Positions 1-64,000 of a stretch of DNA of 64,000 nucleotides are shown in pieces. This stretch comes from Blautia faecicola (GTDB taxonomy: Bacteria > Bacillota > Clostridia > Lachnospirales > Lachnospiraceae). A program made the translations under genes and the position numbers. The DNA is taken from assembly GCF_004123145.1 (NCBI RefSeq), contig NZ_SDKC01000002.1, positions 1 through 64,000 on the forward strand. Direction: 5' to 3'. Position 1 is the stretch's first letter; each line of letters starts with the position of its first letter. The notes beneath the pieces are model-generated. The model made no database searches and was not told the origin of the DNA. It saw nothing but the letters and a program-made list of their open reading frames with translations.

Positions 1-263
1 GTGGGCGGTTTGGCTATAGTAATTGCGTGGAATAAATACATTCTTTTCCGTCCATGTCTTGTAACTAGCAGGATATCTAAAAACCTTATGTGCCTTTTAG
101 CACCTGCTGGAGATAAAAGTAGTGGACGTACCCTAAAAAAGCTAATTGATGAAACACTTGATTTCATTAATTTTTTTATTTTTCGAATTTTTTGCAAATT
201 TCTTTCAAATTTTTTTTTTTTTTCACTTAGCTTATATATGAATCACAAAACCCCGTTTTGTAT

Positions 264-272
264 GGCATACTT
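264..272 (+). promoter_or_regulatory. GGCATACTT promoter-like motif before the surface-protein gene
   Basis: TGGCATACTT lies about 52 bases before the TTG start of the surface protein. It belongs to the element-wide motif family described in the findings. The 40 bases upstream (TTATATATGAA, then AAAACC) closely match those of the copy at 39379-39387. Promoter function is inferred from position and recurrence. Confidence 0.5.
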
Positions 273-324
273 ATTGTGTAACAAAAGAAAACCAACTGAA
301 TTTTTAAATTGGGAGGACAATATT

Positions 325-3300
325 TTGAAGAATGTATCCAAATTAGCAATCGCAACTGTCGTTGCGGGAACAACCATGGCAGCAGGTGCCAATGTTACCG
401 TCCATGCAGAAGAATTAGTCGTACCGGCAGCAGAAACAGATGCTGTAGCACAGGCACAAGAACCGGTGACAAAAGAAGAAGCCAAAGACCAGCTGGATTC
501 CGCAGTTAAGACGGAACAGAACGCAGCTCAGAAAACAGATGCTGCCAAAGACCAGTATGACTCCGCAAAAGCAGACCAGGACCAGAAACAGGATGCTGTA
601 AATAAGGCGGAACAGGATAAAAATAATGCGCAGAACAATGCCCAGAATGCTTTCGACCAGGCAAAGAACGATGCCCAGAATGCTGTAAATAAAGCAGAAC
701 AGGACAAAAACCAGGCTGCACAGGATAAAGTAAATGCCGATAATAATGTTTCTTCCGCTGAAAAGGATCTGGCTGATAAGGAAAAAGCCGAAGAAGAAGC
801 AAAAAAAGATGCTGATAATATCACAACTGACGAGACGGATGAAAGCGTCCAGGATAAAAAAGACGAATTTGATAAAGCAGAATCTGAAAAGAACGATGCT
901 GCTACAGAAGATAACAAGGCACAGGATAAAGTAGACAACGCTCAAAATGGTGTGACCGGTGCCCAGCAGAACAAAGCGGATGCCGATAAAGCCGAGGAAA
1001 ATGCCAAAACAGATGTAGACAATGCAAAAGCCGACGCCGACAATGCCCAGAATAAAGCTGATGCGGCAAAGAAAGAATATGAAGATGCCGTCAGTGAAGC
1101 AAATAAGGATTCTGCTTACAACACCGCTAAAAAGGAAGCGGATGCAGCAGCAGAAGCTGTTAAGAACCAGCAGGTTATTGTAGATCGTGCAAATGCTGAT
1201 ATGCTTTCAAAAAAAGATGCCCTGGATGCTGCCCAGAAAGCATTGGCTCAGGCAAGAGTTGATAAAGCACAGGCAGATGTAGATGCACAGCAGAAGATCG
1301 TTGATGAAGCACAGGCGGCATACGATGCTGCGGACAGATCCCTGCAGGAAGCTACCCTTGCATTGAACGACAAGATCGCCGAAAGAGATACTGCAAAGGC
1401 AAAAGCGGATGCAGCATATGAAGCTTTCATGAAAGCAAAGACCGAAAAAGACTCCATTGAGTCTGCTATCAAAGATAAATCTACCGAAGAAATGGGAGCT
1501 GAAATCGAGCAGAACAAAACCCAGCAGGAGATGAACCAGGCAAAAGATGATCTGCACGCTGCAGAACAGGCACAGGAAGAGGCAAAGGCGGAAAAAGATA
1601 AAGCGGATGCCAACACACAACAGAAAAAAAATGAACTGGACGCCGCAAAAAAAGAACTGGATGATTTTAAAGCTACTGTATCTGCAGCCGGTTCCAAAGG
1701 TTTCTTTGAAAGCCTCGGATTCACAAAAGATATCTTCTCACAGGGTGAGGCAGCAGGATCTACCCAGATGGGAAATGCAAAGGATGCCACAAACCTTGAT
1801 AACATGCTGAAATCCCTGGATTTCATCGACAAATGCAATGAGATCCGTAGAAACGAGGGTCTTAATGAGATGAAAGTTTCCCTGACTCTGATGGCCTACG
1901 CTCAGTATAACGCCAACGGATCTGCCTATACCTTTGATCACTTAAGATACTGGGGATGCAGTGAGAACCTGGTATGGGGAACTACAAATCCGGATGTTGC
2001 TTTTGAATCCTGGTATACAGACGAGAAAAAACTGTACGAACAGGACAAAAATAATGCCTGGCAATGTCTGCATTACTTATCCATCGTTAATCCGAACAAT
2101 GTGATCACCGGTATCGGTCTTAGCAGATACAATGCTGAATGTGTCAGCCAGACTTTCCTTACCAAAGAAGAAGCTGGCGTTACCTATTATACAACAGCAG
2201 AACTTCGAGAACTGATCTTACGTTATTTAAGCGGAGGAGATTTAAAAGATGCTTACGAAAAAGCACAGGAGATCTACGAACAGGCTGCCGCTTCTTCCGA
2301 TGCAGCTGGTATGGCCTACAGCAATGCTGTTTTGAATACACTGAAGCTCCAGGCCGCATATGATCAGAAAGTAAAAGCAAATGAGAATGCCGTACAGAAA
2401 GTAGAAAACCTTCGTAACGAACTGAAAGATCTTACAAAGCAGAAAAAGCAGGCTGAGGATGCCATGGAAAGCAATCAGGAGATCTTGACTCTTGAAAGAA
2501 ATAATCAGAAGCTTGCAGAAGATGCCATCGAAAAACTCGAAAATACGGTTTCTTCTGCAACCGCTGCAGCTGATAGTACAAAGGCAACTCTTGATTCTCA
2601 GACAAAAACCTTGGATTCTTTGAAAGCAGAACTGAAAAAATTACAGGATGCCCAGAAGGACAACACGGCTGAAAAAGCAAGAAGAGCCGTAGGAACAAGC
2701 ACTCCTGCAGATGCCGCGCAGAAACTGGAAGAAGCTATCGCTGAGGCATTAAAGGCTGGTGATGCATATGATGAAGCTGTAAAACTGCTGGCAAAAGAAC
2801 AGGCTACATTGAATGCTCTGACTCAGGTAGCAGACGAAAAACAGGCCATTGTTGACCAGCTGAACGAACAGATCGCACAGCTGCGTAAGGATATGGAAGA
2901 GAAGAAATCTGATGCTGAAATGAAGAAAGCCATCCTTTCTGAAAAGGAACAGGCACTTGCCGATGCACAGGCGGAAGCTATCAAAAAAGCACAGGCACTT
3001 GCCGATGCACAGGCTGCCCTGGAATCTGCGAAAGAACAGAAGGCAAAAACTGCTGAAATTCTGAATGAAAAGACAAAAAAAGCAGACCAGGCACAAGCAG
3101 TATACGATGCTGCTAAGGCTTCTCTGGATGCTTATAATGCAGCGCAGGATGCTTTAAGGACTGCACAGGCTGATACAGTAGTGGCTAGAAACGCACTGAA
3201 AGTAGCAAGAGAACTTGCTGATGAAAAGGCGCAGGCGGTTACAGATACAAAAAAAGCACACGAAAAGGCATTAGAACGGCTGAAAAGAGCCAATACTCTT

Positions 3301-3789
3301 TCACTGGAGTCTGCAATGAAGGCTGAAATCACGGATGAAGAATACAAGTACCTCAATGCTTATGTGACAAAGATTGAGACTACCAAACAGGCTTATGCAA
3401 AAGCCATGGAAGAACTGGATGCTGCAAAAGCTGTTACTGCAAAAGCAAAAGCATCTTATGATAAAGAGGCTGTCAAACATGCGGAAACCATTGCTGATCT
3501 TACGATTGCAAAAGCAAACTACCAGAAATTTGTAGATGCTGAGAAGAAAGCGGAAACTGAGAAAGCAAAAGCTGATAAGACAACTGCTGTCGCCACTCCA
3601 ACTGCTACTGGATCTTCCGTCAACGCAACAAGTACTGCTGCTGCTACATCGACCATTACAAACGTAGCCTCCAACGCTGTTAAGACCGGTGATCCGTCCC
3701 AGGCAGGACTTATGATGAGTCTTCTGGCAGGTTCCTTTGGTACATTAGGTGTGTTGAGAAGAAGACGTAAAAACAACCAGAAGAAATAA
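325..3789 (+). CDS. Cell-wall-anchored coiled-coil surface protein with CAP domain
   Basis: A 1154-residue secreted surface protein. I chose the TTG at 325 because GGGAGG lies 8 bases upstream and a signal peptide follows at once (basic KNVSK, hydrophobic stretch, cleavage near VHAEE); the open frame further upstream looks non-coding. Residues about 40-470 and 640-1080 are Ala/Lys/Glu/Asp/Gln-rich coiled coil. Between them, at about 495-625, is a CAP/SCP-like domain with FDHLRYWGCSENLVWG and HYLSIVNPNN. The C-terminus has VKTGD, a hydrophobic segment and RRRRK, a variant sorting signal for sortase attachment. An alternating coiled-coil stalk with a CAP domain suggests an adhesin or mating-aggregation role, but the function is inferred. 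The gene stands alone, with its own motif promoter and a terminator at 3822-3850. Confidence 0.88.
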   Translation: MKNVSKLAIATVVAGTTMAAGANVTVHAEELVVPAAETDAVAQAQEPVTKEEAKDQLDSAVKTEQNAAQKTDAAKDQYDSAKADQDQKQDAVNKAEQDKNNAQNNAQNAFDQAKNDAQNAVNKAEQDKNQAAQDKVNADNNVSSAEKDLADKEKAEEEAKKDADNITTDETDESVQDKKDEFDKAESEKNDAATEDNKAQDKVDNAQNGVTGAQQNKADADKAEENAKTDVDNAKADADNAQNKADAAKKEYEDAVSEANKDSAYNTAKKEADAAAEAVKNQQVIVDRANADMLSKKDALDAAQKALAQARVDKAQADVDAQQKIVDEAQAAYDAADRSLQEATLALNDKIAERDTAKAKADAAYEAFMKAKTEKDSIESAIKDKSTEEMGAEIEQNKTQQEMNQAKDDLHAAEQAQEEAKAEKDKADANTQQKKNELDAAKKELDDFKATVSAAGSKGFFESLGFTKDIFSQGEAAGSTQMGNAKDATNLDNMLKSLDFIDKCNEIRRNEGLNEMKVSLTLMAYAQYNANGSAYTFDHLRYWGCSENLVWGTTNPDVAFESWYTDEKKLYEQDKNNAWQCLHYLSIVNPNNVITGIGLSRYNAECVSQTFLTKEEAGVTYYTTAELRELILRYLSGGDLKDAYEKAQEIYEQAAASSDAAGMAYSNAVLNTLKLQAAYDQKVKANENAVQKVENLRNELKDLTKQKKQAEDAMESNQEILTLERNNQKLAEDAIEKLENTVSSATAAADSTKATLDSQTKTLDSLKAELKKLQDAQKDNTAEKARRAVGTSTPADAAQKLEEAIAEALKAGDAYDEAVKLLAKEQATLNALTQVADEKQAIVDQLNEQIAQLRKDMEEKKSDAEMKKAILSEKEQALADAQAEAIKKAQALADAQAALESAKEQKAKTAEILNEKTKKADQAQAVYDAAKASLDAYNAAQDALRTAQADTVVARNALKVARELADEKAQAVTDTKKAHEKALERLKRANTLSLESAMKAEITDEEYKYLNAYVTKIETTKQAYAKAMEELDAAKAVTAKAKASYDKEAVKHAETIADLTIAKANYQKFVDAEKKAETEKAKADKTTAVATPTATGSSVNATSTAAATSTITNVASNAVKTGDPSQAGLMMSLLAGSFGTLGVLRRRRKNNQKK

Positions 3790-3821
3790 CAGATATTATC
3801 TGTTTTTCTCATACATTCTTC

Positions 3822-3850
3822 AAAAGGGGGGCTTTGAAGCTCCCCTTTTT
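3822..3850 (+). terminator. Rho-independent terminator after the surface protein
   Basis: AAAAGGGG-GGCTTTGAAGC-TCCCCTTTTT forms a G/C-rich hairpin with a T run, 33 bases after the surface-protein stop codon. Confidence 0.85.
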
Positions 3851-3975
3851 CCACAAAAATCAAAGGCTGGAAGCTGTCACCTATTGGTGTGCAGATCAGT
3901 TAGTACTTATATTTTTCACCAAACTGAGTAAGGAATCTCTTTCCTCTAAATTCAGATAAAGGTAGGAGAAGAATT

Positions 3976-4095
3976 ATGGGAATCTTAACGTCAGTGGTGG
4001 TCGGAGAGAAATCGGTATCCCCATTGACACAAGTTCTAACACAGTCGGTTATTTTCCGGCATGTCGGACTCCGCAAAATACCGACCGTGGATTGA
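3976..4095 (+). CDS. Possible 39-residue small protein
   Basis: A 39-codon ORF starting ATGGGAATC has a good ribosome site (GGTAGGAG, 7 bases upstream). It begins MGILTSVVVGEK and is not recognised. Its 3' half (CATGTCGGAC...GACCGTGG) resembles non-coding sequence near 17470-17515 on the other strand. The similarity may therefore reflect a repeated DNA element rather than a protein. Low confidence. Confidence 0.3.
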   Translation: MGILTSVVVGEKSVSPLTQVLTQSVIFRHVGLRKIPTVD

Positions 4096-4142
4096 AACGA
4101 GACACACTGTGCCCCGCAAAGTGTTAGAGTATCCGTGATACA

Positions 4143-4209
4143 ATGAATCACCCCCGCCCATGCGGTGCGTTACTCCTATGGACGGGGTACTCTGCTTAGT
4201 TTCATAGAG
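4143..4209 (+). repeat. Leader repeat, copy 1 (second copy at 18819-18883, inverted)
   Basis: About 67 bases sharing ATGAATCACC, CATGCG and CTATGGACGGG, then TACTCTGCTTAGT and TCATAGA with the reverse complement of 18819-18883. CCCGCCCAT and ATGGACGGG within it can pair. It lies directly before the DUF3841 gene, while copy 2 lies directly before the Fic gene, both in the sense orientation. See the finding on this pair. Confidence 0.6.
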
Positions 4210-4244
4210 TTTGTACGAACAAAAAACCGCATTGGAGGATTAAA

Positions 4245-4838
4245 ATGACAGAAAAAAACACTCTGAATATATGGGCCATCATGAAAAAGACCACTTATAA
4301 AAAATTAAAGGAAGGAAACAAGGTATACTGTTCGATCGAAGACACCCCTTGGGGAAAGACAGAGGCATCGGTTGCCGGTTATCAGTTCGTCAGCAAATAC
4401 ATGACCCGTCACGCCAGACAGTTCGCTCCCATGCCATCGACAGTTCCATTTCTTGCATGGGTAAGTTTTATGGGTGAATCCACACATCCGGATAAAGAGA
4501 GTGATTTCTTCCGGAGAGAAAATGATGATATGGTATATGTTCCATTGACAGTTCCAAGACAGAAAGTTCTTCTCAGTGACGCAACCGCATGGGTTTCCAT
4601 TATGTACGGTGATTACTTTGCCATGTCCAGTGATCCGGATACAATTGATGCTGAGATCAATGGTTTCTCTAATATAGATGAAACACGTAAAAAGGAACGA
4701 ATTCAGTCTTCATGGAATGCAGCCTTCCAGATAAAACCATGGGATTTTCAGATAAAACCATGGGATTTTACAGCCGGTTGTCTCTGGGAAATTTGTCCTG
4801 AAATGCTTCGAACAGAAATAAGTGCCTCATCCGAGTAA
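4245..4838 (+). CDS. DUF3841 family protein
   Basis: A 197-residue protein; ATG preceded by TTGGAGG 7 bases upstream. The stretch VPRQKVLLSD followed by a Trp, and the later SSWNAAFQI, match my memory of DUF3841 proteins (a small family of unknown function in Firmicutes, conserved around LLSD and a C-terminal Trp). An exact 21-base tandem duplication at 4728-4769 repeats QIKPWDF twice near the C-terminus, and the tail after it does not look like the family. The last 30 residues may therefore be altered by a recent duplication or frame change. It is preceded by the leader repeat shared with the Fic gene. Function unknown. Confidence 0.6.
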   Translation: MTEKNTLNIWAIMKKTTYKKLKEGNKVYCSIEDTPWGKTEASVAGYQFVSKYMTRHARQFAPMPSTVPFLAWVSFMGESTHPDKESDFFRRENDDMVYVPLTVPRQKVLLSDATAWVSIMYGDYFAMSSDPDTIDAEINGFSNIDETRKKERIQSSWNAAFQIKPWDFQIKPWDFTAGCLWEICPEMLRTEISASSE

Positions 4839-4909
4839 ATACTGGACACTAGAGATGCTTTTTAGGTAATTGCGAAACAAGTTTGCAATCCCGGCTAAAA
4901 ATGCGGTAA

Positions 4910-4935
4910 GAATCCTGCGATGCAGGATTCTTAAG
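4910..4935. other. Perfect hairpin in a non-coding gap
   Basis: AAGAATCCTGC-GAT-GCAGGATTCTT is a near-perfect inverted repeat about 75 bases after the DUF3841 stop. There is no T run, so it may be a processed stem or a weak terminator. I see no gene in the rest of 4839-5053. Confidence 0.5.
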
Positions 4936-5053
4936 ATGAAAAGTAGGTGTTGTGATTATAATAGGTCTCCTTGTGGTTTGCACATATTTATAAAATATTT
5001 ATAAAAGAAAAATTAGTTAGTTAAACTGAAATTTTTATTGGATGTGAAAAAGA

Positions 5054-5335
5054 ATGACAAGAGAAGAAAAAATTAAAATTGCTAAATGGTATATAAGAGA
5101 ATGGTGTTTTCTAGGAGAAAATCAGACTATTGCGAAAAATACCAACGATTTAGAAGTATTGGAAAACATCATAAAAACTGATAAGTCGGGTTTCGCTTGT
5201 GATAGGTGTATTCATGGTCAAACAGAATTGTGCAATAGGATATGTGGTTATAATAATCAATTTTTAAAGTTTCATTTCCAATATGTATATTGGAAAAATA
5301 TCCTTGTCAAAAGAAATGAATGGGATAAAATATAA
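5054..5335 (+). CDS. Unknown small protein with paired cysteines
   Basis: A 93-residue hypothetical protein, first of five consecutive AT-rich small genes on the plus strand. It has CDRCIHG and CNRICG, a CxxC plus CxxxC arrangement (residues about 53-70) that could bind zinc. No signal peptide is seen. The ribosome site is weak (GTGAAAAAG). The gene is not recognised. The array resembles stand-alone immunity or defence small-gene clusters, which is inference from size, spacing and base composition only. Confidence 0.6.
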   Translation: MTREEKIKIAKWYIREWCFLGENQTIAKNTNDLEVLENIIKTDKSGFACDRCIHGQTELCNRICGYNNQFLKFHFQYVYWKNILVKRNEWDKI

Positions 5336-5370
5336 AACAAAAAAATCAGGATTTAGCGGAGGTAAAGAGT

Positions 5371-5643
5371 ATGATTATAGACGATTTTGATTGGGATAAG
5401 TTATATGAAAAAGCAGATGTTTTTATGAGAAACAGTAATGTAAGAACTTTCAATGTGCAAAAAGGAGAAAGAACATTATATGCAAATGAACCCATTGTTA
5501 CTGTAGATTTTCCGAAAAGAAATAATACAGTTGCTATCTTGAGCTTAGATAACACATATGGATGTGTAAAACGAAGAGGTTTTAAGAAAGATGGAATATT
5601 GTATTGTGTGTACGGTCTTTATATCAATAAGCTGACAAACTGA
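5371..5643 (+). CDS. Unknown 90-residue protein
   Basis: A hypothetical protein starting MIIDDFDWDKLYEKAD, with GCGGAGG 11 bases before the ATG. It has no transmembrane segment or motif I recognise. It is mixed alpha/beta in appearance, with a basic C-terminal half (KRRGFKKDG). It is the second of the small-gene array. The spacer after its stop (GACAAACTGAAAAATTT) is shared with other members of the array. Confidence 0.6.
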   Translation: MIIDDFDWDKLYEKADVFMRNSNVRTFNVQKGERTLYANEPIVTVDFPKRNNTVAILSLDNTYGCVKRRGFKKDGILYCVYGLYINKLTN

Positions 5644-5699
5644 AAAATTTAACACAAACAATAGAAGTAAATAGATCACGTTTTTAGTGAGGTGGTGTT

Positions 5700-6089
5700 A
5701 TGTTTGAAATCAGATGCAAAGTTGATGATGTTGGAAATGAGTATCTTCCCAATTTTGAGGATACAGAATTGTGGGATAGAAATATGGATTTAACCAGAAC
5801 AAAACGACAAGAACAACTTGTATTGCTTTACAATGCTATTCAGAAGATGGAAAACTACTGGTATTTTAACACGCCCACGGCATTTGGAAACTCAGAGCAA
5901 TCAATGAATATCGGATTTGTAAAAGGTATGATCGCTGGATTAGGTTGGAATTATTTTGAAGTAAATAATGAAATAATCGTTAAAAGTGGAAAAAGGATTG
6001 TTTTGAAAATACAGAAGCCAAAGAAGTCCAAGACATATTTCGAAACAAGCAGGGAAAATGCAGACCTTATGAGGAATTTGGGTCTGTAA
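5700..6089 (+). CDS. Unknown 129-residue protein
   Basis: A hypothetical soluble protein with a good ribosome site (GAGGTGG, 6 bases before ATG). It starts MFEIRCKVDDVGNEYLP and ends ENADLMRNLGL, with no recognised domain. The middle (NIGFVKGMIAGLGWNYFEV) looks like an amphipathic helix followed by strands. It is the third member of the small-gene array and is not recognised. Confidence 0.6.
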   Translation: MFEIRCKVDDVGNEYLPNFEDTELWDRNMDLTRTKRQEQLVLLYNAIQKMENYWYFNTPTAFGNSEQSMNIGFVKGMIAGLGWNYFEVNNEIIVKSGKRIVLKIQKPKKSKTYFETSRENADLMRNLGL

Positions 6090-6118
6090 GACAAACTTAG
6101 GATTTGTGAGGTGATTAC

Positions 6119-6487
6119 ATGTTTGATTTAACAAAAGAACAAGTTTTGCAGACTCTAAAGAATTATGAAAAGATAATGGATAGAGTAGCAGATATAGTTG
6201 AAGAAATCGGTTTCATTGATACAGAATTTGATACATTTGAAGAAGATAAAACCCATTTTGGAGAAGATACAGTATATGTAACAGCTTATGACAGTCATTA
6301 TGATTTATATGACGCAGTAAGTGGTTCGTTTCCCTTAGATTTTTTGTTTGAGGGTAATGAACAACATAAAGACTGGTACAAAAATAAAATAGAAAAAGAA
6401 AAACAAGAACTACTGCAAGCAGAGAAACAAATGCAAAAGGAGCGAGAATTATCAGAATTACAAAGGTTAAAAGAAAAGTATGAGTAA
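6119..6487 (+). CDS. Unknown 122-residue acidic protein with coiled-coil tail
   Basis: A hypothetical protein with GAGGTGATTAC before the ATG. The N-terminal 80 residues are acidic (FDTFEEDKTHFGEDT). The last 40 are a charged helix (KIEKEKQELLQAEKQMQK) likely to form a coiled coil. There is no secretion signal. It is the fourth member of the small-gene array. The sequence upstream of its ribosome site (GACAAACTTAGGATTTGTGAGG) resembles the one before the next gene. Confidence 0.6.
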   Translation: MFDLTKEQVLQTLKNYEKIMDRVADIVEEIGFIDTEFDTFEEDKTHFGEDTVYVTAYDSHYDLYDAVSGSFPLDFLFEGNEQHKDWYKNKIEKEKQELLQAEKQMQKERELSELQRLKEKYE

Positions 6488-6520
6488 TTCGACAAACTGA
6501 AATTTGCGGAGGAAAAAATA

Positions 6521-6748
6521 ATGCTAGTTGAATTAGAAAAAGATGATATCATAAATCTTATTAAAAATACAAGCCCGCCATATGCACTTATAAATGAATT
6601 TGAAGAAAAGAAATATGGTTCTTTATGCGGCGGTTTTGCTGAAAAGTGGAAATGGAATTGTAGCAAATTATTAGAATTAAGTGAAACAGATTTGTATGCA
6701 ATTTATCAAAAACTCAAGAAACTGAATAAGGGAGGTGATCTCCTTTAA
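6521..6748 (+). CDS. Unknown 75-residue protein
   Basis: A hypothetical protein, last in the small-gene array, with GCGGAGG 8 bases before the ATG. It starts MLVELEKDDIINLIKNTSPP and contains a YALINEFEEK segment and a Trp/Cys-containing middle. No motif is recognised. It is preceded by the repeated spacer GACAAACTGAAATTTGCGGA. Confidence 0.55.
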   Translation: MLVELEKDDIINLIKNTSPPYALINEFEEKKYGSLCGGFAEKWKWNCSKLLELSETDLYAIYQKLKKLNKGGDLL

Positions 6749-6846
6749 GGTGGATTGGTTAGTAGTTTCTAGACAACTCTATTTTAACATAAACCTAGAG
6801 GAGATATTTTGTTTTAACAACAAAAAAACGCTGTATTTATGCGGCG

Positions 6847-6863
6847 TTTGGCGTTTCGCAAAC
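6847..6863. other. Hairpin GGCGTTT/AAACGCC in the leader before secA
   Basis: GGCGTTT-CGC-AAACGCC is a perfect 7-bp stem 90 bases before secA, followed by a weak T stretch. It could end the small-gene transcript. The rest of 6749-6954 shows nothing else I can name. Confidence 0.4.
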
Positions 6864-6954
6864 GCCTAGAGATGTTTTTATTAGAAAGGAGAAACGCATT
6901 TCCCTGTCACTCAATACTTTCCATATCTGAAGTGGGGATCTGCGTAATCAAAAG

Positions 6955-9339
6955 ATGATACTTTTTAAGACACACAGCGAACATGAACTGAGAAGGATCA
7001 GAAAAACATTAAATGAAATAGAAAAACTGCGTCCAGCCATGCTAAAACTGACCGATAAACAGTTGCAGGATAAAACGAAAGAATTTAAAAAGCGGTTAAC
7101 TAAAGAAACACTGGAAGATCTCCTTCCGGAAGCTTTTGCAGTGATCCGGGAAGCCGACCGCCGCGTACTGGGTATGGAACCTTTTCCGGTACAGCTCATG
7201 GGCGGCATCATAATGAGCCAGGGAAGAGTTGCTGAAATGTGCACTGGAGAGGGAAAAACCCTTGTATGTACGCTTCCCTGTTATCTGCATGCTCTGGAAG
7301 GAAAAGGAGTCCATGTTGTCACCGTCAATGATTATCTTTCCCAAAGGGACTGTGAACTGATGCGACCTGCCTATGAATTTATGGGACTCACCTGTGGAAG
7401 CATTGTCCAAGATACCGATCCAGCACAGAGAAAAGAAGAATATTCCAAGGATATTACCTATATAACAAATAACGAACTGGGATTTGATTACCTGCGTGAT
7501 AATATGGCAAAACGCAAAACACTTCTTGTCCAAAGAGGACTTCATTTCTGTATTATTGACGAGGTGGATTCCGTTCTGATTGATGAAGCAAGAACTCCGC
7601 TGATTATTTCTGGAAATAAACAGATGTCTCCCGGAAAATACCTGGCTTTTGACAAAGCTGCGAAGCAGTTGGAAGTCGGAAAAACACAAGAAATGTCCAA
7701 GATTGACTACATTGCAGGTGAAGCTGCAAAAGAGACAGGTGACTTTATCCTGGAAGAGAAGGATAATAATTTATTTTTAACGGAGCAGGGAACGAAAAAG
7801 GCAGAAAAATTCTTTGGCATCAAGAATCTGTCCGATCCGGAAAATATCAGCATTCAGCATGGCATGGATATGGCTCTTCGCGCAAACTATCTGATGCATA
7901 AAGATAAAGATTACGTGGTACGTGATGATGAGGTATGGATTGTAGACAGTTTTACCGGACGTATCATGCCTGGAAGAAGATTCTCTGACGGACTCCATCA
8001 GGCCCTGGAAGCAAAGGAAAATGTTACCATCCATCCGGAAAACCGTACTTTAGCTACTATCAGTTTTCAGAATTTTTTTAATAAATACGAAAAAAAGTGT
8101 GGAATGACAGGTACTGCGATCACGGAAGAGCAGGAATTCCGCGATATCTACTACATGGACGTTGTAACAGTGCCTACGAACCGTCCCATATTAAGAAGGG
8201 ATCTTCGGGACAGAGTATATAAGACAAAAGCTGAAAAATACGCTGCGATCATCAAGGCGGTATCCAGAGCACACCAAAAAGGACAACCTGTGCTGGTAGG
8301 CACAACAACCATAGATGTTTCTGAAACGTTATCTATGTTGCTATCCAAGCACGGACTACAGCACAATGTTCTGAATGCGAAAAACCCGGAACAGGAAGCT
8401 GCGATTGTCGCTGAAGCAGGCCATGTAGGGGCGATCACCATTGCTACCAATATGGCTGGAAGGGGAACAGATATTAAATTGGATGAAAAGGCAAGAGAGG
8501 CAGGTGGTCTCTTTGTGATCGGTACAGAACGTCACGAATCACGACGAATCGACAATCAGCTCCGTGGACGCGCCGGTAGACAGGGAGATCCTGGAAAATC
8601 CAGGTTTTTTATCTCTCTGGAAGATGATCTGATGCGTCTGTTTGGTTCGGAACGGTACATCTCTATTTTTGAAAAGGTCGGAATCAAAGACGGAATGCCT
8701 ATCGAACATAAAATGCTCTCTAAGGCAGTGGAAAAAGCACAGAAAAAAGTGGAAGAAAACCATTTTGCCTCCAGAAAACAGTTGCTTGAATACGATCAAG
8801 TGAATAATGACCAGCGGGAAATCATATACAAAGAGCGGGCCATGGTGTTGAAAGGGCAGGATGTACATGAAGAGATTACCGGCATGATCCGTACCGTAAT
8901 CGATAGAAAAATACAGGAGGCAAAAAAGGATGGTGCACTTTCCGTGGTTGAATTGAACCGGATACTGCTTCCGATCATTCCTGTTCCGTCCTTGTCAAAG
9001 AAAGATGTCCAGAAACGTGGATTCGAAAAAAAACTCTTCCAGGAAGCCATTGGCCTTTATGAGCAGAAGGAGAAACTGTTGGAACAAATGTATCCAGGAC
9101 AGCATATCATGCGCGAAGTGGAACGCAATATTTTATTGAGGATCGTGGATGCGAACTGGATGGAACAGATCGATGCAATGGAGCAATTGCGTCAAGGAAT
9201 CCACATGGTCAGCTATGGTCAAAAAGATCCCAAAGTAGAATACCGTGTTCGTGGGTTTCAGATGTTTGATCTGATGAACAAAAACATCCAGGAAGAGACA
9301 GTGAAACTTTTATATCAGGTAGATCCAGTCACCTCATAA
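6955..9339 (+). CDS. secA: SecA-type preprotein translocase ATPase lacking the C-terminal zinc domain
   Basis: A 794-residue SecA, the peripheral membrane ATPase that drives proteins through SecYEG. Visible features are Walker A TGEGKT (about residues 95-100), DEVDSVLIDEARTPLIISG (about 200-220), the preprotein cross-linking domain, and NMAGRGTDI with RGRAGRQGDPG in the second nucleotide-binding fold. It ends YQVDPVTS, so the usual C-terminal linker and Cys/His zinc tail of housekeeping SecA (SecB/ribosome binding) is absent. Length and absence of the tail fit an accessory SecA. The ATG at 6955 follows an in-frame TGA closely, but its ribosome site is poor. Next to surface and TasA-type cargo, it may secrete element proteins (inference); without the rest of the genome I cannot exclude that it is the main SecA. 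Confidence 0.92.
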   Translation: MILFKTHSEHELRRIRKTLNEIEKLRPAMLKLTDKQLQDKTKEFKKRLTKETLEDLLPEAFAVIREADRRVLGMEPFPVQLMGGIIMSQGRVAEMCTGEGKTLVCTLPCYLHALEGKGVHVVTVNDYLSQRDCELMRPAYEFMGLTCGSIVQDTDPAQRKEEYSKDITYITNNELGFDYLRDNMAKRKTLLVQRGLHFCIIDEVDSVLIDEARTPLIISGNKQMSPGKYLAFDKAAKQLEVGKTQEMSKIDYIAGEAAKETGDFILEEKDNNLFLTEQGTKKAEKFFGIKNLSDPENISIQHGMDMALRANYLMHKDKDYVVRDDEVWIVDSFTGRIMPGRRFSDGLHQALEAKENVTIHPENRTLATISFQNFFNKYEKKCGMTGTAITEEQEFRDIYYMDVVTVPTNRPILRRDLRDRVYKTKAEKYAAIIKAVSRAHQKGQPVLVGTTTIDVSETLSMLLSKHGLQHNVLNAKNPEQEAAIVAEAGHVGAITIATNMAGRGTDIKLDEKAREAGGLFVIGTERHESRRIDNQLRGRAGRQGDPGKSRFFISLEDDLMRLFGSERYISIFEKVGIKDGMPIEHKMLSKAVEKAQKKVEENHFASRKQLLEYDQVNNDQREIIYKERAMVLKGQDVHEEITGMIRTVIDRKIQEAKKDGALSVVELNRILLPIIPVPSLSKKDVQKRGFEKKLFQEAIGLYEQKEKLLEQMYPGQHIMREVERNILLRIVDANWMEQIDAMEQLRQGIHMVSYGQKDPKVEYRVRGFQMFDLMNKNIQEETVKLLYQVDPVTS

Positions 9340-9379
9340 ATAACACATGTTTTAAGTTGCCAATGGGAGATGTAAAACC

Positions 9380-10138
9380 ATGATCAGAGAAGCATTCAAG
9401 GATGAAGATCGTCGAAAAAACGAAAACCAAATAACTCTAAAGACTGCATTGACACCGGCTAATTGGAAAAAATATAAAAAAGAAGCACGGAAAGAACGTA
9501 ATTATCAAGAAAGAAAAGAGCAGAAAAAGTTTCAGACCCAGAATAGGGAAAAACTTCATTTAGCAGTGGAACATGATCAATACGCACCCGATGAAACGAT
9601 CCCACTCTTTATAAAAAATGCTTTTCCCCTAGATAAAGAAGTGTTCAAAATAGCTGGTTCAAGAAAAAATCCGCTGATCACATACCACTGCAAACGGTGC
9701 AATGAAGATTTTTCTGTATATTGGAATAACTATCTAAAAAGATCTGGTCACAACTGTGCCTCCCTGATATCTTCTGGAGAAGCTGTCGTCGCCAGCTACC
9801 TGAAGTCCCAAGATATTCGATTTTTAACGCAAAGACATACGCTTGAATGTATCAATCCAGATACGGGTCATGTAATGCCATATGACTTTGAAATTACAGA
9901 TAAAAAGATACTCATAGAGGTGCAGGGCGAACAACACCGGACTTTTATCGAGAGATTCCATGTTGATCAGGAAGGATTTGAATATCAGCTGAAAAAGGAT
10001 GTGTATAAGAAAGAATTTGCCATTCGTAATGGCTATAAGCTTGTTGAGATTTGGTACGAAGATATTGAGAATGGAAAATTCAAGGACATCATTAACGCTG
10101 CGATTGATGAGAAACCGTGTACGTCATTGATTAGATGA
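9380..10138 (+). CDS. Zinc-ribbon plus PD-(D/E)XK-like endonuclease
   Basis: A 252-residue protein, 40 bases after secA and probably co-transcribed. The N-terminal 75 residues are highly charged. A treble-clef-like segment follows (CKRCNEDF..., then NCASL, about 106-135). The C-terminal half has SSGEAVVASYL, PYDFEI, IEVQGEQH and KLVEIWYED, matching a restriction-endonuclease-like (Vsr/homing) fold with catalytic E, D and ExQ/K positions. Such proteins resemble phage or element homing nucleases. Function is inferred from motifs; the target is unknown. The Q in EVQGEQH replaces the usual Lys, as in some family branches. Confidence 0.65.
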   Translation: MIREAFKDEDRRKNENQITLKTALTPANWKKYKKEARKERNYQERKEQKKFQTQNREKLHLAVEHDQYAPDETIPLFIKNAFPLDKEVFKIAGSRKNPLITYHCKRCNEDFSVYWNNYLKRSGHNCASLISSGEAVVASYLKSQDIRFLTQRHTLECINPDTGHVMPYDFEITDKKILIEVQGEQHRTFIERFHVDQEGFEYQLKKDVYKKEFAIRNGYKLVEIWYEDIENGKFKDIINAAIDEKPCTSLIR

Positions 10139-10188
10139 GCATATGCAAACGGTAATGGAGAACACGAAATCCGATTTGTCTGCATTGC

Positions 10189-10230
10189 AGTCAATTACCC
10201 CGACCCATAAAGGGTACGGGGTAATTGACT
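10189..10230. other. Long inverted repeat after the nuclease gene
   Basis: AGTCAATTACCCCG and CGGGGTAATTGACT are perfect 14-base arms around a loop that itself pairs (ACCC/GGGT). There is no T run after it on the plus strand. It may be a terminator-like stem, a protein-binding site or a recombination site. The remainder of 10139-10360 holds no gene I can support. Confidence 0.6.
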
Positions 10231-10334
10231 GACAAGTGGTCTTCTGCCTCGATATATGATAAAGGCAAATAGTTGGGGAGAAATCCTTAGTAGTAATGGA
10301 CTGCCAAGGGACAAGAGTTGCAGATTTTTATAAT

Positions 10335-10346
10335 TTACGCGTAAAA
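10335..10346. promoter_or_regulatory. Palindrome TTTACGCGTAAA
   Basis: A perfect 12-base palindrome just upstream of the abiF promoter -35. A related palindrome ATTCACGCGTGAAT occurs at about 15476-15489. It is a possible operator for a common regulator. Confidence 0.4.
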
Positions 10347-10360
10347 AATCACAAAATCTA

Positions 10361-10389
10361 TTGCATTTTTTTGCACTTTTGAATATACT
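10361..10389 (+). promoter_or_regulatory. Canonical promoter for the AbiF small RNA/gene
   Basis: TTGCAT (10361-10366) and TATACT (10384-10389) are separated by 17 bases, a near-consensus sigma-A promoter. The predicted start is near 10396, just before the small RNA. Confidence 0.7.
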
Positions 10390-10395
10390 ATATGT

Positions 10396-10461
10396 AACAG
10401 AGTTGCCCGAAGTCTTTTGGACATTGGGGACCAGGCTGAGACTTGTGCTCAGCTTTTTTAC
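10396..10461 (+). ncRNA. Candidate abiF RNA upstream of the Abi gene
   Basis: A short structured transcript is predicted between the promoter and the gene. It contains GTTGCCCGAAGTC and TTGGGGACCAG, and ends with the terminator-like hairpin GCTGAG-ACTTGTG-CTCAGC followed by TTTTTT. Small conserved RNAs directly upstream of abiF genes are a published motif class (abiF RNA motif). The match here rests on position, size and terminal hairpin, not on a covariance-model search. Confidence 0.6.
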
Positions 10462-10477
10462 GTTAAGGAGAGATTTT

Positions 10478-11368
10478 ATGGATTTGAAAAAGCCATTGAC
10501 CTTCGATGAACAGTTGGATAAGTTAATTGCACACAGGATGGTTATTTCGGATAGAGAAAAAGCAAAAGATATTTTGAAGAAAGTAAATTATTACCGATTT
10601 ACAGGCTATGCTTTACAATTTAGGAAAGATCCTTCCGGCAGCGATTACATAGAAGGGACTACATTTGAAACGGTGTATCATCTTTATAAAGTTGATGAAA
10701 TATTACGTGACACATTCCGTCGGTATATTGAAAAAGCAGAGGTATATTATAGGACACAGATAGCTTATGGATTTTCAATTGCAAAATGTACAGATGCACC
10801 TTATGACCAGCATTACGATGAAAATAATTTTTATAATAAAAAAGGTTACAAAGAAGTGATGGAAACCTTTAGCAGGGAGCAAAATTATTATAAAGACAGT
10901 CTGATTGTAAAGCATCACAAAACAAAGTATTCCAGTAAAATGCCATTGTGGGTTATTGTAGAATTGATGTCTTTTTCTAATATGTCTAAGTTATATAGTT
11001 CTATGTATTATTCGGAAAAAGATACAATAGCCGGTATGGTTGGAGTGGGTAAGGATACATTGGAAAATCATTTACACTGCCTGTCTGTATTACGAAATAA
11101 ATGTGCACATGCTGCCAGGATGTATAATACGGATTTTAATCCTCCGGCAAAGTTTACAACATCTTTTTTGAGAAAACATCCGGAGATAAAAAATAATTCA
11201 TTATTTGCGTATACACTGGTTTTACTAAAAAGGCTTCCAGATGAAGAAAGTAAGAAATCTTTGATTCAGACGGTGGAAACAGTTATAAACGAGTACAGCA
11301 GTGATATTGATATGAATTTGATTGGTTTCCCGGAAAATTACATGGAAATTATGAGGAATAATTTATGA
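10478..11368 (+). CDS. abiF: AbiF/AbiD-family (Abi_2) HEPN abortive-infection protein
   Basis: A 296-residue member of the Abi_2 family, phage-exclusion proteins with a HEPN ribonuclease fold. The ATG at 10478 is chosen for its TTAAGGAG site, and the protein starts MDLKKPLTFDEQLDKL as usual for the family; the open frame upstream of it is the small RNA. Characteristic stretches are VNYYRFTGYALQF, near residue 33, and the HEPN motif RNKCAHAARMYN (RxxxxH, about residue 206). The upstream terminated small RNA probably controls or partners with the protein, as recently proposed for relatives of the Cas13 lineage (established knowledge of the family; the function here is inferred). It is probably defence cargo of the element. 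Confidence 0.88.
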   Translation: MDLKKPLTFDEQLDKLIAHRMVISDREKAKDILKKVNYYRFTGYALQFRKDPSGSDYIEGTTFETVYHLYKVDEILRDTFRRYIEKAEVYYRTQIAYGFSIAKCTDAPYDQHYDENNFYNKKGYKEVMETFSREQNYYKDSLIVKHHKTKYSSKMPLWVIVELMSFSNMSKLYSSMYYSEKDTIAGMVGVGKDTLENHLHCLSVLRNKCAHAARMYNTDFNPPAKFTTSFLRKHPEIKNNSLFAYTLVLLKRLPDEESKKSLIQTVETVINEYSSDIDMNLIGFPENYMEIMRNNL

Positions 11369-11379
11369 GATACTAATAT

Positions 11380-11432
11380 ACAGCCACTTTTCGTTGGTAA
11401 TATTTTACTACGAAGGGTGGCTGTTTTCTGGT
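11380..11432. terminator. Terminator after abiF
   Basis: ACAGCCAC and GTGGCTGT arms, with TTTTCG/CGAAG extending the stem, are followed by TTTTC. This fits the end of the abiF transcript. Confidence 0.7.
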
Positions 11433-11467
11433 TCGGAGCGTGGAGATGTTTCGTGAAAAAGTATCCA

Positions 11468-11517
11468 AAATGCCGGATATCTTTATCCCATCAAAAGGAA
11501 TAGAGATATCCGGCATT
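11468..11517. other. Inverted repeat AATGCCGGATATCT / AGATATCCGGCATT
   Basis: Perfect 14-base arms about 22 bases apart lie just outside the left end of the IS256 element. Function unknown: possibly a terminator remnant or the target structure of the insertion. Confidence 0.5.
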
Positions 11518-11599
11518 ATCCGTTTTCTTAAGTTAATGGCATTGTGAGAGCGTTTCAAGTTTTGTGTAAACAGAAAAACTGATATAAGATATGTCATTA

Positions 11600-11634
11600 G
11601 TTATCGAGGACAGAACCTGTTTTTCAGGGTTCTG
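11600..11634. terminator. Hairpin inside the IS256 left end
   Basis: GGACAGAACC and GGTTCTGTCC arms are followed by TTGTTTG. The stem could insulate the transposase from outside transcription or end its transcript. Confidence 0.55.
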
Positions 11635-11714
11635 TCCTTGTTTGTATTATAATGCAGTTTTAAGGCATGTCAAGCAGGACTGGCTGTGCCAGCCCTGCCT
11701 AGCATGCATTCTGC

Positions 11715-12962
11715 TTATAACCTTTCCAATCTTTCTTCGAAGAAAATTTCCAGCTGAGAATGGATCTGTCCCCAATCCTGACGGTGTCCCGTCCATTTCT
11801 TGGTGATATCTATCATGGCCAGATACAGCATTTTCAAGAGACTGTCATCGGATGGAAATACCGTCTTGGATTTGGTGACTTTCCGGAGCTGGCGGTTAAA
11901 TCCTTCAATCGTGTTCGTGGTATAGATCAGACGTCTGACAGCTTCCGGATACTTAAAATACGTTGAAAGATTTGCCCAGTTATCTTTCCATGACTTTGCA
12001 ATCTTAGGGTATTTCCCGCTCCATTTTTCGTCAAAGCTGTCCAGTTCTGCCAATGCAACTTCTTCTGTAGGAGCTGCATATACACGCTTCAGATCTGCCA
12101 TAAGTGGTTTGATCTCTTTGTAAGAAACAAATTTCGTGGTGTTCCTGATCTGATGGATGATGCACTGCTGGATCTCGGTCTGGGGAAATACTGCTTCAAT
12201 TGCCTGTGGAAAACCGGTCAGTCCATCCACACACGCAATCAATATATCTTCTACGCCCCGGTTTTTCAGACCATTCAGGATGGAGAGCCAGAACTTGGCA
12301 CTTTCATTTTGACCCACATACATCCCGAGGACATCCTTACGTCCTTCCATATCGATCCCAATCGCAATGTAAACAGCACGTTTTACAATCCGCCCCTCAT
12401 TACGGGCATGGAAATGGATCGCATCCATAAATACAACAGCATACACACTTTCTAATGGCCTTTCCTGCCATTCTTTTACTATTGGCAGGATCTTATCAGT
12501 AATCCGGCTGACAGTACTGTCGGAGATCTCAAGATCGTATAATTCACGCATGTGGCTTTCTATATCGGCAGTAGTCATTCCTTTTGCGTACATGGAAATG
12601 ATCTTTTCTTCCATGTCCTGCGTAATCGAATTCTGATACTTCTTTACAACCTGTGGTTCGAAGTCACCTTTTCGATCCCTTGGAATATCAATCTCCATAT
12701 CTCCGTAACTGGTATGTAACGTTTTCTGGGAATATCCATTCCTGGAATTATCGGTTTCTTTATTTCGATAATCATACTTGGAATATCCCAGTTCTTCATC
12801 CAGTTCCTGATCAAGGGCACCTTCCAAAATGATAGACATCATATCCCGCATAATGGAATTAACATCTGTTCCATCTTTTACTTTTACATTGTTTTCTTTC
12901 AGGTAGTTTCCCATGAGTTCTCTAAGTGCTGCTTTTTGTGGTGAATCCTTTTTTCTTGCCAT
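11715..12962 (-). CDS. IS256-family (mutator-type) transposase
   Basis: A 415-residue DDE transposase. The ATG at 12962 is chosen over an upstream ATG because GGAGG lies 8 bases before it. Catalytic residues are visible in VVFMDAIHF (first Asp), ACVDGLTGFP (second Asp) and TTNTIEGFNRQLRK (Glu). CIIHQIRNTTKFV between them is the usual family signature. The length is normal for the family and there is no frameshift, so the element is probably active or recently active. It interrupts the region between the Abi gene and the nuclease lipoprotein. Confidence 0.95.
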   Translation of the reverse strand: MARKKDSPQKAALRELMGNYLKENNVKVKDGTDVNSIMRDMMSIILEGALDQELDEELGYSKYDYRNKETDNSRNGYSQKTLHTSYGDMEIDIPRDRKGDFEPQVVKKYQNSITQDMEEKIISMYAKGMTTADIESHMRELYDLEISDSTVSRITDKILPIVKEWQERPLESVYAVVFMDAIHFHARNEGRIVKRAVYIAIGIDMEGRKDVLGMYVGQNESAKFWLSILNGLKNRGVEDILIACVDGLTGFPQAIEAVFPQTEIQQCIIHQIRNTTKFVSYKEIKPLMADLKRVYAAPTEEVALAELDSFDEKWSGKYPKIAKSWKDNWANLSTYFKYPEAVRRLIYTTNTIEGFNRQLRKVTKSKTVFPSDDSLLKMLYLAMIDITKKWTGHRQDWGQIHSQLEIFFEERLERL

Positions 12963-13131
12963 AAAATAAACCTCCAAACTGAGTAATTCTATCTTACATC
13001 AGTTTGGAGGTTTACACAAACTTTGGGATACTCCCGGCATTCAATATTGAGGCTTTTTAGACTTGGTAATGCCTGATAATTGGCCGCACACTCGTCCTTT
13101 AATCAAGAAAATAATGTATCATGCTTTGTCT

Positions 13132-14268
13132 TTACCAGCACCTTGAACACTTTCCGAGATGCATATCGATTGCATCCTGTTCAGTAACTTGTGTTGCTTT
13201 GGAAGGATCCATTCGGCCACAGTTATTCTTACTATGGTATTTGGAACCTGTTGCTGAAATCCATACCTTACTTTCAGACTCCTTTTCCGATGTTGAGGTT
13301 GTTTTTTCATCATCGGACGTCTTTGTTTCTTGTGATTGTACTTCTGTATATTGTGTACCAGACTCATTCACGAAAAAAGTTGCGTTTTCCTTTGCAACAA
13401 CACTTGCATCTTCCCAGGAATCACCGGTTTGATAATCAATACCTATTCCTGGTTGGATATTATAGATATAATAACAAAATTTGATACCTGCTCCCTGGTC
13501 TTCTACAGAATAAGCTTCCATCAAAACTCCACGGGCAACTAGTTCCGTATTTGTGAATACCGGTGTTACACGATATAAAACATGATTTCCGGTAGCCTCT
13601 ACGTAGTTGTCAACAGCATTCTCAAATGGAAGCATGCCAACAACATTCAGATAGCGTGTACCTGTGATCAGATTTTTGGGGTTCGCATTCTCGCCTGCCA
13701 ACTGAAAGCCTATCAAATGGCATCTATTATATAGATAATTTCCATCAATGATACCGTTATATTTAACAGTATGCCAGCCAGATGGTTTTACCATTCCGAT
13801 CTTTCCACGTGGCTCTGTCGGCTGCAGTTCTTTGCAGATATTCGCATATGCAACACCACATCTTCCCAATGTATCCAGCTCACTATATTCTTCAAATGCA
13901 TCTGTTCTTTGCTTATCTTCATCCGAAAAATACGGTTGGTTATCATTAATGGCTATATACGCATATCCTTCGTAGTCCGGTATATTTTCCCTTGTGGTGA
14001 TCACAGAAGAATCTTGCGCTTCCGTATTATTTTCAGAAGATTCCTGTAGCTGACCATCTTGCGACTCGATTTCCGATTGGTCCGGCTCATCTGTATCTTC
14101 TTCAACTTTTGGTTCTTCTGTGACCTCAGCTTCCTGACTAACTACAACAGCTTCATCCGTGCTTTGATTTGTTTCCGTTTGCAGGTTCTCATTACATCCG
14201 GTTAACGAGAACACTAAGAATAGCGACAGTAAAATACTATACCAACGGTTGTGTCTTCTTGAGTTCAT
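13132..14268 (-). CDS. Secreted lipoprotein DNA/RNA non-specific endonuclease
   Basis: A 378-residue protein. The start at 14268 is preferred because AAAGGAT precedes it and a lipoprotein signal peptide follows (basic RRHNRW, hydrophobic stretch, lipobox SLTGC). An acidic, disordered linker of about 90 residues leads to a beta-beta-alpha-metal nuclease domain with NYLYNRCHLIGFQLAG and NLITGTRYLN, as in DNA-entry nucleases and NucA/EndA-type enzymes. The Cys in RCHL takes the position usually filled by Ser/Thr/Gly. The C-terminal 45 residues carry a small Cys/His motif (YHSKNNCGRM ... GKCSRCW). It is probably surface-anchored, degrading extracellular DNA or competitor uptake DNA. It lies 20 bases downstream of the KfrA-like gene, likely as one operon. 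Confidence 0.88.
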   Translation of the reverse strand: MNSRRHNRWYSILLSLFLVFSLTGCNENLQTETNQSTDEAVVVSQEAEVTEEPKVEEDTDEPDQSEIESQDGQLQESSENNTEAQDSSVITTRENIPDYEGYAYIAINDNQPYFSDEDKQRTDAFEEYSELDTLGRCGVAYANICKELQPTEPRGKIGMVKPSGWHTVKYNGIIDGNYLYNRCHLIGFQLAGENANPKNLITGTRYLNVVGMLPFENAVDNYVEATGNHVLYRVTPVFTNTELVARGVLMEAYSVEDQGAGIKFCYYIYNIQPGIGIDYQTGDSWEDASVVAKENATFFVNESGTQYTEVQSQETKTSDDEKTTSTSEKESESKVWISATGSKYHSKNNCGRMDPSKATQVTEQDAIDMHLGKCSRCW

Positions 14269-14287
14269 TTTATAAATATCCTTTCGT

Positions 14288-15241
14288 TTATTTTTGCTCT
14301 TCATGGACAGACCTTGTGTGATCTTCATATTGCAGCTTCAGCTGTTCGATAATGGCAGTTAATCTGGCATTTTCTTTATCAGCCTGTCGCAACTGTATAT
14401 CCATTTCTTTTTCTTTTTTATTTACAGCCTTTTCCAATGCAAGTTCTGCTGCCCCTGCATCTTTTAATGCCTGCTGCTCCAGTTTCACAATCTGATGGGA
14501 GAGGGCAGTATTCGCCACCGTCAGATCTTTTGTTTCTGCCTTAGACACGGTGAATTCAGCAGACAGCTTTTCATATGCTTTTTTCGCTTCTTTTAAAGCC
14601 TGTTCCGCTTCCCTTAAGGAATCCGTCATTTTCCGGATATCTTCTTTGTTTTTTTCAATTAGATCCCGGTGGTCTTCCTGAAGACTGGTATACTGGGCTT
14701 TAAGTTCATGATATCCTTTTAGTTCCTCTTCCATGGACGTCATTTGGCGCAGGAGGAGATTATTATTGGATTCTTTTTCTTTTGCGATAATCCGTGCATC
14801 GTCTCTTTCCCTTATAGCCTGAGCTCTTTCTTGACAGGCACGGAACAGTTCTTCTTCAGATTTTTTCCGTTCTTCCTCCATAGCATGCCTGTCGTTTTCC
14901 ATTTTCTCTCTTGTTTCTTCCGTCCATGCCTTAGCGGTTTCCAAAGCTGTCTTCTTTTCATCTAGGGCACTATCTAATTGTTTCTTCAATTCTGCCAGTC
15001 GGTTGTCCTGACCTGCTACAATGCCGTTGATCTGCTTGATCAATGTTGTGATCGTAGCATCCACGGATCTTAATGTTTCTTCTAGCTCCGGATGTGTTCC
15101 CTTTATATATTCTGCCTCCGCAATGTTCAGAATCCTTAAGAGGGTATCTTCTTTTTTTTCTCCGTCTCTTGCGTAGGTAGACATCACTTTATTTGCCTTG
15201 TCTATCGTCTCCGGACTGGCAGCAACTGCGAAATTAGCCAT
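14288..15241 (-). CDS. KfrA-like coiled-coil DNA-binding protein
   Basis: A 317-residue protein. The N-terminal 60 residues (ASPETIDKANKVMSTY...) could hold a DNA-binding helix bundle. From about residue 65 to the end it is continuous coiled coil rich in Glu/Lys/Ala. This design (N-terminal DNA binding plus long coiled-coil tail) is typical of plasmid KfrA-type proteins, which bind repeats at their own promoter and help plasmid stability. The operator-like repeats at 15299-15336 directly upstream support that. I cannot confirm homology by eye, so the family name is a structural analogy. It is followed at 20 bases by the nuclease lipoprotein. Confidence 0.6.
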   Translation of the reverse strand: MANFAVAASPETIDKANKVMSTYARDGEKKEDTLLRILNIAEAEYIKGTHPELEETLRSVDATITTLIKQINGIVAGQDNRLAELKKQLDSALDEKKTALETAKAWTEETREKMENDRHAMEEERKKSEEELFRACQERAQAIRERDDARIIAKEKESNNNLLLRQMTSMEEELKGYHELKAQYTSLQEDHRDLIEKNKEDIRKMTDSLREAEQALKEAKKAYEKLSAEFTVSKAETKDLTVANTALSHQIVKLEQQALKDAGAAELALEKAVNKKEKEMDIQLRQADKENARLTAIIEQLKLQYEDHTRSVHEEQK

Positions 15242-15279
15242 TTCATCACCTTTCCTTTCACATTTTCTCTGTGCATCTG

Positions 15280-15336
15280 TACTTATTATAGCATACTAAA
15301 TTAATATTAACCAATTAATATTAATCAATTAATATT
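15280..15336 (-). promoter_or_regulatory. Promoter and three 14-bp-spaced operator repeats of the KfrA-like gene
   Basis: Three direct copies of AATTAATATT occur at 15299-15308, 15313-15322 and 15327-15336, exactly 14 bases apart. They lie immediately upstream of an extended -10 element on the minus strand (TGCTATAAT, about 15285-15293). Repressor binding would cover the -35 region. Autoregulation is inferred. Confidence 0.6.
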
Positions 15337-15475
15337 ATTTATTTCATACTTTTCTGCAAGGGTAGAACCAGATCCGGCAGCAGATTTTCCGTCCTTGGAC
15401 ATAAAAAGCACTGAATAGAACGACAGAACAGTTACTATACGATTGATTAATGGGAAAACAGGAAAATTTGTGATT

Positions 15476-15489
15476 ATTCACGCGTGAAT
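15476..15489. promoter_or_regulatory. Palindrome ATTCACGCGTGAAT
   Basis: A perfect 14-base palindrome sharing the core TYACGCGTRA with the one at 10335-10346. It lies upstream of the 68-residue gene. It could be an operator. The rest of 15337-15569 shows no gene. Confidence 0.4.
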
Positions 15490-15569
15490 AGGCATCTGAA
15501 AACATGATAGAAAAGGATTGAAATAAGATATTATTTTAGCAGATCAAGCACAGCAATGGAAGGAATATT

Positions 15570-15776
15570 ATGGATGCTTTATGGAATACACAGGACAATT
15601 TAAAACAGCTCCTGAGTAACAAATATGCATTTGCAAAGGAAGTGGATGAATTTAACTGTGATTTGGATTTGCAGACATCTGAACTGACATATAAAACGAT
15701 TCAAAACCTTTATTTTTCTCCTTCTGTAAAAAGACAGGTCAGTACACTAGATGTGATTATTTCTCTAAGTTCTTGA
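15570..15776 (+). CDS. Unknown 68-residue protein
   Basis: A small hypothetical protein with GGAAGGA 5 bases before the ATG. It is Leu/Asp-rich, contains a TSELTYKTIQNLYFSP segment, and ends TLDVIISLSS. It is not recognised. It lies 30 bases before the Xer recombination-site candidate and is probably transcribed from the region holding the ACGCGT palindrome. A real gene is likely from the ribosome site and codon content, but with no family evidence. Confidence 0.5.
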   Translation: MDALWNTQDNLKQLLSNKYAFAKEVDEFNCDLDLQTSELTYKTIQNLYFSPSVKRQVSTLDVIISLSS

Positions 15777-15806
15777 CAAGAGAGTGCAGAACAATTAAAA
15801 TATAAT

Positions 15807-15834
15807 TGTTCGTAAAGTTACTGCTTTGCGAACA
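15807..15834. other. dif-like recombination site in front of the Xer gene
   Basis: Two 11-base arms, TGTTCGTAAAG and CTTTGCGAACA, are inverted repeats with one mismatch. They are separated by the 6-base spacer TTACTG. An 11+6+11 layout is exactly that of Xer dif/psi sites. The site overlaps the ribosome-binding region of the recombinase, as in single-recombinase Xer systems such as XerS/difSL. Confidence 0.55.
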
Positions 15835-15855
15835 AAAGGAGGGAGAAATGGAAAT

Positions 15856-16845
15856 ATGAGTACTTATATACGACCTGAGGACAAAAAGTTACCTAAATAC
15901 GACGATATTTGCCAGGAACTTGAGGGATACCTAAAGTATCTCATAGTTGTTTGCGGACGTTCGCTAAAAACGGCCAATATGTATTATGTGAATCTGCGTG
16001 GATACCTCAGGTATCTCATTATGAAATCAGATAATCTTCCAGAAGAAAAATATGATGAAATTCAAATTAAAAATATTGATCCGGAATTGATCCGGAATGC
16101 TTCAAGGGAATTGATATCTGATTATATATTTTTTACCGCAGCACGCGGAAATTCCGTCAAAACTCGTAAGGACAAATTAACCGCCCTGCGGTCTTTTTAC
16201 GATTTTTTAGTGACTGAAAAATCATACCCTGAAAACCCTGCTCTCTATATAAAGTTGCCAAAGCTGCCAAAACGTGAACCGAAATACTTGAATCTTGCGG
16301 ATGCGCAACAACTTCTCTTTGCGTCTGCAGAGCAAGAAAATCCGGAGCGTGATTATTGTATCACTATTCTATTTCTAACAACCGGTTTACGACTTTCCGA
16401 ATTGTGCAGCCTTAACATTGACTCATTTGATCGTACCTGCGACACCTTTACTATCGTCGGAAAAGGTGATAAAGAACGAACCGGTTATCTCAACACGACC
16501 AGTAAAACTGCTATTGATGAATGGTTGGATATTCGTGCCGGATATACTCTTGATCGTGATGAGAAAGCACTGTTTGTGTCGAAACGTACAAAAAAAAGGC
16601 TTACCGGCCGTGCTGTTGAGAAAATAATAGAAAAAGAGCTAGATACTGCAGGACTTGCAGGGAAAGGCTATTCTGCGCACAAATTACGACACAGTGCTGC
16701 AACTTTCATGTACAGCAATGGTGCCGGATTAATGGAATTAAAAGAAATTCTGGGACATTCACATACTACCACCACAGAAATATACACACACCTTAATCAA
16801 GAACGGCTACATGACGTTTCTAAATCCATTGATGGATTATTTTGA
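15856..16845 (+). CDS. Tyrosine recombinase (XerC/D type)
   Basis: A 329-residue site-specific recombinase. The start at ATGAGTACT (15856) follows AGGAGGG and overlaps a three-codon ORF (ATGGAAATATGA), suggesting coupling. The N-terminal core-binding SAM-like domain spans about residues 20-115. The catalytic domain has TTGLRLSEL (Arg), VGKGDKER (Lys), HKLRHSAAT (HxxR) and LGHSHTTTTEIYTH (His and nucleophile Tyr). Length and simple architecture fit Xer rather than phage integrases with an arm-binding domain. With the dif-like site just upstream it probably resolves multimers of the element, or mediates integration at dif-like sequences (inference). Confidence 0.9.
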   Translation: MSTYIRPEDKKLPKYDDICQELEGYLKYLIVVCGRSLKTANMYYVNLRGYLRYLIMKSDNLPEEKYDEIQIKNIDPELIRNASRELISDYIFFTAARGNSVKTRKDKLTALRSFYDFLVTEKSYPENPALYIKLPKLPKREPKYLNLADAQQLLFASAEQENPERDYCITILFLTTGLRLSELCSLNIDSFDRTCDTFTIVGKGDKERTGYLNTTSKTAIDEWLDIRAGYTLDRDEKALFVSKRTKKRLTGRAVEKIIEKELDTAGLAGKGYSAHKLRHSAATFMYSNGAGLMELKEILGHSHTTTTEIYTHLNQERLHDVSKSIDGLF

Positions 16846-16964
16846 TATTTTATCACCACTCCTGCTACTATCTCACTTCTTTTTTGTGTTTATTCTGGTG
16901 CTTTCTCCTATATGAAGTTTCAGAAGAACTCATTATACTCTCTCAAGTACTTACACTCGTAACA

Positions 16965-17012
16965 AAAAAATACCCACTCCAGAAATTCCTTCTGTAGTAG
17001 GTATTTTTTTCT
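16965..17012. terminator. Bidirectional terminator between the Xer gene and the small-gene cluster
   Basis: AAATACCCACT and AGTAGGTATTT arms (one mismatch) with A and T runs on both sides. The stem can serve the plus-strand recombinase and the minus-strand small genes. Confidence 0.7.
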
Positions 17013-17017
17013 AAAAA

Positions 17018-17194
17018 TCAAACTGCGTCCGCATGAGCATAAGCAGCATCTTCATAAAAATCATCTTGGTTTGAAATAAACTCAAGGATATCTGAAGACA
17101 GTGCTGGTAAGTTGGATTCGCCCTTCTCTTGCACAAATGGTGTACAACTCCGCATCCTGGATGAGGTCCTAAATGCTTCTCCAGTATCCTCCAT
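17018..17194 (-). CDS. Unknown 58-residue acidic protein
   Basis: This frame gives MEDTGEAFRTSS..., a Cys in RSCTPF, and an acidic C-terminus (SNQDDFYEDAAYAHADAV) typical of a real small protein. An alternative overlapping frame starting at the ATG near 17214 has a better ribosome site but unnatural composition (His/Cys/Met-rich). The upstream inverted repeat TCATAGG/CCTATGA (about 17240-17270) may be regulatory. Last gene of the small cluster before the terminator. Not recognised. Confidence 0.4.
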   Translation of the reverse strand: MEDTGEAFRTSSRMRSCTPFVQEKGESNLPALSSDILEFISNQDDFYEDAAYAHADAV

Positions 17195-17276
17195 AAAAAA
17201 TAATCACTCTTATTATTCATTACCATTCCTCTAATTTCTATCATAGGATGTCAAAGGACACCCTATGATGTTGGTG

Positions 17277-17450
17277 TTAATGGTTTTTCATTTCGATAAG
17301 GGTAAGCAGTCTCTCCTTGTCCATGCCAGTCAGGAGTGGATTGGTTCGAATATATTTATCTAATGAATCATATTCATTAACCAACTGCTCTTTTGAAAGG
17401 CCTAAGATATATTCTTTGACATCCTTTACTTCAAAAAATTCATACTTCAT
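17277..17450 (-). CDS. Unknown 57-residue protein
   Basis: The ORF starts ATGAAGTATGAATTT with GGGAGG 8 bases upstream. The product begins MKYEFFEVKDVKEYILG and is a compact charged helix-rich protein, with no signal peptide. Composition and ribosome site support a real gene. It is the third ORF of a minus-strand cluster driven by the motif promoter at 17751-17759. Function unknown. Confidence 0.6.
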   Translation of the reverse strand: MKYEFFEVKDVKEYILGLSKEQLVNEYDSLDKYIRTNPLLTGMDKERLLTLIEMKNH

Positions 17451-17512
17451 TTATATTCCTCCCATTTACTGTGTCTTAACCCACGGTCTACAATTGTACG
17501 GTGTCCGACATG

Positions 17513-17602
17513 TCAAGAAACGACCGTTTGGGGATCCATAGCAGCAGGAATGCAACTTTTTTCCCAACAGTCACCGCAGTTAAAACTCTTGTGATTTTTC
17601 AT
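17513..17602 (-). CDS. Possible 29-residue Cys-rich peptide
   Basis: The ORF MKNHKSFNCGDCWEKSC... contains three cysteines in CGDCWEKSC. AGGAG directly abuts the ATG, which is too close for efficient initiation, so it may depend on reinitiation after the upstream 30-codon ORF. Low confidence. Confidence 0.3.
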   Translation of the reverse strand: MKNHKSFNCGDCWEKSCIPAAMDPQTVVS

Positions 17603-17611
17603 CTCCTATTT

Positions 17612-17704
17612 TCACTCGTTATTTGAGGATGGAGATTCGTTATTTAATCTGTTGAACCAGTCCTTAGAATTTAACAATATCGGTCCAGCTCTGATTCGTG
17701 TCAT
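17612..17704 (-). CDS. Possible 30-residue protein at the head of the small-gene cluster
   Basis: The ORF MTRIRAGPILLNSKDWFNRL... has a very good ribosome site (TTAAGGAGG, 8 bases before ATG). Its promoter-leader, from GGCATACTT to the ribosome site, is nearly identical to that of the DUF5688 gene. The leader makes translation credible. The product is basic then acidic and is not recognised. Confidence 0.5.
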   Translation of the reverse strand: MTRIRAGPILLNSKDWFNRLNNESPSSNNE

Positions 17705-17750
17705 TTTCGATTCCTCCTTAAATTAACTCCTGGTTTTCAATTAGCATTTA

Positions 17751-17759
17751 AAGTATGCC
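17751..17759 (-). promoter_or_regulatory. GGCATACTT motif, small-gene cluster
   Basis: On the minus strand: A-tract (TTTAAAAAATT), then GTATGTTCTAAGTGTGA, GGCATACTTTAAATG and a leader ending in TTAAGGAGG. It is nearly the same as the copy at 20402-20410. Confidence 0.55.
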
Positions 17760-17791
17760 TCACACTTAGAACATACGGAATTTTTTAAAGT

Positions 17792-18003
17792 TTACACTTC
17801 GAAGACATCATAAGCCTGGTAGTATTCATAGCCGCCAGTTATTTTCTTTTCTCCAGTGACTACAATTACTCTGTTGCCTGTCTGATCAGCTAATTGAATA
17901 TTGCCATTATTTCAATAAATAATGTTCCACTTTTCCATTTTTACGCCATCCAATAACCATACGATTCCAGGTATACTCTTGTTTTTGGCTCTTATAACAG
18001 TAT
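17792..18003 (-). pseudogene. Degraded partial copy of the 20437-21024 gene
   Basis: The minus strand repeats the last 70 or so codons of the 195-residue gene at 20437-21024, including the same C-terminus (YDVFEV). A TGG codon in the original is TGA here, giving an internal stop, and the 5' part is missing. The duplication continues downstream through the promoter motif and ribosome site of the next gene. It is therefore a gene-tail plus promoter duplication, not an IS product. Confidence 0.85.
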
Positions 18004-18028
18004 GGTAAAAAGGCGAAAAAACAAAAAG

Positions 18029-18090
18029 AGAAGTCCGAAGACTTCCCTTATATTCATTGAAAAAAGGACCCTTTCGGATCCTTTCTTTCA
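18029..18090 (-). terminator. Tandem terminator hairpins after the Fic gene
   Basis: On the minus strand GGATCC-GAAA-GGGTCC is followed by TTTTTT, then AAGTC-TTCG-GACTT with CTCTTTTTG. Two stems in a row after the stop codon at 18093. Confidence 0.7.
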
Positions 18091-18092
18091 AA

Positions 18093-18761
18093 TTACACAT
18101 TCATACCCTGCAATGCATGTTCGTACAAGAAATGCTTTAACTTTTCACTGGCACCGGTATCATAATACTCTAACAACAGTGAATTAAATTGTTCCATATA
18201 TTTATCTTTAATTGTCAGAATTCCTGCACCAGCAGAAACTAATATCTTATTTGCAAGTAGCAAGCTGGTGCGCTTATTTCCATCCCAAAAGAACTGTCCT
18301 CTTGTCCCCCATACAAATGCCTCTAATGCTTTATCTGTGGCTGAAACATTTGGAGCGAACAAAATGTTTTCTAAATCTTCTTTTGTCTTTTTTTTATCTG
18401 GAATCGGAGGCTCATACTCTGTTCCAGAAATTCCAACACTGCCAGTACGAAGTTTTCCCCATTCTAGTGCCTCATTTCTTGCAATATATTCATTCAGCGT
18501 GCACCAATATTCAAATGTTACTTTCTCATTAATGGTACTTAACAAGAATTTCCATGCATCACGCATATTTAAAATAGCCTGAATATCATCCAACTGTACA
18601 TTCGGGACATTTACACCATGTAAAACTGTTTGAGTCTGAGGAAATGTAACAGCCCTATTTTCCATCTTCATCCCACAATATACATTTTCGTCCCATTTCT
18701 TCTTTGCCAAAAACAAACTCTGTTCAGGTGTCAAATGAAATTTATCATCGAACTTCAACAT
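18093..18761 (-). CDS. Fic-family protein with Gln in place of the catalytic His
   Basis: A 222-residue Fic/DOC-fold protein; Fic enzymes transfer AMP or other phosphate groups to target proteins. The active-site loop reads GQFFWDGNKRTS. The anion-binding DGNKR part is intact, but the usual HPF is QFF, so the general-base His is Gln. Other Fic features are WGKLRTGSVGISG (possible regulatory/flap segment, about 103-115) and AFVWGTRGQFFW. I prefer the second ATG, 10 bases after GAGG; an ATG three codons earlier is too close. It has a canonical promoter (TAGACA, 17 bases, TATAAT; 18794-18822) and leader repeat copy 2. No antitoxin is adjacent. The gene may be toxin-like, a decoy or inactive. Confidence 0.85.
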   Translation of the reverse strand: MLKFDDKFHLTPEQSLFLAKKKWDENVYCGMKMENRAVTFPQTQTVLHGVNVPNVQLDDIQAILNMRDAWKFLLSTINEKVTFEYWCTLNEYIARNEALEWGKLRTGSVGISGTEYEPPIPDKKKTKEDLENILFAPNVSATDKALEAFVWGTRGQFFWDGNKRTSLLLANKILVSAGAGILTIKDKYMEQFNSLLLEYYDTGASEKLKHFLYEHALQGMNV

Positions 18762-18793
18762 TACATCCATACCTCTTTTCGTCTTGTTTCTAC

Positions 18794-18822
18794 ATTATAT
18801 CATTGTTCTATTATGTTGTCTA
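18794..18822 (-). promoter_or_regulatory. Canonical promoter of the Fic gene
   Basis: On the minus strand TAGACA and TATAAT are separated by exactly 17 bases. The -35 lies in the last bases of leader repeat copy 2. Confidence 0.75.
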
Positions 18823-18883
18823 TGATACTAAGCAGAGTATCCCGTCCATAGAAGCTACTGCATCGCATGGAGAGGTGATTCAT
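18819..18883 (-). repeat. Leader repeat, copy 2
   Basis: Reverse complement of the element at 4143-4209, with several substitutions and two small gaps. On the plus strand the same DNA carries a strong ribosome site (GGAGAGGTGATTC) before a 12-codon ORF (18882-18920) whose stop lies in the next terminator. Either strand could therefore be the functional one. Confidence 0.6.
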
Positions 18884-18906
18884 GGCGATATACACTGCTA
18901 ATGAAA

Positions 18907-18938
18907 AAAGGATACGATAAAACGTATCCTTTTTTTAC
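18907..18938. terminator. Bidirectional terminator after ssb
   Basis: GGATACG-ATAAAA-CGTATCC with A6 before and T7 after. It ends the minus-strand ssb operon. Confidence 0.85.
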
Positions 18939-18948
18939 TTTTGATTTA

Positions 18949-19383
18949 TTAATTAAACGGATATTCGTCATACAATCCATTCAGAAATGCTTCATCGGAC
19001 ATACCTGAAGGATCTGTATTCGAGGCCCCCGTAGCCGGTGTGGAATGAGTTGTCTCAGCTTCTTTCTTTTTGCTTTCAGCAAATTCAAAGCGTTCTACTT
19101 CAAATTCCGTCGTGTACACGGTCTGCCCTTCACGGTTTTTATAGCTACCCGTTCTTAAACTTGATGAAATCTCAAGTTTAATCCCTTGTTTGCAATATTT
19201 TTCTATAGTTTCTGCATTGCGTCCAAAGGCCACAAATCGTGGAAAATCCGCAGTTTGTTCACCATTTTTAAAAGTTCTTTGTACTGCAAGAGTAAATCTT
19301 GCAACACATATCGGCTTCTCACTGGTTGAATAACGGATTTCTGGGTCTCGTACTAACCGTCCTGTAAAATTACAACTGTTCAT
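18949..19383 (-). CDS. ssb: Single-stranded DNA-binding protein
   Basis: A 144-residue SSB with an N-terminal OB fold (NSCNFTGRLVRDPEIRYS, ARFTLAVQR, FVAFGRNAETIEKYCKQG, LEISSSLRTGSY), a short disordered linker and an acidic tip DEYPFN in place of the usual DDDIPF. It coats single-stranded DNA. On a conjugative element it probably protects the incoming strand. It ends a minus-strand operon with the DUF5688 gene (28-base gap) and has a clear terminator. Confidence 0.95.
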   Translation of the reverse strand: MNSCNFTGRLVRDPEIRYSTSEKPICVARFTLAVQRTFKNGEQTADFPRFVAFGRNAETIEKYCKQGIKLEISSSLRTGSYKNREGQTVYTTEFEVERFEFAESKKKEAETTHSTPATGASNTDPSGMSDEAFLNGLYDEYPFN

Positions 19384-19410
19384 ATATGATTCCTCCTACT
19401 ATAATAATGA

Positions 19411-20352
19411 TCAAACTCTTTCAGCTTTTCCGAAGGTATGATTTTTTGTATCAAAGTAATAGACATCATCGGTAAGACGTTCTGCGGGGGATACCTGAGT
19501 CGCATTGACTTCTGTGACCATCATCCTTAATTCATCTGCACTGATTTTTCCATTATCCGGAAGAACCAGCATTTCATGAATTGATGAAGGGAGAATAAAG
19601 TAGTCATGTCCAAGAACTTCACCCAGGTTATCCATCATCTTCGGATAGAAGAGAGCGCCGGCACCTCCGATTCTCTGCTGATTAGTCACTACAAAAAAGG
19701 ATGACATCTGAGCAGATTTTCTAATAGATTCCTGCAGCATTTCTCTTTCTTCCGACGTCATCATGAACAGATCCTTTTCGACCATTTCCTCCATCATTGC
19801 ACCCAAAGAAAATACTTCCGGTGCCATAATATGTGGAGAACTTTTCATAGCATCTTCGTGAAGCTGTTCTGCTGTAATGCCGTACTGTTTGAGTAAGTCA
19901 TTATTGATGAGCATGGAACCCAATCCTTTCTCATCCATGCTGACGTCTACATGATAAGTAATTGCAAGATCTTCCTTTAACTGATGTGGAACATTCACAA
20001 GCATATCTTTATTTCTCTCTGCCGATGATACACGGATAAACAGATTATCCTTTGCAATGTCATAATCCATGATGGATTTGAGATTCACCTGGATTGATGC
20101 CTCCATAATGACATCTGCAATTCTTCTGTATATGCTTTCCATAGTTGCTCCCGGCTGATTCTGATAGGCTTTGTAGAACTGATTCATATTGATAATCGGT
20201 GCGATTGTTTCGTCTTCCCTTTTCACCATAAGACCCTTATAGGTAGTATTTAATTTCCGATAATCCATAACGAATACCTCAGCATTCCTGTAAGATCCTG
20301 GCAAAAAGTGTTTGATATTGTCCTTTACCTCGTTTACAAATTCTAAAAACAT
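19411..20352 (-). CDS. DUF5688 family protein
   Basis: A 313-residue soluble protein with the DUF5688 pattern: MFLEFVNEVKDNIKHFLP near the N-terminus, PIINMNQFYKAYQ, an AxxVxxVP-like MLVNVPHQL segment, and a late block VTNQQRIGGAGALFYPKMM followed by ILPSSIHEMLVLPDNG. The family is frequent on Lachnospiraceae mobile elements and has no known function. AAAGGAGG lies 8 bases before ATG. The promoter-leader is the best preserved example of the GGCATACTT type. Co-transcribed with ssb. Confidence 0.8.
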   Translation of the reverse strand: MFLEFVNEVKDNIKHFLPGSYRNAEVFVMDYRKLNTTYKGLMVKREDETIAPIINMNQFYKAYQNQPGATMESIYRRIADVIMEASIQVNLKSIMDYDIAKDNLFIRVSSAERNKDMLVNVPHQLKEDLAITYHVDVSMDEKGLGSMLINNDLLKQYGITAEQLHEDAMKSSPHIMAPEVFSLGAMMEEMVEKDLFMMTSEEREMLQESIRKSAQMSSFFVVTNQQRIGGAGALFYPKMMDNLGEVLGHDYFILPSSIHEMLVLPDNGKISADELRMMVTEVNATQVSPAERLTDDVYYFDTKNHTFGKAERV

Positions 20353-20401
20353 TATTGATTCCTCCTTTGAATATTTACTCCATGTTTTCGATTAACATCT
20401 A

Positions 20402-20410
20402 AAGTATGCC
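20402..20410 (-). promoter_or_regulatory. GGCATACTT motif, DUF5688-ssb operon
   Basis: On the minus strand TTTAAAAAAATTTTG, then 16 bases, then GGCATACTTTAGATGTTAATC, lies 50 bases before the ATG. Confidence 0.55.
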
Positions 20411-20436
20411 TCATACTCAGAACATACAAAATTTTT

Positions 20437-21024
20437 TTAAACTTCAAAAACATCATAAGCCTGGTAGTATTCATAGCCACCAGTTACTTTTCTCTCGCCA
20501 GTGACAACAATTACTCTGTTGCCTGCCTGACCAGCTAATTGAATATTGTCATTATTCCAATAAACAATGTTCCTCTTTTCTTCTTTCCCATTTTTACGCC
20601 AGCCAATAGTCATACGATTCCACGTATAACCTTGTTTTTGTCCACTTGTAACAGCAAGGATTGTACCCGCCATCACATGTTGCTCTTTTTGATCATTGTG
20701 CTGATCGAAATCAAAGCTTCCATTAAAACGAATGGTGTAGGCTTTTAAGTGGAAATCACGAGTGGGTGTTTCACCGCCTTCCAGCAGCATCTCAATCATA
20801 AAATCATCTGTCGTAGATGCCAGGACAGATGTTCCTATAGTAAGTCGCATTCTCTGAATTACATCGAACTTACTCTCCAAAAAACATCTCGTCTTTTCTT
20901 CCTGCCCGCTTACCGGATAAAAAAATTTGTTTTCCAGAACGACAACATTATCCTGGATATCTGTTATCGTTCCAGAGACGACCAGTACTCCTGGTCGTCT
21001 CATAACGAACATAGATTTTTTCAT
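20437..21024 (-). CDS. Unknown 195-residue protein with a possible OB-like fold
   Basis: An all-beta-looking protein, start overlapping the upstream stop by four bases (ATGA), so translationally coupled. It starts MKKSMFVMRRPGVLVVSG. The C-terminal part (NIVYWNNDNIQLAGQAGN, then VIVVTGERKV) resembles OB-fold strand patterns in SSB-like proteins, but this is only a visual impression. A decayed partial duplicate lies at 17792-18003. It is third in an operon with 21021-22304 and 22292-22543. Function unknown; nucleic-acid binding is possible. Confidence 0.65.
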   Translation of the reverse strand: MKKSMFVMRRPGVLVVSGTITDIQDNVVVLENKFFYPVSGQEEKTRCFLESKFDVIQRMRLTIGTSVLASTTDDFMIEMLLEGGETPTRDFHLKAYTIRFNGSFDFDQHNDQKEQHVMAGTILAVTSGQKQGYTWNRMTIGWRKNGKEEKRNIVYWNNDNIQLAGQAGNRVIVVTGERKVTGGYEYYQAYDVFEV

Positions 21025-22304
21025 TCGCTCTCCTCCTCTGGCATAAGGATCAGCTCTTCGTTGTCCTCATCATTGCCGCTCAATGTTATGAACGGTGCTC
21101 TACCCGTTGCCTTTGCGACAGGCTGGAGAAGGGATTTTGGCAAGCCCTCCAAACGATCCGCCAGTCCCATGATTAGAATCGCTACGTCGTATTCTGAGTA
21201 TATAGCGGCCTGATCAATTTCAGCATTCAGCTGCTCAAGCAGCTGGGCGAATCGTGTTTTTCCTATGATTTTTCTAATTCCAAGTTTAATGAGAGAGTCC
21301 CTTAATGCTTTCTCGACCAAATGGCCATTACCAATGAGCTGACCCATTTTCCGCGCCAACTCCTCTGGCAATTTACGAAAGTTGACCATGATCTCGCGAT
21401 CACAATCAGTCAGTATCTCTTCGCTTGTTATCGTTCCTATATGTTTTCGCGCGTACTCGTCTACAATCACATATCGATTACAACCTTTCAAACGATACGT
21501 TCCTCGAATAATAAAGCTGCTTTTTCCTGTGTCAGATGACATTAACACAATACCCGGTACAACCGTATCTTTTAATCCGGAAATATCAGAAAACTCCTCT
21601 CCAACTTCGGGAAATTCGATATGGATACTCGTGAAATCGTGGTCCACATACCATCTGTTGATTTCGCTCGAACCAAATTTCCCATCTTTCAAAAGAGCCT
21701 TAATGGCTCTTATGATCGTTCGCTGTGGAATCGGAATATATTTTTCCGATAGAAAAGCAAAGATCTTTCGGTCATACCTACCTTCCTCATTCAACATTTT
21801 TCGAGTGACAACCGTCACTCTTGGGTTGGTTTTTGTCAATGCCTCGCACATAGCTTGCGTGAGGAATATTGATTTTTTTGAAGATTGTTCTCCACAAATT
21901 CCAGACCTTGTCATTAAGCTACTGAGAGCTCCACCGGAGATGTAAGTGACATATCCGTTTAAATACGTCACATAACCTGCTGTGTCAAAGCTTTCTTCAC
22001 ATAACTGTTCATTTACATTTTGTTTGGATATGTACCCAATTGATGGTACTGGGTACATATTTGTTTCCGAAACTTTGAAGTTCAGCAAGCCCTGTTCGAA
22101 AGATAAAAGTTCTTTTTGAGTGATTAATAAAACCTTATATGCCTCCTTCATGAAGGAGGCATTAAGATAATATGCGAATCCGATGTTACCACCAGATATT
22201 CGTAAAAACTCGGTGCTGTCATCAATCTGCTTTAGAATATTTTCGAAATCTTCGAGTTCTTTTCCCTCAACAAAAAATTTGTCTGAAAGTGTTAATTTTC
22301 CCAT
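21021..22304 (-). CDS. Unknown 427-residue protein, possibly DUF932-like
   Basis: Soluble protein. The block VVPGIVLMSSDTGKSSFII followed by RLKGCNRYVIVDEYARKH recalls the conserved core of DUF932 phage/plasmid proteins (strand, SNSDTG-like turn, CNG segment); this is tentative. The N-terminal third has GGNIGFAYYLNASF and the C-terminus is acidic (GNDEDNEELILMPEEESE). It overlaps the preceding gene by 13 bases and the following one by four, so all three form a tight operon. Probably an element maintenance or host-takeover gene; unproven. Confidence 0.6.
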   Translation of the reverse strand: MGKLTLSDKFFVEGKELEDFENILKQIDDSTEFLRISGGNIGFAYYLNASFMKEAYKVLLITQKELLSFEQGLLNFKVSETNMYPVPSIGYISKQNVNEQLCEESFDTAGYVTYLNGYVTYISGGALSSLMTRSGICGEQSSKKSIFLTQAMCEALTKTNPRVTVVTRKMLNEEGRYDRKIFAFLSEKYIPIPQRTIIRAIKALLKDGKFGSSEINRWYVDHDFTSIHIEFPEVGEEFSDISGLKDTVVPGIVLMSSDTGKSSFIIRGTYRLKGCNRYVIVDEYARKHIGTITSEEILTDCDREIMVNFRKLPEELARKMGQLIGNGHLVEKALRDSLIKLGIRKIIGKTRFAQLLEQLNAEIDQAAIYSEYDVAILIMGLADRLEGLPKSLLQPVAKATGRAPFITLSGNDEDNEELILMPEEESE

Positions 22305-22543
22305 GTATTGATTCCTCCTTTTTGTGCTCTTAATCCATCGATCACCGCTTCGAAGATACCTTCTTTTCCATCAGGGACATCATATGCATATAGTGCGTAA
22401 ATGACATCCTCTACGCTGGATATCTCTTTTCCGTTTATGATCTGTTGCAAAAGCACTTGTGTTTGATCCTTTGATAGGATTTGATACTTCTGCAATTTAG
22501 ATAATGATTTCATTACCTTTACTGCCAGACTTCGTCCTGTTAT
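22292..22543 (-). CDS. Unknown 83-residue protein with probable ATA start
   Basis: Frame open from a TTG at 22588. The only good ribosome site (AAAGGAGG, 22552-22559) lies 8 bases before ATA at 22543. Comparison with the homologous leaders of the DUF5688 and 17.7-kb genes places ATA exactly where they have ATG. The TTG would lie almost at the transcription start. From ATA the product begins (M)TGRSLAVKVMKSLSKLQ and ends GGINTWEN; helical, no known domain. An alternative start is the ATG ten codons further in. First gene of the three-gene operon. Confidence 0.55.
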   Translation of the reverse strand: MTGRSLAVKVMKSLSKLQKYQILSKDQTQVLLQQIINGKEISSVEDVIYALYAYDVPDGKEGIFEAVIDGLRAQKGGINTWEN

Positions 22544-22591
22544 TTTTGCTTCCTCCTTTTGATTGACCTCCAGTTTTTCAATTAACAATTA

Positions 22592-22600
22592 AAGTTTGCC
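22592..22600 (-). promoter_or_regulatory. GGCAAACTT variant motif
   Basis: Same leader as at 20402-20410 (TTAATTGTTAATTGAAAAACTGG downstream, in pieces), but with T to A in the motif core, GGCAAACTT. It is the only copy in this family with a changed core, and it heads the gene whose start is ATA. Confidence 0.45.
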
Positions 22601-22621
22601 TCTCGGACAACTCACAAGAAA

Positions 22622-22665
22622 AAAAGCATAAAAAAAGAGAACGTCTTTAATTGACGTCCTCTCTC
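22622..22665 (-). terminator. Terminator of the adhesin/TasA operon
   Basis: On the minus strand GAGAGGACGTC-AATTAAA-GACGTTCTC is followed by TTTTTTT, just after the stop at 22683. Confidence 0.85.
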
Positions 22666-22682
22666 TTTTATTTGAAGGTAAA

Positions 22683-23189
22683 TTATCTGTTTTTATCGAA
22701 CGCAGTCCATGCTTCCTGGTACGTTTTGAAATAACCAACCTGGATACTTTCCGCTTCTACATAGATATCGAAATCCTTTAATAGATCATCCGGTATATCT
22801 TCGGAAATAGTCACCTTGGTGAATAAATCTGGTGTCTTAGCTTCTTCCGGAAGAACTTTTGTATAGTAGTAATATCCGTCGTCATATTTCCAATCCGTAG
22901 TGTTCCAGTCGATTGTGCTATACTTTTCAATATCACCATCGCTGAAGCGAACTTTCACTCGAACATAGGCCTCATTTCCCTTATTGGTGACAGATACCAC
23001 CTTCTTTAAAGGGGTCGGTGGATCTATCTCGTTATTGGGAAATTCTTCTGTGATTTCAACTTTGTTCTTTGCAATCTGAAAACGATTCGCTTGCTGCTCT
23101 GCGTCTGTATAGTATGCAAGCACCCCCGTGATTCCAGCGACCAAAAGGAGTGCAATCGTTGTGATTACAATAATTCCACGTTTTTTCAT
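22683..23189 (-). CDS. Small TasA-like (camelysin-type) secreted protein
   Basis: A 168-residue protein with a SipW-type signal peptide: KKRGIIVITTIALLLVAG, then GVLAYYTDAEQQANRF, where AYYTD is the typical cleavage context. The mature part is a beta-rich TasA fold with NKGNEAYVRVKVRFSDGD and DIYVEAESIQVGYF, and it shares the YYYYTK motif with the larger TasA-like protein at 26565-27716. Likely a minor subunit or cap of a TasA-type fibre. Last gene of the operon, 14 bases after the adhesin gene. Confidence 0.85.
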   Translation of the reverse strand: MKKRGIIVITTIALLLVAGITGVLAYYTDAEQQANRFQIAKNKVEITEEFPNNEIDPPTPLKKVVSVTNKGNEAYVRVKVRFSDGDIEKYSTIDWNTTDWKYDDGYYYYTKVLPEEAKTPDLFTKVTISEDIPDDLLKDFDIYVEAESIQVGYFKTYQEAWTAFDKNR

Positions 23190-23203
23190 GATTTTTCCTC
23201 CTT

Positions 23204-26200
23204 TTATTTTTTCACTTTAATCGAGTTGGTTTTCATCGTCTTGTCAGTGAAATACTGCCATTCGAATTTCTTATTAACGTAAGTTGCTGTATAGGTATCA
23301 TTTGCAGGTGTCATGTTAAAAGTGACCTTTTCACCGGAAACTGTGCCACCTTCCGCTGTTACTTTTCCAATCTTGTAACGGGATGCCTTTTCTTCTGTTA
23401 CTACATAGTCTCCCATTTTAAGATCTTTAAATTCACAGCTTACAGATACATATTCCGCTGAAGATACATCTGCTTGTGTGATCTCTACCATCTGATAATA
23501 GGTGTGCTTTGCTCCTTCATAATCCGTACCTGTACATTTAAATGTGAATACCGGATTACCATTCGCAAAATTAATATCAGCGGCTTTGATCTTCTTTGTA
23601 ACGATGATTTTCTTCAGTTCTGGAAGATTTCTCACAGTATCTGCATTGACAACTGCTCCATCCTTAGAAATGGTTACTTCAAAGGAATCCAGGATGTAGC
23701 CTTTATTTTCCTCACATGGCTGCTCCTCTACAAGATAGGTATCAAACAGCAATGCTCCCTTTGACTTGGATGCTTTACCTTCTCCAAACCATACGCCATT
23801 CTTGTCAACATTCGGATTGCTGTTGTCTCTTACAGCAGTACGGATCAAACCGTCTGCATCCGAATAGATAATATGGCTTTCACCGGTTGTCTTACTTGTT
23901 AACTTGAATGGTATATTTCCCATTGGTCGATTCCGTTCGTTTATTTTTGCAAACTGAACATCTCCTCGACTCGGTACTTCTTTAGCAGCATTCTCACCAG
24001 TAGGAAGTCCTTTGATGACTGTTGATCCATTGATTACGTAAGTATTTGCGACATACAGAGTAGAACTAAGATTATATCCAACCGGAGCTTTGCTTTCCTG
24101 AATGGTCAGTGTTCCAACTGGTAAAATAACATGTCCACTACTATCTTTCAGTAATGTTCCACTTACCAAATGGGAATCATCCAGTTTGATCTGTCCTTTT
24201 TCGTCTGTCTTAAATACCCAGGTATACTTAGGAGTCTTCGCATCCTTGCTTGGATCATGGTCAGAAATAACATCGTAATACTTTACAGTATATTCAGCAT
24301 TCTTTAAAGAACCAGCTCCCTGAGCAGTTGCTGTTAATGTTTCCGCATCAACTTTTTCAAGAAAAACCTTATCTTCTGTAACGAAGGTGCCAGGTTCTTC
24401 AATGGAAGTGATGTCAACACTTAATGTATTAGAGTTGAAATTAGCGGCATCTACCGTTGTGGAAATATAGTAACCATCCGGAGCTTTTGTCTCCTTAACA
24501 GTATATTTTCCAAGTGGCAGACCTGACTTGCTTCCTTTACCATTTGCATCTGTTACAATCGTACCTACACTCTTTCCGGCAGCATTATAAATGGTATATT
24601 CTGCTCCCTTCAGTGTATAGCTCTCAAACCCGGAGTATGTATCAGTTTTCGCTTTTTTCTGGAGATTGATGGTCCCGGTTTTAGGAGGTTCATTGATCGT
24701 CACAGATGAGACGGAATTTTTATGGTTTACGGTAACATCTGCGGCTTTGTTATAACCTTTGGAGGCAGTTCTTTCTTTGATCGTGTAAGAACCATAACTC
24801 AGCGTTTTTGATGTCGCATTTCCGTTTGCATCTGTTGTAAGCGTATCAACAACTGTATTTCCGCTGTAGATATCAAACACTGCTCCCTGCAGGGAATATT
24901 CGCCATTTCCGTTGGTCACAGAAGTGTTTGCGGATCTTTTATTGATCTGGATCTTTCCACCTGCCTGTTCAATAGTAAGGGTTTTGTTTTGGGTGAATGT
25001 TCCCTCTTGATCAAACCAGTTCAGCATACAAACTTTCTGATAGTTACTTGCTGGCGGATCGTAAATCGCGCATCCCCATCTTTTTGGAATCGTCAGTGTT
25101 ACGGAAACATTGATTGTTTTTCCAGTCGTTTGATAGGATGCATAAGTAGATTTTGGAATTCGGATTTGGAAATCAGCATAAGTTCGTTTATCTAACTTGT
25201 AAACTTCAGCGCCAGGAGCACTTATATCATAGCTGGTAATCTGTTCACGGAAATCAAAACCGTCATTGGTTGCACTGTACGTTTTAAAACTGCAAGAGTA
25301 TGTAGCGTTGGAGTACATATATCCATCGCTACCCTCATACCATCCCGGATTATTATTGCCACTCAGAGAAAAAGTAGCACCATGGGTCATGTCAATCCAG
25401 CCTTCACTGTCAAAAAGGCCGCCATACATGTTTCCATTATTGGCATCATTAACCATCTTTGTAAGACGATCTACAGTTATGGATTTGGCTCCTGAAGTAT
25501 TAGAACTATTATTGATCCAATTGTTAACTGTTGCCAGGGAAACTTCACCATTCAGGATATGAATGGCCCACTGCGTAACAAAATAGTCCAGCTTCCAGTT
25601 TCCGGTAGAATACGCAGACCATCGACAACATTGACCATAGTAAACAGAACCCCAATAGAAAGCATATTCTACTTTTCTATTCGTCCAGCCGCCCTTATAG
25701 GAAAATGACCCTTTTCCATCGGGACAATCTTTTGAGTAATTCAGGCAGTATACGTTTCGCCACTGACCACGTGAATCCACATTCTCATTATCACCTACAA
25801 CGTACTTTAATCCAATTCGAAGAACACCGCCAAAATCATCAAAACGTTCATTTTTTATGACATATGGACCATAGTCATCAAAGGAATATGTACTGATCTC
25901 AGAGGTATTAGGATCCAGGTATCCCCAGATTTCAGCATTGTCTGAATCAGGAACATCTTCTTCACCTTCCGGGTAAAAAGCTTCGTCGTCAAATTGTTCA
26001 CCTTTTACAGCCTCATTTTCTGTGACGTCTGCATTGTTTTCGGTGTTATCTTCCTTTACGGCTTGCTCTTTAGCAGTGTCTTTTGTCGCTTCCTTTTTCG
26101 CTTCAGATCCATTAGGGGATTCTGTAGGTGTTGGTTCCGGTGTTGGTGTTGCTTTTTCCACCGTTGTTCCCTCATCCTTTTTATCTTCAGTTGCTTTCGA

Positions 26201-26578
26201 ATCTGAATTCTTGTCGGCAACAATTGAAACAGCAATATTAGTAGGCTGATCAACGATTACCGTATTAGAATATTCACTTTTTGAAACAGGAACTTTTTTC
26301 GAAGCTCCATCCTCATAAGATATAGTTACATAGTCGATCGTATATCCGCTTTCTGCCGAAACCTGGTAAGTAACACTATCTCCAACAGCTACAGTGATTG
26401 ACTTCCCAGTGACATCCTCTCTATTTACGGTCACTGTTCCATGTTCTACCTCAAGAATTTTTAAAACTGCATTTTCTGTTTCCTTCGCGTATACTGGAAA
26501 GGTATATATCGGAATAGATGTGCAAAGCATTAAAAGAGATAGAATCAGTGAAATACAGCGATTACTAAACTTCTTCAT
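23204..26578 (-). CDS. Thioester-domain/Cna-B (SpaA-like) adhesin
   Basis: A 1124-residue secreted protein with a signal peptide ending near PVYAKE, a Big-like N-terminal domain, and a Ser/Thr/Pro/Glu-rich linker (about 125-215). A thioester-like domain follows with VYCLNYSKDC and FVTQWAIH (Cys and Gln that would form the internal thioester, about 275-340). Then come repeated Cna-B/SpaA domains (LQGAVFDIY, LPLGKYTVKETKAPDGYY, TLTIQESKAPVGYNL) with Lys/Asn/Glu isopeptide patterns. It is a tip-adhesin architecture. It lacks any LPXTG-type motif or C-terminal membrane segment, ending TDKTMKTNSIKVKK, so it must be held by partners, probably the TasA-like proteins. The start overlaps the previous stop by 14 bases. 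Confidence 0.88.
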   Translation of the reverse strand: MKKFSNRCISLILSLLMLCTSIPIYTFPVYAKETENAVLKILEVEHGTVTVNREDVTGKSITVAVGDSVTYQVSAESGYTIDYVTISYEDGASKKVPVSKSEYSNTVIVDQPTNIAVSIVADKNSDSKATEDKKDEGTTVEKATPTPEPTPTESPNGSEAKKEATKDTAKEQAVKEDNTENNADVTENEAVKGEQFDDEAFYPEGEEDVPDSDNAEIWGYLDPNTSEISTYSFDDYGPYVIKNERFDDFGGVLRIGLKYVVGDNENVDSRGQWRNVYCLNYSKDCPDGKGSFSYKGGWTNRKVEYAFYWGSVYYGQCCRWSAYSTGNWKLDYFVTQWAIHILNGEVSLATVNNWINNSSNTSGAKSITVDRLTKMVNDANNGNMYGGLFDSEGWIDMTHGATFSLSGNNNPGWYEGSDGYMYSNATYSCSFKTYSATNDGFDFREQITSYDISAPGAEVYKLDKRTYADFQIRIPKSTYASYQTTGKTINVSVTLTIPKRWGCAIYDPPASNYQKVCMLNWFDQEGTFTQNKTLTIEQAGGKIQINKRSANTSVTNGNGEYSLQGAVFDIYSGNTVVDTLTTDANGNATSKTLSYGSYTIKERTASKGYNKAADVTVNHKNSVSSVTINEPPKTGTINLQKKAKTDTYSGFESYTLKGAEYTIYNAAGKSVGTIVTDANGKGSKSGLPLGKYTVKETKAPDGYYISTTVDAANFNSNTLSVDITSIEEPGTFVTEDKVFLEKVDAETLTATAQGAGSLKNAEYTVKYYDVISDHDPSKDAKTPKYTWVFKTDEKGQIKLDDSHLVSGTLLKDSSGHVILPVGTLTIQESKAPVGYNLSSTLYVANTYVINGSTVIKGLPTGENAAKEVPSRGDVQFAKINERNRPMGNIPFKLTSKTTGESHIIYSDADGLIRTAVRDNSNPNVDKNGVWFGEGKASKSKGALLFDTYLVEEQPCEENKGYILDSFEVTISKDGAVVNADTVRNLPELKKIIVTKKIKAADINFANGNPVFTFKCTGTDYEGAKHTYYQMVEITQADVSSAEYVSVSCEFKDLKMGDYVVTEEKASRYKIGKVTAEGGTVSGEKVTFNMTPANDTYTATYVNKKFEWQYFTDKTMKTNSIKVKK

Positions 26579-27716
26579 TCTTTTTCCTCTCTTTCATCAA
26601 AACAAAAATTAGACCTGCTGAGAAAATGACTCCTGCTGCTGCAATTAAAAACGGAAGTCCTGAATCACCGGTTTTTACAATGCCAGTTCCTGTATAAGAA
26701 CCCGTATTTTTCGCATCGTCCGGTAATACAGCAGTAAAGATCCATTTTGTTTCTGTTTTGCTCATTGCATATGGATTATTCAGCCAAGAAGGAACAGTTA
26801 AAGTATATGTCAGTTTCTTTGTTTCTCCGTTTTTCAGAGTTCCAAGTAGTACTTTATTTTTTACTTCGCCGTCCATGGATCCATCGTAAAGAACGGTATC
26901 ATCACACTTGATCTGAAGATTCAATTCTTTTAAGAGCTTATCCTGTGCAATGGTTTCAGTTCTAAAATAAATGGATACGGATTTAGCATATTTATTGGCT
27001 ACCGTAACTGTATCAGAAACAACATCTCCTGGCATCAAATCTCCCCAGTTAGAAAAGAAATCGTCTCCTACTTTTACCAAGCCTTCTGCACCACCCTCGT
27101 AAGATACTGAAAATAAATCATTTTTAGTATTTGGGATCACATACTCATCTGTAACGCTCTTTTCAATCAAAGTTCCAAACCACGGATCATCTGAATCAAA
27201 ATCCGGAGTGAAATTCTTCACCTGTACAGCATCAGCTGTAAAGTGTAATTCCATCTTTTTGTCAGATAAGGATTCATCCCATGTGGATGGAATCTTGACA
27301 TCTTTCATGAATTCCGTTGTATCTCCCCGTTCAACGGGTTTTGTATAGTAGTAATACTCACCTCGTTTAATCCAGTTATCAGAAATACCAAGAAGAGAAT
27401 CATCCAACTGATCGATTGTGGAATCTTCGAAGGTAACTTTCATGCGGATCCATGCATCATTGGCCAGATTGGAGACTTCTACAATTTCATCTACCGTCTG
27501 ACCGGGTACGACAACCTGCTCATCGTCAAAGGACACCTTTTCACCCTGATCGTTAAGGCTGGATTTTGTTAATTCAATATTAACATTTCCGATTCCCACA
27601 TGGTTGATCACGGATACCTCGGACCGAGCATATACCGGAACCGTACCCATTCCTACAATTACAGCAGAGAGGAAGGCAGCCATTTTTGTAACTAGTTTTC
27701 TATTAGGCATAACCAT
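26565..27716 (-). CDS. TasA-like protein with VKTGD wall-sorting signal
   Basis: A 383-residue protein; ATG at 27716 chosen for AAAGG four to five bases upstream and a following signal peptide (KLVTKMAAFLSAVIVGM ... PVYARS). Two TasA-like beta domains: VSNLANDAWIRMKVTFEDS with YYYYTKPVERGDT, and LMPGDVVSDTVTVANKYAKS. The C-terminus has GIVKTGDSGLP, a hydrophobic helix and KERKKNEEV, a sorting signal of the same VKTGD type as the protein at 325-3789. It probably anchors the adhesin/TasA fibre to the wall. A perfect 15-bp inverted repeat lies in its leader. Confidence 0.85.
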   Translation of the reverse strand: MVMPNRKLVTKMAAFLSAVIVGMGTVPVYARSEVSVINHVGIGNVNIELTKSSLNDQGEKVSFDDEQVVVPGQTVDEIVEVSNLANDAWIRMKVTFEDSTIDQLDDSLLGISDNWIKRGEYYYYTKPVERGDTTEFMKDVKIPSTWDESLSDKKMELHFTADAVQVKNFTPDFDSDDPWFGTLIEKSVTDEYVIPNTKNDLFSVSYEGGAEGLVKVGDDFFSNWGDLMPGDVVSDTVTVANKYAKSVSIYFRTETIAQDKLLKELNLQIKCDDTVLYDGSMDGEVKNKVLLGTLKNGETKKLTYTLTVPSWLNNPYAMSKTETKWIFTAVLPDDAKNTGSYTGTGIVKTGDSGLPFLIAAAGVIFSAGLIFVLMKERKKNEEV

Positions 27717-27733
27717 TTTTCCTTTCTTTATCT

Positions 27734-27775
27734 GCTTTAAAAGGCAGATGATGTCCATTGTCTGCCTTTTAAAGC
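27734..27775 (-). promoter_or_regulatory. Perfect 15-bp stem-loop in the leader of the adhesin operon
   Basis: GCTTTAAAAGGCAGA and TCTGCCTTTTAAAGC are perfect arms with a 12-base loop, between the promoter-like TGGCATAATA and the ribosome site. Without a following T run it is more likely a stability or regulator-binding element than a terminator. Confidence 0.7.
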
Positions 27776-27790
27776 TAAATTGTAATGACA

Positions 27791-27800
27791 TATTATGCCA
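27791..27800 (-). promoter_or_regulatory. TGGCATAATA promoter-like element
   Basis: On the minus strand TGGCATAAT is an extended -10-like sequence, one step between the GGCATACTT motif and a consensus TATAAT. It is placed 75 bases before the ATG of the VKTGD TasA-like gene. Confidence 0.45.
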
Positions 27801-27863
27801 TTATCCATTGACTTGCATTTGAAGATATCTTAATGCTTCCAGCATCAGTCACTTTAGTACAAA

Positions 27864-28703
27864 TTATAAGTCATTACCATGCAGATCTTTGCTATTGTTG
27901 ATATTTGCATCTTTTTCATCACCAGCATAATCATGTTCTGTGGTAGCTGCTTTGGATTCATCGTAAGATGTGCTCTGTTTTACGAAGATATCATAGATTG
28001 TCTTCATGTTATCTACTGTCAGATCGTCAGTCAGATCAGCACCGGTTTTGTCCAGGACTTCTTCCGCCTGGATTGCATATGCTTCTACTTTGATATCGTT
28101 TGCAACATTATCCAGAATTTCATCTTCAATTACATTCTTCATCTGAATCTTATCAAACAAAGTGGAGGTTGTTTCGCCTGGTGTTACTTTTGTTTTGTAA
28201 CCAAATACATAAGTACGAACACCATCTTTTGCAGCTGTTGCTCCAGTGTCAGCGGTTTCTTCTGCTACGATTTCCTGCCATTTTGTATCGAAGTTGTTTT
28301 CTTCTTTGCTCTGTGCATCACGAGCGTTTTTGAAGTAGATGATTTCCTGGCTCTTACGTCCCTCTGGATCTACAGTTCCATCATCGGATACTTTTGTAAC
28401 AAATTTAGTAGGAACAGTTACTTTCATAAATACTACCGCATTGTTAGATCCGGTGTTCTCGACCTGTGGATTTTTGGCTACTTCCTGGTTTGGAACTAAT
28501 TTTTCTGCTACATCCGGAACTTTGTTGTTGTTATCGTCTGTTGTGTCCCATTTCGGCTCTTCCAGATCGATTTTTACTTTACCCACTGTAAATGTGTTGG
28601 ATGTCTGTTCGGAGTCAGTTAAATAAGCCATTGTTCCTCCGATTGTCATAGCTGCAACCAGACCACAGATTGCTCCTGTAGCGACCATTTTGTTTCTTTT
28701 CAT
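27864..28703 (-). CDS. TasA-family major fibre protein
   Basis: A 279-residue protein with a SipW-dependent signal peptide (KRNKMVATGAICGLVAA ... GGTMAYLTDSEQTSNTF). The mature domain has PNQEVAKNPQVENTGSNNAV (the conserved TasA/camelysin region), VFMKVTVP and IKVEAYAIQAE. The start at 28703 follows GAGG by 8 bases; an earlier in-frame ATG lacks a ribosome site. Placed directly after sipW, it is probably the main substrate of that peptidase and the major subunit of an amyloid-like or donor-strand fibre used in aggregation. Confidence 0.9.
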   Translation of the reverse strand: MKRNKMVATGAICGLVAAMTIGGTMAYLTDSEQTSNTFTVGKVKIDLEEPKWDTTDDNNNKVPDVAEKLVPNQEVAKNPQVENTGSNNAVVFMKVTVPTKFVTKVSDDGTVDPEGRKSQEIIYFKNARDAQSKEENNFDTKWQEIVAEETADTGATAAKDGVRTYVFGYKTKVTPGETTSTLFDKIQMKNVIEDEILDNVANDIKVEAYAIQAEEVLDKTGADLTDDLTVDNMKTIYDIFVKQSTSYDESKAATTEHDYAGDEKDANINNSKDLHGNDL

Positions 28704-28758
28704 ACTTGTTTCCTCGCATATCATAGCAGTTTGGATATGCTCTCCTTTCTTTTATGTT

Positions 28759-29253
28759 TTATATACAATCCTCTTTTGAGGAACTGCTACCAAAAGTGTG
28801 TTCTAAGATTATTCCGATTAAATTTAGTGCGATCACCCATCCGATGATCAGAACGATTCCTTTTTTTCCAAGCTTACCAATAAGATATCCCAGATTAGGG
28901 ACTTGGAACTTATAGGTACCAATAATTTGATCCTGTGTTACGATATGAGCATCGGTTGCATCATTCGCATCACCTTTGAAAACGTACCCTTCCGATGTAA
29001 CTGCTTTGACTCTGTGCGTTACCATCTGTCCATTTACTAATTGATAAGTAACGATATCTCCTACTTCGATAGAAGTATCTTTAAAATCTATGTACGCAAC
29101 CGCACCGGTATGGATCACTGGTTCCATGGAACCAGATTCCACAATATATGGATTCATACCGAATGCTTTTGGAAGAACCATGCTGATTGCCAAAAGTGCA
29201 ATCACACACGTAAGTATCTCTACTATCCGGTTATACCATTTTATGCCTCGCAT
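28759..29253 (-). CDS. sipW: SipW-type signal peptidase I
   Basis: A 164-residue membrane protease with an N-terminal transmembrane helix (IVEILTCVIALLAISMVLP) and catalytic Ser in VESGSMEPVI. The general base region is THRV, with His where bacterial type I peptidases have Lys (ER/archaeal type, as in SipW). FKGDAND is the conserved GD box, and a second membrane helix lies near the C-terminus. It processes TasA-type precursors. It overlaps the preceding 73-codon gene by 13 bases and is 55 bases before the TasA gene. Confidence 0.95.
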   Translation of the reverse strand: MRGIKWYNRIVEILTCVIALLAISMVLPKAFGMNPYIVESGSMEPVIHTGAVAYIDFKDTSIEVGDIVTYQLVNGQMVTHRVKAVTSEGYVFKGDANDATDAHIVTQDQIIGTYKFQVPNLGYLIGKLGKKGIVLIIGWVIALNLIGIILEHTFGSSSSKEDCI

Positions 29254-29462
29254 CTACGCGTCACTCCCTTCTTGTGATCCATAAGATTCACCTGCTGTAT
29301 CGTACAGTTTTCCAAAAACTCTTTTGTCGTATAACATCCAAGAATCTGATAAGCGAGTCCTTTTTCTTCATCACTTAACGGAACACCGTGACACAGTTTC
29401 TTCGGCATAGAAATAGTGATCGTGACATCTTCAAATATATTTTGAAAAACAACTTGTACCAT
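29241..29462 (-). CDS. Unknown 73-residue protein before sipW
   Basis: A small soluble protein, MVQVVFQNIFEDVTITISMP..., containing LSDEEKGLAYQILGCY. No membrane segment. It overlaps the sipW start by 13 bases, so it is likely coupled. AGTGGG lies a few bases before the ATG. Not recognised. Confidence 0.6.
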   Translation of the reverse strand: MVQVVFQNIFEDVTITISMPKKLCHGVPLSDEEKGLAYQILGCYTTKEFLENCTIQQVNLMDHKKGVTRRCEA

Positions 29463-29491
29463 ATACCCACTTTCATACCCTTTCCAAGATT

Positions 29492-30433
29492 CTATTCTTC
29501 TGATTCAATACCGGCATCAATATCCTCTTGAGAATAAACATCATCTGGCACATTGTTACTATCCAATGAACTTGCCGCATTGTCGGAATCGTAACCAAAT
29601 AAGGAAGTTAAAACATTCTCTGATGCTTTCTCACGCTCTTTTTGAATTTTCGCTTCGTATTCTTCTTGCGTGTAGTAATTAGCAACATACTCTGTTTCAA
29701 ATGGAACAATCTCTAATGCTCTGTCGGCCCAATCGTAATTCTCATGACATTCATCGCATGTATCATGTCTATTCACTTTTCTTGCTTGCAAGCATCCGTC
29801 GATAAATACTTCGGAACCGATATGTAAATGGGTGCGATCCTGAATCGCATTTTCACCATATGATTTTACCCACGGATAATCTGATCTTCTTTCCGGTGGA
29901 TCGGATCGAATCCGGTACTTGCGATTTAAGGCTATCTGATATTGTGTTAAGATAAGCCCTTCCTTCAGTGATTTTTTTTTAGGATCAGTACAAAGTGTCC
30001 CTAGTACAAATACCTGGTTAGAAATCTCCCTGTTTTCTGTAAGATGCTCCATGCACTCTTCTTGAGATGAAAAGTGAACCCTTTTCTTTGCAAAAATTGG
30101 ATTGATGTATACCATCGCACCGTCCCGTATATTTTTCGCACCACACTTACTGTTTGTACAGTTTGAGACCTTTGCCATGGGAGTGGCTGCTATTGTTCCT
30201 TTTATCTCAACGAAATCATATTCCTCCCATTTCGACATCTCCATCACTATTTTGGGATCCCTGCTCATAATAGCGGGGTTATCCAGTTTTAGATGCTCCT
30301 TATGATCACCTGCGTTCCTTTGTGCTCTGGCTACGGTTACAAAGGCTAAAACAAACGGTTCCCCGTTTTTAAGTGTACTTGTCTGGACAAAAGTTACGAA
30401 TCCATATAAAAAAGCAAGATTATGCCGCGCCAT
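29492..30433 (-). CDS. Double OB-fold SSB-like protein with zinc-binding cysteines
   Basis: A 313-residue protein with two OB-like halves. The first (about 5-95) has LAFLYGFVTFVQ and LAFVTVAR. A short CTNSKCGAKN segment (about 95-104) follows. The second (about 140-240) has NQVFVLGTLCTDP, YQIALNRKYRIRS, SDYPWVKSYG and GSEVFIDGCLQAR, the strand order of SSB, then CDECHENYDW. The acidic, low-complexity C-terminus ends DIDAGIESEE, like an SSB tail. It probably binds single-stranded DNA or RNA of the element. GGAG precedes the ATG. The promoter motif and a large nested inverted repeat lie upstream. Confidence 0.75.
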   Translation of the reverse strand: MARHNLAFLYGFVTFVQTSTLKNGEPFVLAFVTVARAQRNAGDHKEHLKLDNPAIMSRDPKIVMEMSKWEEYDFVEIKGTIAATPMAKVSNCTNSKCGAKNIRDGAMVYINPIFAKKRVHFSSQEECMEHLTENREISNQVFVLGTLCTDPKKKSLKEGLILTQYQIALNRKYRIRSDPPERRSDYPWVKSYGENAIQDRTHLHIGSEVFIDGCLQARKVNRHDTCDECHENYDWADRALEIVPFETEYVANYYTQEEYEAKIQKEREKASENVLTSLFGYDSDNAASSLDSNNVPDDVYSQEDIDAGIESEE

Positions 30434-30459
30434 CTTCCTGTCTCCTTTGGTTAGTTTTA

Positions 30460-30539
30460 AACTGCTTCATAAATAGAATAGGAAAACTGAGGGGGATTCC
30501 TATTTATTTTGCATACGAGTCCCTATTTATGAAGCAGTT
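30460..30539 (-). promoter_or_regulatory. Nested inverted repeats in the leader of the double-OB gene
   Basis: Outer perfect 17-base arms AACTGCTTCATAAATAG (30460-30476) and CTATTTATGAAGCAGTT (30523-30539) enclose inner 8-base arms AATAGGAA (30477-30484) and TTCCTATT (30497-30504). The structure lies between the motif promoter and the ATG, so it would form in the mRNA leader. Possible autoregulatory site for the encoded nucleic-acid-binding protein. Confidence 0.65.
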
Positions 30540-30580
30540 ATAGATGCTTATAATTGCTATGCCGCACCTCTTACATGCAA

Positions 30581-30589
30581 AAGTATGCC
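30581..30589 (-). promoter_or_regulatory. GGCATACTT motif, double-OB/sipW operon
   Basis: On the minus strand TTATAAAAAAATGTG and further A/T tracts precede AATGGCATACTTTTGC, about 150 bases before the ATG, upstream of the nested repeat. Confidence 0.55.
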
Positions 30590-30665
30590 ATTGCGATTTA
30601 TAATTTCAGAAAAAAAACACATTTTTTTATAAAAACTTCCGTGTAATATTGCACAAAATTCTAAA

Positions 30666-30697
30666 ATAAAAAAAGGCACTGTTTTGTGCCTTTTTAT
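30666..30697 (-). terminator. Terminator after the CHC2 gene
   Basis: On the minus strand AAAAGGCAC-AAAACA-GTGCC is followed by TTTTTTT. It overlaps the stop codon of the CHC2 gene. Confidence 0.85.
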
Positions 30698-31323
30698 CCT
30701 TGCTCTCTTTGTGCTTCCTCTTTGCTTCGATCACACGCTCGCAGATATATCTCTTTTACTTTCTTATATCTGTCAACCAGCGCATCTTTTACTGGTGTCC
30801 TACTATCACCTAATATCTGATAAAGAATTCTTATACGCTTTGCTTCAGATAGTGCTTTCTCCCTTATCAGCTGATAGTAGAACTCCTTACTTCTACTATA
30901 AATCTGTTCCATTTTGATAGGAAGGATATCTTCCCTGTAATTTGGCTGAACAAATCCCAAAAGTTCCAACTCTGTTCTCAAGAACGGAGGCTCCTCTACT
31001 TGTTTTCTGCTATCTTCCTCTTCTATCATGTAGTATTCATGGCCACCAAGAACATCGCCAATGATCTTGCAGCTCTCCGCTATTGATATTGGCGATGCCA
31101 ATATGTTCTCGTAGTATTTTCTTACCATTGTTACTACATCTCCTGCATCTCCACAAGAAAAGCAATGGTAATACTCTTTCGTTAGTGAACAATGATTGAT
31201 CTGTGTTTCGGAATGAATTCCCGATACACATTCGCAAAACTGTCCGTTTACTTTCATGCCGATCGATGCTGCTACAATTCGGCAATCGGCATCTCTCTTA
31301 ATTCTTTCTATATCGTACCTCAT
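30694..31323 (-). CDS. CHC2-type zinc-finger protein (primase-like N-terminal domain only)
   Basis: A 209-residue protein. The start at ATGAGGTAC (31323) is chosen because GAGGAGGG lies upstream; an ATG further out lies inside the promoter motif. The N-terminal 85 residues match the DnaG zinc-binding module: DIERIKRDADCRIVAASIGM, then ECVSGIHSE and YYHCFSCGDAGDVVTMVRKY. The C-x2-H pair is widened to C-x4-H here. There is no TOPRIM domain; the remaining 120 residues are a charged helical region of unknown role. It may assist priming or recognise single-stranded DNA together with the SSB proteins. Confidence 0.8.
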   Translation of the reverse strand: MRYDIERIKRDADCRIVAASIGMKVNGQFCECVSGIHSETQINHCSLTKEYYHCFSCGDAGDVVTMVRKYYENILASPISIAESCKIIGDVLGGHEYYMIEEEDSRKQVEEPPFLRTELELLGFVQPNYREDILPIKMEQIYSRSKEFYYQLIREKALSEAKRIRILYQILGDSRTPVKDALVDRYKKVKEIYLRACDRSKEEAQREQG

Positions 31324-31372
31324 AACTTCTATAAATCCCTCCTCTTTCCTTAAACTATAAATAAGTATGCCT

Positions 31373-31381
31373 GTCATATGC
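31373..31381 (-). promoter_or_regulatory. GGCATACTT motif, CHC2 gene
   Basis: On the minus strand TTGTTTTTTTTGTATCG, then CATATGACAGGCATACTTATTTATAG, lies about 50 bases before the ATG. The T tract is also the tail of the upstream terminator. Confidence 0.55.
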
Positions 31382-31385
31382 GATA

Positions 31386-31423
31386 CAAAAAAAACAATCT
31401 CATAAGATGAGATTGCTTTTTTA
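31386..31423 (-). terminator. Terminator between sigma-like and CHC2 genes
   Basis: On the minus strand CAATCTCAT-CTT-ATGAGATTG is followed by TTTTTTTT. I see no gene between it and the sigma-like stop at 31545. Confidence 0.85.
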
Positions 31424-31544
31424 TCAACGGAGAGATTTTTGGAGAAAATTACTGCAGTTATGGATGAAGTAAGAATCCCTGGCTTCAGCTTTGAGCAGTG
31501 TCAATAAGACGATTATGTATGTCGATGAGCCAGACGAAAAGAAC

Positions 31545-32936
31545 TTAATTAATCATACAGAGGCCTTGATAAAAGCCATCATTTGTCTCATCTACTCTAG
31601 TTCTGTCTTTTTTTTCAGAAGCAGCTCTTTGATTCTGTTTTAATACTTCTTCGTACGAAAAGAAAAATCCCTCAAGTTCTGGTTCGGTTAATCTTTCAAT
31701 AGATTCCGTTATTATGGCCGCCTCTTGTTCTATTATCCGTTTATTCGGATATAATACTAACTCTTTCGGGAAAAACTCCACGTAACGGGACGATTTTCTC
31801 AAATAGTTCCGTTCCATAGTATTTTTAGCTGCCTTTTTAGCTGTCTGAATCTCTGTATCTGTAATACCAGGAAATGTTCGGGAAACCATTTCTTTTAAAA
31901 TCACATCACTTGGAAGCGTATCTTTATCCGTTTCTTTCTGGTATTGCATACAACACAAGATAACACATCGTTGTACCGGAGGTAATAAATTAATAACTTT
32001 CCTAATCCGTTCAACCCTTTCTTTCTTTTCGTATTCTTCTTCTGGATTTCCAAAAGTACTTTTTACTTTATTCAGAAGATTTTCATCTTCATTAGATGAT
32101 ACAAGTACTGGCTGCCATTTGATAGCATTGATCATAGACTGTTTATTCAAGGATTTACGCTTAAAAACACGAACTGCGATTTCATATAGAATATCTGGCG
32201 TAGGATTATCATTTTCCAGATGGGTTGCAGCATATTCCTTGCATTTATTTATAATTTTCATAAGATCATTGTTTGATCGACTTGAAAGCTGTTTGTCATT
32301 TGTACACTGGATTCCTAACGCCTTACGCAACCGCGGTTCCAGGTATGTTGTCAGTTTTCCACGAGTGGAGTCATATTCCTGAAGCCCGGTTTGTACAACT
32401 TCATATGCTGTGCTCAGATAATCTTCACGATGATCGTCATCCCATTTTTTGTAACGCATAATCCGGCTTCTTATATAATAGCGCAACGCAACCATTACAA
32501 TCATAACAGCATTTTGTTGCAGTTCCGGTTCGTCATGCTGAAAAATATCTGTGATCATTGCTGTAGCATCATCATCCAATGATTTTAAGACATCTGAGTC
32601 TTCATATGCATATGTGTTGGCTGCTTTTGAAGTTAAACTTGTTTTTTCTTCCTGATTATACATGAAATTGTCTTCTTCATTGAATTCGGAATCTTCCTCA
32701 GCATAGAATGCGTCTTCTTCTCTTTCTTCCTCATCTGTTACAGCATATGCAAAATCGTTATCATTTTCAAAACCAGCGTTATCACTATATAAAAGACATG
32801 CATCTTTTCCATACCCTTTAAGCCATTCCGCTGCAAACAGGTAAAAATCTTTATATGGCCGTTCTGTGATCTTCTCGATTTTTTTGATTATTTCTTTTCT
32901 TTCTTCACTTGTGTATTTCTTTTTCTGCTGTTCCAT
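31545..32936 (-). CDS. Divergent sigma-70-like factor
   Basis: A 463-residue protein. The start at 32936 is chosen for GAGGG 5 bases upstream. The N-terminal 110 residues are charged and acidic. Residues about 165-205 (STAYEVVQTGLQEYDSTRG, then TTYLEPRLRKAL) follow the sigma region 2 pattern (helix, YDxxRG, xFxTYxxxxIRxA). Residues about 230-265 (NPTPDILYEIAVRVF) resemble region 3, with its RxPTxEEIA motif. Residues about 305-375 (RIRKVINLLPPVQRCVILC and the following helix-turn-helix-like part) resemble region 4. It is much longer and more diverged than housekeeping or ECF sigma factors. Probably an element-encoded transcription factor; promoter specificity is unknown. It is flanked by its own terminator. 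Confidence 0.65.
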   Translation of the reverse strand: MEQQKKKYTSEERKEIIKKIEKITERPYKDFYLFAAEWLKGYGKDACLLYSDNAGFENDNDFAYAVTDEEEREEDAFYAEEDSEFNEEDNFMYNQEEKTSLTSKAANTYAYEDSDVLKSLDDDATAMITDIFQHDEPELQQNAVMIVMVALRYYIRSRIMRYKKWDDDHREDYLSTAYEVVQTGLQEYDSTRGKLTTYLEPRLRKALGIQCTNDKQLSSRSNNDLMKIINKCKEYAATHLENDNPTPDILYEIAVRVFKRKSLNKQSMINAIKWQPVLVSSNEDENLLNKVKSTFGNPEEEYEKKERVERIRKVINLLPPVQRCVILCCMQYQKETDKDTLPSDVILKEMVSRTFPGITDTEIQTAKKAAKNTMERNYLRKSSRYVEFFPKELVLYPNKRIIEQEAAIITESIERLTEPELEGFFFSYEEVLKQNQRAASEKKDRTRVDETNDGFYQGLCMIN

Positions 32937-33036
32937 AAAATCCCTCATTTCTTATGTAACAAAAACTTCTCTTGATCCCTGATAATCGTATGCATTATCA
33001 TCAGACATCCGTTACTTCCTGTTTAAAGCTTTATTC

Positions 33037-33456
33037 TTAACTGTTTTTCTGTTTTATCCTCCAGTCGTGAGACTGAATATAACCGAATGCCTCCTCTTCC
33101 GTATAAGTCAGAACATCTGCGATACAACAATTACGTTGTAATGGATTTGTTCGGATATTCGGAACCTGTTCCTGCAATTCATTCCATAATGCCACTCTTA
33201 ACTTCGAATATATCTCTTCCGGTCCATGATTTCCGTTGATTAATAATGTGATTTTCAGCGAACACTCTTTAAACTGTATTTTTTTTGTGACTGGATTAAG
33301 CACACCATATGAATAATCAAGAAGCTGAGCGTCATTTTCTATAACCGTCCGTGTAAGAGTTTTCAGCACCGTAGGGTTAGATTTATCCGAAAAAAATTTC
33401 AGATGATTACGGGTGCTAAAAATAATACAACAGGACATATGCCATCTCGTCTTCAT
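33037..33456 (-). CDS. Unknown 139-residue protein
   Basis: A small soluble protein with GGGAGG five bases before the ATG. It begins MKTRWHMSCCIIFSTRNHLK and has a middle (KECSLKITLLINGNHGPEE) that looks beta-rich. Not recognised. Canonical promoter TTGATT-17-TATAGT on the minus strand, covered by a perfect inverted repeat, so it is probably repressed by a dedicated regulator. It precedes the sigma-like gene by about 100 bases and may be co-transcribed with it. Confidence 0.6.
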   Translation of the reverse strand: MKTRWHMSCCIIFSTRNHLKFFSDKSNPTVLKTLTRTVIENDAQLLDYSYGVLNPVTKKIQFKECSLKITLLINGNHGPEEIYSKLRVALWNELQEQVPNIRTNPLQRNCCIADVLTYTEEEAFGYIQSHDWRIKQKNS

Positions 33457-33482
33457 AGATACCTCCCTTTGTTTATATTACT

Positions 33483-33522
33483 ATATCATTAATTATTGTA
33501 AAAATCAACCATTTTTTACAAT
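33483..33522 (-). promoter_or_regulatory. Canonical promoter overlapped by a 10-bp inverted-repeat operator
   Basis: On the minus strand TTGATT and TATAGT lie 17 bases apart. ATTGTAAAAA (33513-33522) and TTTTTACAAT (33495-33504) are perfect arms around 8 bases, covering the -35 and spacer. A further ATTGTAA lies just upstream. Confidence 0.65.
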
Positions 33523-33558
33523 AGATTATTACAATGTTGTTTTTTTCATCCGGATAAG

Positions 33559-33577
33559 ATGATATTCTTAATATCAT
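33559..33577. promoter_or_regulatory. Palindrome ATGATATT-CTT-AATATCAT
   Basis: Perfect 8-base arms around 3 bases, about 100 bases upstream of the 33.4-kb gene. Possible operator. The remaining non-coding sequence to 33829 contains no gene I can support. Confidence 0.45.
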
Positions 33578-33828
33578 GAGTATAACATACACATACACAC
33601 GAATTACACACATTTATATGTAATTATTGAAAAAATGTGAAAAAATTGCACTTTTTTTAAACAACACCTTTATCGGAATAGATGCTAAAATTCCAGGTTT
33701 TCAAACCGAAGAATGGACTTGCACATTCTCGCGCCTGTGGCGGTCGCTTGCGACATCTACCTTATACGCCGTAGTGTGCATCCTCGTGGAGAGTTTTTTA
33801 ATTTGCATGAAAGCAATTTCCTGTAAAT

Positions 33829-33863
33829 AAAAAAAGAGAATAGTACCGTAATACTGTTCTCTT
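33829..33863 (-). terminator. Terminator of the acyltransferase operon
   Basis: On the minus strand AGAGAACAGTA and TACTATTCTCT pair (one wobble) and are followed by TTTTTTT. Confidence 0.8.
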
Positions 33864-33879
33864 AACAAATCGCAAAAAT

Positions 33880-33925
33880 ATAACGTCCTGAAAAACCACC
33901 GCTTCAGCCGCGGGAGGATGCCAAA
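33880..33925 (+). other. Solitary TnpB guide-RNA-like end, copy 1
   Basis: CACCGCTTCAGCCGCGGG followed by AGGATGCCAAAG closely matches the hairpin at 41460-41505. This GC stem plus GGATGTCAAAG tail is typical of the 3' end of omega RNAs of TnpB elements. No tnpB is adjacent here, so it is probably a footprint of a lost or minimal element. Confidence 0.5.
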
Positions 33926-33954
33926 GCCATCATTCATGGCTAAAGCAAGTGTTT

Positions 33955-35007
33955 CTACACACTGAATAACTTAGAGTAATGTACTAATTTTTTCGTTTTT
34001 TCTATTACTACCGATGTCACAAAGGACGTCAATACTAACATTAATAATATCAATATCCAATGTTTGCATCCATATATCAAACTTACGAAATAGTAGGAAT
34101 AAATCTGATTGTGTACAAGGAACATGTTACCTGAATGTCTCCCAAGGATCCGCATACTATTAGAAACGACAGGTATTTTTATCAACAAATCCCCAGTCAG
34201 TGCTGCCAGGCACACGACAATGATCCCGTCGATGATTCCATAGTAATTATAGTTTGTTCTCAATGATACACCAATCAGTAAACATACAATTTCAATGATA
34301 CATTTCAAGATTTTTCCATACTTTATTTTGTGAAAATCTGCATCTAATTTTTCGAAAAAAGCTCCCTCACAACAACCAGCACCAATTAAAATTGAAAAAA
34401 TGTAGAATGTGTTGGCATTGGATGCACTAAACAGAAACAGAATGCCCATTACTGCTGCTATTGCCGGAAAGACCCCCACTTTTTTATATAAGATCTCAAT
34501 CAGGGGGACACTGACAATAATCAAGAGTGCCAGCGTAATGTACCACCAGGTCGGATTCAAGGTAGGAGTTCCAAACATATAGGATAAACCCAGAAAATCC
34601 AGTAAGAAATATACAGCCTGGCTCTTCAGCTCCGGACCATAGGCTTCCGAAATGGTACGACCTAGTGGCTGGCATAAAACAGTAAGCACAAAAACAAACC
34701 AATATAAGGAATATAGTTTCATGATACGTTTCTTAATAAAGTCTGTTATTTTTCCCGCATTCGGAGTATGTGTGCTGAATTCCTTCCGGTAGGAAGCCGC
34801 AATACCATATCCGCTGATAAATACAAATATTGCAACGCATACTTTACATAAAAGCGCAAAAAAATTTATTCTTTCTTCCGTAAAAGGGGAAAAGGTTATA
34901 ACATATTCCTGATAATTTTCTGCCTTATAAAACAGGTGATGAAATATCATCATTAAAATACCTATTCCCTTGCAGAATTCAGATTCCTTTTTGCTAAACT
35001 TATTCAA
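33955..35007 (-). CDS. Acyltransferase-3 family membrane protein
   Basis: About 350 residues with some ten transmembrane helices. Family marks are the N-terminal KGIGILMMIFHHLFY (catalytic His region), FVFISGYGIAASY, and C-terminal LGRHSGNMFLVHNQIYSYY. Members transfer acyl groups to cell-surface sugars or lipids. The start is uncertain: TTG at 35007 has AGAAGG 8 bases upstream, while GTG at 35049 has none. It is the last gene of the operon descending from 38360. It may modify the cell surface to affect phage or mating contact (inference). Confidence 0.85.
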   Translation of the reverse strand: MNKFSKKESEFCKGIGILMMIFHHLFYKAENYQEYVITFSPFTEERINFFALLCKVCVAIFVFISGYGIAASYRKEFSTHTPNAGKITDFIKKRIMKLYSLYWFVFVLTVLCQPLGRTISEAYGPELKSQAVYFLLDFLGLSYMFGTPTLNPTWWYITLALLIIVSVPLIEILYKKVGVFPAIAAVMGILFLFSASNANTFYIFSILIGAGCCEGAFFEKLDADFHKIKYGKILKCIIEIVCLLIGVSLRTNYNYYGIIDGIIVVCLAALTGDLLIKIPVVSNSMRILGRHSGNMFLVHNQIYSYYFVSLIYGCKHWILILLMLVLTSFVTSVVIEKTKKLVHYSKLFSV

Positions 35008-35082
35008 TACATTTACCTTCTCTTTCCTCTTTCGATGATTAACTGCCACACAGTTGCAACATTAGCCATAGGAGAAACATCA

Positions 35083-36384
35083 CTAGTTAATCATAAGATT
35101 ATCCATATCCATCTGTAGCTTTGGCATGTCTCCTTTACCTGCAAAAGCTGCTTCTGTTGCAGTGGATCTAGTTTCCTGGCTCGTGGATTTTCTTTCATCT
35201 GGCTTCTTGTGTTCATTAAACATTTCATCCAGATCTTCAAAAGCGTTTCCTTCATCATCTCTATCGTCTTTTTTTGATTGAGCTGTCGCAAACTTTGCGA
35301 TATCTTGATCCACTTCATTGATCAGATTCTGAATTGCATTTTTCTTTTTATTTGTAATTATTGGATATGCCTTTAAAAGATCCATCATGGCTCGTCCGGA
35401 CTTTGCAACTTGAAGCCGGCCATCTCCTGCTGCCTTAGCAACAAGCAAGGCTTCTTCTTCGGCAAAATGTCTGCTACTTTTTCGCTCCACATCATTTGTG
35501 GTCCCCCAATATGCAGATCCAAAGTCGAACAATGGTGCAAAACCCAATATTTCCCCGGTAATAGCACTTCGCAAGAAACCAAAGTTTCCAAAGTGTCTGT
35601 CCGTATTGCATATGACATAATCAACTAGGATCATCTTCTCCATGAATGTTTCCGCTTCCTTTATATGGTACAGGTCGCACATGGATAGAAAATGCTCATA
35701 TTTACTTATGCTATCTTCTTTTGTGCGTTTATTGTAGATTGCTATGGCTGGTACAAATTCCGTATCTTCCGTTACAAAATTCCTGCACTTTGAACAGAAA
35801 CTCAACCCATCCACTACCAGGCTGTATTCGACAAATGGAAGCATTCCCATTTGTTTTAACATCATAGATGCCATGACTTCACTTAGTGGCTCCTGGTGGT
35901 ATTTTTTACTACCTTGTTTTATAAGATAGGATTGCATCGTTTCATCTTGTATCCAGCGTTTTCGTAAGACACCATTTGTTGTTCTATCCGGGCTTGGATA
36001 TTTTAATTCATCTTTTTTTACGTTCCATGGTTCAAAAAAAATTTTTCCTACCTCATTTGAATACTTGTTAGTAAAGAAATTATATTTTTCCCATGTGTCT
36101 GAATCCTTGTAACGTACCCAATATTGATCCGATAAAGAAAAGAAATATTTTTCCTTGTCGAAAAATCGAAACTGCATTCGTGCTTCTTTCATTCCTTCTC
36201 TTTTATCTGGCAATAACCTGCTTTGAAACCATTGGTTGATTGATTGGGACTTTATGTTATCCTGTAACTGGATGGGCAGCATGTCATGGCTTAAGACATT
36301 ATAGAAATTCATAATAGATGAATTTTCTATTTCTATTTCCAATATGGGAGTATTTTTATTCATTAATGTGGCTTTTTCTGACAT
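35083..36384 (-). CDS. HipA-like kinase-fold protein without HipB
   Basis: A 433-residue protein with the HipA_C/PI3-4-kinase-like arrangement: YLIKQGSKKYHQEPLSEVMAS (ATP-binding region, about 160-180), VICNTDRHFGNFGFL (catalytic Asp and Asn, about 255-270) and FAPLFDFGSAYW (metal-binding DFG, about 285-295). It lacks the N-terminal HipA domain and no HipB-like antitoxin is adjacent. The C-terminal 70 residues are disordered and acidic. Related stand-alone proteins are common on Firmicute elements. It may phosphorylate host or element proteins; toxicity is unknown. AGGGA lies 8 bases before the ATG. Confidence 0.8.
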   Translation of the reverse strand: MSEKATLMNKNTPILEIEIENSSIMNFYNVLSHDMLPIQLQDNIKSQSINQWFQSRLLPDKREGMKEARMQFRFFDKEKYFFSLSDQYWVRYKDSDTWEKYNFFTNKYSNEVGKIFFEPWNVKKDELKYPSPDRTTNGVLRKRWIQDETMQSYLIKQGSKKYHQEPLSEVMASMMLKQMGMLPFVEYSLVVDGLSFCSKCRNFVTEDTEFVPAIAIYNKRTKEDSISKYEHFLSMCDLYHIKEAETFMEKMILVDYVICNTDRHFGNFGFLRSAITGEILGFAPLFDFGSAYWGTTNDVERKSSRHFAEEEALLVAKAAGDGRLQVAKSGRAMMDLLKAYPIITNKKKNAIQNLINEVDQDIAKFATAQSKKDDRDDEGNAFEDLDEMFNEHKKPDERKSTSQETRSTATEAAFAGKGDMPKLQMDMDNLMIN

Positions 36385-36410
36385 TTGAACATCCCTATCT
36401 TTTCTGTTGG

Positions 36411-37814
36411 TTATACCGGTTTTACTGCTGTATATAATCTTTTATCCGCCCATTTGGCCAGTAACCGATGTTCGATTCCACGAAAGTCGAAGTGAACTTC
36501 CGTTTTGTCAAAACTGTCTCCAAGGACGGTCACTTCCCCATTCACCAGAATAGCATAGACAAAATCAGCCATCCCATCAGACCGGTTTTTATCAGAAAGA
36601 GGAACTACATGAACAGCTACTTCATCTTCACAGATCATGTTATGGCCGGTTCCGTTAAACATTGTTTCCTTCACATCAATTGTGACTCCCAATTTTTTTA
36701 ATTGTCTTGGCAGTTTGAACTTTGTCTGGAATTTGCCGCCTACAACACTTCCGTCTACGATCACTCCGACGGAACCAAAAGATACTAACACGCCTTTCCT
36801 TTCGTCTGACACATAATACTTTTGATTTGCACCATCACTTGCCCAAACGATAATGTCCGATTTTCCTTCCTTCATGGAGAGGGGAGAAATAACCATTTCC
36901 AGTGTTACAACGGTACTTGAATTCATCTGGCGCAACTCCATGGCACAATAAGATAACGCAAGTTCGCTCAGATCCATGGACTCTTTGTATCCTGCCATAT
37001 CATCGCTTTTTGTTTCTTTCCTACCTATAGTTGATACAGGCACGGAGTTGCTGCCTTCCGCTTTTTCTTCTGTCTTCGCTTCCTGTGTTTCCTTCCCTTT
37101 TTGTTTCTCTTCTACTTCCGTTATATCTTCAACTGTATCATTATTTTTCTCATCGCTTTCATCATAAACATCATCTATGATCGTTTCATCAAGGTAAGGT
37201 TCTGTCTCGGCTTCTTCGAGGTTTAATTCCGTGCTTGCTCTATCTTCTTCCGTGCCAATAGCAATATGTGTTTTCTCCGGCTTAGTACTCTCTTCCGTGC
37301 TTGCAGATTCTTTCTCTGTAATCCCTGTGTCCTCTGATACGGCAGCAGTTGGCTCCTCTTCCATGCATGTGTCAGCAGGATCTTCAACATCTTCTAAGTC
37401 CGTATCGTCTGCTTCCATTCTTGAATAATCTACAGCTGTGTCGTTGGTTTCATCACATGCTCCCAGTTTGATCAGTGGCTCTTCATAATTCTCTGCATCC
37501 AGCGGGTCATTTTCAGCCAGCATGATCTTCAACATTCTTTTTAATTTCTTATTTTCATTAACAAGAACGGCATGTTCTTCCTTAAGCTTCAGAATTGCCT
37601 CCGTCTCTACGTATGCTGGTTGCTTTGATATGTTCACTTCCTTACCATTTAACTCCATTATAAAATCGTTTTCCGTTTTTACATACGGATATCCAGAATG
37701 AACCAATGCCATTGTACTCATGCTCAGCACTGAAACCGCATAACCGGTATCATCTGTTCTTCTTATTTTTTCTGCCGTTTCAGCAATCTGTAACCATCTT
37801 CCTATGTTTCTCAT
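36411..37814 (-). CDS. Unknown 467-residue protein with acidic linker
   Basis: Three parts: an N-terminal domain of about 85 residues (MRNIGRWLQIAETAEKIRR...) followed by a short coiled coil (KLKEEHAVLVNENKKLKR), a Glu/Asp/Thr-rich disordered region (about 110-270), and a beta-rich C-terminal domain (about 280-467) with VWASDGANQKYYVSDE and FGSVGVIVDGSVVGGKF. No signal peptide. AAGGAG precedes the ATG. It is in an operon with the HipA-like and zinc-ribbon genes. Not recognised; the layout suggests a scaffold or partner-binding protein. Confidence 0.6.
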   Translation of the reverse strand: MRNIGRWLQIAETAEKIRRTDDTGYAVSVLSMSTMALVHSGYPYVKTENDFIMELNGKEVNISKQPAYVETEAILKLKEEHAVLVNENKKLKRMLKIMLAENDPLDAENYEEPLIKLGACDETNDTAVDYSRMEADDTDLEDVEDPADTCMEEEPTAAVSEDTGITEKESASTEESTKPEKTHIAIGTEEDRASTELNLEEAETEPYLDETIIDDVYDESDEKNNDTVEDITEVEEKQKGKETQEAKTEEKAEGSNSVPVSTIGRKETKSDDMAGYKESMDLSELALSYCAMELRQMNSSTVVTLEMVISPLSMKEGKSDIIVWASDGANQKYYVSDERKGVLVSFGSVGVIVDGSVVGGKFQTKFKLPRQLKKLGVTIDVKETMFNGTGHNMICEDEVAVHVVPLSDKNRSDGMADFVYAILVNGEVTVLGDSFDKTEVHFDFRGIEHRLLAKWADKRLYTAVKPV

Positions 37815-37871
37815 ATTTCGCTCCTTTATAAATTCGCTTTTGATAAATTAACATCCGTAAAACCACATGGT

Positions 37872-38360
37872 TTAGACTCGTTGAACGTTCCGTACCTGTT
37901 CGATCAAGGTTTCATCTGCATAAAGCAGTTCGATTTTATCTCGCTTTCTGGAGTCAATAATCTCAGGTTCGCAAACACAATCTTTTTCTTTTTGGTTTTC
38001 CACTTCTTCTATATTTCTATATCGTTCATGGAAATATCGTCCAACGTCCCATTTGCTTTTTGTTTTCTTGCTAAGGATTTTTTCATATAATATGTCTGTT
38101 CCTCTGGCTATCTGTTCCTCGCGGATTTTTGTATACGACCACAATTTCGTTTCGACACGAACAGGCCATTCGTAACCACATGACATACAATAACCATTAT
38201 TCACTGGTACCTCAAAAGAAAATCGCACCAGTTCACCATTCTTAAGGGATGCCTCTTTTGTATAACCTTCACCCGTCAACGGAGAGCGAATATATCTTCC
38301 TGTCTTTCTGCTTCCGCATTTAGGGCAAGGAGGAACAAAATAGTAAATATGTTTCCACAT
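37872..38360 (-). CDS. Zinc-ribbon protein
   Basis: A 162-residue protein with CPKCGSRKTGRY near residue 12 and CMSCGYEWPVRVE near residue 58, together forming a four-cysteine zinc ribbon. The remainder is charged and helical (WDVGRYFHERYRNIEEVE). The start at ATGTGG (38360) follows GGTGAG by 7 bases; a GTG four codons earlier lacks a site. It begins directly after the right end of the IS607/TnpB remnant, so its original promoter is probably the motif at 39379, separated by that insertion. Possible nucleic-acid-binding regulator. Confidence 0.65.
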   Translation of the reverse strand: MWKHIYYFVPPCPKCGSRKTGRYIRSPLTGEGYTKEASLKNGELVRFSFEVPVNNGYCMSCGYEWPVRVETKLWSYTKIREEQIARGTDILYEKILSKKTKSKWDVGRYFHERYRNIEEVENQKEKDCVCEPEIIDSRKRDKIELLYADETLIEQVRNVQRV

Positions 38361-38548
38361 TGGAACTCTCACCGCTAATACCGTTACTGAAAACTTATAA
38401 AAAGTTATAAACTTCTATGTTTCATTCCTATTTCAACGAGCATGCTTTTGATGATATAAATATCAATCTACTCACAAGTTCTTGTACTCTCCATAGGCGT
38501 AAATTCCGGACTAACGTATCCGTACATATTTGCATTAACGTTTCAGTG

Positions 38549-39070
38549 TCAGCTTGCAAATTTTTCTCCATAAGTCTTGAGATTTATAGATGCCTGGAAA
38601 TCTCTGTCAATCATATTCCCACACGCACATCTATAAACTCTGTCAGATAACTTCAAATCTTTTTTGATGTTTCCACAACAGCTGCAAAGCTTTGATGATG
38701 GATAAAACCGATCAGCCACAATAAGCTGGATCCCTTTATCACTGCACTTATATTCAAGCTGTTTTCTAAACCCAAAAAACCCCTGTGCCTGGACTGCTTT
38801 GGATAAATGTCTGTTTTTCATCATTCCGCTGACATTCAGATCTTCCATACATATAAATCTTGGTTTTCGATTTACGATCTCCGATATGGTTTGATTTAAA
38901 TAATTTTTACGGATGTTTGTTAATCTGTGATTTCGTTTTAATAAAAGTTTTTCCTTTTTGATTACATTATTTGTTTTACAGTAACTTTCCCCTTTCTTAT
39001 TTTTCTCGTAAGAACGAGAGATACTACGCTGTAATCTGCGTTTCTGTTTTTCTAGTTTCTTTACTTTAAA
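38549..39070 (-). pseudogene. tnpB: Truncated TnpB (RNA-guided nuclease), C-terminal half
   Basis: The frame opens at about 39070 and reads KKLEKQKRRLQRSISRSYEK, later FICMEDLNVSGMMKNRHLSK (RuvC-II Glu), then the CSCCGNIKK...CACGN zinc finger and MIDRDFQASINL (RuvC-III Asp). The N-terminal half with the RuvC-I Asp is missing and no start codon is present. A clear pseudogene; an internal ATG at 38848 could give a 99-residue fragment. The downstream sequence looks like an omega-RNA end. Confidence 0.85.
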
Positions 39071-39330
39071 ACAACAACCTTTTCAACCTGATTTTGAGAT
39101 ATTCGCCTGATCAATTCCTGAAGTCCTTTTTTCTTATAATTAATCCCGGAACCGATATCACTTATTATCTCAAATGGCTGTCCTTTTGCCAGAAGATATG
39201 TCTTGACATGATCAATCTGTCGTTCCAGATCATCTTTCTGTTTATGGCTGGAAACGCGACAATATCCAATTGTAATGCGTTTTTCAGGCTTTACATTGAT
39301 TACCTGGTTGAGTTGCTCATCAGAATACAT
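39061..39330 (-). pseudogene. tnpA: Truncated IS607 TnpA serine recombinase
   Basis: 89 residues with ITIGYCRVSSHKQKDDLERQ (catalytic Ser region), then FEIISDIGSGINYKKKGLQE. The MerR-like N-terminal DNA-binding domain and the C-terminal part are missing; full proteins are about 200 residues. It runs directly into the tnpB fragment. Confidence 0.85.
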
Positions 39331-39378
39331 TCTATGAATCCGGACTTTCTATTCTTGTATCAGCTTAGCTCTACTAAT

Positions 39379-39387
39379 AAGTATGCC
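39379..39387 (-). promoter_or_regulatory. GGCATACTT motif upstream of the IS607 remnant
   Basis: On the minus strand TTATATATGAAACG, AAAACCGCC, then TTGGCATACTTATTAG. The upstream half matches the motif region of the surface-protein gene at 230-272. It probably once served the zinc-ribbon/HipA-like/acyltransferase operon before the insertion. Confidence 0.5.
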
Positions 39388-39454
39388 AATTGTTCAGGCG
39401 GTTTTCGTTTCATATATAAACAAACTGGAATTTTTGAACGAAAAAACTGAGCAG

Positions 39455-39877
39455 CTAACCCAGTTTTCGAAAGATCTGTTTTGCAGCTCTTCCAAAATGT
39501 CTGGTAGAAAAACAAAACAGTACTGCACTTCGGATGATAAAAAGCAGATATACCCAACGGTAATCTGAAAAGTACGGGAAAAACACGGACAATACCGGAG
39601 GGAAACAGATTCCCAATACACAGATGCAGCAGGCCGTCACATCATACACCCAACTTCCCATTCCGAGAATTTTTCGTACTTGTTTCCAATCCGGAAGATA
39701 TTTGGAAATATATGGGAGCATGGCATCCTGCCAGCATTCCCTGACCAGGAAACTGAGCAGGAAAATACCGGCAAATATACTGAATACCCCTATGGAAGTG
39801 GTATCCAGCGTAGCAAGAAGAAAAAAACGTTCCAGAAATAACAGAAAAACAAAAGATAGTAAATAAAACTTATCTAT
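39455..39877 (-). CDS. Membrane protein lacking a canonical start
   Basis: This frame encodes about 140 residues with three or four hydrophobic helices (LLSFVFLLFLERFFLLATL, GVFSIFAGIFLLSFLV, YLLFIIRSAVLFCF) and ends AAKQIFRKLG. No ATG/GTG/TTG is near its beginning. It opens at ATAGATAAG, which overlaps the stop of the 42-codon ORF upstream and follows GGAGGAGAACGAGG. Either ATA is used through coupling, or a one-base change split a single protein of about 180 residues. Function unknown. Confidence 0.45.
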   Translation of the reverse strand: MDKFYLLSFVFLLFLERFFLLATLDTTSIGVFSIFAGIFLLSFLVRECWQDAMLPYISKYLPDWKQVRKILGMGSWVYDVTACCICVLGICFPPVLSVFFPYFSDYRWVYLLFIIRSAVLFCFSTRHFGRAAKQIFRKLG

Positions 39878-39998
39878 AAAAGCCCTCGTTCTCCTCCAGC
39901 CTGGCTATCATTTGTTTTCTCTTACGGTTGCCAATACAAAGGCACGTATCAATAAATCCAATAACACCGAAAAATATAAATACCAACATATGCATCAT
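39870..39998 (-). CDS. 42-residue small membrane protein (or N-terminal part of a split gene)
   Basis: The ORF MMHMLVFIFFGVIGFIDTCL... followed by basic NRKRKQ has a strong ribosome site (GGAGG, 8 bases before ATG). One transmembrane helix. It starts four bases after the lipoprotein gene ends, so it belongs to the same operon. See the next downstream frame for the possible split. Confidence 0.55.
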   Translation of the reverse strand: MMHMLVFIFFGVIGFIDTCLCIGNRKRKQMIARLEENEGFYR

Positions 39999-40001
39999 AG
40001 T

Positions 40002-40754
40002 TTATCCCTCCACTTCCGAGATATGATCCAGTAAACTCTCTACAATAGCCTGTTTATCTGAAAATTCCAACATCTTTCCATCTTTTTGAACGTTGATCTG
40101 GAATTCCATATAGTGATCGCTGGAACCATGCACATACAGATAAATACTATTATCTACGGTATCCCCTTCAAAAGCAGGTTCCACACCATCATAGGTAAAA
40201 TACTCAAATTCTTTATAAGTACCCTCTGTATAATTCCTTTCATCAGCACTAGAGGATTTTGCCAGATCCCAGTCTTCGATGCAGGTAGCAGTTACATAAG
40301 TTGTCCCCAGATCGATCGGAAGATAAAATTTCAGATCCCATACAGCGCCATCGATCTGGCTTAATTTCTGTAGGTTATTCATCGTATCATCACTTCCATG
40401 TGTTTTCAGGTCTCCATACTCCGTTCCATATAACCAGTACTGATCTTTGTCAATATACCCTTCTGACGGTAATCCGGACAGGGTATAGTATGGAATCATG
40501 TCCCTGCTGCCATCGTCTTTATCCCCATAATCACCGAAAGTAAGCGTGGTAACATCCTCTGTATTTCCAAACAGATCAGAAAAACTCTGAATACCCTGAT
40601 CGGCCGTATTTTCTTCATTTTTTGAAACATCAGCTTCATTTTCAGAAGTATCTACTGTTTCTGGTTTGGGTGTTACCTGGGACTGCTGTGTAGTTCCGCA
40701 TCCTGCTACCGTCATGGTCAATAAGCTACATAATACGATCATTCTTTTTTTCAT
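40002..40754 (-). CDS. Lipoprotein of unknown function
   Basis: A 250-residue protein with a lipoprotein signal (KKRMIVLCSLLTMTVAGC, lipobox VAGC), a Thr/Glu/Asn-rich linker, and a mature domain with DLFGNTEDVTTLTFGDYG, QYWLYGTEYG and LPIDLGTTYVTATCIED. Beta-rich; not recognised. AGGAGG precedes the ATG. It overlaps the upstream gene by four bases. Probably extracytoplasmic, perhaps an entry-exclusion or surface factor (inference from position near the T4SS genes only). Confidence 0.75.
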   Translation of the reverse strand: MKKRMIVLCSLLTMTVAGCGTTQQSQVTPKPETVDTSENEADVSKNEENTADQGIQSFSDLFGNTEDVTTLTFGDYGDKDDGSRDMIPYYTLSGLPSEGYIDKDQYWLYGTEYGDLKTHGSDDTMNNLQKLSQIDGAVWDLKFYLPIDLGTTYVTATCIEDWDLAKSSSADERNYTEGTYKEFEYFTYDGVEPAFEGDTVDNSIYLYVHGSSDHYMEFQINVQKDGKMLEFSDKQAIVESLLDHISEVEG

Positions 40755-41215
40755 TTCAATTTCCTCCTATTGTTCTTTGAAATGATCTTTTCCAGCATAT
40801 TCTTGATTGTTTCGTTTCGAACAGCTTGTCCATTCTTTTTGCCATCGTACAGCTGTCCATTACCATCCAAAACATATTCCAAAACTTCGTTCCCATCCGC
40901 ATCGTACAGATGGATCATATATTTTTGTGCCCCGTCCAAAAGATATCCTTGTTCTTCCTGAACAGACCCGTCCTGGTACACCTCATTCCAGATCTCCAGT
41001 TCTTCCTGGGTAAAATCATGGTCAAGGCCTTTCACAAAATTGTTTTCTGTGATCTCATATACGGATCCAAATGCAATCGGCTGATTGGTAACTGTCTGTT
41101 CCGTTTGTTTTTCCGAGCCTTTTGAATGCATGATCTGCACGACTCCGATGCCTGTAACCACACAGGCAAAAAGTAAAATACTAATGATTCGTTTTCTCAC
41201 AATTCTCCTCCTCAT
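40751..41215 (-). CDS. Membrane-anchored extracytoplasmic protein
   Basis: A 154-residue protein with one N-terminal transmembrane helix (IISILLFACVVTGIGVV) and an outside domain containing DFTQEELEIWNEVYQDG and YMIHLYDADGNEVLEYVLDG. ATG at 41215 has weak spacing. A GTG five codons later follows GGAGGAGAATT and may be the true start. Coupled by overlap to the lipoprotein gene. Function unknown. Confidence 0.6.
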   Translation of the reverse strand: MRRRIVRKRIISILLFACVVTGIGVVQIMHSKGSEKQTEQTVTNQPIAFGSVYEITENNFVKGLDHDFTQEELEIWNEVYQDGSVQEEQGYLLDGAQKYMIHLYDADGNEVLEYVLDGNGQLYDGKKNGQAVRNETIKNMLEKIISKNNRRKLK

Positions 41216-41454
41216 ATCTTTTTTTTGCTATATCTATCCCAAACGTTCTTGTTAATTGTGCATACCACATTCGACCCAATACTTCTCCTAAATTTCTATC
41301 TGAGTAATATGTAAAACTGTAGGGTTCTTAAGCAAGTAGTATCTTACTGGCGCATTTCTTGTTTGAGAGAAGAATGTAAGTGGCTGTAGAGAGAAATACT
41401 CGGTTTTTGCGAGTGTTTTTTCGGCATTTTGCCAGATGTTTTTTACAAGAACAT

Positions 41455-41505
41455 AATATCCTGAAAGCCCACGGCTTCAGCCGTGGGAGGATGTCAAAGT
41501 CGCGT
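41455..41505 (+). other. Solitary TnpB guide-RNA-like end, copy 2
   Basis: AAGCCCACGGCTTCAG then CCGTGGGAGGATGTCAAAG: a GC stem with the tail typical of omega RNAs. Same orientation as the copy at 33880-33925, with no tnpB nearby. The rest of 41216-41538 contains no supported gene. Confidence 0.55.
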
Positions 41506-41538
41506 ACTATTTATGAAATTATCCGCCGGATAATTGTT

Positions 41539-42219
41539 TTATGTTGCTCTATTTTTCTTGACTTTTTCGATATTTTGATCAATTTGTTTCGTCAAATCCG
41601 GGGTTATAATCAATCGATTTCCTGCGGGATTTAGGAAAAAACCATGTTCTCCACAAATTTTTCGAAAATCCCGGAAAGACAGTAATACTGGCTTCCATTC
41701 ACCTCTTGATGTATTCCACAAATTAAATTCCTCCAGGTTAGAAAACGCGAGAAATAAAAGGGATGATGTTTCGACCATATGCCTTACCGCACCATATGAG
41801 ATGCGGACACTCTCGGATTCCTCTTTTATCTTTACGGGTATGATAAACTGGCAAGAAGCCAACCTCCATAGATAAGCAACATCTCCATACTGTTTTAATA
41901 ATGCTACAGTTTTGACCATTGCATGATTATAAAAACGATGGGGTAGATTTCTTTTCTCATCCAACAAAAAGTTTTCCTTTTTTTCACCAACGCCAAGCAC
42001 TACTGAAGATGCTCCTGCCGCATAGCATAATGCATAAAACTCAGCAATTTTATAAAATTTTGGATCACTGACCCTTACATTTTCATATTGCTTTGCCATC
42101 TCTGTTGCCTCTTTCGGATCAAGAAACAGCAGACATTCTCCATTTTGAGTGAGAAATGGTTGATTAGTTTTTGTACTTTCAAGAATAAATAGTTTGTTTT
42201 TAAAAATTTCTTCTTTCAT
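41539..42219 (-). CDS. SseB-like protein at the end of the T4SS operon
   Basis: A 226-residue soluble protein. The C-terminal part (LLFLAFSNLEEFNLWNT, then FRDFRKICGEHGFFLNPAGNRLIIT) follows the SseB N-terminal-domain pattern (a Phe-rich strand, Trp, helix, and NPxGxxLxI). The N-terminal half contains GECLLFLDPKEATEMAKQY, another similar block, suggesting two related domains. It overlaps the preceding gene by four bases. Role in conjugation unknown. Confidence 0.6.
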   Translation of the reverse strand: MKEEIFKNKLFILESTKTNQPFLTQNGECLLFLDPKEATEMAKQYENVRVSDPKFYKIAEFYALCYAAGASSVVLGVGEKKENFLLDEKRNLPHRFYNHAMVKTVALLKQYGDVAYLWRLASCQFIIPVKIKEESESVRISYGAVRHMVETSSLLFLAFSNLEEFNLWNTSRGEWKPVLLSFRDFRKICGEHGFFLNPAGNRLIITPDLTKQIDQNIEKVKKNRAT

Positions 42220-43112
42220 GGCACCACATATAACCTGTCTGATGTTGGATCGTAATGAATCGTTATGATCTTCGCCACATTGTCCGGCATGGCGTATGCA
42301 ATCACTCCATCGCCTTCATAAGCATCGTCAGTCACTTCCATGATCTCAATCTGTTTTGCACGCACATTACTTTCGATATCCCCACAGACATTATTTAATT
42401 TATAATCTAATTGTTGTTTTACTTTTTCCAGTGGTGTAAGGTCGACGCCTTCCTTACACAACACTTCTGCATTCATATAACCGCTTGATTCAGATTCAGC
42501 CAAAAGAGTCTCATCATCCACCTGGTTCGTTGAAAATAATCTAGCAAAAACAAACTTTTCGCTATAGTCACTGATATACTCCTCGGTAATTACACCATCC
42601 TTTCTATGGAACATGTGATTTCTGGATCCTTTGATTCCCATATGAATGGACTCCTGATTTTCATCCAGAAAGAATACCAGATCGCCCACTAGAGTCTCGT
42701 TCCATTCGACTGATTGCAATGAGTCAAAGTATTCCTTTAAATTTTCTCCTGGAACAGGCGCATCAACCTTACTGCTTTGGATACAATCTTTTACAAAATC
42801 GGTATCCGAAGCATAGGATGTGCCTTCTTTTTCCATAGCTGTGAGAAAAAGACTCATAAATGCATTAAAATCACCCGTTTCATCTGAGAAAATATCTCCC
42901 CTCTCCTCATTATCCAGATTCGAATTATCCTGCTGTTCTTCTAATGATTTTGCCTCATCTTCACTTAGAACAGGATCCGGAGTAAATACCTGCATGGTGC
43001 CGTATTCTTCAGGTTCTTCTTTTTTATTCTTTAAAACAAGTGTGACCGCTACAGCTACGAATATCGTTGCAAACACAAGAAGTACAAAACACTTTTTAAA
43101 TTTTTTGCTCAT
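42216..43112 (-). CDS. Membrane-anchored T4SS accessory protein
   Basis: A 298-residue protein. The start at ATGAGCAAA (43112) is preferred; GGAGG is 12 bases upstream and the following KKFKKCFVLLVFATIFVAV is a transmembrane anchor. An acidic linker leads to an extracytoplasmic domain (DFNAFMSLFLTAMEKEG, then VGDLVFFLDENQESIHMGIKG). The position after the lysozyme gene, and the single-pass design, fit VirB8- or TcpC-like channel parts, but I see no clear sequence match. Confidence 0.6.
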   Translation of the reverse strand: MSKKFKKCFVLLVFATIFVAVAVTLVLKNKKEEPEEYGTMQVFTPDPVLSEDEAKSLEEQQDNSNLDNEERGDIFSDETGDFNAFMSLFLTAMEKEGTSYASDTDFVKDCIQSSKVDAPVPGENLKEYFDSLQSVEWNETLVGDLVFFLDENQESIHMGIKGSRNHMFHRKDGVITEEYISDYSEKFVFARLFSTNQVDDETLLAESESSGYMNAEVLCKEGVDLTPLEKVKQQLDYKLNNVCGDIESNVRAKQIEIMEVTDDAYEGDGVIAYAMPDNVAKIITIHYDPTSDRLYVVP

Positions 43113-43131
43113 AAAACCGTTAATTCCTCCA

Positions 43132-45747
43132 TCAATGATTTGTCCAGGTAAAATGCATTGGATCGTTATAATATCCTTTCCAATCGCCACCCCAATAAAA
43201 TCCGTGGCTCTTCCATATGGAAACGATCTTCTGATTGATATAGTAAGGACTGGATGGATTCACACCTCCAGTGTAGGTCGCTCCGTTTGCTGCTGCATTG
43301 ATATCAAAGGCGACACCATAGCTATGATGTGACAAATGACCGGTTCCTGACGCCATATATCGCCATTCATAACTTCCTGCAAAAATAACCGGGAATTTTA
43401 ACGCCGCCATTTCATTAAAGCATGCCTGGACATTCCCTGCGATTGCTTTATGGCTCTGGATCGATATGTATCGGACATTTCCTGCTGTATCACAAACAGG
43501 AACGGAAATTGTTGTCAGATATTGTGCCATCTGTGTTTGCGTCGTGGGTGTTCCACCAGGGAAAAGTTGCGCCAGACGGGCACTTCCGTCTCCCAGCGGA
43601 GTAACTACAGTTCCTCCAGCACCACCACTCATCATAGCATTTAAATATTCCTGAGCAAATTGCACACGTTTATCCAGCATAGATCCGTACTCTCCCTTTT
43701 TTGCTGGCATATAATAAGGCTTTTCACTGCAAGCACAAAAGGCTCCGGTTGCTATATCAATGTCCGTTTCTGTTTTCCAGGCTTCAAAGGAAAGATTATA
43801 CTTTGTGGGATAAGCATGCGCACCGGTATATCTGGCAAACGTCCAGTTTGATGGAATATAAACTTCCCATGCGTACTGAAGCTGCGTATTAAGATCATAC
43901 ACATTCATCCCCTTAGATGCAGCCCAGTTGATGATCTTTGTTCTCTGTCCCCCTGTCCATTGCATGATTCCCATGGCATGTCCATTATCATAAGTCGGAT
44001 CCATCGTCGACATTTCCTGTTTAAGGTTTCCAAGTATAGCCGCACACTGAACTGCTCCAAGTCCCTGGCTCTGGAAATACTGACAGATAATCGCAGCATT
44101 ACCGTTTAATGCCGCACTGTTTGCTGTGTTCGTTGTACTTCCTCCGGCACCGGCTAATAAAAGCATAATAAATACCCCTACAATCACGATTCCGCTTCCC
44201 AACAACAAGAGTGCACCGCTCAAACTTCCAAACACTGCAATCAACATTTTTTCCAGGTTGTCACTAGCCGTATCTTTGATCTTTTGCGTTGCTTTCTTCT
44301 TTGCCTGTTTAGAACTTTTCCATCTATCTGCTACTGATTCCTTGTTTTTTTTAAGAGCCTGTTTCCGATCCGTCTTTTTTAGACTTTTCTCCTCTCCCGC
44401 CCTTCTAAGATTGTCTGATTTTTTTTCCTTCTTATGTTCTTCCTGAGCCTTTTGTTTCTTAGTGTCCCGTTTGTTTTTTAAGATAAGATCTATTCCTACT
44501 TGCTTTGCTTTTTGGAAGTTCTGTTCCTGGTTCCATACATCTTCTTCTTCCGCATCCAGTTCCTTACCAGCATATTGATACTCTTTTTTTAGTGCAGCTG
44601 AAACAAGTTTTGCTCCATTTACCACTCGGAGAGTACCTCTTCCTACAGAAACTCCTTTTTTTCCTGCCAATTTTCCATTGACTTTCACTTTTGCATTCTT
44701 TTTTTCCGTTCTTATCTTTTGCCTGGCTAACAGATCACCAAAGCTTTCACTATTAGAAAGAGAAACAACAATGTTTTTTGCACCTGGTATCCGTTGATTT
44801 TTTGAGTCTGTTTTCATACCTGTGTCTGGCTTTCCGAGCTTTCCTGTTCCTTTTACCACACGCACGGAACGAGTCCTCTCACCTGCCGGTGTAAAAACCG
44901 TTGCCAGAGTCCTATTTTCTTGGACAGACCGGGCATGTTTATTCTCAATCCTTTTATCAAAACTCTCCGTCCCTGTTCTCACATGCTTACGTGATATCGA
45001 TACACTTTTTACAGATGGTGTGTCGCGGTATCCTACTGAAACTCTTTTTGCTGGATATTGTCGCTCCTGTGTTCCTCTTACCGTGCGTGAAGACTGCTGT
45101 ATACGATCCGCAGTAGTTCTAACACTCTTACTTGGCATGGATTCTTTTTGTGTGTCCGTTCGTACCGTTACAGAGTGTACCGTTGGAGTTACGGCAACTG
45201 CCCGTGGTTGATTTTCAGTTGGTATCGAGGTACGCACCCGGACACTCGGCAAAGCTTCTTTATCTGAACCAGTACGCAATGTTGATGTTTCTGTTCGCAC
45301 CCGGACTGCATGTACTGTTGGAGTTACTGTAGCAGTATGCGGACGTATCCCATTATCTGTGAGGTAACTTCTGGCATTTACAGCTATATGTACGGAAGAA
45401 CCAGCTGGCCGTTCCGGTACGGTATCGACCACGACATGCTCAGAACCGGCATGCAATCTGGTGGACGGATACATTGAATTAACCGGTACATGTGGCGTTC
45501 CGGATGAAGGGAAATATCCATGATTTACTATCGTTGGAATCTGCGCACGAGCAGATACCATGGATGGATAGGGACTTCCACTTTCTATGCGGGAAGAATT
45601 ATCACCCGATACATGCGCCGATTGGGAGGATCTGGTTGTGGAATGATTTTCCTGTATTCTTTTCGTGCTTATTTCAGAGTCAGCGAAGGCTTTCGTGTTT
45701 TTTTCTCTTTTCGATCCACGGATACTACCTTCTGTTCTTACTGCCAT
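43132..45747 (-). CDS. T4SS peptidoglycan hydrolase: lysozyme plus D,D-carboxypeptidase, with long basic tail
   Basis: An 871-residue VirB1-like protein. Residues 1-500 are an Arg/Lys/Ser/Thr-rich, apparently disordered region with repeats of VTPTVHxVxVRT. One transmembrane helix lies at about 505-540. Outside it is a phage-tail-type lysozyme domain (GLGAVQCAAILGNLKQEMS, GHAMGIMQWTGGQRTKIINW), then a peptidase M15/VanY-like domain with HLSHHSYGVAFDIN and YNDPMHFTW (zinc ligands His, Asp, His). It opens the cell wall for the mating channel. Two-enzyme hydrolases are normal in Gram-positive T4SS; the 500-residue basic cytoplasmic tail is not. Confidence 0.9.
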   Translation of the reverse strand: MAVRTEGSIRGSKREKNTKAFADSEISTKRIQENHSTTRSSQSAHVSGDNSSRIESGSPYPSMVSARAQIPTIVNHGYFPSSGTPHVPVNSMYPSTRLHAGSEHVVVDTVPERPAGSSVHIAVNARSYLTDNGIRPHTATVTPTVHAVRVRTETSTLRTGSDKEALPSVRVRTSIPTENQPRAVAVTPTVHSVTVRTDTQKESMPSKSVRTTADRIQQSSRTVRGTQERQYPAKRVSVGYRDTPSVKSVSISRKHVRTGTESFDKRIENKHARSVQENRTLATVFTPAGERTRSVRVVKGTGKLGKPDTGMKTDSKNQRIPGAKNIVVSLSNSESFGDLLARQKIRTEKKNAKVKVNGKLAGKKGVSVGRGTLRVVNGAKLVSAALKKEYQYAGKELDAEEEDVWNQEQNFQKAKQVGIDLILKNKRDTKKQKAQEEHKKEKKSDNLRRAGEEKSLKKTDRKQALKKNKESVADRWKSSKQAKKKATQKIKDTASDNLEKMLIAVFGSLSGALLLLGSGIVIVGVFIMLLLAGAGGSTTNTANSAALNGNAAIICQYFQSQGLGAVQCAAILGNLKQEMSTMDPTYDNGHAMGIMQWTGGQRTKIINWAASKGMNVYDLNTQLQYAWEVYIPSNWTFARYTGAHAYPTKYNLSFEAWKTETDIDIATGAFCACSEKPYYMPAKKGEYGSMLDKRVQFAQEYLNAMMSGGAGGTVVTPLGDGSARLAQLFPGGTPTTQTQMAQYLTTISVPVCDTAGNVRYISIQSHKAIAGNVQACFNEMAALKFPVIFAGSYEWRYMASGTGHLSHHSYGVAFDINAAANGATYTGGVNPSSPYYINQKIVSIWKSHGFYWGGDWKGYYNDPMHFTWTNH

Positions 45748-45768
45748 TTTCTTCCTCTCTTTCTGAAC

Positions 45769-46275
45769 TTAGTTAAAACATCCGGGCAGCACTGAAATCT
45801 TGATGCACTGACCAGGCTGTACCTGTCCGTAAGTACCCTTATCGATATACAAAAGGCATTTATAGCCGGTAGAAGTATCTTCTCCTTCTATCGGATAAAA
45901 TTTTCTCGATTCTGGTCCCGTCGTTGGTGATGTTTCATAATAAATTTCTACTTCCCTTTTCTTTATTATCCTTGCCTCAACAAAAAACTTACTTCTCTCC
46001 CGTTTTCCGTTCAGCCAGTGCAGGGACTCTGACAAAAGAACCCCTGCAAGAACAAGAAGAATGCCAATATCAGCGATATATGAGAGTGGATCAATCTTTG
46101 AACAAGCTAACACCAAAAAGAATAGGAACGTAGCGAAAAGCAGAAGTCTTCGCATGTTGTTATTCTTATTGTATTGTTTTATACGATCCAGGCATTCTTT
46201 ATCGGAGTATTCCCGGATGCAGAGATTTTCTTTGTCATTTTGTGTAAAGTATACTTTTCCTTCAATCATTCTCAT
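45769..46275 (-). CDS. T4SS-associated membrane protein with two helices
   Basis: A 168-residue protein with two close transmembrane segments (RLLLFATFLFFLVLACS and ADIGILLVLAGVLLSESL, about 45-90) and a C-terminal beta-rich domain (YKCLLYIDKGTYGQVQPGQ). I start at the ATG at 46275, five bases after GAGAGTGG; a GTG three codons earlier is possible. It lies between the VirB4 and hydrolase genes and is not recognised. Confidence 0.6.
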   Translation of the reverse strand: MRMIEGKVYFTQNDKENLCIREYSDKECLDRIKQYNKNNNMRRLLLFATFLFFLVLACSKIDPLSYIADIGILLVLAGVLLSESLHWLNGKRERSKFFVEARIIKKREVEIYYETSPTTGPESRKFYPIEGEDTSTGYKCLLYIDKGTYGQVQPGQCIKISVLPGCFN

Positions 46276-46301
46276 TTTGTCCACTCTCTTTCAAATGCAT
46301 T

Positions 46302-48728
46302 TTAGTTTTCTGCCGTCGTGTTGATCAGCTGATAGATCATAGAATCCCGCGGATAAACGTTATCAAACGGCAGACATGTCTTTCCGTTATAAATAAGACC
46401 ACATCCAGGTTCGGCATTATTCACATAATCCAGCTGCGCATCTGACATCTGCAAAAGTTCTCCTAACGTATCCCTGTCAAATTTTGCCAAAGACATCATC
46501 ATAATAAAAGAAGAGTTATTAATGATATTTCTGGAGTCCACACTTCTTAACAAGTCTTCTGTATTTTGCATGATGCCTGTTGGTACACCTTTCCATTTCC
46601 TTGCTCTCTTCCATATTTCCATAAGGAAAGAAGATGCACTCTTGGAACGCAGCAACAGATAGAATTCATCAATATAGAAGTGTGTCCAGACATTTCCTTT
46701 GCTTCCATTTTCGATCATCTTGTTCCAGATATCGTTCAAACATACGAAAAGTCCAAGATCTTTCATTCCGCCACCTAGATCCTTGATGTTATATGCAACA
46801 ATCGGTGCGTTTGTTTCTACATTAGAACGATGTGAAAATGTAGATAAGGATCCGGATGCATAGATCTCGATCACATCTGCAATGTTCTTTGCTTCCGGTT
46901 CTGGCTGATTTTGCAGCTCTTTATACAGATTCATAAGAGTTGGTGCTGCACTCTTGTCACAGGTGACAGGATTTCCAGAGGCACGAAGTTGTTCCATATG
47001 CTGCAGGTATCCGATGTAGATATTTTTTACACATCGGTCAATAATGGATTTTTCTTTTGGCTCAATCGTCCTTTCTCTTCCGTACATAATTTCAATCATA
47101 CTAATGATATAATTTGCTTTCATGGTCAGGGAATCGTTATCTCCTGCATAATTGATATCCATATCCAGCGGATTTACAAATTTCTTTGAATTCGTAGAAA
47201 GATCAATTACCTCTCCACCAAGTGCCTTAACCATTGGCGAATATTCATTTTCCGGATCGATGATAAAGATCTGATTATTTTTTCCTCTCAAGAGAACATT
47301 GTAGATCTCGGATTTCGCAGCCATACTTTTACCGGATCCAGACTCTCCAAAGATTAATCCATTGTAATTTCTTCCACTTAAACGGTTGTACATAATAACG
47401 CTTTTTGTGATTCGGTTCTGTCCATAATAGACACCGTTCTTCTGGAAGAGTTCCTGGGAACTGTATGGCAGAAAGATGGAGCTGGACTCTGTTGTTAACA
47501 TACGGTCTACATATAACTTATTGATACATAATGGCAACGTAGAGTTAAAACCAACTTCCTGCTGATAAAGCAAGGGACGAATTGGTGCATTATATTTTCT
47601 TGAGATACTCTTTACCAGTCTGGTAGCCTCTTCAAGCTGTTGTAAAGATTCACCAAAAACTACAACTGTAAAAGTCACATAATACAATCGCTGATCACGC
47701 GTTACCATATCTTCCATCAAGGTGGTCGTCTGTTCCTGAGATCGGTACAATTCCGGAGAAATAAGCTGTGTAGAATATCCCTCCTGACCTGCCTTCTTTT
47801 GTGCTTCAGATATCCTTGCATTTAAGGAAAGCATATGATCCCTTACCTTTTTTAACGCAGCTGCCTGTTCAATTGGATTATAATTCACAGAGATCATCAG
47901 ACTATGCGGAATATCCGTAAGGTCATTCATAAAATCGGTAGAAAGCCATGTAGGCACACGCTGCAGATATAGTGTCCTTGCAAAGGTTTCTCCTATTGTA
48001 AAATGATTTCCCTTAAAGCTCATACCGCATGGTGCAACTGCCTCTTTTGATGTTCCTCCCGTGTTATACATCTCCTGCAGATCAAATGTCGGATTTCCAT
48101 CTTTATCCACCGAATTCTCAAAAACAGTTGATCCGTCCTGATTATAAATACTTTGCAGATTGCGAAGCCTTTCTTCTAAAGACATGGGAACTGTCCGGCT
48201 TCCAGGAAGGATTCGACGAAGGGAAGCATCGATCTCGTTGTCAATACTATCCAAAACCTGCATCGCGTGTGATACGTGATCATCTTTTACAGACACTACA
48301 CACATTTTTTCCTGGGAAAGGTTGTTTCTTCCTTTAGCTACCCTGTCTAAAAGAATCGTATTCAACTCTTGCCGGTATTTGTTCAGGCCATCCTTTTGCG
48401 GTTCAAAACGGATTGTGTTTAAGAAAGTACGCCGGTCCGTAGGCTTGTTCCGGATAAAGATCTGAAATTGCGCATTTTCCGGAAAGGAATTCAAAAACAT
48501 TCCATAGGTACGGAATATTGCAAGCTGCTGTTCTTCCGGAGCAATTTTAAAATTGACGTCTTCTAACAGATAAGCCCGTGTGAAAGTGCCAGGTTCTGTT
48601 TCAATCACTCCATTGTCATATACCTGTTCATATGGAATGCTTTCCAGAACAGTTTTTGGAAGTTTGTTTTTTTTAACAAATCCAGAGAATTTTTTTAATA
48701 AACTATCTGATATATTTAAAGTACTCAT
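46302..48728 (-). CDS. VirB4/TraE-type T4SS ATPase
   Basis: An 808-residue ATPase that energises pilus/channel assembly. The N-terminal VirB4 region has PYEQVYDNGVIETEPGTF and YLLEDVNFKIAPEEQQLAIF. Walker A is GESGSGKSMAAKSE (about 458-471), Walker B NVWTHFYIDEFYLLL (about 690), and RKWKGVPTGIMQNTEDLL is the conserved motif after it. The length matches Gram-positive VirB4 proteins (TcpF/TraE type). GGAGA lies before the ATG. Downstream of PrgI by 13 bases. Confidence 0.95.
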   Translation of the reverse strand: MSTLNISDSLLKKFSGFVKKNKLPKTVLESIPYEQVYDNGVIETEPGTFTRAYLLEDVNFKIAPEEQQLAIFRTYGMFLNSFPENAQFQIFIRNKPTDRRTFLNTIRFEPQKDGLNKYRQELNTILLDRVAKGRNNLSQEKMCVVSVKDDHVSHAMQVLDSIDNEIDASLRRILPGSRTVPMSLEERLRNLQSIYNQDGSTVFENSVDKDGNPTFDLQEMYNTGGTSKEAVAPCGMSFKGNHFTIGETFARTLYLQRVPTWLSTDFMNDLTDIPHSLMISVNYNPIEQAAALKKVRDHMLSLNARISEAQKKAGQEGYSTQLISPELYRSQEQTTTLMEDMVTRDQRLYYVTFTVVVFGESLQQLEEATRLVKSISRKYNAPIRPLLYQQEVGFNSTLPLCINKLYVDRMLTTESSSIFLPYSSQELFQKNGVYYGQNRITKSVIMYNRLSGRNYNGLIFGESGSGKSMAAKSEIYNVLLRGKNNQIFIIDPENEYSPMVKALGGEVIDLSTNSKKFVNPLDMDINYAGDNDSLTMKANYIISMIEIMYGRERTIEPKEKSIIDRCVKNIYIGYLQHMEQLRASGNPVTCDKSAAPTLMNLYKELQNQPEPEAKNIADVIEIYASGSLSTFSHRSNVETNAPIVAYNIKDLGGGMKDLGLFVCLNDIWNKMIENGSKGNVWTHFYIDEFYLLLRSKSASSFLMEIWKRARKWKGVPTGIMQNTEDLLRSVDSRNIINNSSFIMMMSLAKFDRDTLGELLQMSDAQLDYVNNAEPGCGLIYNGKTCLPFDNVYPRDSMIYQLINTTAEN

Positions 48729-48741
48729 TCCTATTCTCCTA

Positions 48742-49116
48742 TTATCGATGTGCTGGATACTGTTCGGATGTTATGATCTTTTTCTTTTTTTCCTTTGTTT
48801 CGTCCTTTAAGTATTCTGCACTATCGATTCGTTCATACTTTCTTTGCCGAGGGGAAAGAAGCATGGAACGTACTACCTGGATCACAAAAGTTTCCATCCG
48901 CATTCCATACACGGATACCCACCCGATCAGGATCATCGGAAGCATCAAAAAAACTGCGATCATACACTGATTTGCAAAGTCTGTTGGAATCAACAAAGCA
49001 ATTGGAGCTGCATATGCGATCCCGATACTTAAAACAATAATCTGTCTAGTTGTTACCAGACCAAATAATTTAGGTTCATAGTCCCTAATATCTTTTGTCA
49101 TTTCTACTTCTACCAT
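48742..49116 (-). CDS. PrgI-family T4SS membrane protein
   Basis: A 124-residue protein with two transmembrane helices. The N-terminus (TKDIRDYEPKLFGLVTTRQ) is the signature of PrgI-like proteins that precede VirB4 in Firmicute conjugation operons (VirB3-like role). AAGGAG is placed correctly before the ATG. Gaps of 11-13 bases on both sides show one operon. Confidence 0.9.
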   Translation of the reverse strand: MVEVEMTKDIRDYEPKLFGLVTTRQIIVLSIGIAYAAPIALLIPTDFANQCMIAVFLMLPMILIGWVSVYGMRMETFVIQVVRSMLLSPRQRKYERIDSAEYLKDETKEKKKKIITSEQYPAHR

Positions 49117-49127
49117 TTATCTTCTCC

Positions 49128-50240
49128 TTAGCCGATTCCAACTACATGACTTGATATACTGGAGGTCGCTGTATATAGTTTTGCACATGTGATATAAGTC
49201 ACAAAGATGCAGACAATTTTTAGCATACCTTCCAAAAATCCATCCGCAGTTGTACCCATAATCGCATTTACAATGACATTTCCCGTTGCCGCAATCAAAT
49301 AACACATGGTGATCCTGATATAAAGAGCAACAAATTTTTTCATATATCCGATACCTGGGCTTCTTGCACCATTTCCGCAAACATCCGCAATCGCTAATGG
49401 AAAGAAAGCTTTTCTTACATACAACTCGATCAAAATAGTCAAAAGTACAACTCGCGCAGCCATTAACGGCAGTTCGAAAAGGATCAAAACAACCGTCATA
49501 CCCACCATTTTTAAAACAGCCATTATACTGATCTTTACATTTTCCAATGCCGCATTGATATAATCTATCATCTGAAACACTGTATATGAGGACAAATCAT
49601 TCATATCATTTTTCCCCCATCCAAAGGTAGAATCTACCCAGTTTCGGATATCATCCAGGTTTTCTGATGTGTTGATCATATTTCCTACACGATTCATTAT
49701 GTACTGGCCAAGCTGCTCCAACACTCGTACGATCACGTCCCAGTTCATAACTACCATCAATCCAATCCCGACCGTTACAAAACACTTGGCCCACATATCC
49801 AGACTTCCATCTCCTCGCTGCAGTTCGGCAAACATGAGAAACATAGAATACAAAACTACAATAAACATGGCCAATCCTTTTAATGCTGATGCAACATTTG
49901 TATATAGATGAGAAGAGTCTATACCTGATTTGATCGTATACAGGCTCCTGTTTACGATATTAGCGTTAGAAGGTAACGATTTCCCAAAAAGTGCATTAAT
50001 GGAGTTAAACATACCATCCGTTAATTCATCCGTCACTGTTTGTTTATAGTCATCATATGTTTTATGTAGATCAGACCATTGCGACTTGTCATTTGGATTT
50101 GTAAGTTCCTTTGCCATGGTAAACGGTATTGCGAACCAGACGGCACATACTATAAGTATTGCAATCAGTCCTGTATAGACCACGCGTTTTCGTTTCTTAA
50201 AGGACATCTCACAGGCTTGAATATTTGCTGCTTTTTCCAT
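49128..50240 (-). CDS. VirB6/TrbL-like polytopic channel protein
   Basis: A 370-residue protein with an N-terminal transmembrane helix (VVYTGLIAILIVCAVWFAI), a loop of about 100 residues (DKSQWSDLHKTYDDYKQ), and five or six more helices (LAMFIVVLYSMFLMFAEL, VVLILFELPLMAARVVLL, VALYIRITMCYLIAATGN). This is the usual VirB6-like inner-membrane pore. The ribosome site GGAGG lies over 20 bases before the ATG, with the hairpin AGCTG-TCACA-CAGCT between, which may bring it close. Confidence 0.85.
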   Translation of the reverse strand: MEKAANIQACEMSFKKRKRVVYTGLIAILIVCAVWFAIPFTMAKELTNPNDKSQWSDLHKTYDDYKQTVTDELTDGMFNSINALFGKSLPSNANIVNRSLYTIKSGIDSSHLYTNVASALKGLAMFIVVLYSMFLMFAELQRGDGSLDMWAKCFVTVGIGLMVVMNWDVIVRVLEQLGQYIMNRVGNMINTSENLDDIRNWVDSTFGWGKNDMNDLSSYTVFQMIDYINAALENVKISIMAVLKMVGMTVVLILFELPLMAARVVLLTILIELYVRKAFFPLAIADVCGNGARSPGIGYMKKFVALYIRITMCYLIAATGNVIVNAIMGTTADGFLEGMLKIVCIFVTYITCAKLYTATSSISSHVVGIG

Positions 50241-50281
50241 AAATCATAGCTGTGTGACAGCTGCCTCCTTTCCTTTTGCTT

Positions 50282-50316
50282 AAAAAAGGGTGCCATATGG
50301 TACTGGCACCCCTTCT
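50282..50316 (-). terminator. Intra-operon attenuator after the pilin gene
   Basis: On the minus strand GGGGTGCCA-GTACCATA-TGGCACCC is followed by TTTTTT, between the VirB2-like and VirB6-like genes. Partial termination here would give more pilin than channel mRNA. Confidence 0.75.
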
Positions 50317-50334
50317 GTGTGTGATTTGAATGAG

Positions 50335-50685
50335 TTAACCTAACCAGCTAGCAAAGTCAATACCAAGGAATTTCGTTCCACCTAAAATTCCAAGGACTAC
50401 TGCGGTTGCCATCATCATCGCTGCTTTCTGCTGGGCAGGACCATCTTCATTTGCATGGCTGACTGCGAATTTAAGGATACCGATCAGACCAAAGATAACA
50501 CCAACAACCAGCGCAATCTTAGACGCAATCTGTACAATCCCGTTAATCATGGCAGCTCCATTATCTGCAAAAGCAAATGGTGCAACTGTATACATGCAGG
50601 TAAATACGCAGACCATTGCCATACATAACATACATGTTCGTTTTCTTGTTTCATAATTTGTAATCATTACATCTTTTTTGTTCAT
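50335..50685 (-). CDS. VirB2-like pilin/Maff2-type small membrane protein
   Basis: A 116-residue protein; ATG at 50685 with AAAGGAG 8 bases upstream. Signal-peptide-like helix (RTCMLCMAMVCVFTCMYTV ... FAFADNGAA) followed by two hydrophobic helices (IVQIASKIALVVGVIFGLI and AAMMMATAVVLGILGG), the layout of VirB2/TrbC pilins and of the Maff2 small proteins found in clostridial conjugation operons. It has its own GGCATACTT promoter and a downstream attenuator. Confidence 0.85.
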   Translation of the reverse strand: MNKKDVMITNYETRKRTCMLCMAMVCVFTCMYTVAPFAFADNGAAMINGIVQIASKIALVVGVIFGLIGILKFAVSHANEDGPAQQKAAMMMATAVVLGILGGTKFLGIDFASWLG

Positions 50686-50743
50686 TCTATGAACTCCTTT
50701 CCTATTACGTATTCTTACAAGCGGATTAATGCTCCGATACTTC

Positions 50744-50752
50744 AAGTATGCC
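50744..50752 (-). promoter_or_regulatory. GGCATACTT motif, pilin/T4SS operon
   Basis: On the minus strand TTTGAAAAAATCCG, then AAATCTTTAATGCTATGGCATACTTG (in pieces), lies 59 bases before the ATG of the VirB2-like gene. Confidence 0.55.
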
Positions 50753-50778
50753 ATAGCATTAAAGATTTTCGGATTTTT

Positions 50779-53112
50779 TCAAACTGGAGTAACGGATGTG
50801 TACATTAATTCGTCCGGCCCCCAAACTTTATCATTCGCATCTAGCGTTTTTTCAACACTTCCTGCTGCTTCTTCTGCTGTCTGAAGGGGCAATGTCTGAT
50901 CCATTCCATCACCGTTCCCCTGAACATCTTGTGGTTTCCCAACCAATGGTTCTCCATTGACATCCATATTATTGCGATACTCTTCTGCTTTCTGCTGCTC
51001 TGCCTCATTTTTCGCTTCATACACCGCTTTATCCGGTTCTTTTTTATTCCCATGTTTTTCAGTGATAATCTCCTCGTTCAGTTTGTGTTCTGAAAGCAGG
51101 TCAGCCGCCTTCTGAGAATTGAAAATATAAGCACCACGTTCCTTATTTAATTTTTTTACCAGGGAACGTCTGGGATGCTTATCTGAAGCAAATTTTTTTC
51201 CCTTCAAGGCATTCAGCGACTTCGGTATTACAATGCACTCATCTTCAGGCATAGTTCTTAACTGCGATGGTGTATAAAGCTCTACACCCGTTCTGTTAAA
51301 TGACTGGCCTCCACCTCCTTTAGAGTAATTCACATTCATGACAACTCGGGTTTCTTTACCTAACAGCTTGCTGATCCACTCTGTCGTGACTGTATCCGCA
51401 CCACCACCAAGATAAACCGTATTATCACAGTTGCCCGTGATCGTCTCCCAGTCGTCTTTATACAGGTTTTTCATCTGGCTCAAAGACTGAACGATAATAT
51501 TAACAGAGATCTCATATTTACGGATGGTTGCTACTTTTTCTGAAAACTGTGGAATTTTTCCTGTGTTGGCGAACTCATCGAGAAGCATCCTTACATGGAT
51601 AGGAAGTCTTTGCCCGCTATTCGACTGTTCACTGTTACTGATCACTTTTCCTGCCCGTAACTTTTGCAGTGCTTTTTCTGCTTCCTCTTTCGTTCCCCGG
51701 TATCCTACTAGTTCATTTCTGTTCGTTCGTATCTCCCACCACTCATAATCCACATTTTTCCTTATGATGCCGTCTTTTGCTCTTTCAAAGAACGCTTCGG
51801 CTTCTTTCCGAACCCTTTTTACCTCCTCCGGGCTTCCTGCACGAAACGTTTTCCATATCTGTTTATCTTCATCCATGATACATTGGGAAAACTCAGCTGT
51901 ATTTTCACTGTAGCGATACAACCGTTGAAACAGCTGAGAATACATCATGGATGAAAGGAACTGGAAAGTAGTATCTCCAGTCGGGATGATAACAAATAAT
52001 GCGGTTTTTTCATCTCCGACAGAATCCAGATCCAGATCATCGGTATTAGTAAGAGCTGCTACCGGAGCAAGGTCAAACGCCTGCAGACGGACCGCACAGG
52101 AGATCAGGATACTTTTTAACGTCTTTCCAGCTCCCATCTTAAAAGTGCGATATTGCTTTGCAGCAAAAGAATCTGTATATCGTTCTTCAATATCTTCAAA
52201 CATTCGATCCAGCTGGCTCTTTGCGTTTGAATCATTTTCATCTACTTCTGCTGCTCTCAGCAACCGCATTACATTTGTAAAACATTGGCATTCTTTTTTT
52301 GTATAATGAAAAAGAAATGCAATCAGCGCAACCAGCAGAGCAGTTTCAGATTTTTCCCAGAACGGATCACCACCTTTTTGATCCGGCGGTGTTGTGTTCT
52401 TGATCAGCGTATTCACCAGGATCTCTATGTCCTGGTCATTTTCTATGTATTGGAATGGATTATAATGATTTCCCCTGTCCATATGATCCAGGTTAAAACA
52501 TTTCACGTTATATCCCATGTACTCCAAATAATGTCCATACTGCTTATACAAACCTCCCGAAGGATCCGTAACAACAAACGAGGAGTTTGCCTGCATGATA
52601 TTCGGACCCACATAGTTATAGGACTTACCTACACCAGACCCACCTACAACAAAGACATTTAGATTTCGTCTGGTAGCCTCATTATCCATAGCCAGTAGCA
52701 TATCTTGGGACAATATTACATTTGTAGGACCATTACTGGTCGGTTTTCCAATTGGATCCGTGAATTTTTTATTGTAATCGTCCATGGATTTCATCCACGC
52801 TGCATCACCCTGTACTTTATCAACGTTATAATGCGCTTTTCCCTTCTGTGTCACGTAGAACATAAAAATCAAAAGCCCACAAAGCAGGGTATATAGCAAT
52901 ATCTTTGAGAAAATATCATTTGGTAAAGGGAAGATAGTAAACGGTCTGGTAAACAGATCATCGAAAGACAGGTTCAATGCGTCTATGAATTCCAATTTGG
53001 GATTTTCTTCCATAACCAATGCCAAATGGATATACCATAGGATAACAAATAGATAACTGATAAACCCTACCACACTGGAAATCAATATTGTTTCTTTTTT
53101 CTTTTTGTTCAC
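50779..53112 (-). CDS. Type IV coupling protein (VirD4/TraG family)
   Basis: A 777-residue ATPase that links the DNA-relaxase complex to the channel. Two N-terminal transmembrane helices (about 8-32 and 68-88), Walker A VVGGSGVGKSYNYVGPN (about 155-171), ANSSFVVTDPSGGLY, Walker B RMLLDEFANTGKIP (about 505), and late MPEDECIVIPKSL are all typical of the family. GTG start with AGGTGG 6 bases upstream. The C-terminal 120 residues are acidic, perhaps for relaxosome contact. It directly follows the PcfB-like gene. Confidence 0.95.
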   Translation of the reverse strand: MNKKKKETILISSVVGFISYLFVILWYIHLALVMEENPKLEFIDALNLSFDDLFTRPFTIFPLPNDIFSKILLYTLLCGLLIFMFYVTQKGKAHYNVDKVQGDAAWMKSMDDYNKKFTDPIGKPTSNGPTNVILSQDMLLAMDNEATRRNLNVFVVGGSGVGKSYNYVGPNIMQANSSFVVTDPSGGLYKQYGHYLEYMGYNVKCFNLDHMDRGNHYNPFQYIENDQDIEILVNTLIKNTTPPDQKGGDPFWEKSETALLVALIAFLFHYTKKECQCFTNVMRLLRAAEVDENDSNAKSQLDRMFEDIEERYTDSFAAKQYRTFKMGAGKTLKSILISCAVRLQAFDLAPVAALTNTDDLDLDSVGDEKTALFVIIPTGDTTFQFLSSMMYSQLFQRLYRYSENTAEFSQCIMDEDKQIWKTFRAGSPEEVKRVRKEAEAFFERAKDGIIRKNVDYEWWEIRTNRNELVGYRGTKEEAEKALQKLRAGKVISNSEQSNSGQRLPIHVRMLLDEFANTGKIPQFSEKVATIRKYEISVNIIVQSLSQMKNLYKDDWETITGNCDNTVYLGGGADTVTTEWISKLLGKETRVVMNVNYSKGGGGQSFNRTGVELYTPSQLRTMPEDECIVIPKSLNALKGKKFASDKHPRRSLVKKLNKERGAYIFNSQKAADLLSEHKLNEEIITEKHGNKKEPDKAVYEAKNEAEQQKAEEYRNNMDVNGEPLVGKPQDVQGNGDGMDQTLPLQTAEEAAGSVEKTLDANDKVWGPDELMYTSVTPV

Positions 53113-53124
53113 AATGATCCACCT

Positions 53125-54552
53125 CTATTCTTTTTCTAAAGTGGATTTAGTACGTCCACGGTTCTTCTTTTCTTCCCGCTTTCTTGCTACTTCCATGCCC
53201 CGCTCTTTTTCTATTTTCTTCTCTACATCCGCAATTCGTTCTATGGAGGCTGATATGGTCACAGCTTCAATATCTCGTATCGCCAACAAAGACTGTTCAT
53301 ACATCTCTCCGTCCATCTGGTATTTTTTTAAAATATCCTGAAGTATCTTTCCATCAGACGGTTCGTATCCTTTCGGAATCCGTCCCAGAATAAAAGCCTT
53401 TAACAGCTCTTTCAAAGCTTCTATATAATGCAAGAATTTTTCATTTTGTCGTCCATCCATGTTCATGATCTGATCATTCTGGATTTTTCTCGTGACCATC
53501 TGATCCAACTGTTTGGACAGAAGTTTTTCTCCCCTTGCATAAGCGCGATACTGAGAACTTGGCGATACATCTAGAACATCCATATCTTCCCCTGTCTGAC
53601 GTTGAAAATGATGGATCACTTCTGTACTGTTATAAGTAACTATAGGAAATGGGATTCGGCTACTGTACGATATCAGAAGTTGTTTATAATCTGGCTGTGT
53701 AGTATCCGCCTGCTCATATGGTATAAATTGAATCTCATCCCCTCTCCTGACAGCTCTCCCATACGTAAAACCATTTGCAGTGATTGTTATATATTGACTT
53801 CCGTACCCGACGATCCACAAAGGAGTTTTGTTCAGATTTGTTTTTCCATCATAAAATCCCTTTGCTAATCGATCCTGCATTGCAATCTTTAATTCTGCAT
53901 ATGCCTCATTTTTTATCCTATTCGGTCCAGTACTGGCTAGAATCGTCTCTAGATAAACAGTACAAAGATCTGGTGCACTTCGAATATTTCTTTTGACTGC
54001 ATCTTTTGCAAGCAAAGTGATCATCATAGTTCCATCTTCCATCTGATCCAGCCCTATTTCCGCATGTTCAAAGTATTTGGCAAATCGATCCTTCATAAGC
54101 TGTGCCTGACCTGGTGTTAGTCCATACACTGCAATACAGCTTTTGTCTTGTTCCTTCGAAATTGCTACCTTTTTTATGATGTCTTCACCTGTTAGCACTC
54201 GGCAGAATTTTCCTTTTACCTGCAACATTTCTTTGCAGACCTGCATAGCTTGCTCTTCATCTTGCTTTCTTACTATAAAACCTGTTTTTCCATCGTTCGT
54301 TGCAGTCGGTGCATAAGGAATTTCGTATTCATATAATTCATCAGCAATATCCATAAATAAATCTTCCCTACAGGTAAAAGAAGCCATCGTGCCACCTGCT
54401 GCAATATGTTTTCCCATTGTTATCGCCAATGGAGAAGCCTGTTTTCCTTGTAAATAATCTGCAAGTTTTGTTAAAAACTGTTTTGTTTCTTTGTTTTTAG
54501 GCGCCATTCCAAACACCGTGTCAAACAATTCACTTGATGTTAAAAAAGCCAT
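53125..54552 (-). CDS. PcfB-like accessory protein of the coupling protein
   Basis: A 475-residue protein whose start (ATGGCTTTT) follows AAAGAGGTGAG. The N-terminal blocks ITMGKHIAAGGTMASFTCREDL, GKTGFIVRKQDEEQAMQVCKEM and IAVYGLTPGQAQLMKDRFAKY resemble the PcfB/DUF3801 pattern, in which a small protein helps the coupling ATPase. Here it is much longer, with a C-terminal helical, highly charged part (IERIADVEKKIEKERGMEVARK). The pairing with the coupling gene 12 bases downstream supports the role. Moderate confidence. Confidence 0.55.
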   Translation of the reverse strand: MAFLTSSELFDTVFGMAPKNKETKQFLTKLADYLQGKQASPLAITMGKHIAAGGTMASFTCREDLFMDIADELYEYEIPYAPTATNDGKTGFIVRKQDEEQAMQVCKEMLQVKGKFCRVLTGEDIIKKVAISKEQDKSCIAVYGLTPGQAQLMKDRFAKYFEHAEIGLDQMEDGTMMITLLAKDAVKRNIRSAPDLCTVYLETILASTGPNRIKNEAYAELKIAMQDRLAKGFYDGKTNLNKTPLWIVGYGSQYITITANGFTYGRAVRRGDEIQFIPYEQADTTQPDYKQLLISYSSRIPFPIVTYNSTEVIHHFQRQTGEDMDVLDVSPSSQYRAYARGEKLLSKQLDQMVTRKIQNDQIMNMDGRQNEKFLHYIEALKELLKAFILGRIPKGYEPSDGKILQDILKKYQMDGEMYEQSLLAIRDIEAVTISASIERIADVEKKIEKERGMEVARKREEKKNRGRTKSTLEKE

Positions 54553-54590
54553 ATCTCACCTCTTTAAAACCCAATCTATATTTCCGTTTT

Positions 54591-54599
54591 AAGTATGCC
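54591..54599 (-). promoter_or_regulatory. GGCATACTT motif, coupling-protein operon
   Basis: On the minus strand A/T tracts (TTTTTTTAAAAATC, TTTTTTCTTTTTTC) precede GAATGGCATACTTAAAAC, 39 bases before the ATG of the PcfB-like gene. It is divergent from the copy at 54685. Confidence 0.6.
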
Positions 54600-54684
54600 A
54601 TTCGACCTCTGAAAAAAGAAAAAATAGATTTTTAAAAAAAGTTTGAGGTAATAACAAAAAATCAATAGATTTCTTAGACACTCT

Positions 54685-54693
54685 GGCATACTT
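54685..54693 (+). promoter_or_regulatory. GGCATACTT motif facing a gene-free region
   Basis: AACAAAAAATC, then TAGACACTCTGGCATACTTTAAAT on the plus strand. The only nearby downstream ORF has seven codons including the stop, so it probably drives a non-coding transcript. Confidence 0.5.
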
Positions 54694-54699
54694 TAAATA

Positions 54700-54996
54700 G
54701 AACGCTATAGTGTTGCCATGAAATCGACTTCAAAATAAGAACTAAGTACTGCTTATACAGATACTTTTTGAGGTTTGATATGTGAAGTGTGTGACACTGT
54801 ATAGTTTTTACAACAGATATCAGAAAGGTTCGAGAGATGTGTAATACTGTAGGGATATTAACCCAATTTGTCTGTTGTTCCAATCTATCATTTGATGAAA
54901 AATTTGAAAAACATTTTGAGCAGATGTTCTTCAAAGGTACTGACCTCTTGCTCCTTTATTCAAAAAGAGACAGACAACAATTGTCCGTCTCTTTTT
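54700..54996 (+). ncRNA. Candidate small RNA between the T4SS and HD-GYP genes
   Basis: About 300 bases from the motif promoter to the hairpin AGAGACAGACAA / TTGTCCGTCTCT followed by TTTTTC (54961-54996). No ORF with a ribosome site is present; a 70-codon frame at 54837-55049 runs through the terminator and looks accidental. The region lies on the strand opposite to its neighbours. The terminator also serves the HD-GYP gene from the other side. Confidence 0.4.
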
Positions 54997-55045
54997 CTTG
55001 CAACATTTTCATTTTGGAAGACGCTACCTGTGGTACGCAGATTGG

Positions 55046-56125
55046 TTAGATTGCCTTCAAGACCCATTCTTCCCGCATCGCTACTTTTTGAAAGCAATGT
55101 AGTAATGAATCTGAGAATGCTCCGCATTCGCCATTGATGATCATCTGAACAGCTTCTTCATGTGTCATTTTTCTTTTATACGGGCGGACACTGATCAAAG
55201 CGTCATATGCATCTGCAAGGCCTACCACCTGTGCACATAAGGGAATTTCATCTCCTATCAGGCCGTCCGGATACCCCGAACCGTCATATCGTTCATGATG
55301 ATGTCTGCAAATTTCATAGCTAAATTCATTCAATACCTCTGTTGTAAAACCTTTAGGAAATCTTCTAGTCATTTCTGCTCCTGTCAGAGGATGATGTTTT
55401 ACTACATCCATTTCCTCCGTTGATAGCTTTCCTTTTTTATTTAAAATTTCCATTGGAACACTTATTTTCCCAATATCATGGATAGGAGCTAAATGTGACA
55501 CTGCTTCGATTTCTTCATCAGCAATACCATATTCCGGATAATCTTTCTGGAGCTGTTGGTATATCTGCTTTGTGAAAAAGATCATATTATCTTGCTGAAC
55601 ACTTTCCACTAGGTTGTTATGATCAAGTACGGTCGATAATAACGACACCATATTCCAGTAATGGTCCGTCAGATCTTTTTCCCTTTTTTTTAATTCTTTT
55701 TTCATATTTACCATCATATGATAAATTTTTTTAAGATTATGTAAAGTAACAATCGCAGTATCGTCATTGACATCCACATACTTCTTTGCTTTCATCCATA
55801 TGTACGATTTTTCCTTTTTATCATTTAGCCTGCGATATATGATGTCTTTTTCAGCACAACCATTGACAAGATTTTCTGTCAGTCCATCACTCAATAAAAA
55901 GTGCAGTACTTTGTCCTTATCATCTGCATGGACGTATTCTTCTACGTACATTTTCATAAATTCGTCGTAGCTTTCAGCCTTTTTTACTTCTTCATATACA
56001 GCATGTTTATGTGAATAAACACATTCATAACTTTTTTCTTTGAGACCTAGTTTTAAAACCACATAAAATTCTCCAAAACGATCTTCATTTCTCTCAAGTG
56101 GATCAGTCGCTGTTATTTGTTGCAT
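55046..56125 (-). CDS. HD-GYP cyclic-di-GMP phosphodiesterase-like protein
   Basis: A 359-residue protein. The N-terminal 150 residues look like a sensor or degenerate PAS-like domain (ENLVNGCAEKDIIYRRLND, SYIWMKAKKYVDVNDD). A helical linker follows, then an HD-GYP domain with SHLAPIHDIGKISVP, VKHHPLTGAEM, HHHERYDGSGYPDGLIGDE and AQVVGLADAYDAL. Key HD and GYP residues are present, so hydrolysis of cyclic di-GMP (or a related dinucleotide) is likely. It follows a 14-codon leader ORF with a four-base gap. It may link second-messenger level to adhesion or conjugation; unproven. Confidence 0.9.
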   Translation of the reverse strand: MQQITATDPLERNEDRFGEFYVVLKLGLKEKSYECVYSHKHAVYEEVKKAESYDEFMKMYVEEYVHADDKDKVLHFLLSDGLTENLVNGCAEKDIIYRRLNDKKEKSYIWMKAKKYVDVNDDTAIVTLHNLKKIYHMMVNMKKELKKREKDLTDHYWNMVSLLSTVLDHNNLVESVQQDNMIFFTKQIYQQLQKDYPEYGIADEEIEAVSHLAPIHDIGKISVPMEILNKKGKLSTEEMDVVKHHPLTGAEMTRRFPKGFTTEVLNEFSYEICRHHHERYDGSGYPDGLIGDEIPLCAQVVGLADAYDALISVRPYKRKMTHEEAVQMIINGECGAFSDSLLHCFQKVAMREEWVLKAI

Positions 56126-56128
56126 AAT

Positions 56129-56173
56129 TTACCTCGTAAACTCAACCCATGAGGGGTTTTGTATTGAATTCAT
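56129..56173 (-). CDS. 14-codon leader peptide before the HD-GYP gene
   Basis: The ORF MNSIQNPSWVEFTR has GAGAAGG 8 bases before its ATG, a much better site than most. Its stop is three bases before the HD-GYP ATG, and the HD-GYP ribosome site (ACGAGG) lies inside it. Translational coupling is likely. Confidence 0.5.
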   Translation of the reverse strand: MNSIQNPSWVEFTR

Positions 56174-56197
56174 GTTTATTTCCTTCTCTCATAAAGT

Positions 56198-56238
56198 AAT
56201 GTCTCCACTGTACGGTATTTCCGCACAATGGAAACATT
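56198..56238 (-). other. 18-bp RNA stem between the giant gene and the HD-GYP gene
   Basis: On the minus strand AATGTTTCCATTGTGCGG, loop AAATA, CCGTACAGTGGAGACATT: 18 continuous pairs allowing three G-U pairs. No T run follows in the sense direction, so it is more likely a processing or stability element than a terminator. Confidence 0.6.
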
Positions 56239-56245
56239 AAATTAT

Positions 56246-59200
56246 TTATTTTCTTTTTCTTTTGAAACCAATAAATACAAAATACAATCCGACAATAATT
56301 ACTGCTCCCCCTATAATAGAACCTATAAATAATGGTCTGTTATAGAAAAACTGCGCAAACTTATCCGTTGTAACAAGGATACTGATTGGTTCAGACTCTG
56401 TTTCATTACCGGCTGCATCATAAGTTTTTACAAGAATATCCTGGAAAGAATCTGCCTCTTTTATGGTAAGGGTATAAAATCCATCTATGTCCTCAAGTTG
56501 CTGCATATCCAAGTTTTCTACCACTTTTCCATTGATATAAATATCTGCATGCTCTACCTGATAGTTGTCTGTAAACTTGATCGTTGCATCTTTCTTTGTC
56601 ATGTTGTACCGGGCTTTGTTTTCGATACCAGTGATGATCGCACTTGGTGGTGTCTTGTCTACTACCAGTCGGATTGGTGATTCCTTCAACTTATTATCCT
56701 GTGTATTTCCGGCTGCATCTGTTGAAGTGATCACGATCTCATAGATACCTTCTTTTTCAAAGGTAGCAGCTTTGATGGTATAGGTATAAACCTTCCATCC
56801 ATGATCACTGCTTTCTGTTACCTGATAATCCGTTCCCTCTCTTAAAGTAGTGGTCTTTCCTTCAAATCCCATTGTAATCTCTTTATGAATAAGGGAATCC
56901 ACGTTCGTCTCATATACCATCAAATCCTTTCCATTCTTCAGATAATAAGTATCCAGGATCTGTTTTGTTGAGGAATTAAACGTAAAATTGGATCCAAACC
57001 GGTTGATGGAGAACGTAATGCTCTTTTCGGTTTTATTTCCGGCCAGATCTGTAAATGCTGCCGTCAGCGTATACACATCATCTTCGGAACGTTCTTTATC
57101 GAAGTCCTTCATAAAAAGTCTTCCGCCGTTAGAAAGTGCTTCATATGTTCCTAAAACCGTTTTTCTCTCATGTCTTGCACCTTCCAGAGTGATCACCAGA
57201 TTCTCTCTTGGTCCGGCATTTATATCTGTATAGGAGATATTCGGGTGTACTTCTGAATTGTAAGCGGTTTTATCTTCGATTCCTCCAAAACTAAGCTCCG
57301 GAGCTGTCGTATCAATGGTAAACAAGCCAACCTCTTCTGTTTCTGACATATTTCCTGCAAGGTCTTTCGTCATACAGGTAAAACTGTAATCTCCATCTTT
57401 CTGGAACTGAATGGTTGTCTTGTGCACATCCTGCTGCTCGCTCCATCCACTGATAGAAGGTGCCTGGATGTCCTTTCCTTCTGCCTCGGCTTTTATGGAA
57501 AGCTGAAAAGAGTCCTTATCAAAGTTCCGATCCATGACAGTGATCGTTGCAGTACGCGTAGTATTGTAATAACGTCCATTTACAGGGCTTCCTTTATCAA
57601 AGGATACCTGCACAACCGGCCTAGTCTGATCGATCGTGAACTGATCGGTCCGTCCTAGAGTGACCGCGTTTCCTGCCAAGTCTTTCATAGAGGCTGTTAC
57701 CGTATAGGTATCATCCTGCGCAAAGACAACCGTGGCTGTTGATACTGCTTCATCACTCTCTCCCATGTTTGACGCCAGGGACCACCCACGGATAGTGGCG
57801 GTATTTCCCAAAGCACTCTTTACATCGAAAGTAAAGTCCGCCGGATCAAAGTTTCGCTCATACACACGGATGGTTGCCGTCCTGTCTCCATTGTAATATG
57901 AATTCTCTGTGGTCTTATCGTAAGAGAGCTCTATTTTCGGAGCTGTGATATCGATTTTTAACTGTTTTTCCGCTGATACTATATTTCCTGCCTGATCAAC
58001 TGCAGTCACACGGATTGTCACATGATTGCTGTTGTTTCTTGCAGCGATCACGGTCTCATTATGACTGGCCGCCTTTACCCTGGAAGCTTTCGAATCAAAA
58101 CGGTACGTGTTACTCTGCGTTACGATTCCATCTTTTATTACTTCACATGTTACTGTCTGCAGTCCTGCATAGGTGCCTCCAGAAACAGGATCCGTAACAG
58201 AGAAAGAAAACGGAACATCACCGGAAAATACAGTGTTTTCATTTCCAGTCTGTAAAGTAATCACGGGTTTTTCCGGAGCAGTTTTGTCAACGATCACTCC
58301 GTCCCTGGAATTAATATAGGTAATATTTCCGGCTTTATCTGTAACTTTTAAGTAGATGATACTCTGGCTTTCGTTATCCAGATAAATACTGTCACTCCAA
58401 TTTCTCCAGGCATCTGTGCCAAAAGAGCCGGCATCAGGAATCTCGAATTCCCCATGTGCATCTTCGGAAGGCGTGTATATATAATATTGTACACTCTGAA
58501 CACCGGAGGTAACATCTGTCACAGTACGGTCAATAGTTACTCTATGTTTCACAACGTGCTGGAAACTTGCCGTTTTGGAAGTTCCTGTGTAAGTACCACT
58601 TGTCTCCTGTGCCTGAATGGAAATGTTTCCAGTTGGTGCTGTCTGGTCAACAGTGAATCTCTTGTTGTTTATGGCTGTAACATTTCCAGCTTTATCTGTC
58701 ATTTTCAAGGATACCAGATAGTTTGCATCATTTGTAAAGTTTGGAAGATCATATACACCATGAACTTCCTGCTGCTCTAATCGTCTATCACTTAAGATAT
58801 TTCGTAATGCTGTCTGATCATATGCGGCCACTGTATTTCCATTCGCATCCATCTGCACGACTTCTACTTCTACTCCAGCTGCATCATAATTTCTCTCTCT
58901 AATGCTAATTGATGCCATTACCTGCTGATTGAGATATCGTTCCTGATTGGATATGGAAATATCTTCGCCATCTGCAGTCTTAAACATTAACTCAGCCTGA
59001 ATCGGGATCATGTCAACCGTAAATGTAGCACCTGCCTTTGTGCCTGTCACAAAGCTTACGGGGTCGGAATAGTTTCCGGCTTTATCCTTAAGAGAAACAT
59101 CCAGTGTGTAATCCTGGTCTTTTGCTGTCTCGTCTCCAAAAGAAAGCCGATAGATGATCCCTTCTTCTGTTTCCTTCTTATCAAAAAGTGTTACACCGGC

Positions 59201-62200
59201 AACGTTTCCTTTCTGGAGTTCAGAAACAGAATAATCCTTCTCTTTTCCATTAATACCAACTGTAAATGCCAGAAGGTCTTCCTGATAGGAACGTTCTGTG
59301 ATCTGCACGGTTGCTGTTCTTGCCTTGTTAAAGTATACGGCATTTTTTACATCGTTATTATCATAAGCTATCGAAACTTTCGGATTGTCGATATCGATCT
59401 TCAGATTCTTTTCCGCCGTTGATACATGACCTGCGTAATCCACTGCTGTTACACGGATCGTTACCTTGTCACTGTTATTCCTTTTTGCAAGAATCGTTTC
59501 ACAATAGCTGACTGAACCTACTCTCTCAGCTTTGTCTTCAAACCGGTAGGTTCCGGTCTGTGTGACAATTCCATTGTTTAACACTTCAAAAGTGACGGAT
59601 TTTAGTCCTGCATACGTTCCATTGGATGCTGGATCCGTTACGGCAAAGGTAAATGGCACATCCTGGTTGAAAATCGTATCCTCTGTGCCAATATCCAGAG
59701 TGATTGACGGTTTTTTTGGAGCTGTTTTGTCAATGATGATTCCGTCATTGGCATTAATATAGGTGATGTTTCCGGCTTTATCCGTGATTTTTAAGTAAAC
59801 GATGTACTGTCCTTCCGGATCCAGGGTAAGCTTTCCTTGCCATTCTTTCCATTTGCTTTTCCTGATTGTTTCTGCATTTGGAATCTCAAATTCTCCATGG
59901 GCATCCTCTTTTGGTGTATACAGATAATATTCCACACTTTCGACTCCGGAAGTCACATCTGCCGCTTCCCGGTCAATGCTAACCTCATGGCTGACAATAT
60001 GCTGGAAGCTCGCTGTCCCACTGTTTCCCATATAGACACCATTGCTCTCTCCTGCCTTGATCATAACGTTTCCGGTTGGAGCTGTCCGGTCAACTGTGAA
60101 CCGTTTATTCTCTATAGTCGTAACATTTCCGGCTTTATCCGTCATTTTCAGGGACACCAGATAGTTTGCATCGTTTGCAAAGGCTGGAAGTTCAAAGTTT
60201 CCATCTACTTTTTCCTGTTCTAACTGTTTGCCTGTAAGCACCTGAAGCAGGGCATTTTTATCGTAGGCAGCTACAGTATTTCCCCTTCCATCTGTCTGCA
60301 CGACTTCTGCTTTTATACCAGAAGCATCATAGTTTCTCTCGTTGACATATACAGATGCCAGGACTTGCTGATTCAGATATAGATCGTCGTCAGAGACTGA
60401 CAGCTTCTTTCCATCTGCTGTTTTAAAATCCAGTCCTGCCTGGATCGGAACCATGTCTATGGTAAATGCCTCCCCGGCTTTTGTTCCGGATGCAAATGCT
60501 ACCGGCTCCGATGGATTCCCAGCTTTATCGGTAAGCGAAACGTCAAAGGTATAATCATGGTCAATGGCCAGTTTTTCGGCAAATGCAATGCGATAAGTTA
60601 TGGTGTCTTCCCCATCGTTCCGGCCTAAGAATGTCACACCGAAAATCTTTGCTTTTCCCTTTTTCAGATCGGACACTGAATACTCCTGGACTTTTCCATC
60701 AACACCGACAGAGAATACCAACAATTCTTCATCATAAGAATGTTCCGTGATCTGTACCGTGGCAGTTCTCTGCTTGTTAAAGTAGCTTCCATTTCTGACT
60801 GCATTGTTGTCATAAGAAACCTGAACTTTCGGTGCATCAATATCGATCTTCAGTTTTTTTTCTGCCATCGTGTGATTGCCCGCATAATCAATCGCTGAAA
60901 CGCGTACTGTTACCTGGTCACCGTTGTTTATTTTTGATAGAACCGTTTCGCTGCGACTGGTTGACTGTACTCTTGCTGTTTTATCCTCGAACCGGTATGT
61001 CTCGCTTTGTGTCACTTCATTGTTATTTAAGATTTCACAAGTAACAGACTTTAATCCGGCATAAGTGCCATTAGATACCGGATCCGTCACCGTGAAGGTA
61101 AATGGTACATCCTGGTTAAAGATCGTATCATCTGTTCCGGTATCCAGCGTGATCTCTGGTTTATCTGTAGCAGTCTTATCAATGATAATGCCGTCTTTCG
61201 CATAAATATAAGTACTGTTTTTTGCCTTGTCTGTGATCTTTAAATAAACGATGCACTGTCCTTCTGGATCCAGGGTAAGCTTTCCTGGCCACTCTTTCCA
61301 CACATCTGCATCAAAGGATTCTCCCTGCGGAACCTGAAAGTAACCGTGAGCATCTGTTTTGGGCTGGTACAAGTAATATTCCACACTTTCTACTCCGGAA
61401 GTCACATCTGCTGCTTCCCGATCGATTACTACATCATGGTTGACAATATGCCAGAAATTCGCCGACGTATTATTCTTTGTATACGTGCCGCTGGTCTCCC
61501 CTGCCTGGATAGAAATACTTCCAGTTGGTGCTGTCTGATCCACGGTGAAACGTTTCTTCTCAACGGTTGTCACGTTTCCTGCTTTATCTGTCAACTGGAT
61601 AGATAAAAGATAATTTGCATCCTGGGTAAAGATAGGCAGGTCATATGTTTTATCTATGTCCTGTGGTTTGTCTGTAAGGATTTTTAACAATGCTGCCTTA
61701 TCATATGCTGCCACCGGATTGTTGCTTCCATCTGTCTGGATGAGTTCTACTGATGCACGGACACCATCATAATTTCTCTCTTTGATACTTATTGACGCCA
61801 ATACCTGCTGGTTTACATACAGTTCCTGATCAGATATCGCAAGTTTTTTTCCATCTTCTGTCTGAAATTGTAAAGACGCCTGGACTGGTACCATATCAAT
61901 CGTGAACGCTGCACCTGCTTTCGTATCATCTGAAAAATCAACTGGTAGGGATACATTTCCAGCCTTGTCCGTAAGAGATACATCGAATGTATAATCATGA
62001 TCTATAGTATCACCATCCCCAAAAACAATACGGTAAGTGATGGTATCACCATCTGTGTTTTCTTCAAGGAACGTCACATCTGATACTTTTCCATCTTTCA
62101 GATCCGATAATGCATACTCCTGTACTTCTCCGTCAATGCCAATAGAGAGTACCAGCAATTTTTCCTCGTAGGAATGCTCGGTAATCTGTACTGTGGCAGT

Positions 62201-64000
62201 TCTCTTCCTGTTAAAGTAGCTTCCGTTTTTTACATCATTATTGTCATAGGAAACCAGAACTTTTGGTGCATCGGTATCAATCTTCAGATTTTTTTCTACT
62301 GAAGAAGTATTTCCGGCGTAGTCAGTAGCTGTCACACGTATGGTAACATGATCGCTGTGATTCAAAGCTGCACTTACTGTCGCACTTTTGCTTGTCGATT
62401 TCACCCTTGCTGTTTTATCCTCAAACCGGTATGTCTCGCTTTGTGTTACCTCTTCGTCTTTTACTACTTCATAAGTGACTTCCTTAAGTCCGGCATAGGT
62501 GCCATTAGAGACCATATCTGTAACCGTAAAAGTAAATGCTACATCACTGTTAAAAAGTGCATCCGTTTTTTCAGTATCCAGCATGATCTCTGGTTTTTCG
62601 GTAGCTGTCTTATCAATGATGATACCGTCATTGGCGTTGATATAGGTACTATTTCCGGCTTTATCCGTAATCTTTAAATAAACAATACTCTGACTTTCGC
62701 TATCGATCCATAAACTTCCTGGCCATTTTTTCCATACATCTAAAGCAAAAGTTTCTGCATCCGGGATTTCAAACTCTCCATGTGCATCTATATCCGGAAC
62801 ATACAGATAGTATGCTACGGTATCGATTCCGGAAGTTGTATCTACTGCTGCCTGGTCGACTGTCACCTTATCTTTTCCAATGTACTGAAAACTGGCAGTC
62901 GTATTTTTTTTCGTATAGTTGCTGCTTGTCTTACCATTCTGTATCAGAAGACTTCCGGTTGGAGCAGTCTGATCCACCGTAAAACGCTTATCCGCTACGG
63001 TCGTCATATTTCCAGCTTTATCTGTCATTTTTATGGATACCAGATAATTTGCGTCTCCGGTAAAAACCGGAAGGTTATAGCTTCCATTTACTTTCTGCTG
63101 GTTAAGTCCTTCTTCCGTTAGCACTTTTTGGAGTTCTTTGACATCGTAAGCTTCTACGACATTACCAGCTGCATCTGTCTGGGATACTTCCACTTCTACA
63201 CCGGCAGTATCATAATTTCTCTCTTCAATGTTTATCGACGCCTGCACCTGCTGGTTTATATACAGTTCCTGATCGGATACTGCAAGTTCTTTTCCATCTG
63301 CTGTCTGGAAGGTTAATGAAGCTTTTACTGGAACCTTATCAATTGTAAAAGCTGCACCGGCTCTGGTTTCTTCGGTAAAGTTCACCGGACGGGAAGGATT
63401 TCCTGCTGTATCAGTAAGCGATACATCAAAGGTGTAATCATGATCGGTCGTCTTTTTTTCTCCAAATCTTAATACATAAGTGTCCTTCTTCCGGTCTTTC
63501 TTTACAAGTGTCACGCCATCTGCCAGATTTTTTTCAATATCGGAAATGGTGTAGTTCTGCACGATCCCATCGATACCGATGCAAAAACTGAGATTCCTTT
63601 CTTCGTAAGAACGTTCCGTGATTTGAACGGTCGCGGTTCTTTCTTTATTAAAATAGCTTTCGTTTTTTACATTGTTGTTATCATAGGACACAAGGACTTG
63701 GGGTGCATCTGTATCGATATGGATCTGATACTCTTGAAAAGCCTGGTTGCCTATCCGGTCTTGTGCCTGTATCCTTACCTTTACACCGGAAACATTCCAA
63801 TCTTTTGAAATACGGCATGGCAGGATAACAGACTTTCCAAGTTCCTCCCGGTTTGAAGGATTTACATTGTCTGTCCCTACAAGTGCATTGATCTCTTCTT
63901 GCGTTAACTGAAAGGAGTCTGTGTAAACGGTACTTTCCGTTTCTTTTGGATCCTGTGTTTTACCATCTGCAGTTACTGAAACTATGATCTGTGACAGACC
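56246..64000 (-). CDS. Giant Ig-like-repeat surface protein (5' end beyond the window)
   Basis: 2584 residues are visible; the frame stays open to the window edge, so the start lies outside. Four tandem units of about 478 residues begin at about 63.69, 62.25, 60.82 and 59.38 kb, each marked by YDNN followed by YFNK.RTATVQITE. Inside each are several Ig-like subdomains (motifs YTFDVSLTDKAGN, FTVDQTAPTG, YLKITDKAGN, IRVTAVDYAGN). Shorter Ig-like domains follow, then a final transmembrane helix (IGSIIGGAVIIVGLYFVFI) and KRKRK. There is no LPXTG-type motif, so it is membrane-held. Probably a long adhesin for cell-cell contact. The near-identical repeats suggest ongoing unit gain and loss. Confidence 0.9.
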   Translation of the reverse strand, partial: GLSQIIVSVTADGKTQDPKETESTVYTDSFQLTQEEINALVGTDNVNPSNREELGKSVILPCRISKDWNVSGVKVRIQAQDRIGNQAFQEYQIHIDTDAPQVLVSYDNNNVKNESYFNKERTATVQITERSYEERNLSFCIGIDGIVQNYTISDIEKNLADGVTLVKKDRKKDTYVLRFGEKKTTDHDYTFDVSLTDTAGNPSRPVNFTEETRAGAAFTIDKVPVKASLTFQTADGKELAVSDQELYINQQVQASINIEERNYDTAGVEVEVSQTDAAGNVVEAYDVKELQKVLTEEGLNQQKVNGSYNLPVFTGDANYLVSIKMTDKAGNMTTVADKRFTVDQTAPTGSLLIQNGKTSSNYTKKNTTASFQYIGKDKVTVDQAAVDTTSGIDTVAYYLYVPDIDAHGEFEIPDAETFALDVWKKWPGSLWIDSESQSIVYLKITDKAGNSTYINANDGIIIDKTATEKPEIMLDTEKTDALFNSDVAFTFTVTDMVSNGTYAGLKEVTYEVVKDEEVTQSETYRFEDKTARVKSTSKSATVSAALNHSDHVTIRVTATDYAGNTSSVEKNLKIDTDAPKVLVSYDNNDVKNGSYFNRKRTATVQITEHSYEEKLLVLSIGIDGEVQEYALSDLKDGKVSDVTFLEENTDGDTITYRIVFGDGDTIDHDYTFDVSLTDKAGNVSLPVDFSDDTKAGAAFTIDMVPVQASLQFQTEDGKKLAISDQELYVNQQVLASISIKERNYDGVRASVELIQTDGSNNPVAAYDKAALLKILTDKPQDIDKTYDLPIFTQDANYLLSIQLTDKAGNVTTVEKKRFTVDQTAPTGSISIQAGETSGTYTKNNTSANFWHIVNHDVVIDREAADVTSGVESVEYYLYQPKTDAHGYFQVPQGESFDADVWKEWPGKLTLDPEGQCIVYLKITDKAKNSTYIYAKDGIIIDKTATDKPEITLDTGTDDTIFNQDVPFTFTVTDPVSNGTYAGLKSVTCEILNNNEVTQSETYRFEDKTARVQSTSRSETVLSKINNGDQVTVRVSAIDYAGNHTMAEKKLKIDIDAPKVQVSYDNNAVRNGSYFNKQRTATVQITEHSYDEELLVFSVGVDGKVQEYSVSDLKKGKAKIFGVTFLGRNDGEDTITYRIAFAEKLAIDHDYTFDVSLTDKAGNPSEPVAFASGTKAGEAFTIDMVPIQAGLDFKTADGKKLSVSDDDLYLNQQVLASVYVNERNYDASGIKAEVVQTDGRGNTVAAYDKNALLQVLTGKQLEQEKVDGNFELPAFANDANYLVSLKMTDKAGNVTTIENKRFTVDRTAPTGNVMIKAGESNGVYMGNSGTASFQHIVSHEVSIDREAADVTSGVESVEYYLYTPKEDAHGEFEIPNAETIRKSKWKEWQGKLTLDPEGQYIVYLKITDKAGNITYINANDGIIIDKTAPKKPSITLDIGTEDTIFNQDVPFTFAVTDPASNGTYAGLKSVTFEVLNNGIVTQTGTYRFEDKAERVGSVSYCETILAKRNNSDKVTIRVTAVDYAGHVSTAEKNLKIDIDNPKVSIAYDNNDVKNAVYFNKARTATVQITERSYQEDLLAFTVGINGKEKDYSVSELQKGNVAGVTLFDKKETEEGIIYRLSFGDETAKDQDYTLDVSLKDKAGNYSDPVSFVTGTKAGATFTVDMIPIQAELMFKTADGEDISISNQERYLNQQVMASISIRERNYDAAGVEVEVVQMDANGNTVAAYDQTALRNILSDRRLEQQEVHGVYDLPNFTNDANYLVSLKMTDKAGNVTAINNKRFTVDQTAPTGNISIQAQETSGTYTGTSKTASFQHVVKHRVTIDRTVTDVTSGVQSVQYYIYTPSEDAHGEFEIPDAGSFGTDAWRNWSDSIYLDNESQSIIYLKVTDKAGNITYINSRDGVIVDKTAPEKPVITLQTGNENTVFSGDVPFSFSVTDPVSGGTYAGLQTVTCEVIKDGIVTQSNTYRFDSKASRVKAASHNETVIAARNNSNHVTIRVTAVDQAGNIVSAEKQLKIDITAPKIELSYDKTTENSYYNGDRTATIRVYERNFDPADFTFDVKSALGNTATIRGWSLASNMGESDEAVSTATVVFAQDDTYTVTASMKDLAGNAVTLGRTDQFTIDQTRPVVQVSFDKGSPVNGRYYNTTRTATITVMDRNFDKDSFQLSIKAEAEGKDIQAPSISGWSEQQDVHKTTIQFQKDGDYSFTCMTKDLAGNMSETEEVGLFTIDTTAPELSFGGIEDKTAYNSEVHPNISYTDINAGPRENLVITLEGARHERKTVLGTYEALSNGGRLFMKDFDKERSEDDVYTLTAAFTDLAGNKTEKSITFSINRFGSNFTFNSSTKQILDTYYLKNGKDLMVYETNVDSLIHKEITMGFEGKTTTLREGTDYQVTESSDHGWKVYTYTIKAATFEKEGIYEIVITSTDAAGNTQDNKLKESPIRLVVDKTPPSAIITGIENKARYNMTKKDATIKFTDNYQVEHADIYINGKVVENLDMQQLEDIDGFYTLTIKEADSFQDILVKTYDAAGNETESEPISILVTTDKFAQFFYNRPLFIGSIIGGAVIIVGLYFVFIGFKRKRK

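Follow-up and report, generated by a model that had tools for sequence, protein, structure and literature searches.

A replicon-wide promoter-like motif and a divergent sigma-70-like gene on a probable plasmid of Blautia faecicola

Motif sites and genes of the window

The window (64,000 nt) is a portion of contig C2 (129.5 kb) of Blautia faecicola; C2 is probably a large plasmid, probably conjugative. The motif GGCATACTT occurs exactly nine times in the window, and 18 further exact copies lie on C2 outside it. Predicted promoters, upstream elements and the genes next to a sigma-like gene are listed by position.

230..243, plus strand: upstream element GCTTATATATGAAT, 20 nt ahead of the GGC of site 264
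264..272, plus strand: predicted motif promoter, exact; start of a large gene (TTG start 325, end 3789) 61 nt downstream
17751..17759, minus strand: predicted motif promoter, exact; before a 30-aa ORF with AAGGAGG
20402..20410, minus strand: predicted motif promoter, exact; 58 nt ahead of DUF5688 gene 19411-20352 (Pfam)
22592..22600, minus strand: predicted variant promoter GGCAAACTT, 17.0 bits; ahead of 22292-22588 and its following genes
30581..30589, minus strand: predicted motif promoter, exact; SSB-like gene 29492-30433 with hairpin leader
31363..31371, minus strand: predicted motif promoter, exact; 48 nt ahead of CHC2 zinc-finger gene 30694-31323
31545-32936, minus strand: putative divergent sigma-70-family gene, 463 aa (NCBIfam sigma families; BLASTP to the pCY360 sigma)
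33037-33456, minus strand: 139-aa gene just upstream of the sigma-like gene, 100-nt gap
33480..33508, minus strand: sigma-A-like promoter TTGATT-17-tgaTATAGT, before 33037-33456; box scan 11.0 bits, coordinates derived from offsets
39379..39387, minus strand: predicted motif promoter, exact; 57 nt ahead of 89-aa gene 39061-39330 (resolvase N-terminal domain, Pfam PF00239)
39408..39421, minus strand: upstream element GCTTATATATGAAT with 2 mismatches, at site 39387
50744..50752, minus strand: predicted motif promoter, exact; before gene 50335-50685
54591..54599, minus strand: predicted motif promoter, exact; 47 nt ahead of 53125-54552
54685..54693, plus strand: predicted divergent motif promoter, exact; candidate non-coding RNA with a paralogue at C2 111562

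Several transfer and replication genes would be reached through operons. SSB gene 18949-19383 (Pfam SSB) would share one with DUF5688 gene 19411-20352 behind site 20402; type IV secretion genes, including VirB4 (46302-48728, VirB4 CD1110 family), would form one behind 50335-50685; the VirD4 coupling-protein gene (50779-53112, VirD4 CD1115 family) would lie in the operon behind 53125-54552. The leader between site 30581 and its SSB-like gene has a fold z of -3.1. Gene 325-3789 was labelled a surface protein in an earlier sequence-only reading, from which alone the label comes. Site 264 is seemingly intragenic because of a mechanical ORF starting at base 1. The earlier list of sites holds for the nine exact copies and for GGCAAACTT at 22592, with the copy put at 31373 moved to 31363-31371; TGGCATAATA, near 27791, matches weakly, its 9.6 bits being within the chance range.

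Distribution and architecture of the motif

Exact copies number 27 on C2 (129.5 kb) vs 28 in the chromosome (3.59 Mb), and a de novo motif search of C2 recovers the motif unaided. With one mismatch at most, the window holds 25 copies against 12.0 expected; none of 100 dinucleotide shuffles reaches 25 (largest 23). All 27 exact C2 copies are intergenic, intergenic DNA being 16.6% of C2 (p 9e-22); this count uses the RBS-backed TTG at 325 as gene start, the first gene call having given 26 of 27. Equal abundance in coding DNA, named earlier as what would speak against a promoter, is thus not the case for exact copies. The position-weight search proposed for the whole element returns 34 sites of at least 12.7 bits, 33 of them intergenic and one (71166) within a CDS and left out of later counts; the threshold, chosen by the analyst, is the score of the weakest exact copy. 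Sites above 11 bits number 41 vs 17 in reversed sequence and those above 9 bits 90 vs 50, so that chance dominates the low scores.

The claim that every copy points to the unit it precedes stands for 23 of the 27 exact sites, which lie no more than 320 nt ahead of a start on their own strand (median 58; 18 of these at 26-80 nt), vs 11 of 27 in a strand-flipped control. The other four sites are 54685, 111562, 116407 and 124308. The first two precede paralogous stretches (78% identity over 192 aligned nt) with no common ORF, the next called start after 116407 is 627 nt off, and 124308 reads into the 3' end of a gene on the other strand.

Of the 28 chromosomal copies 26 were examined, and every one of these is inside a long open frame. 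The consensus promoter of the plasmid is absent upstream of chromosomal genes, as judged from these 26 of 28 exact copies and, for degenerate sites, from six 20-kb pieces. The computations show a promoter-like class that is plasmid-restricted as far as the chromosome was examined.

The register of the motif is that expected of an extended -10 promoter: A/T-17, T-15, G-14, G-13 and C-12 A-11 T-10 A-9 C-8 T-7 T-6. Two positions outside the searched 9-mer carry the same preference on C2: A/T at -17 in 27/27 exact sites vs 9/26 chromosomal copies, and T-15 in 21/27 vs 6/26. A pyrimidine-purine step falls at the predicted +1 in 18/27, vs 3-12/27 at nine other offsets tried. The A/T tract reported upstream is real and modest (77% A/T at -45..-31 vs 65% in intergenic DNA; T at -35 in 22/27), and a TTGACA box is, as had been said, not seen at motif sites when judged by eye. 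The earlier view of a promoter-like, element-wide set is borne out by these counts.

The extended -10 promoter of sigma-A is TGnTATAAT. Motif sites resemble it in TG at -15/-14, in keeping A-11 and T-7, and in needing no -35; they differ in C-12 and C-8 for T and A, plus G-13, at nearly all chosen sites. C-12 is found in 31/33 and C-8 in 33/33 matrix-chosen sites, where sigma-A would have T-12 and A-8 in its hexamer; both counts are biased upward by the matrix (C 0.63 and 0.75).

Cargo genes were said to have ordinary promoters instead. Fair sigma-A-like boxes do precede those named: Fic (TAGACA-17-TATAAT), the KfrA-like gene (TTGGTT-18-TATAAT), abiF (TTGCAT-17-TATACT) and the 33.4-kb gene (TTGATT-17-TATAGT). 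The contrast with motif genes is not significant: box scores of at least 9.5 occur in 9/51 motif-less vs 2/29 motif-bearing upstream regions (Mann-Whitney p 0.51).

A second, fixed upstream element, GCTTATATATGAAT, stands 20 nt ahead of GGC at 6 of 33 sites. It fits a regulator-binding site and may serve a second regulator.

The sigma-like gene and the reader of the motif

Gene 31545-32936 was not picked out in the earlier reading. Its product matches TIGR02937 (NCBIfam) with E 7.3e-7 over residues 155-334, below the curated cut-off; reversed and shuffled versions of the protein give no NCBIfam sigma match. BLASTP to WP_013282908.1, the annotated sigma of pCY360, gives E 3e-5, and a single-sequence model of region 4 may resemble sigma-4. 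The full-length single-sequence AlphaFold model (pLDDT 37.6) is unusable. Pfam returns no match, PHROGs one unnamed family (E 0.17, nothing usable), and a PDB sequence search nothing usable. Local sigma HMMs score strongly, and contained FliA sequences picked because they already hit; with an HMM from four host sigmas alone the signal vanishes, and the local test is therefore withdrawn. The clean NCBIfam control offsets most of the support lost with it. Two genome searches give 3 and 6 weak non-self matches; the four of these nine that were read all proved to be sigma factors. For neither VirB4 nor the sigma-like gene do pattern scans find a close relative. Membership of the product in the sigma-70 family, as a highly divergent member, is well supported by these sequence comparisons; provided it holds, the proposed sigma gene sits on C2 itself.

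The 100-nt leader of the gene is free of the motif. The product of 33037-33456 has no Pfam or NCBIfam match, and the two genes are possibly in one operon. A palindrome before the sigma-like gene (TGATAAT-N7-ATTATCA) is given no weight: the window has one exact copy, and two with at most 2 mismatches vs 1.0 expected.

The favoured reading, held with reasonable though not high confidence, is that the sigma encoded at 31545-32936 drives a plasmid-restricted backbone regulon through GGCATACTT promoters. GGCATACTT would form the core of a class of promoters private to the plasmid, with an extended -10, an A/T-rich stretch ending at T-35 and a purine +1, and this sigma (minus strand), with host core RNA polymerase, would read them. 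The sigma gene, without a motif of its own, would probably be transcribed from the host sigma-A-type promoter before 33037-33456. The predicted cascade would run from that promoter to the plasmid sigma and on to backbone genes: type IV secretion, coupling protein, SSBs, primase, signal-peptidase/actin-like genes, surface proteins and small RNAs. A second regulator may additionally act at six promoters via GCTTATATATGAAT. C2 probably has a private programme of gene expression.

It is unlikely that the sites are instead poor host sigma-A extended -10 promoters which depend on a plasmid-encoded activator binding within the A/T stretch and have nothing to do with the sigma-like gene. In favour of this are a register that fits sigma-A (TG at -15/-14, T-35, weak -35), the fixed upstream element of six promoters, and an OmpR-type response regulator encoded on C2 at 122558-123388. 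An activator, however, predicts the reverse of what is seen, namely C-12/C-8 kept in nearly all chosen sites and an A/T stretch barely sequence-specific, and the upstream element is at only 6/33 sites. Reading by a chromosomal alternative sigma, to which the plasmid is specialised, is very unlikely: sigma factors are numerous on the chromosome (18 matches to Sigma70_r2 at E up to 10), but none of the 26 of 28 chromosomal GGCATACTT copies examined is promoter-like, and a chromosomal sigma with no chromosomal regulon is improbable. Global plasmid repressors exist, and the KorA operator of IncP is laid over -10 regions; GGCATACTT as mainly an operator of this kind, not a sigma-specific core, is highly improbable, for the imperfect palindrome GTATGGCATAC of site 264 is absent from most other sites, and the kept positions and pyrimidine-purine start step match a promoter core. 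Chance or a dispersed repeat is hardly credible: pCY360 does spread GGCATACTT by repeat (11 of 13 copies in one dispersed repeat), but on C2 most sites have flanks of their own, except for a few related leaders, while the core, -17/-15 and start are common.

Comparison with other plasmids and significance

Group-5 ECF sigmas of clostridia (UviA, BotR, TcdR) are element-linked and act on one adjacent operon or a few of them. The proposed C2 sigma would likewise be element-linked and would serve about 30 promoters across the whole of C2.

PMC6751061 calls sigma factors encoded on plasmids rare, and also provides the nearest comparison, SigN (ZpdN) of B. subtilis pBS32. Both SigN and the C2 protein are divergent sigma-70-family proteins on a large Bacillota plasmid, and the SigN regulon, like the C2 motif set, is largely plasmid-restricted. 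The SigN consensus was obtained by MEME, a de novo route shared with the C2 motif, and sigma-A promoters start its cascade, as is proposed for C2. At SigN promoters the -35 resembles TTTACGTTT and the -10 resembles AGATAWAA (Table 2, by eye), whereas the C2 code is -10-only, TGGCATACTT. SigN autoactivates, whereas the C2 sigma-like gene has no motif before it; the C2 motif does not follow a SigN-type -35/-10 consensus, and no promoter for autoregulation is seen ahead of the sigma-like gene. SigN is LexA-controlled and lethal, and pBS32 includes a prophage-like part; the proposed C2 regulon, unlike SigN/pBS32, would be a conjugative backbone. On the best reading, the C2 arrangement parallels that of SigN and pBS32 (PMC6751061) but uses a different code and belongs to a conjugative plasmid.

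The megaplasmid pCY360 of Butyrivibrio proteoclasticus likewise bears a sigma-70-family gene (WP_013282908.1; E 1e-16 to TIGR02937) and encodes VirB4, a T4SS-type ATPase and SSB genes. Its plasmid-wide upstream motif is TGTGCAGAA, which occurs 53 times (0 times when the sequence is reversed), is followed by a TA-rich box some 33 nt later and differs from GGCATACTT; the two sigma-like proteins are only 21% identical. As a carrier of the C2 motif pCY360 is rejected: 11 of its 13 exact GGCATACTT copies are one dispersed repeat and two are in differing contexts. pCY186 has one copy. A same-genus contig with a 40% VirB4 (G002:C30) has no exact TGGCATACTT, and its TGGCATA copies are mostly within frames. 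Copies viewed in high-TGGCATACTT genomes (12/14 in G060, 7/11 in G039, 1/11 in G026) are coding-type by eye. Five same-genus matches combine motif and RBS; four are in stop-free frames of at least 156 codons, and the fifth (G004:C177) is non-coding, but without A/T-17 or the pyrimidine-purine start. Among matches listed in the open PMC literature, none describes the motif or promoters shared across a whole plasmid of such a type.

The second megaplasmid, pCY360, suggests that private codes differ between plasmids. A wider proposal is tentative: large plasmids of this bacterial family may each carry their own sigma and private promoter code, mutually unreadable between sister replicons in related hosts. 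The two codes behind it are TGGCATACTT on C2 and TGTGCAGAA-N24-TA..T on pCY360. If true, the plasmid backbone would be a transcription compartment insulated from host and rival plasmids, and its promoter code would drift as sigma and promoters co-evolve. If the reading of C2 is right, a single divergent sigma, encoded by a conjugative plasmid itself and with a readable code, controls that plasmid's genes for transfer, replication-related functions and the surface. Coordination of costly genes on a large plasmid would then have an explanation open to testing. The case would also offer a route to sigmas missed by Pfam, by searching for replicon-wide promoter motifs first, and a promoter/sigma pair that might serve as an orthogonal tool in the laboratory.

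Contig C2 and its motif

Contig C2, whose bases 1–64000 form the window, is 129,504 bp in length and belongs to the same genome as chromosome C1 (3,589,629 bp) and three small contigs. Mechanical gene calls, 129 in number. Encoded on C2 are:

VirB4, CD1110-type
VirD4, CD1115-type
SSB proteins
DnaG-type primase
T2SSE-type ATPase
ParA, ParB and an actin-like protein

C2 is most simply accounted for as a conjugative plasmid. Its best-matching plasmids come from Butyrivibrio, which suggests a host among the Lachnospiraceae. No overlap between the C2 ends was found. Window 6955–9339 (+) encodes a homologue of SecA that has every main domain of that protein; the gene lacks the motif. Four RAGATH-18 RNAs (RF03064) are located at window 38425–38497 (-), at 2862–2934 (-) and 15938–16010 (+) of L002, another sequence piece, and at 16003–16075 (+) of L003, the piece whose position 7562 is C2 111562; three adjoin near-identical units, by eye IS607-like with a TnpB-like gene, and the window copy is located elsewhere.

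The 9-mer GGCATACTT is a real motif and belongs to the plasmid. Exact copies number 9 in the window, where the sequence-only reading had listed it or a near variant at 11 sites, 27 in C2 and 28 in the chromosome (per-base difference about 27-fold); reversed C2 contains one. Among C2 8-mers with at least 8 occurrences, GGCATACT has the top z-score (29 against 3.3 expected). Expectation-maximisation on 87 upstream regions, without prior motif information, gave TGGCATACTT as the best solution at widths 12, 20 and 40, present in about 40% of regions, and again with a different gene call and the final 12 nt upstream of the start cut off.

All 27 C2 copies are intergenic (intergenic fraction 16.6%, p 9e-22; 26/27 until the first gene was given a start at 325); the earlier refuting condition, equal frequency in coding DNA, did not hold. 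A same-strand start lies within 320 nt of 23 copies (median 58; strand flipped, 11). A matrix scan of C2 gave 34 sites of at least 12.7 bits, 33 intergenic and one within a CDS. In six 20-kb chromosome pieces the matrix showed no excess (15 sites above 11 bits vs 24 in reversed sequence). Of the 28 chromosomal copies 26 were examined, and all 26 lie within stop-free frames of at least 100 codons; this test is coarse on its own, because 10 of the 27 C2 copies also lie in such frames.

Predicted promoter core

In extended -10 register numbering, the conserved G before CATACT is -14. The motif bases are then W-17, T-15, G-14, G-13, C-12, A-11, T-10, A-9, C-8, T-7 and T-6. C2 copies have T-15 in 21, A/T-17 in 27 and a YR step at -1/+1 in 18; the 26 chromosomal copies examined have T-15 in 6, A/T-17 in 9 and YR at the would-be start in 5. 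The searched 9-mer includes none of W-17, T-15 and the YR step; as judged from sequence, these independently support the motif as a promoter core. Upstream, only T-35 (22/27) and an A/T-rich -45..-31 are common to most sites; the proposed A/T tract stands in this form, as a modest rise (77% vs 65% in intergenic DNA). By eye, no TTGACA box is present at the C2 motif sites, as claimed.

GCTTATATATGAAT occurs exactly 20 nt ahead of GGC at six promoters (264, 39387, 72857, 84102, 94074, 115410). Window copies:

230–243 (+), GCTTATATATGAAT
39408–39421 (-), GCTTATATATGAAT with 2 mismatches

With at most 2 mismatches, C2 contains six copies, five at those promoters and one inside a CDS; the copy at the remaining promoter has 3 mismatches, a level where many others turn up. 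GCTTATATATGAAT is likely the binding site of a sub-regulon regulator.

Two paralogous candidate non-coding RNAs begin at motif promoters (window 54685+; C2 111562-), each divergent from another motif promoter. They have 78% identity over 192 aligned nt, without a common ORF. The leader of an SSB-like gene, window 30434–30575 (-), folds into a long predicted hairpin (-34 kcal/mol, z -3.1), which suggests leader-mediated control.

Candidate plasmid sigma factor

33037–33456 (-), first gene of the proposed 33.4-kb operon
31545–32936 (-), divergent sigma-70-family gene behind it, 463 aa

A perfect palindrome, TGATAAT-N7-ATTATCA (window 32980–33000), of a kind not rare by chance, is present in the 100 nt that lead into the sigma-like gene. 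The protein encoded by this gene is proposed to read the motif promoters, because the promoter class is sigma-type and plasmid-restricted, one candidate sigma was found on C2, and this sigma differs from host sigma-A in region 2.4 (TYLEPRLRKALG in place of TYATWWIRQAIT). The operon would be transcribed by host sigma-A; the plasmid sigma would then join host core polymerase, and the holoenzyme would read the extended C-12/C-8 core, relying little on -35 sequence, and switch on the backbone regulon. Sigma-A-like boxes precede one Abi gene, one Fic gene and, directly ahead of parA-parB, the small gene at 109103, which encodes an IS200-type transposase domain; plasmid upkeep may therefore be independent of the regulon.

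A plasmid-borne sigma whose regulon is mostly confined to its plasmid has a precedent in SigN of pBS32 (PMC6751061). By comparison, C2 has another promoter code, no self-activating motif at the sigma-like gene, and conjugative content in its proposed regulon.

Comparison with Butyrivibrio plasmids

De novo search of pCY360 (NC_014389.1), repeat-bearing regions dropped beforehand, gave a different plasmid-wide motif, TtTgtgCAgAa. The promoter-like form TGTGCAGAAAAAT is followed about 33 nt later by a TA-rich, -10-like block. Exact TGTGCAGAA occurs 53 times in pCY360, twice in pCY186, and in neither reversed pCY360 nor C2. Intergenic copies, 36/53 (intergenic fraction 18.5%); same-strand start within 300 nt of 30 of the 53 (median 82; flipped, 13). 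GGCATACTT is found by coincidence within a dispersed pCY360 repeat (11 places). The same search of pCY186 gave a T-rich solution only.

pCY360 carries its own sigma factor gene (WP_013282908.1). A search of 397 family genomes turned up one further relative with an E-value of 1e-15 or lower, its frame containing a stop; three plasmid records gave a match of any kind, pCY360 among them. The sigma genes of the two megaplasmids are distant relatives, and their promoter codes are unlike; on this basis it is put forward tentatively that each large plasmid of the family may have its own sigma factor and a private promoter code.
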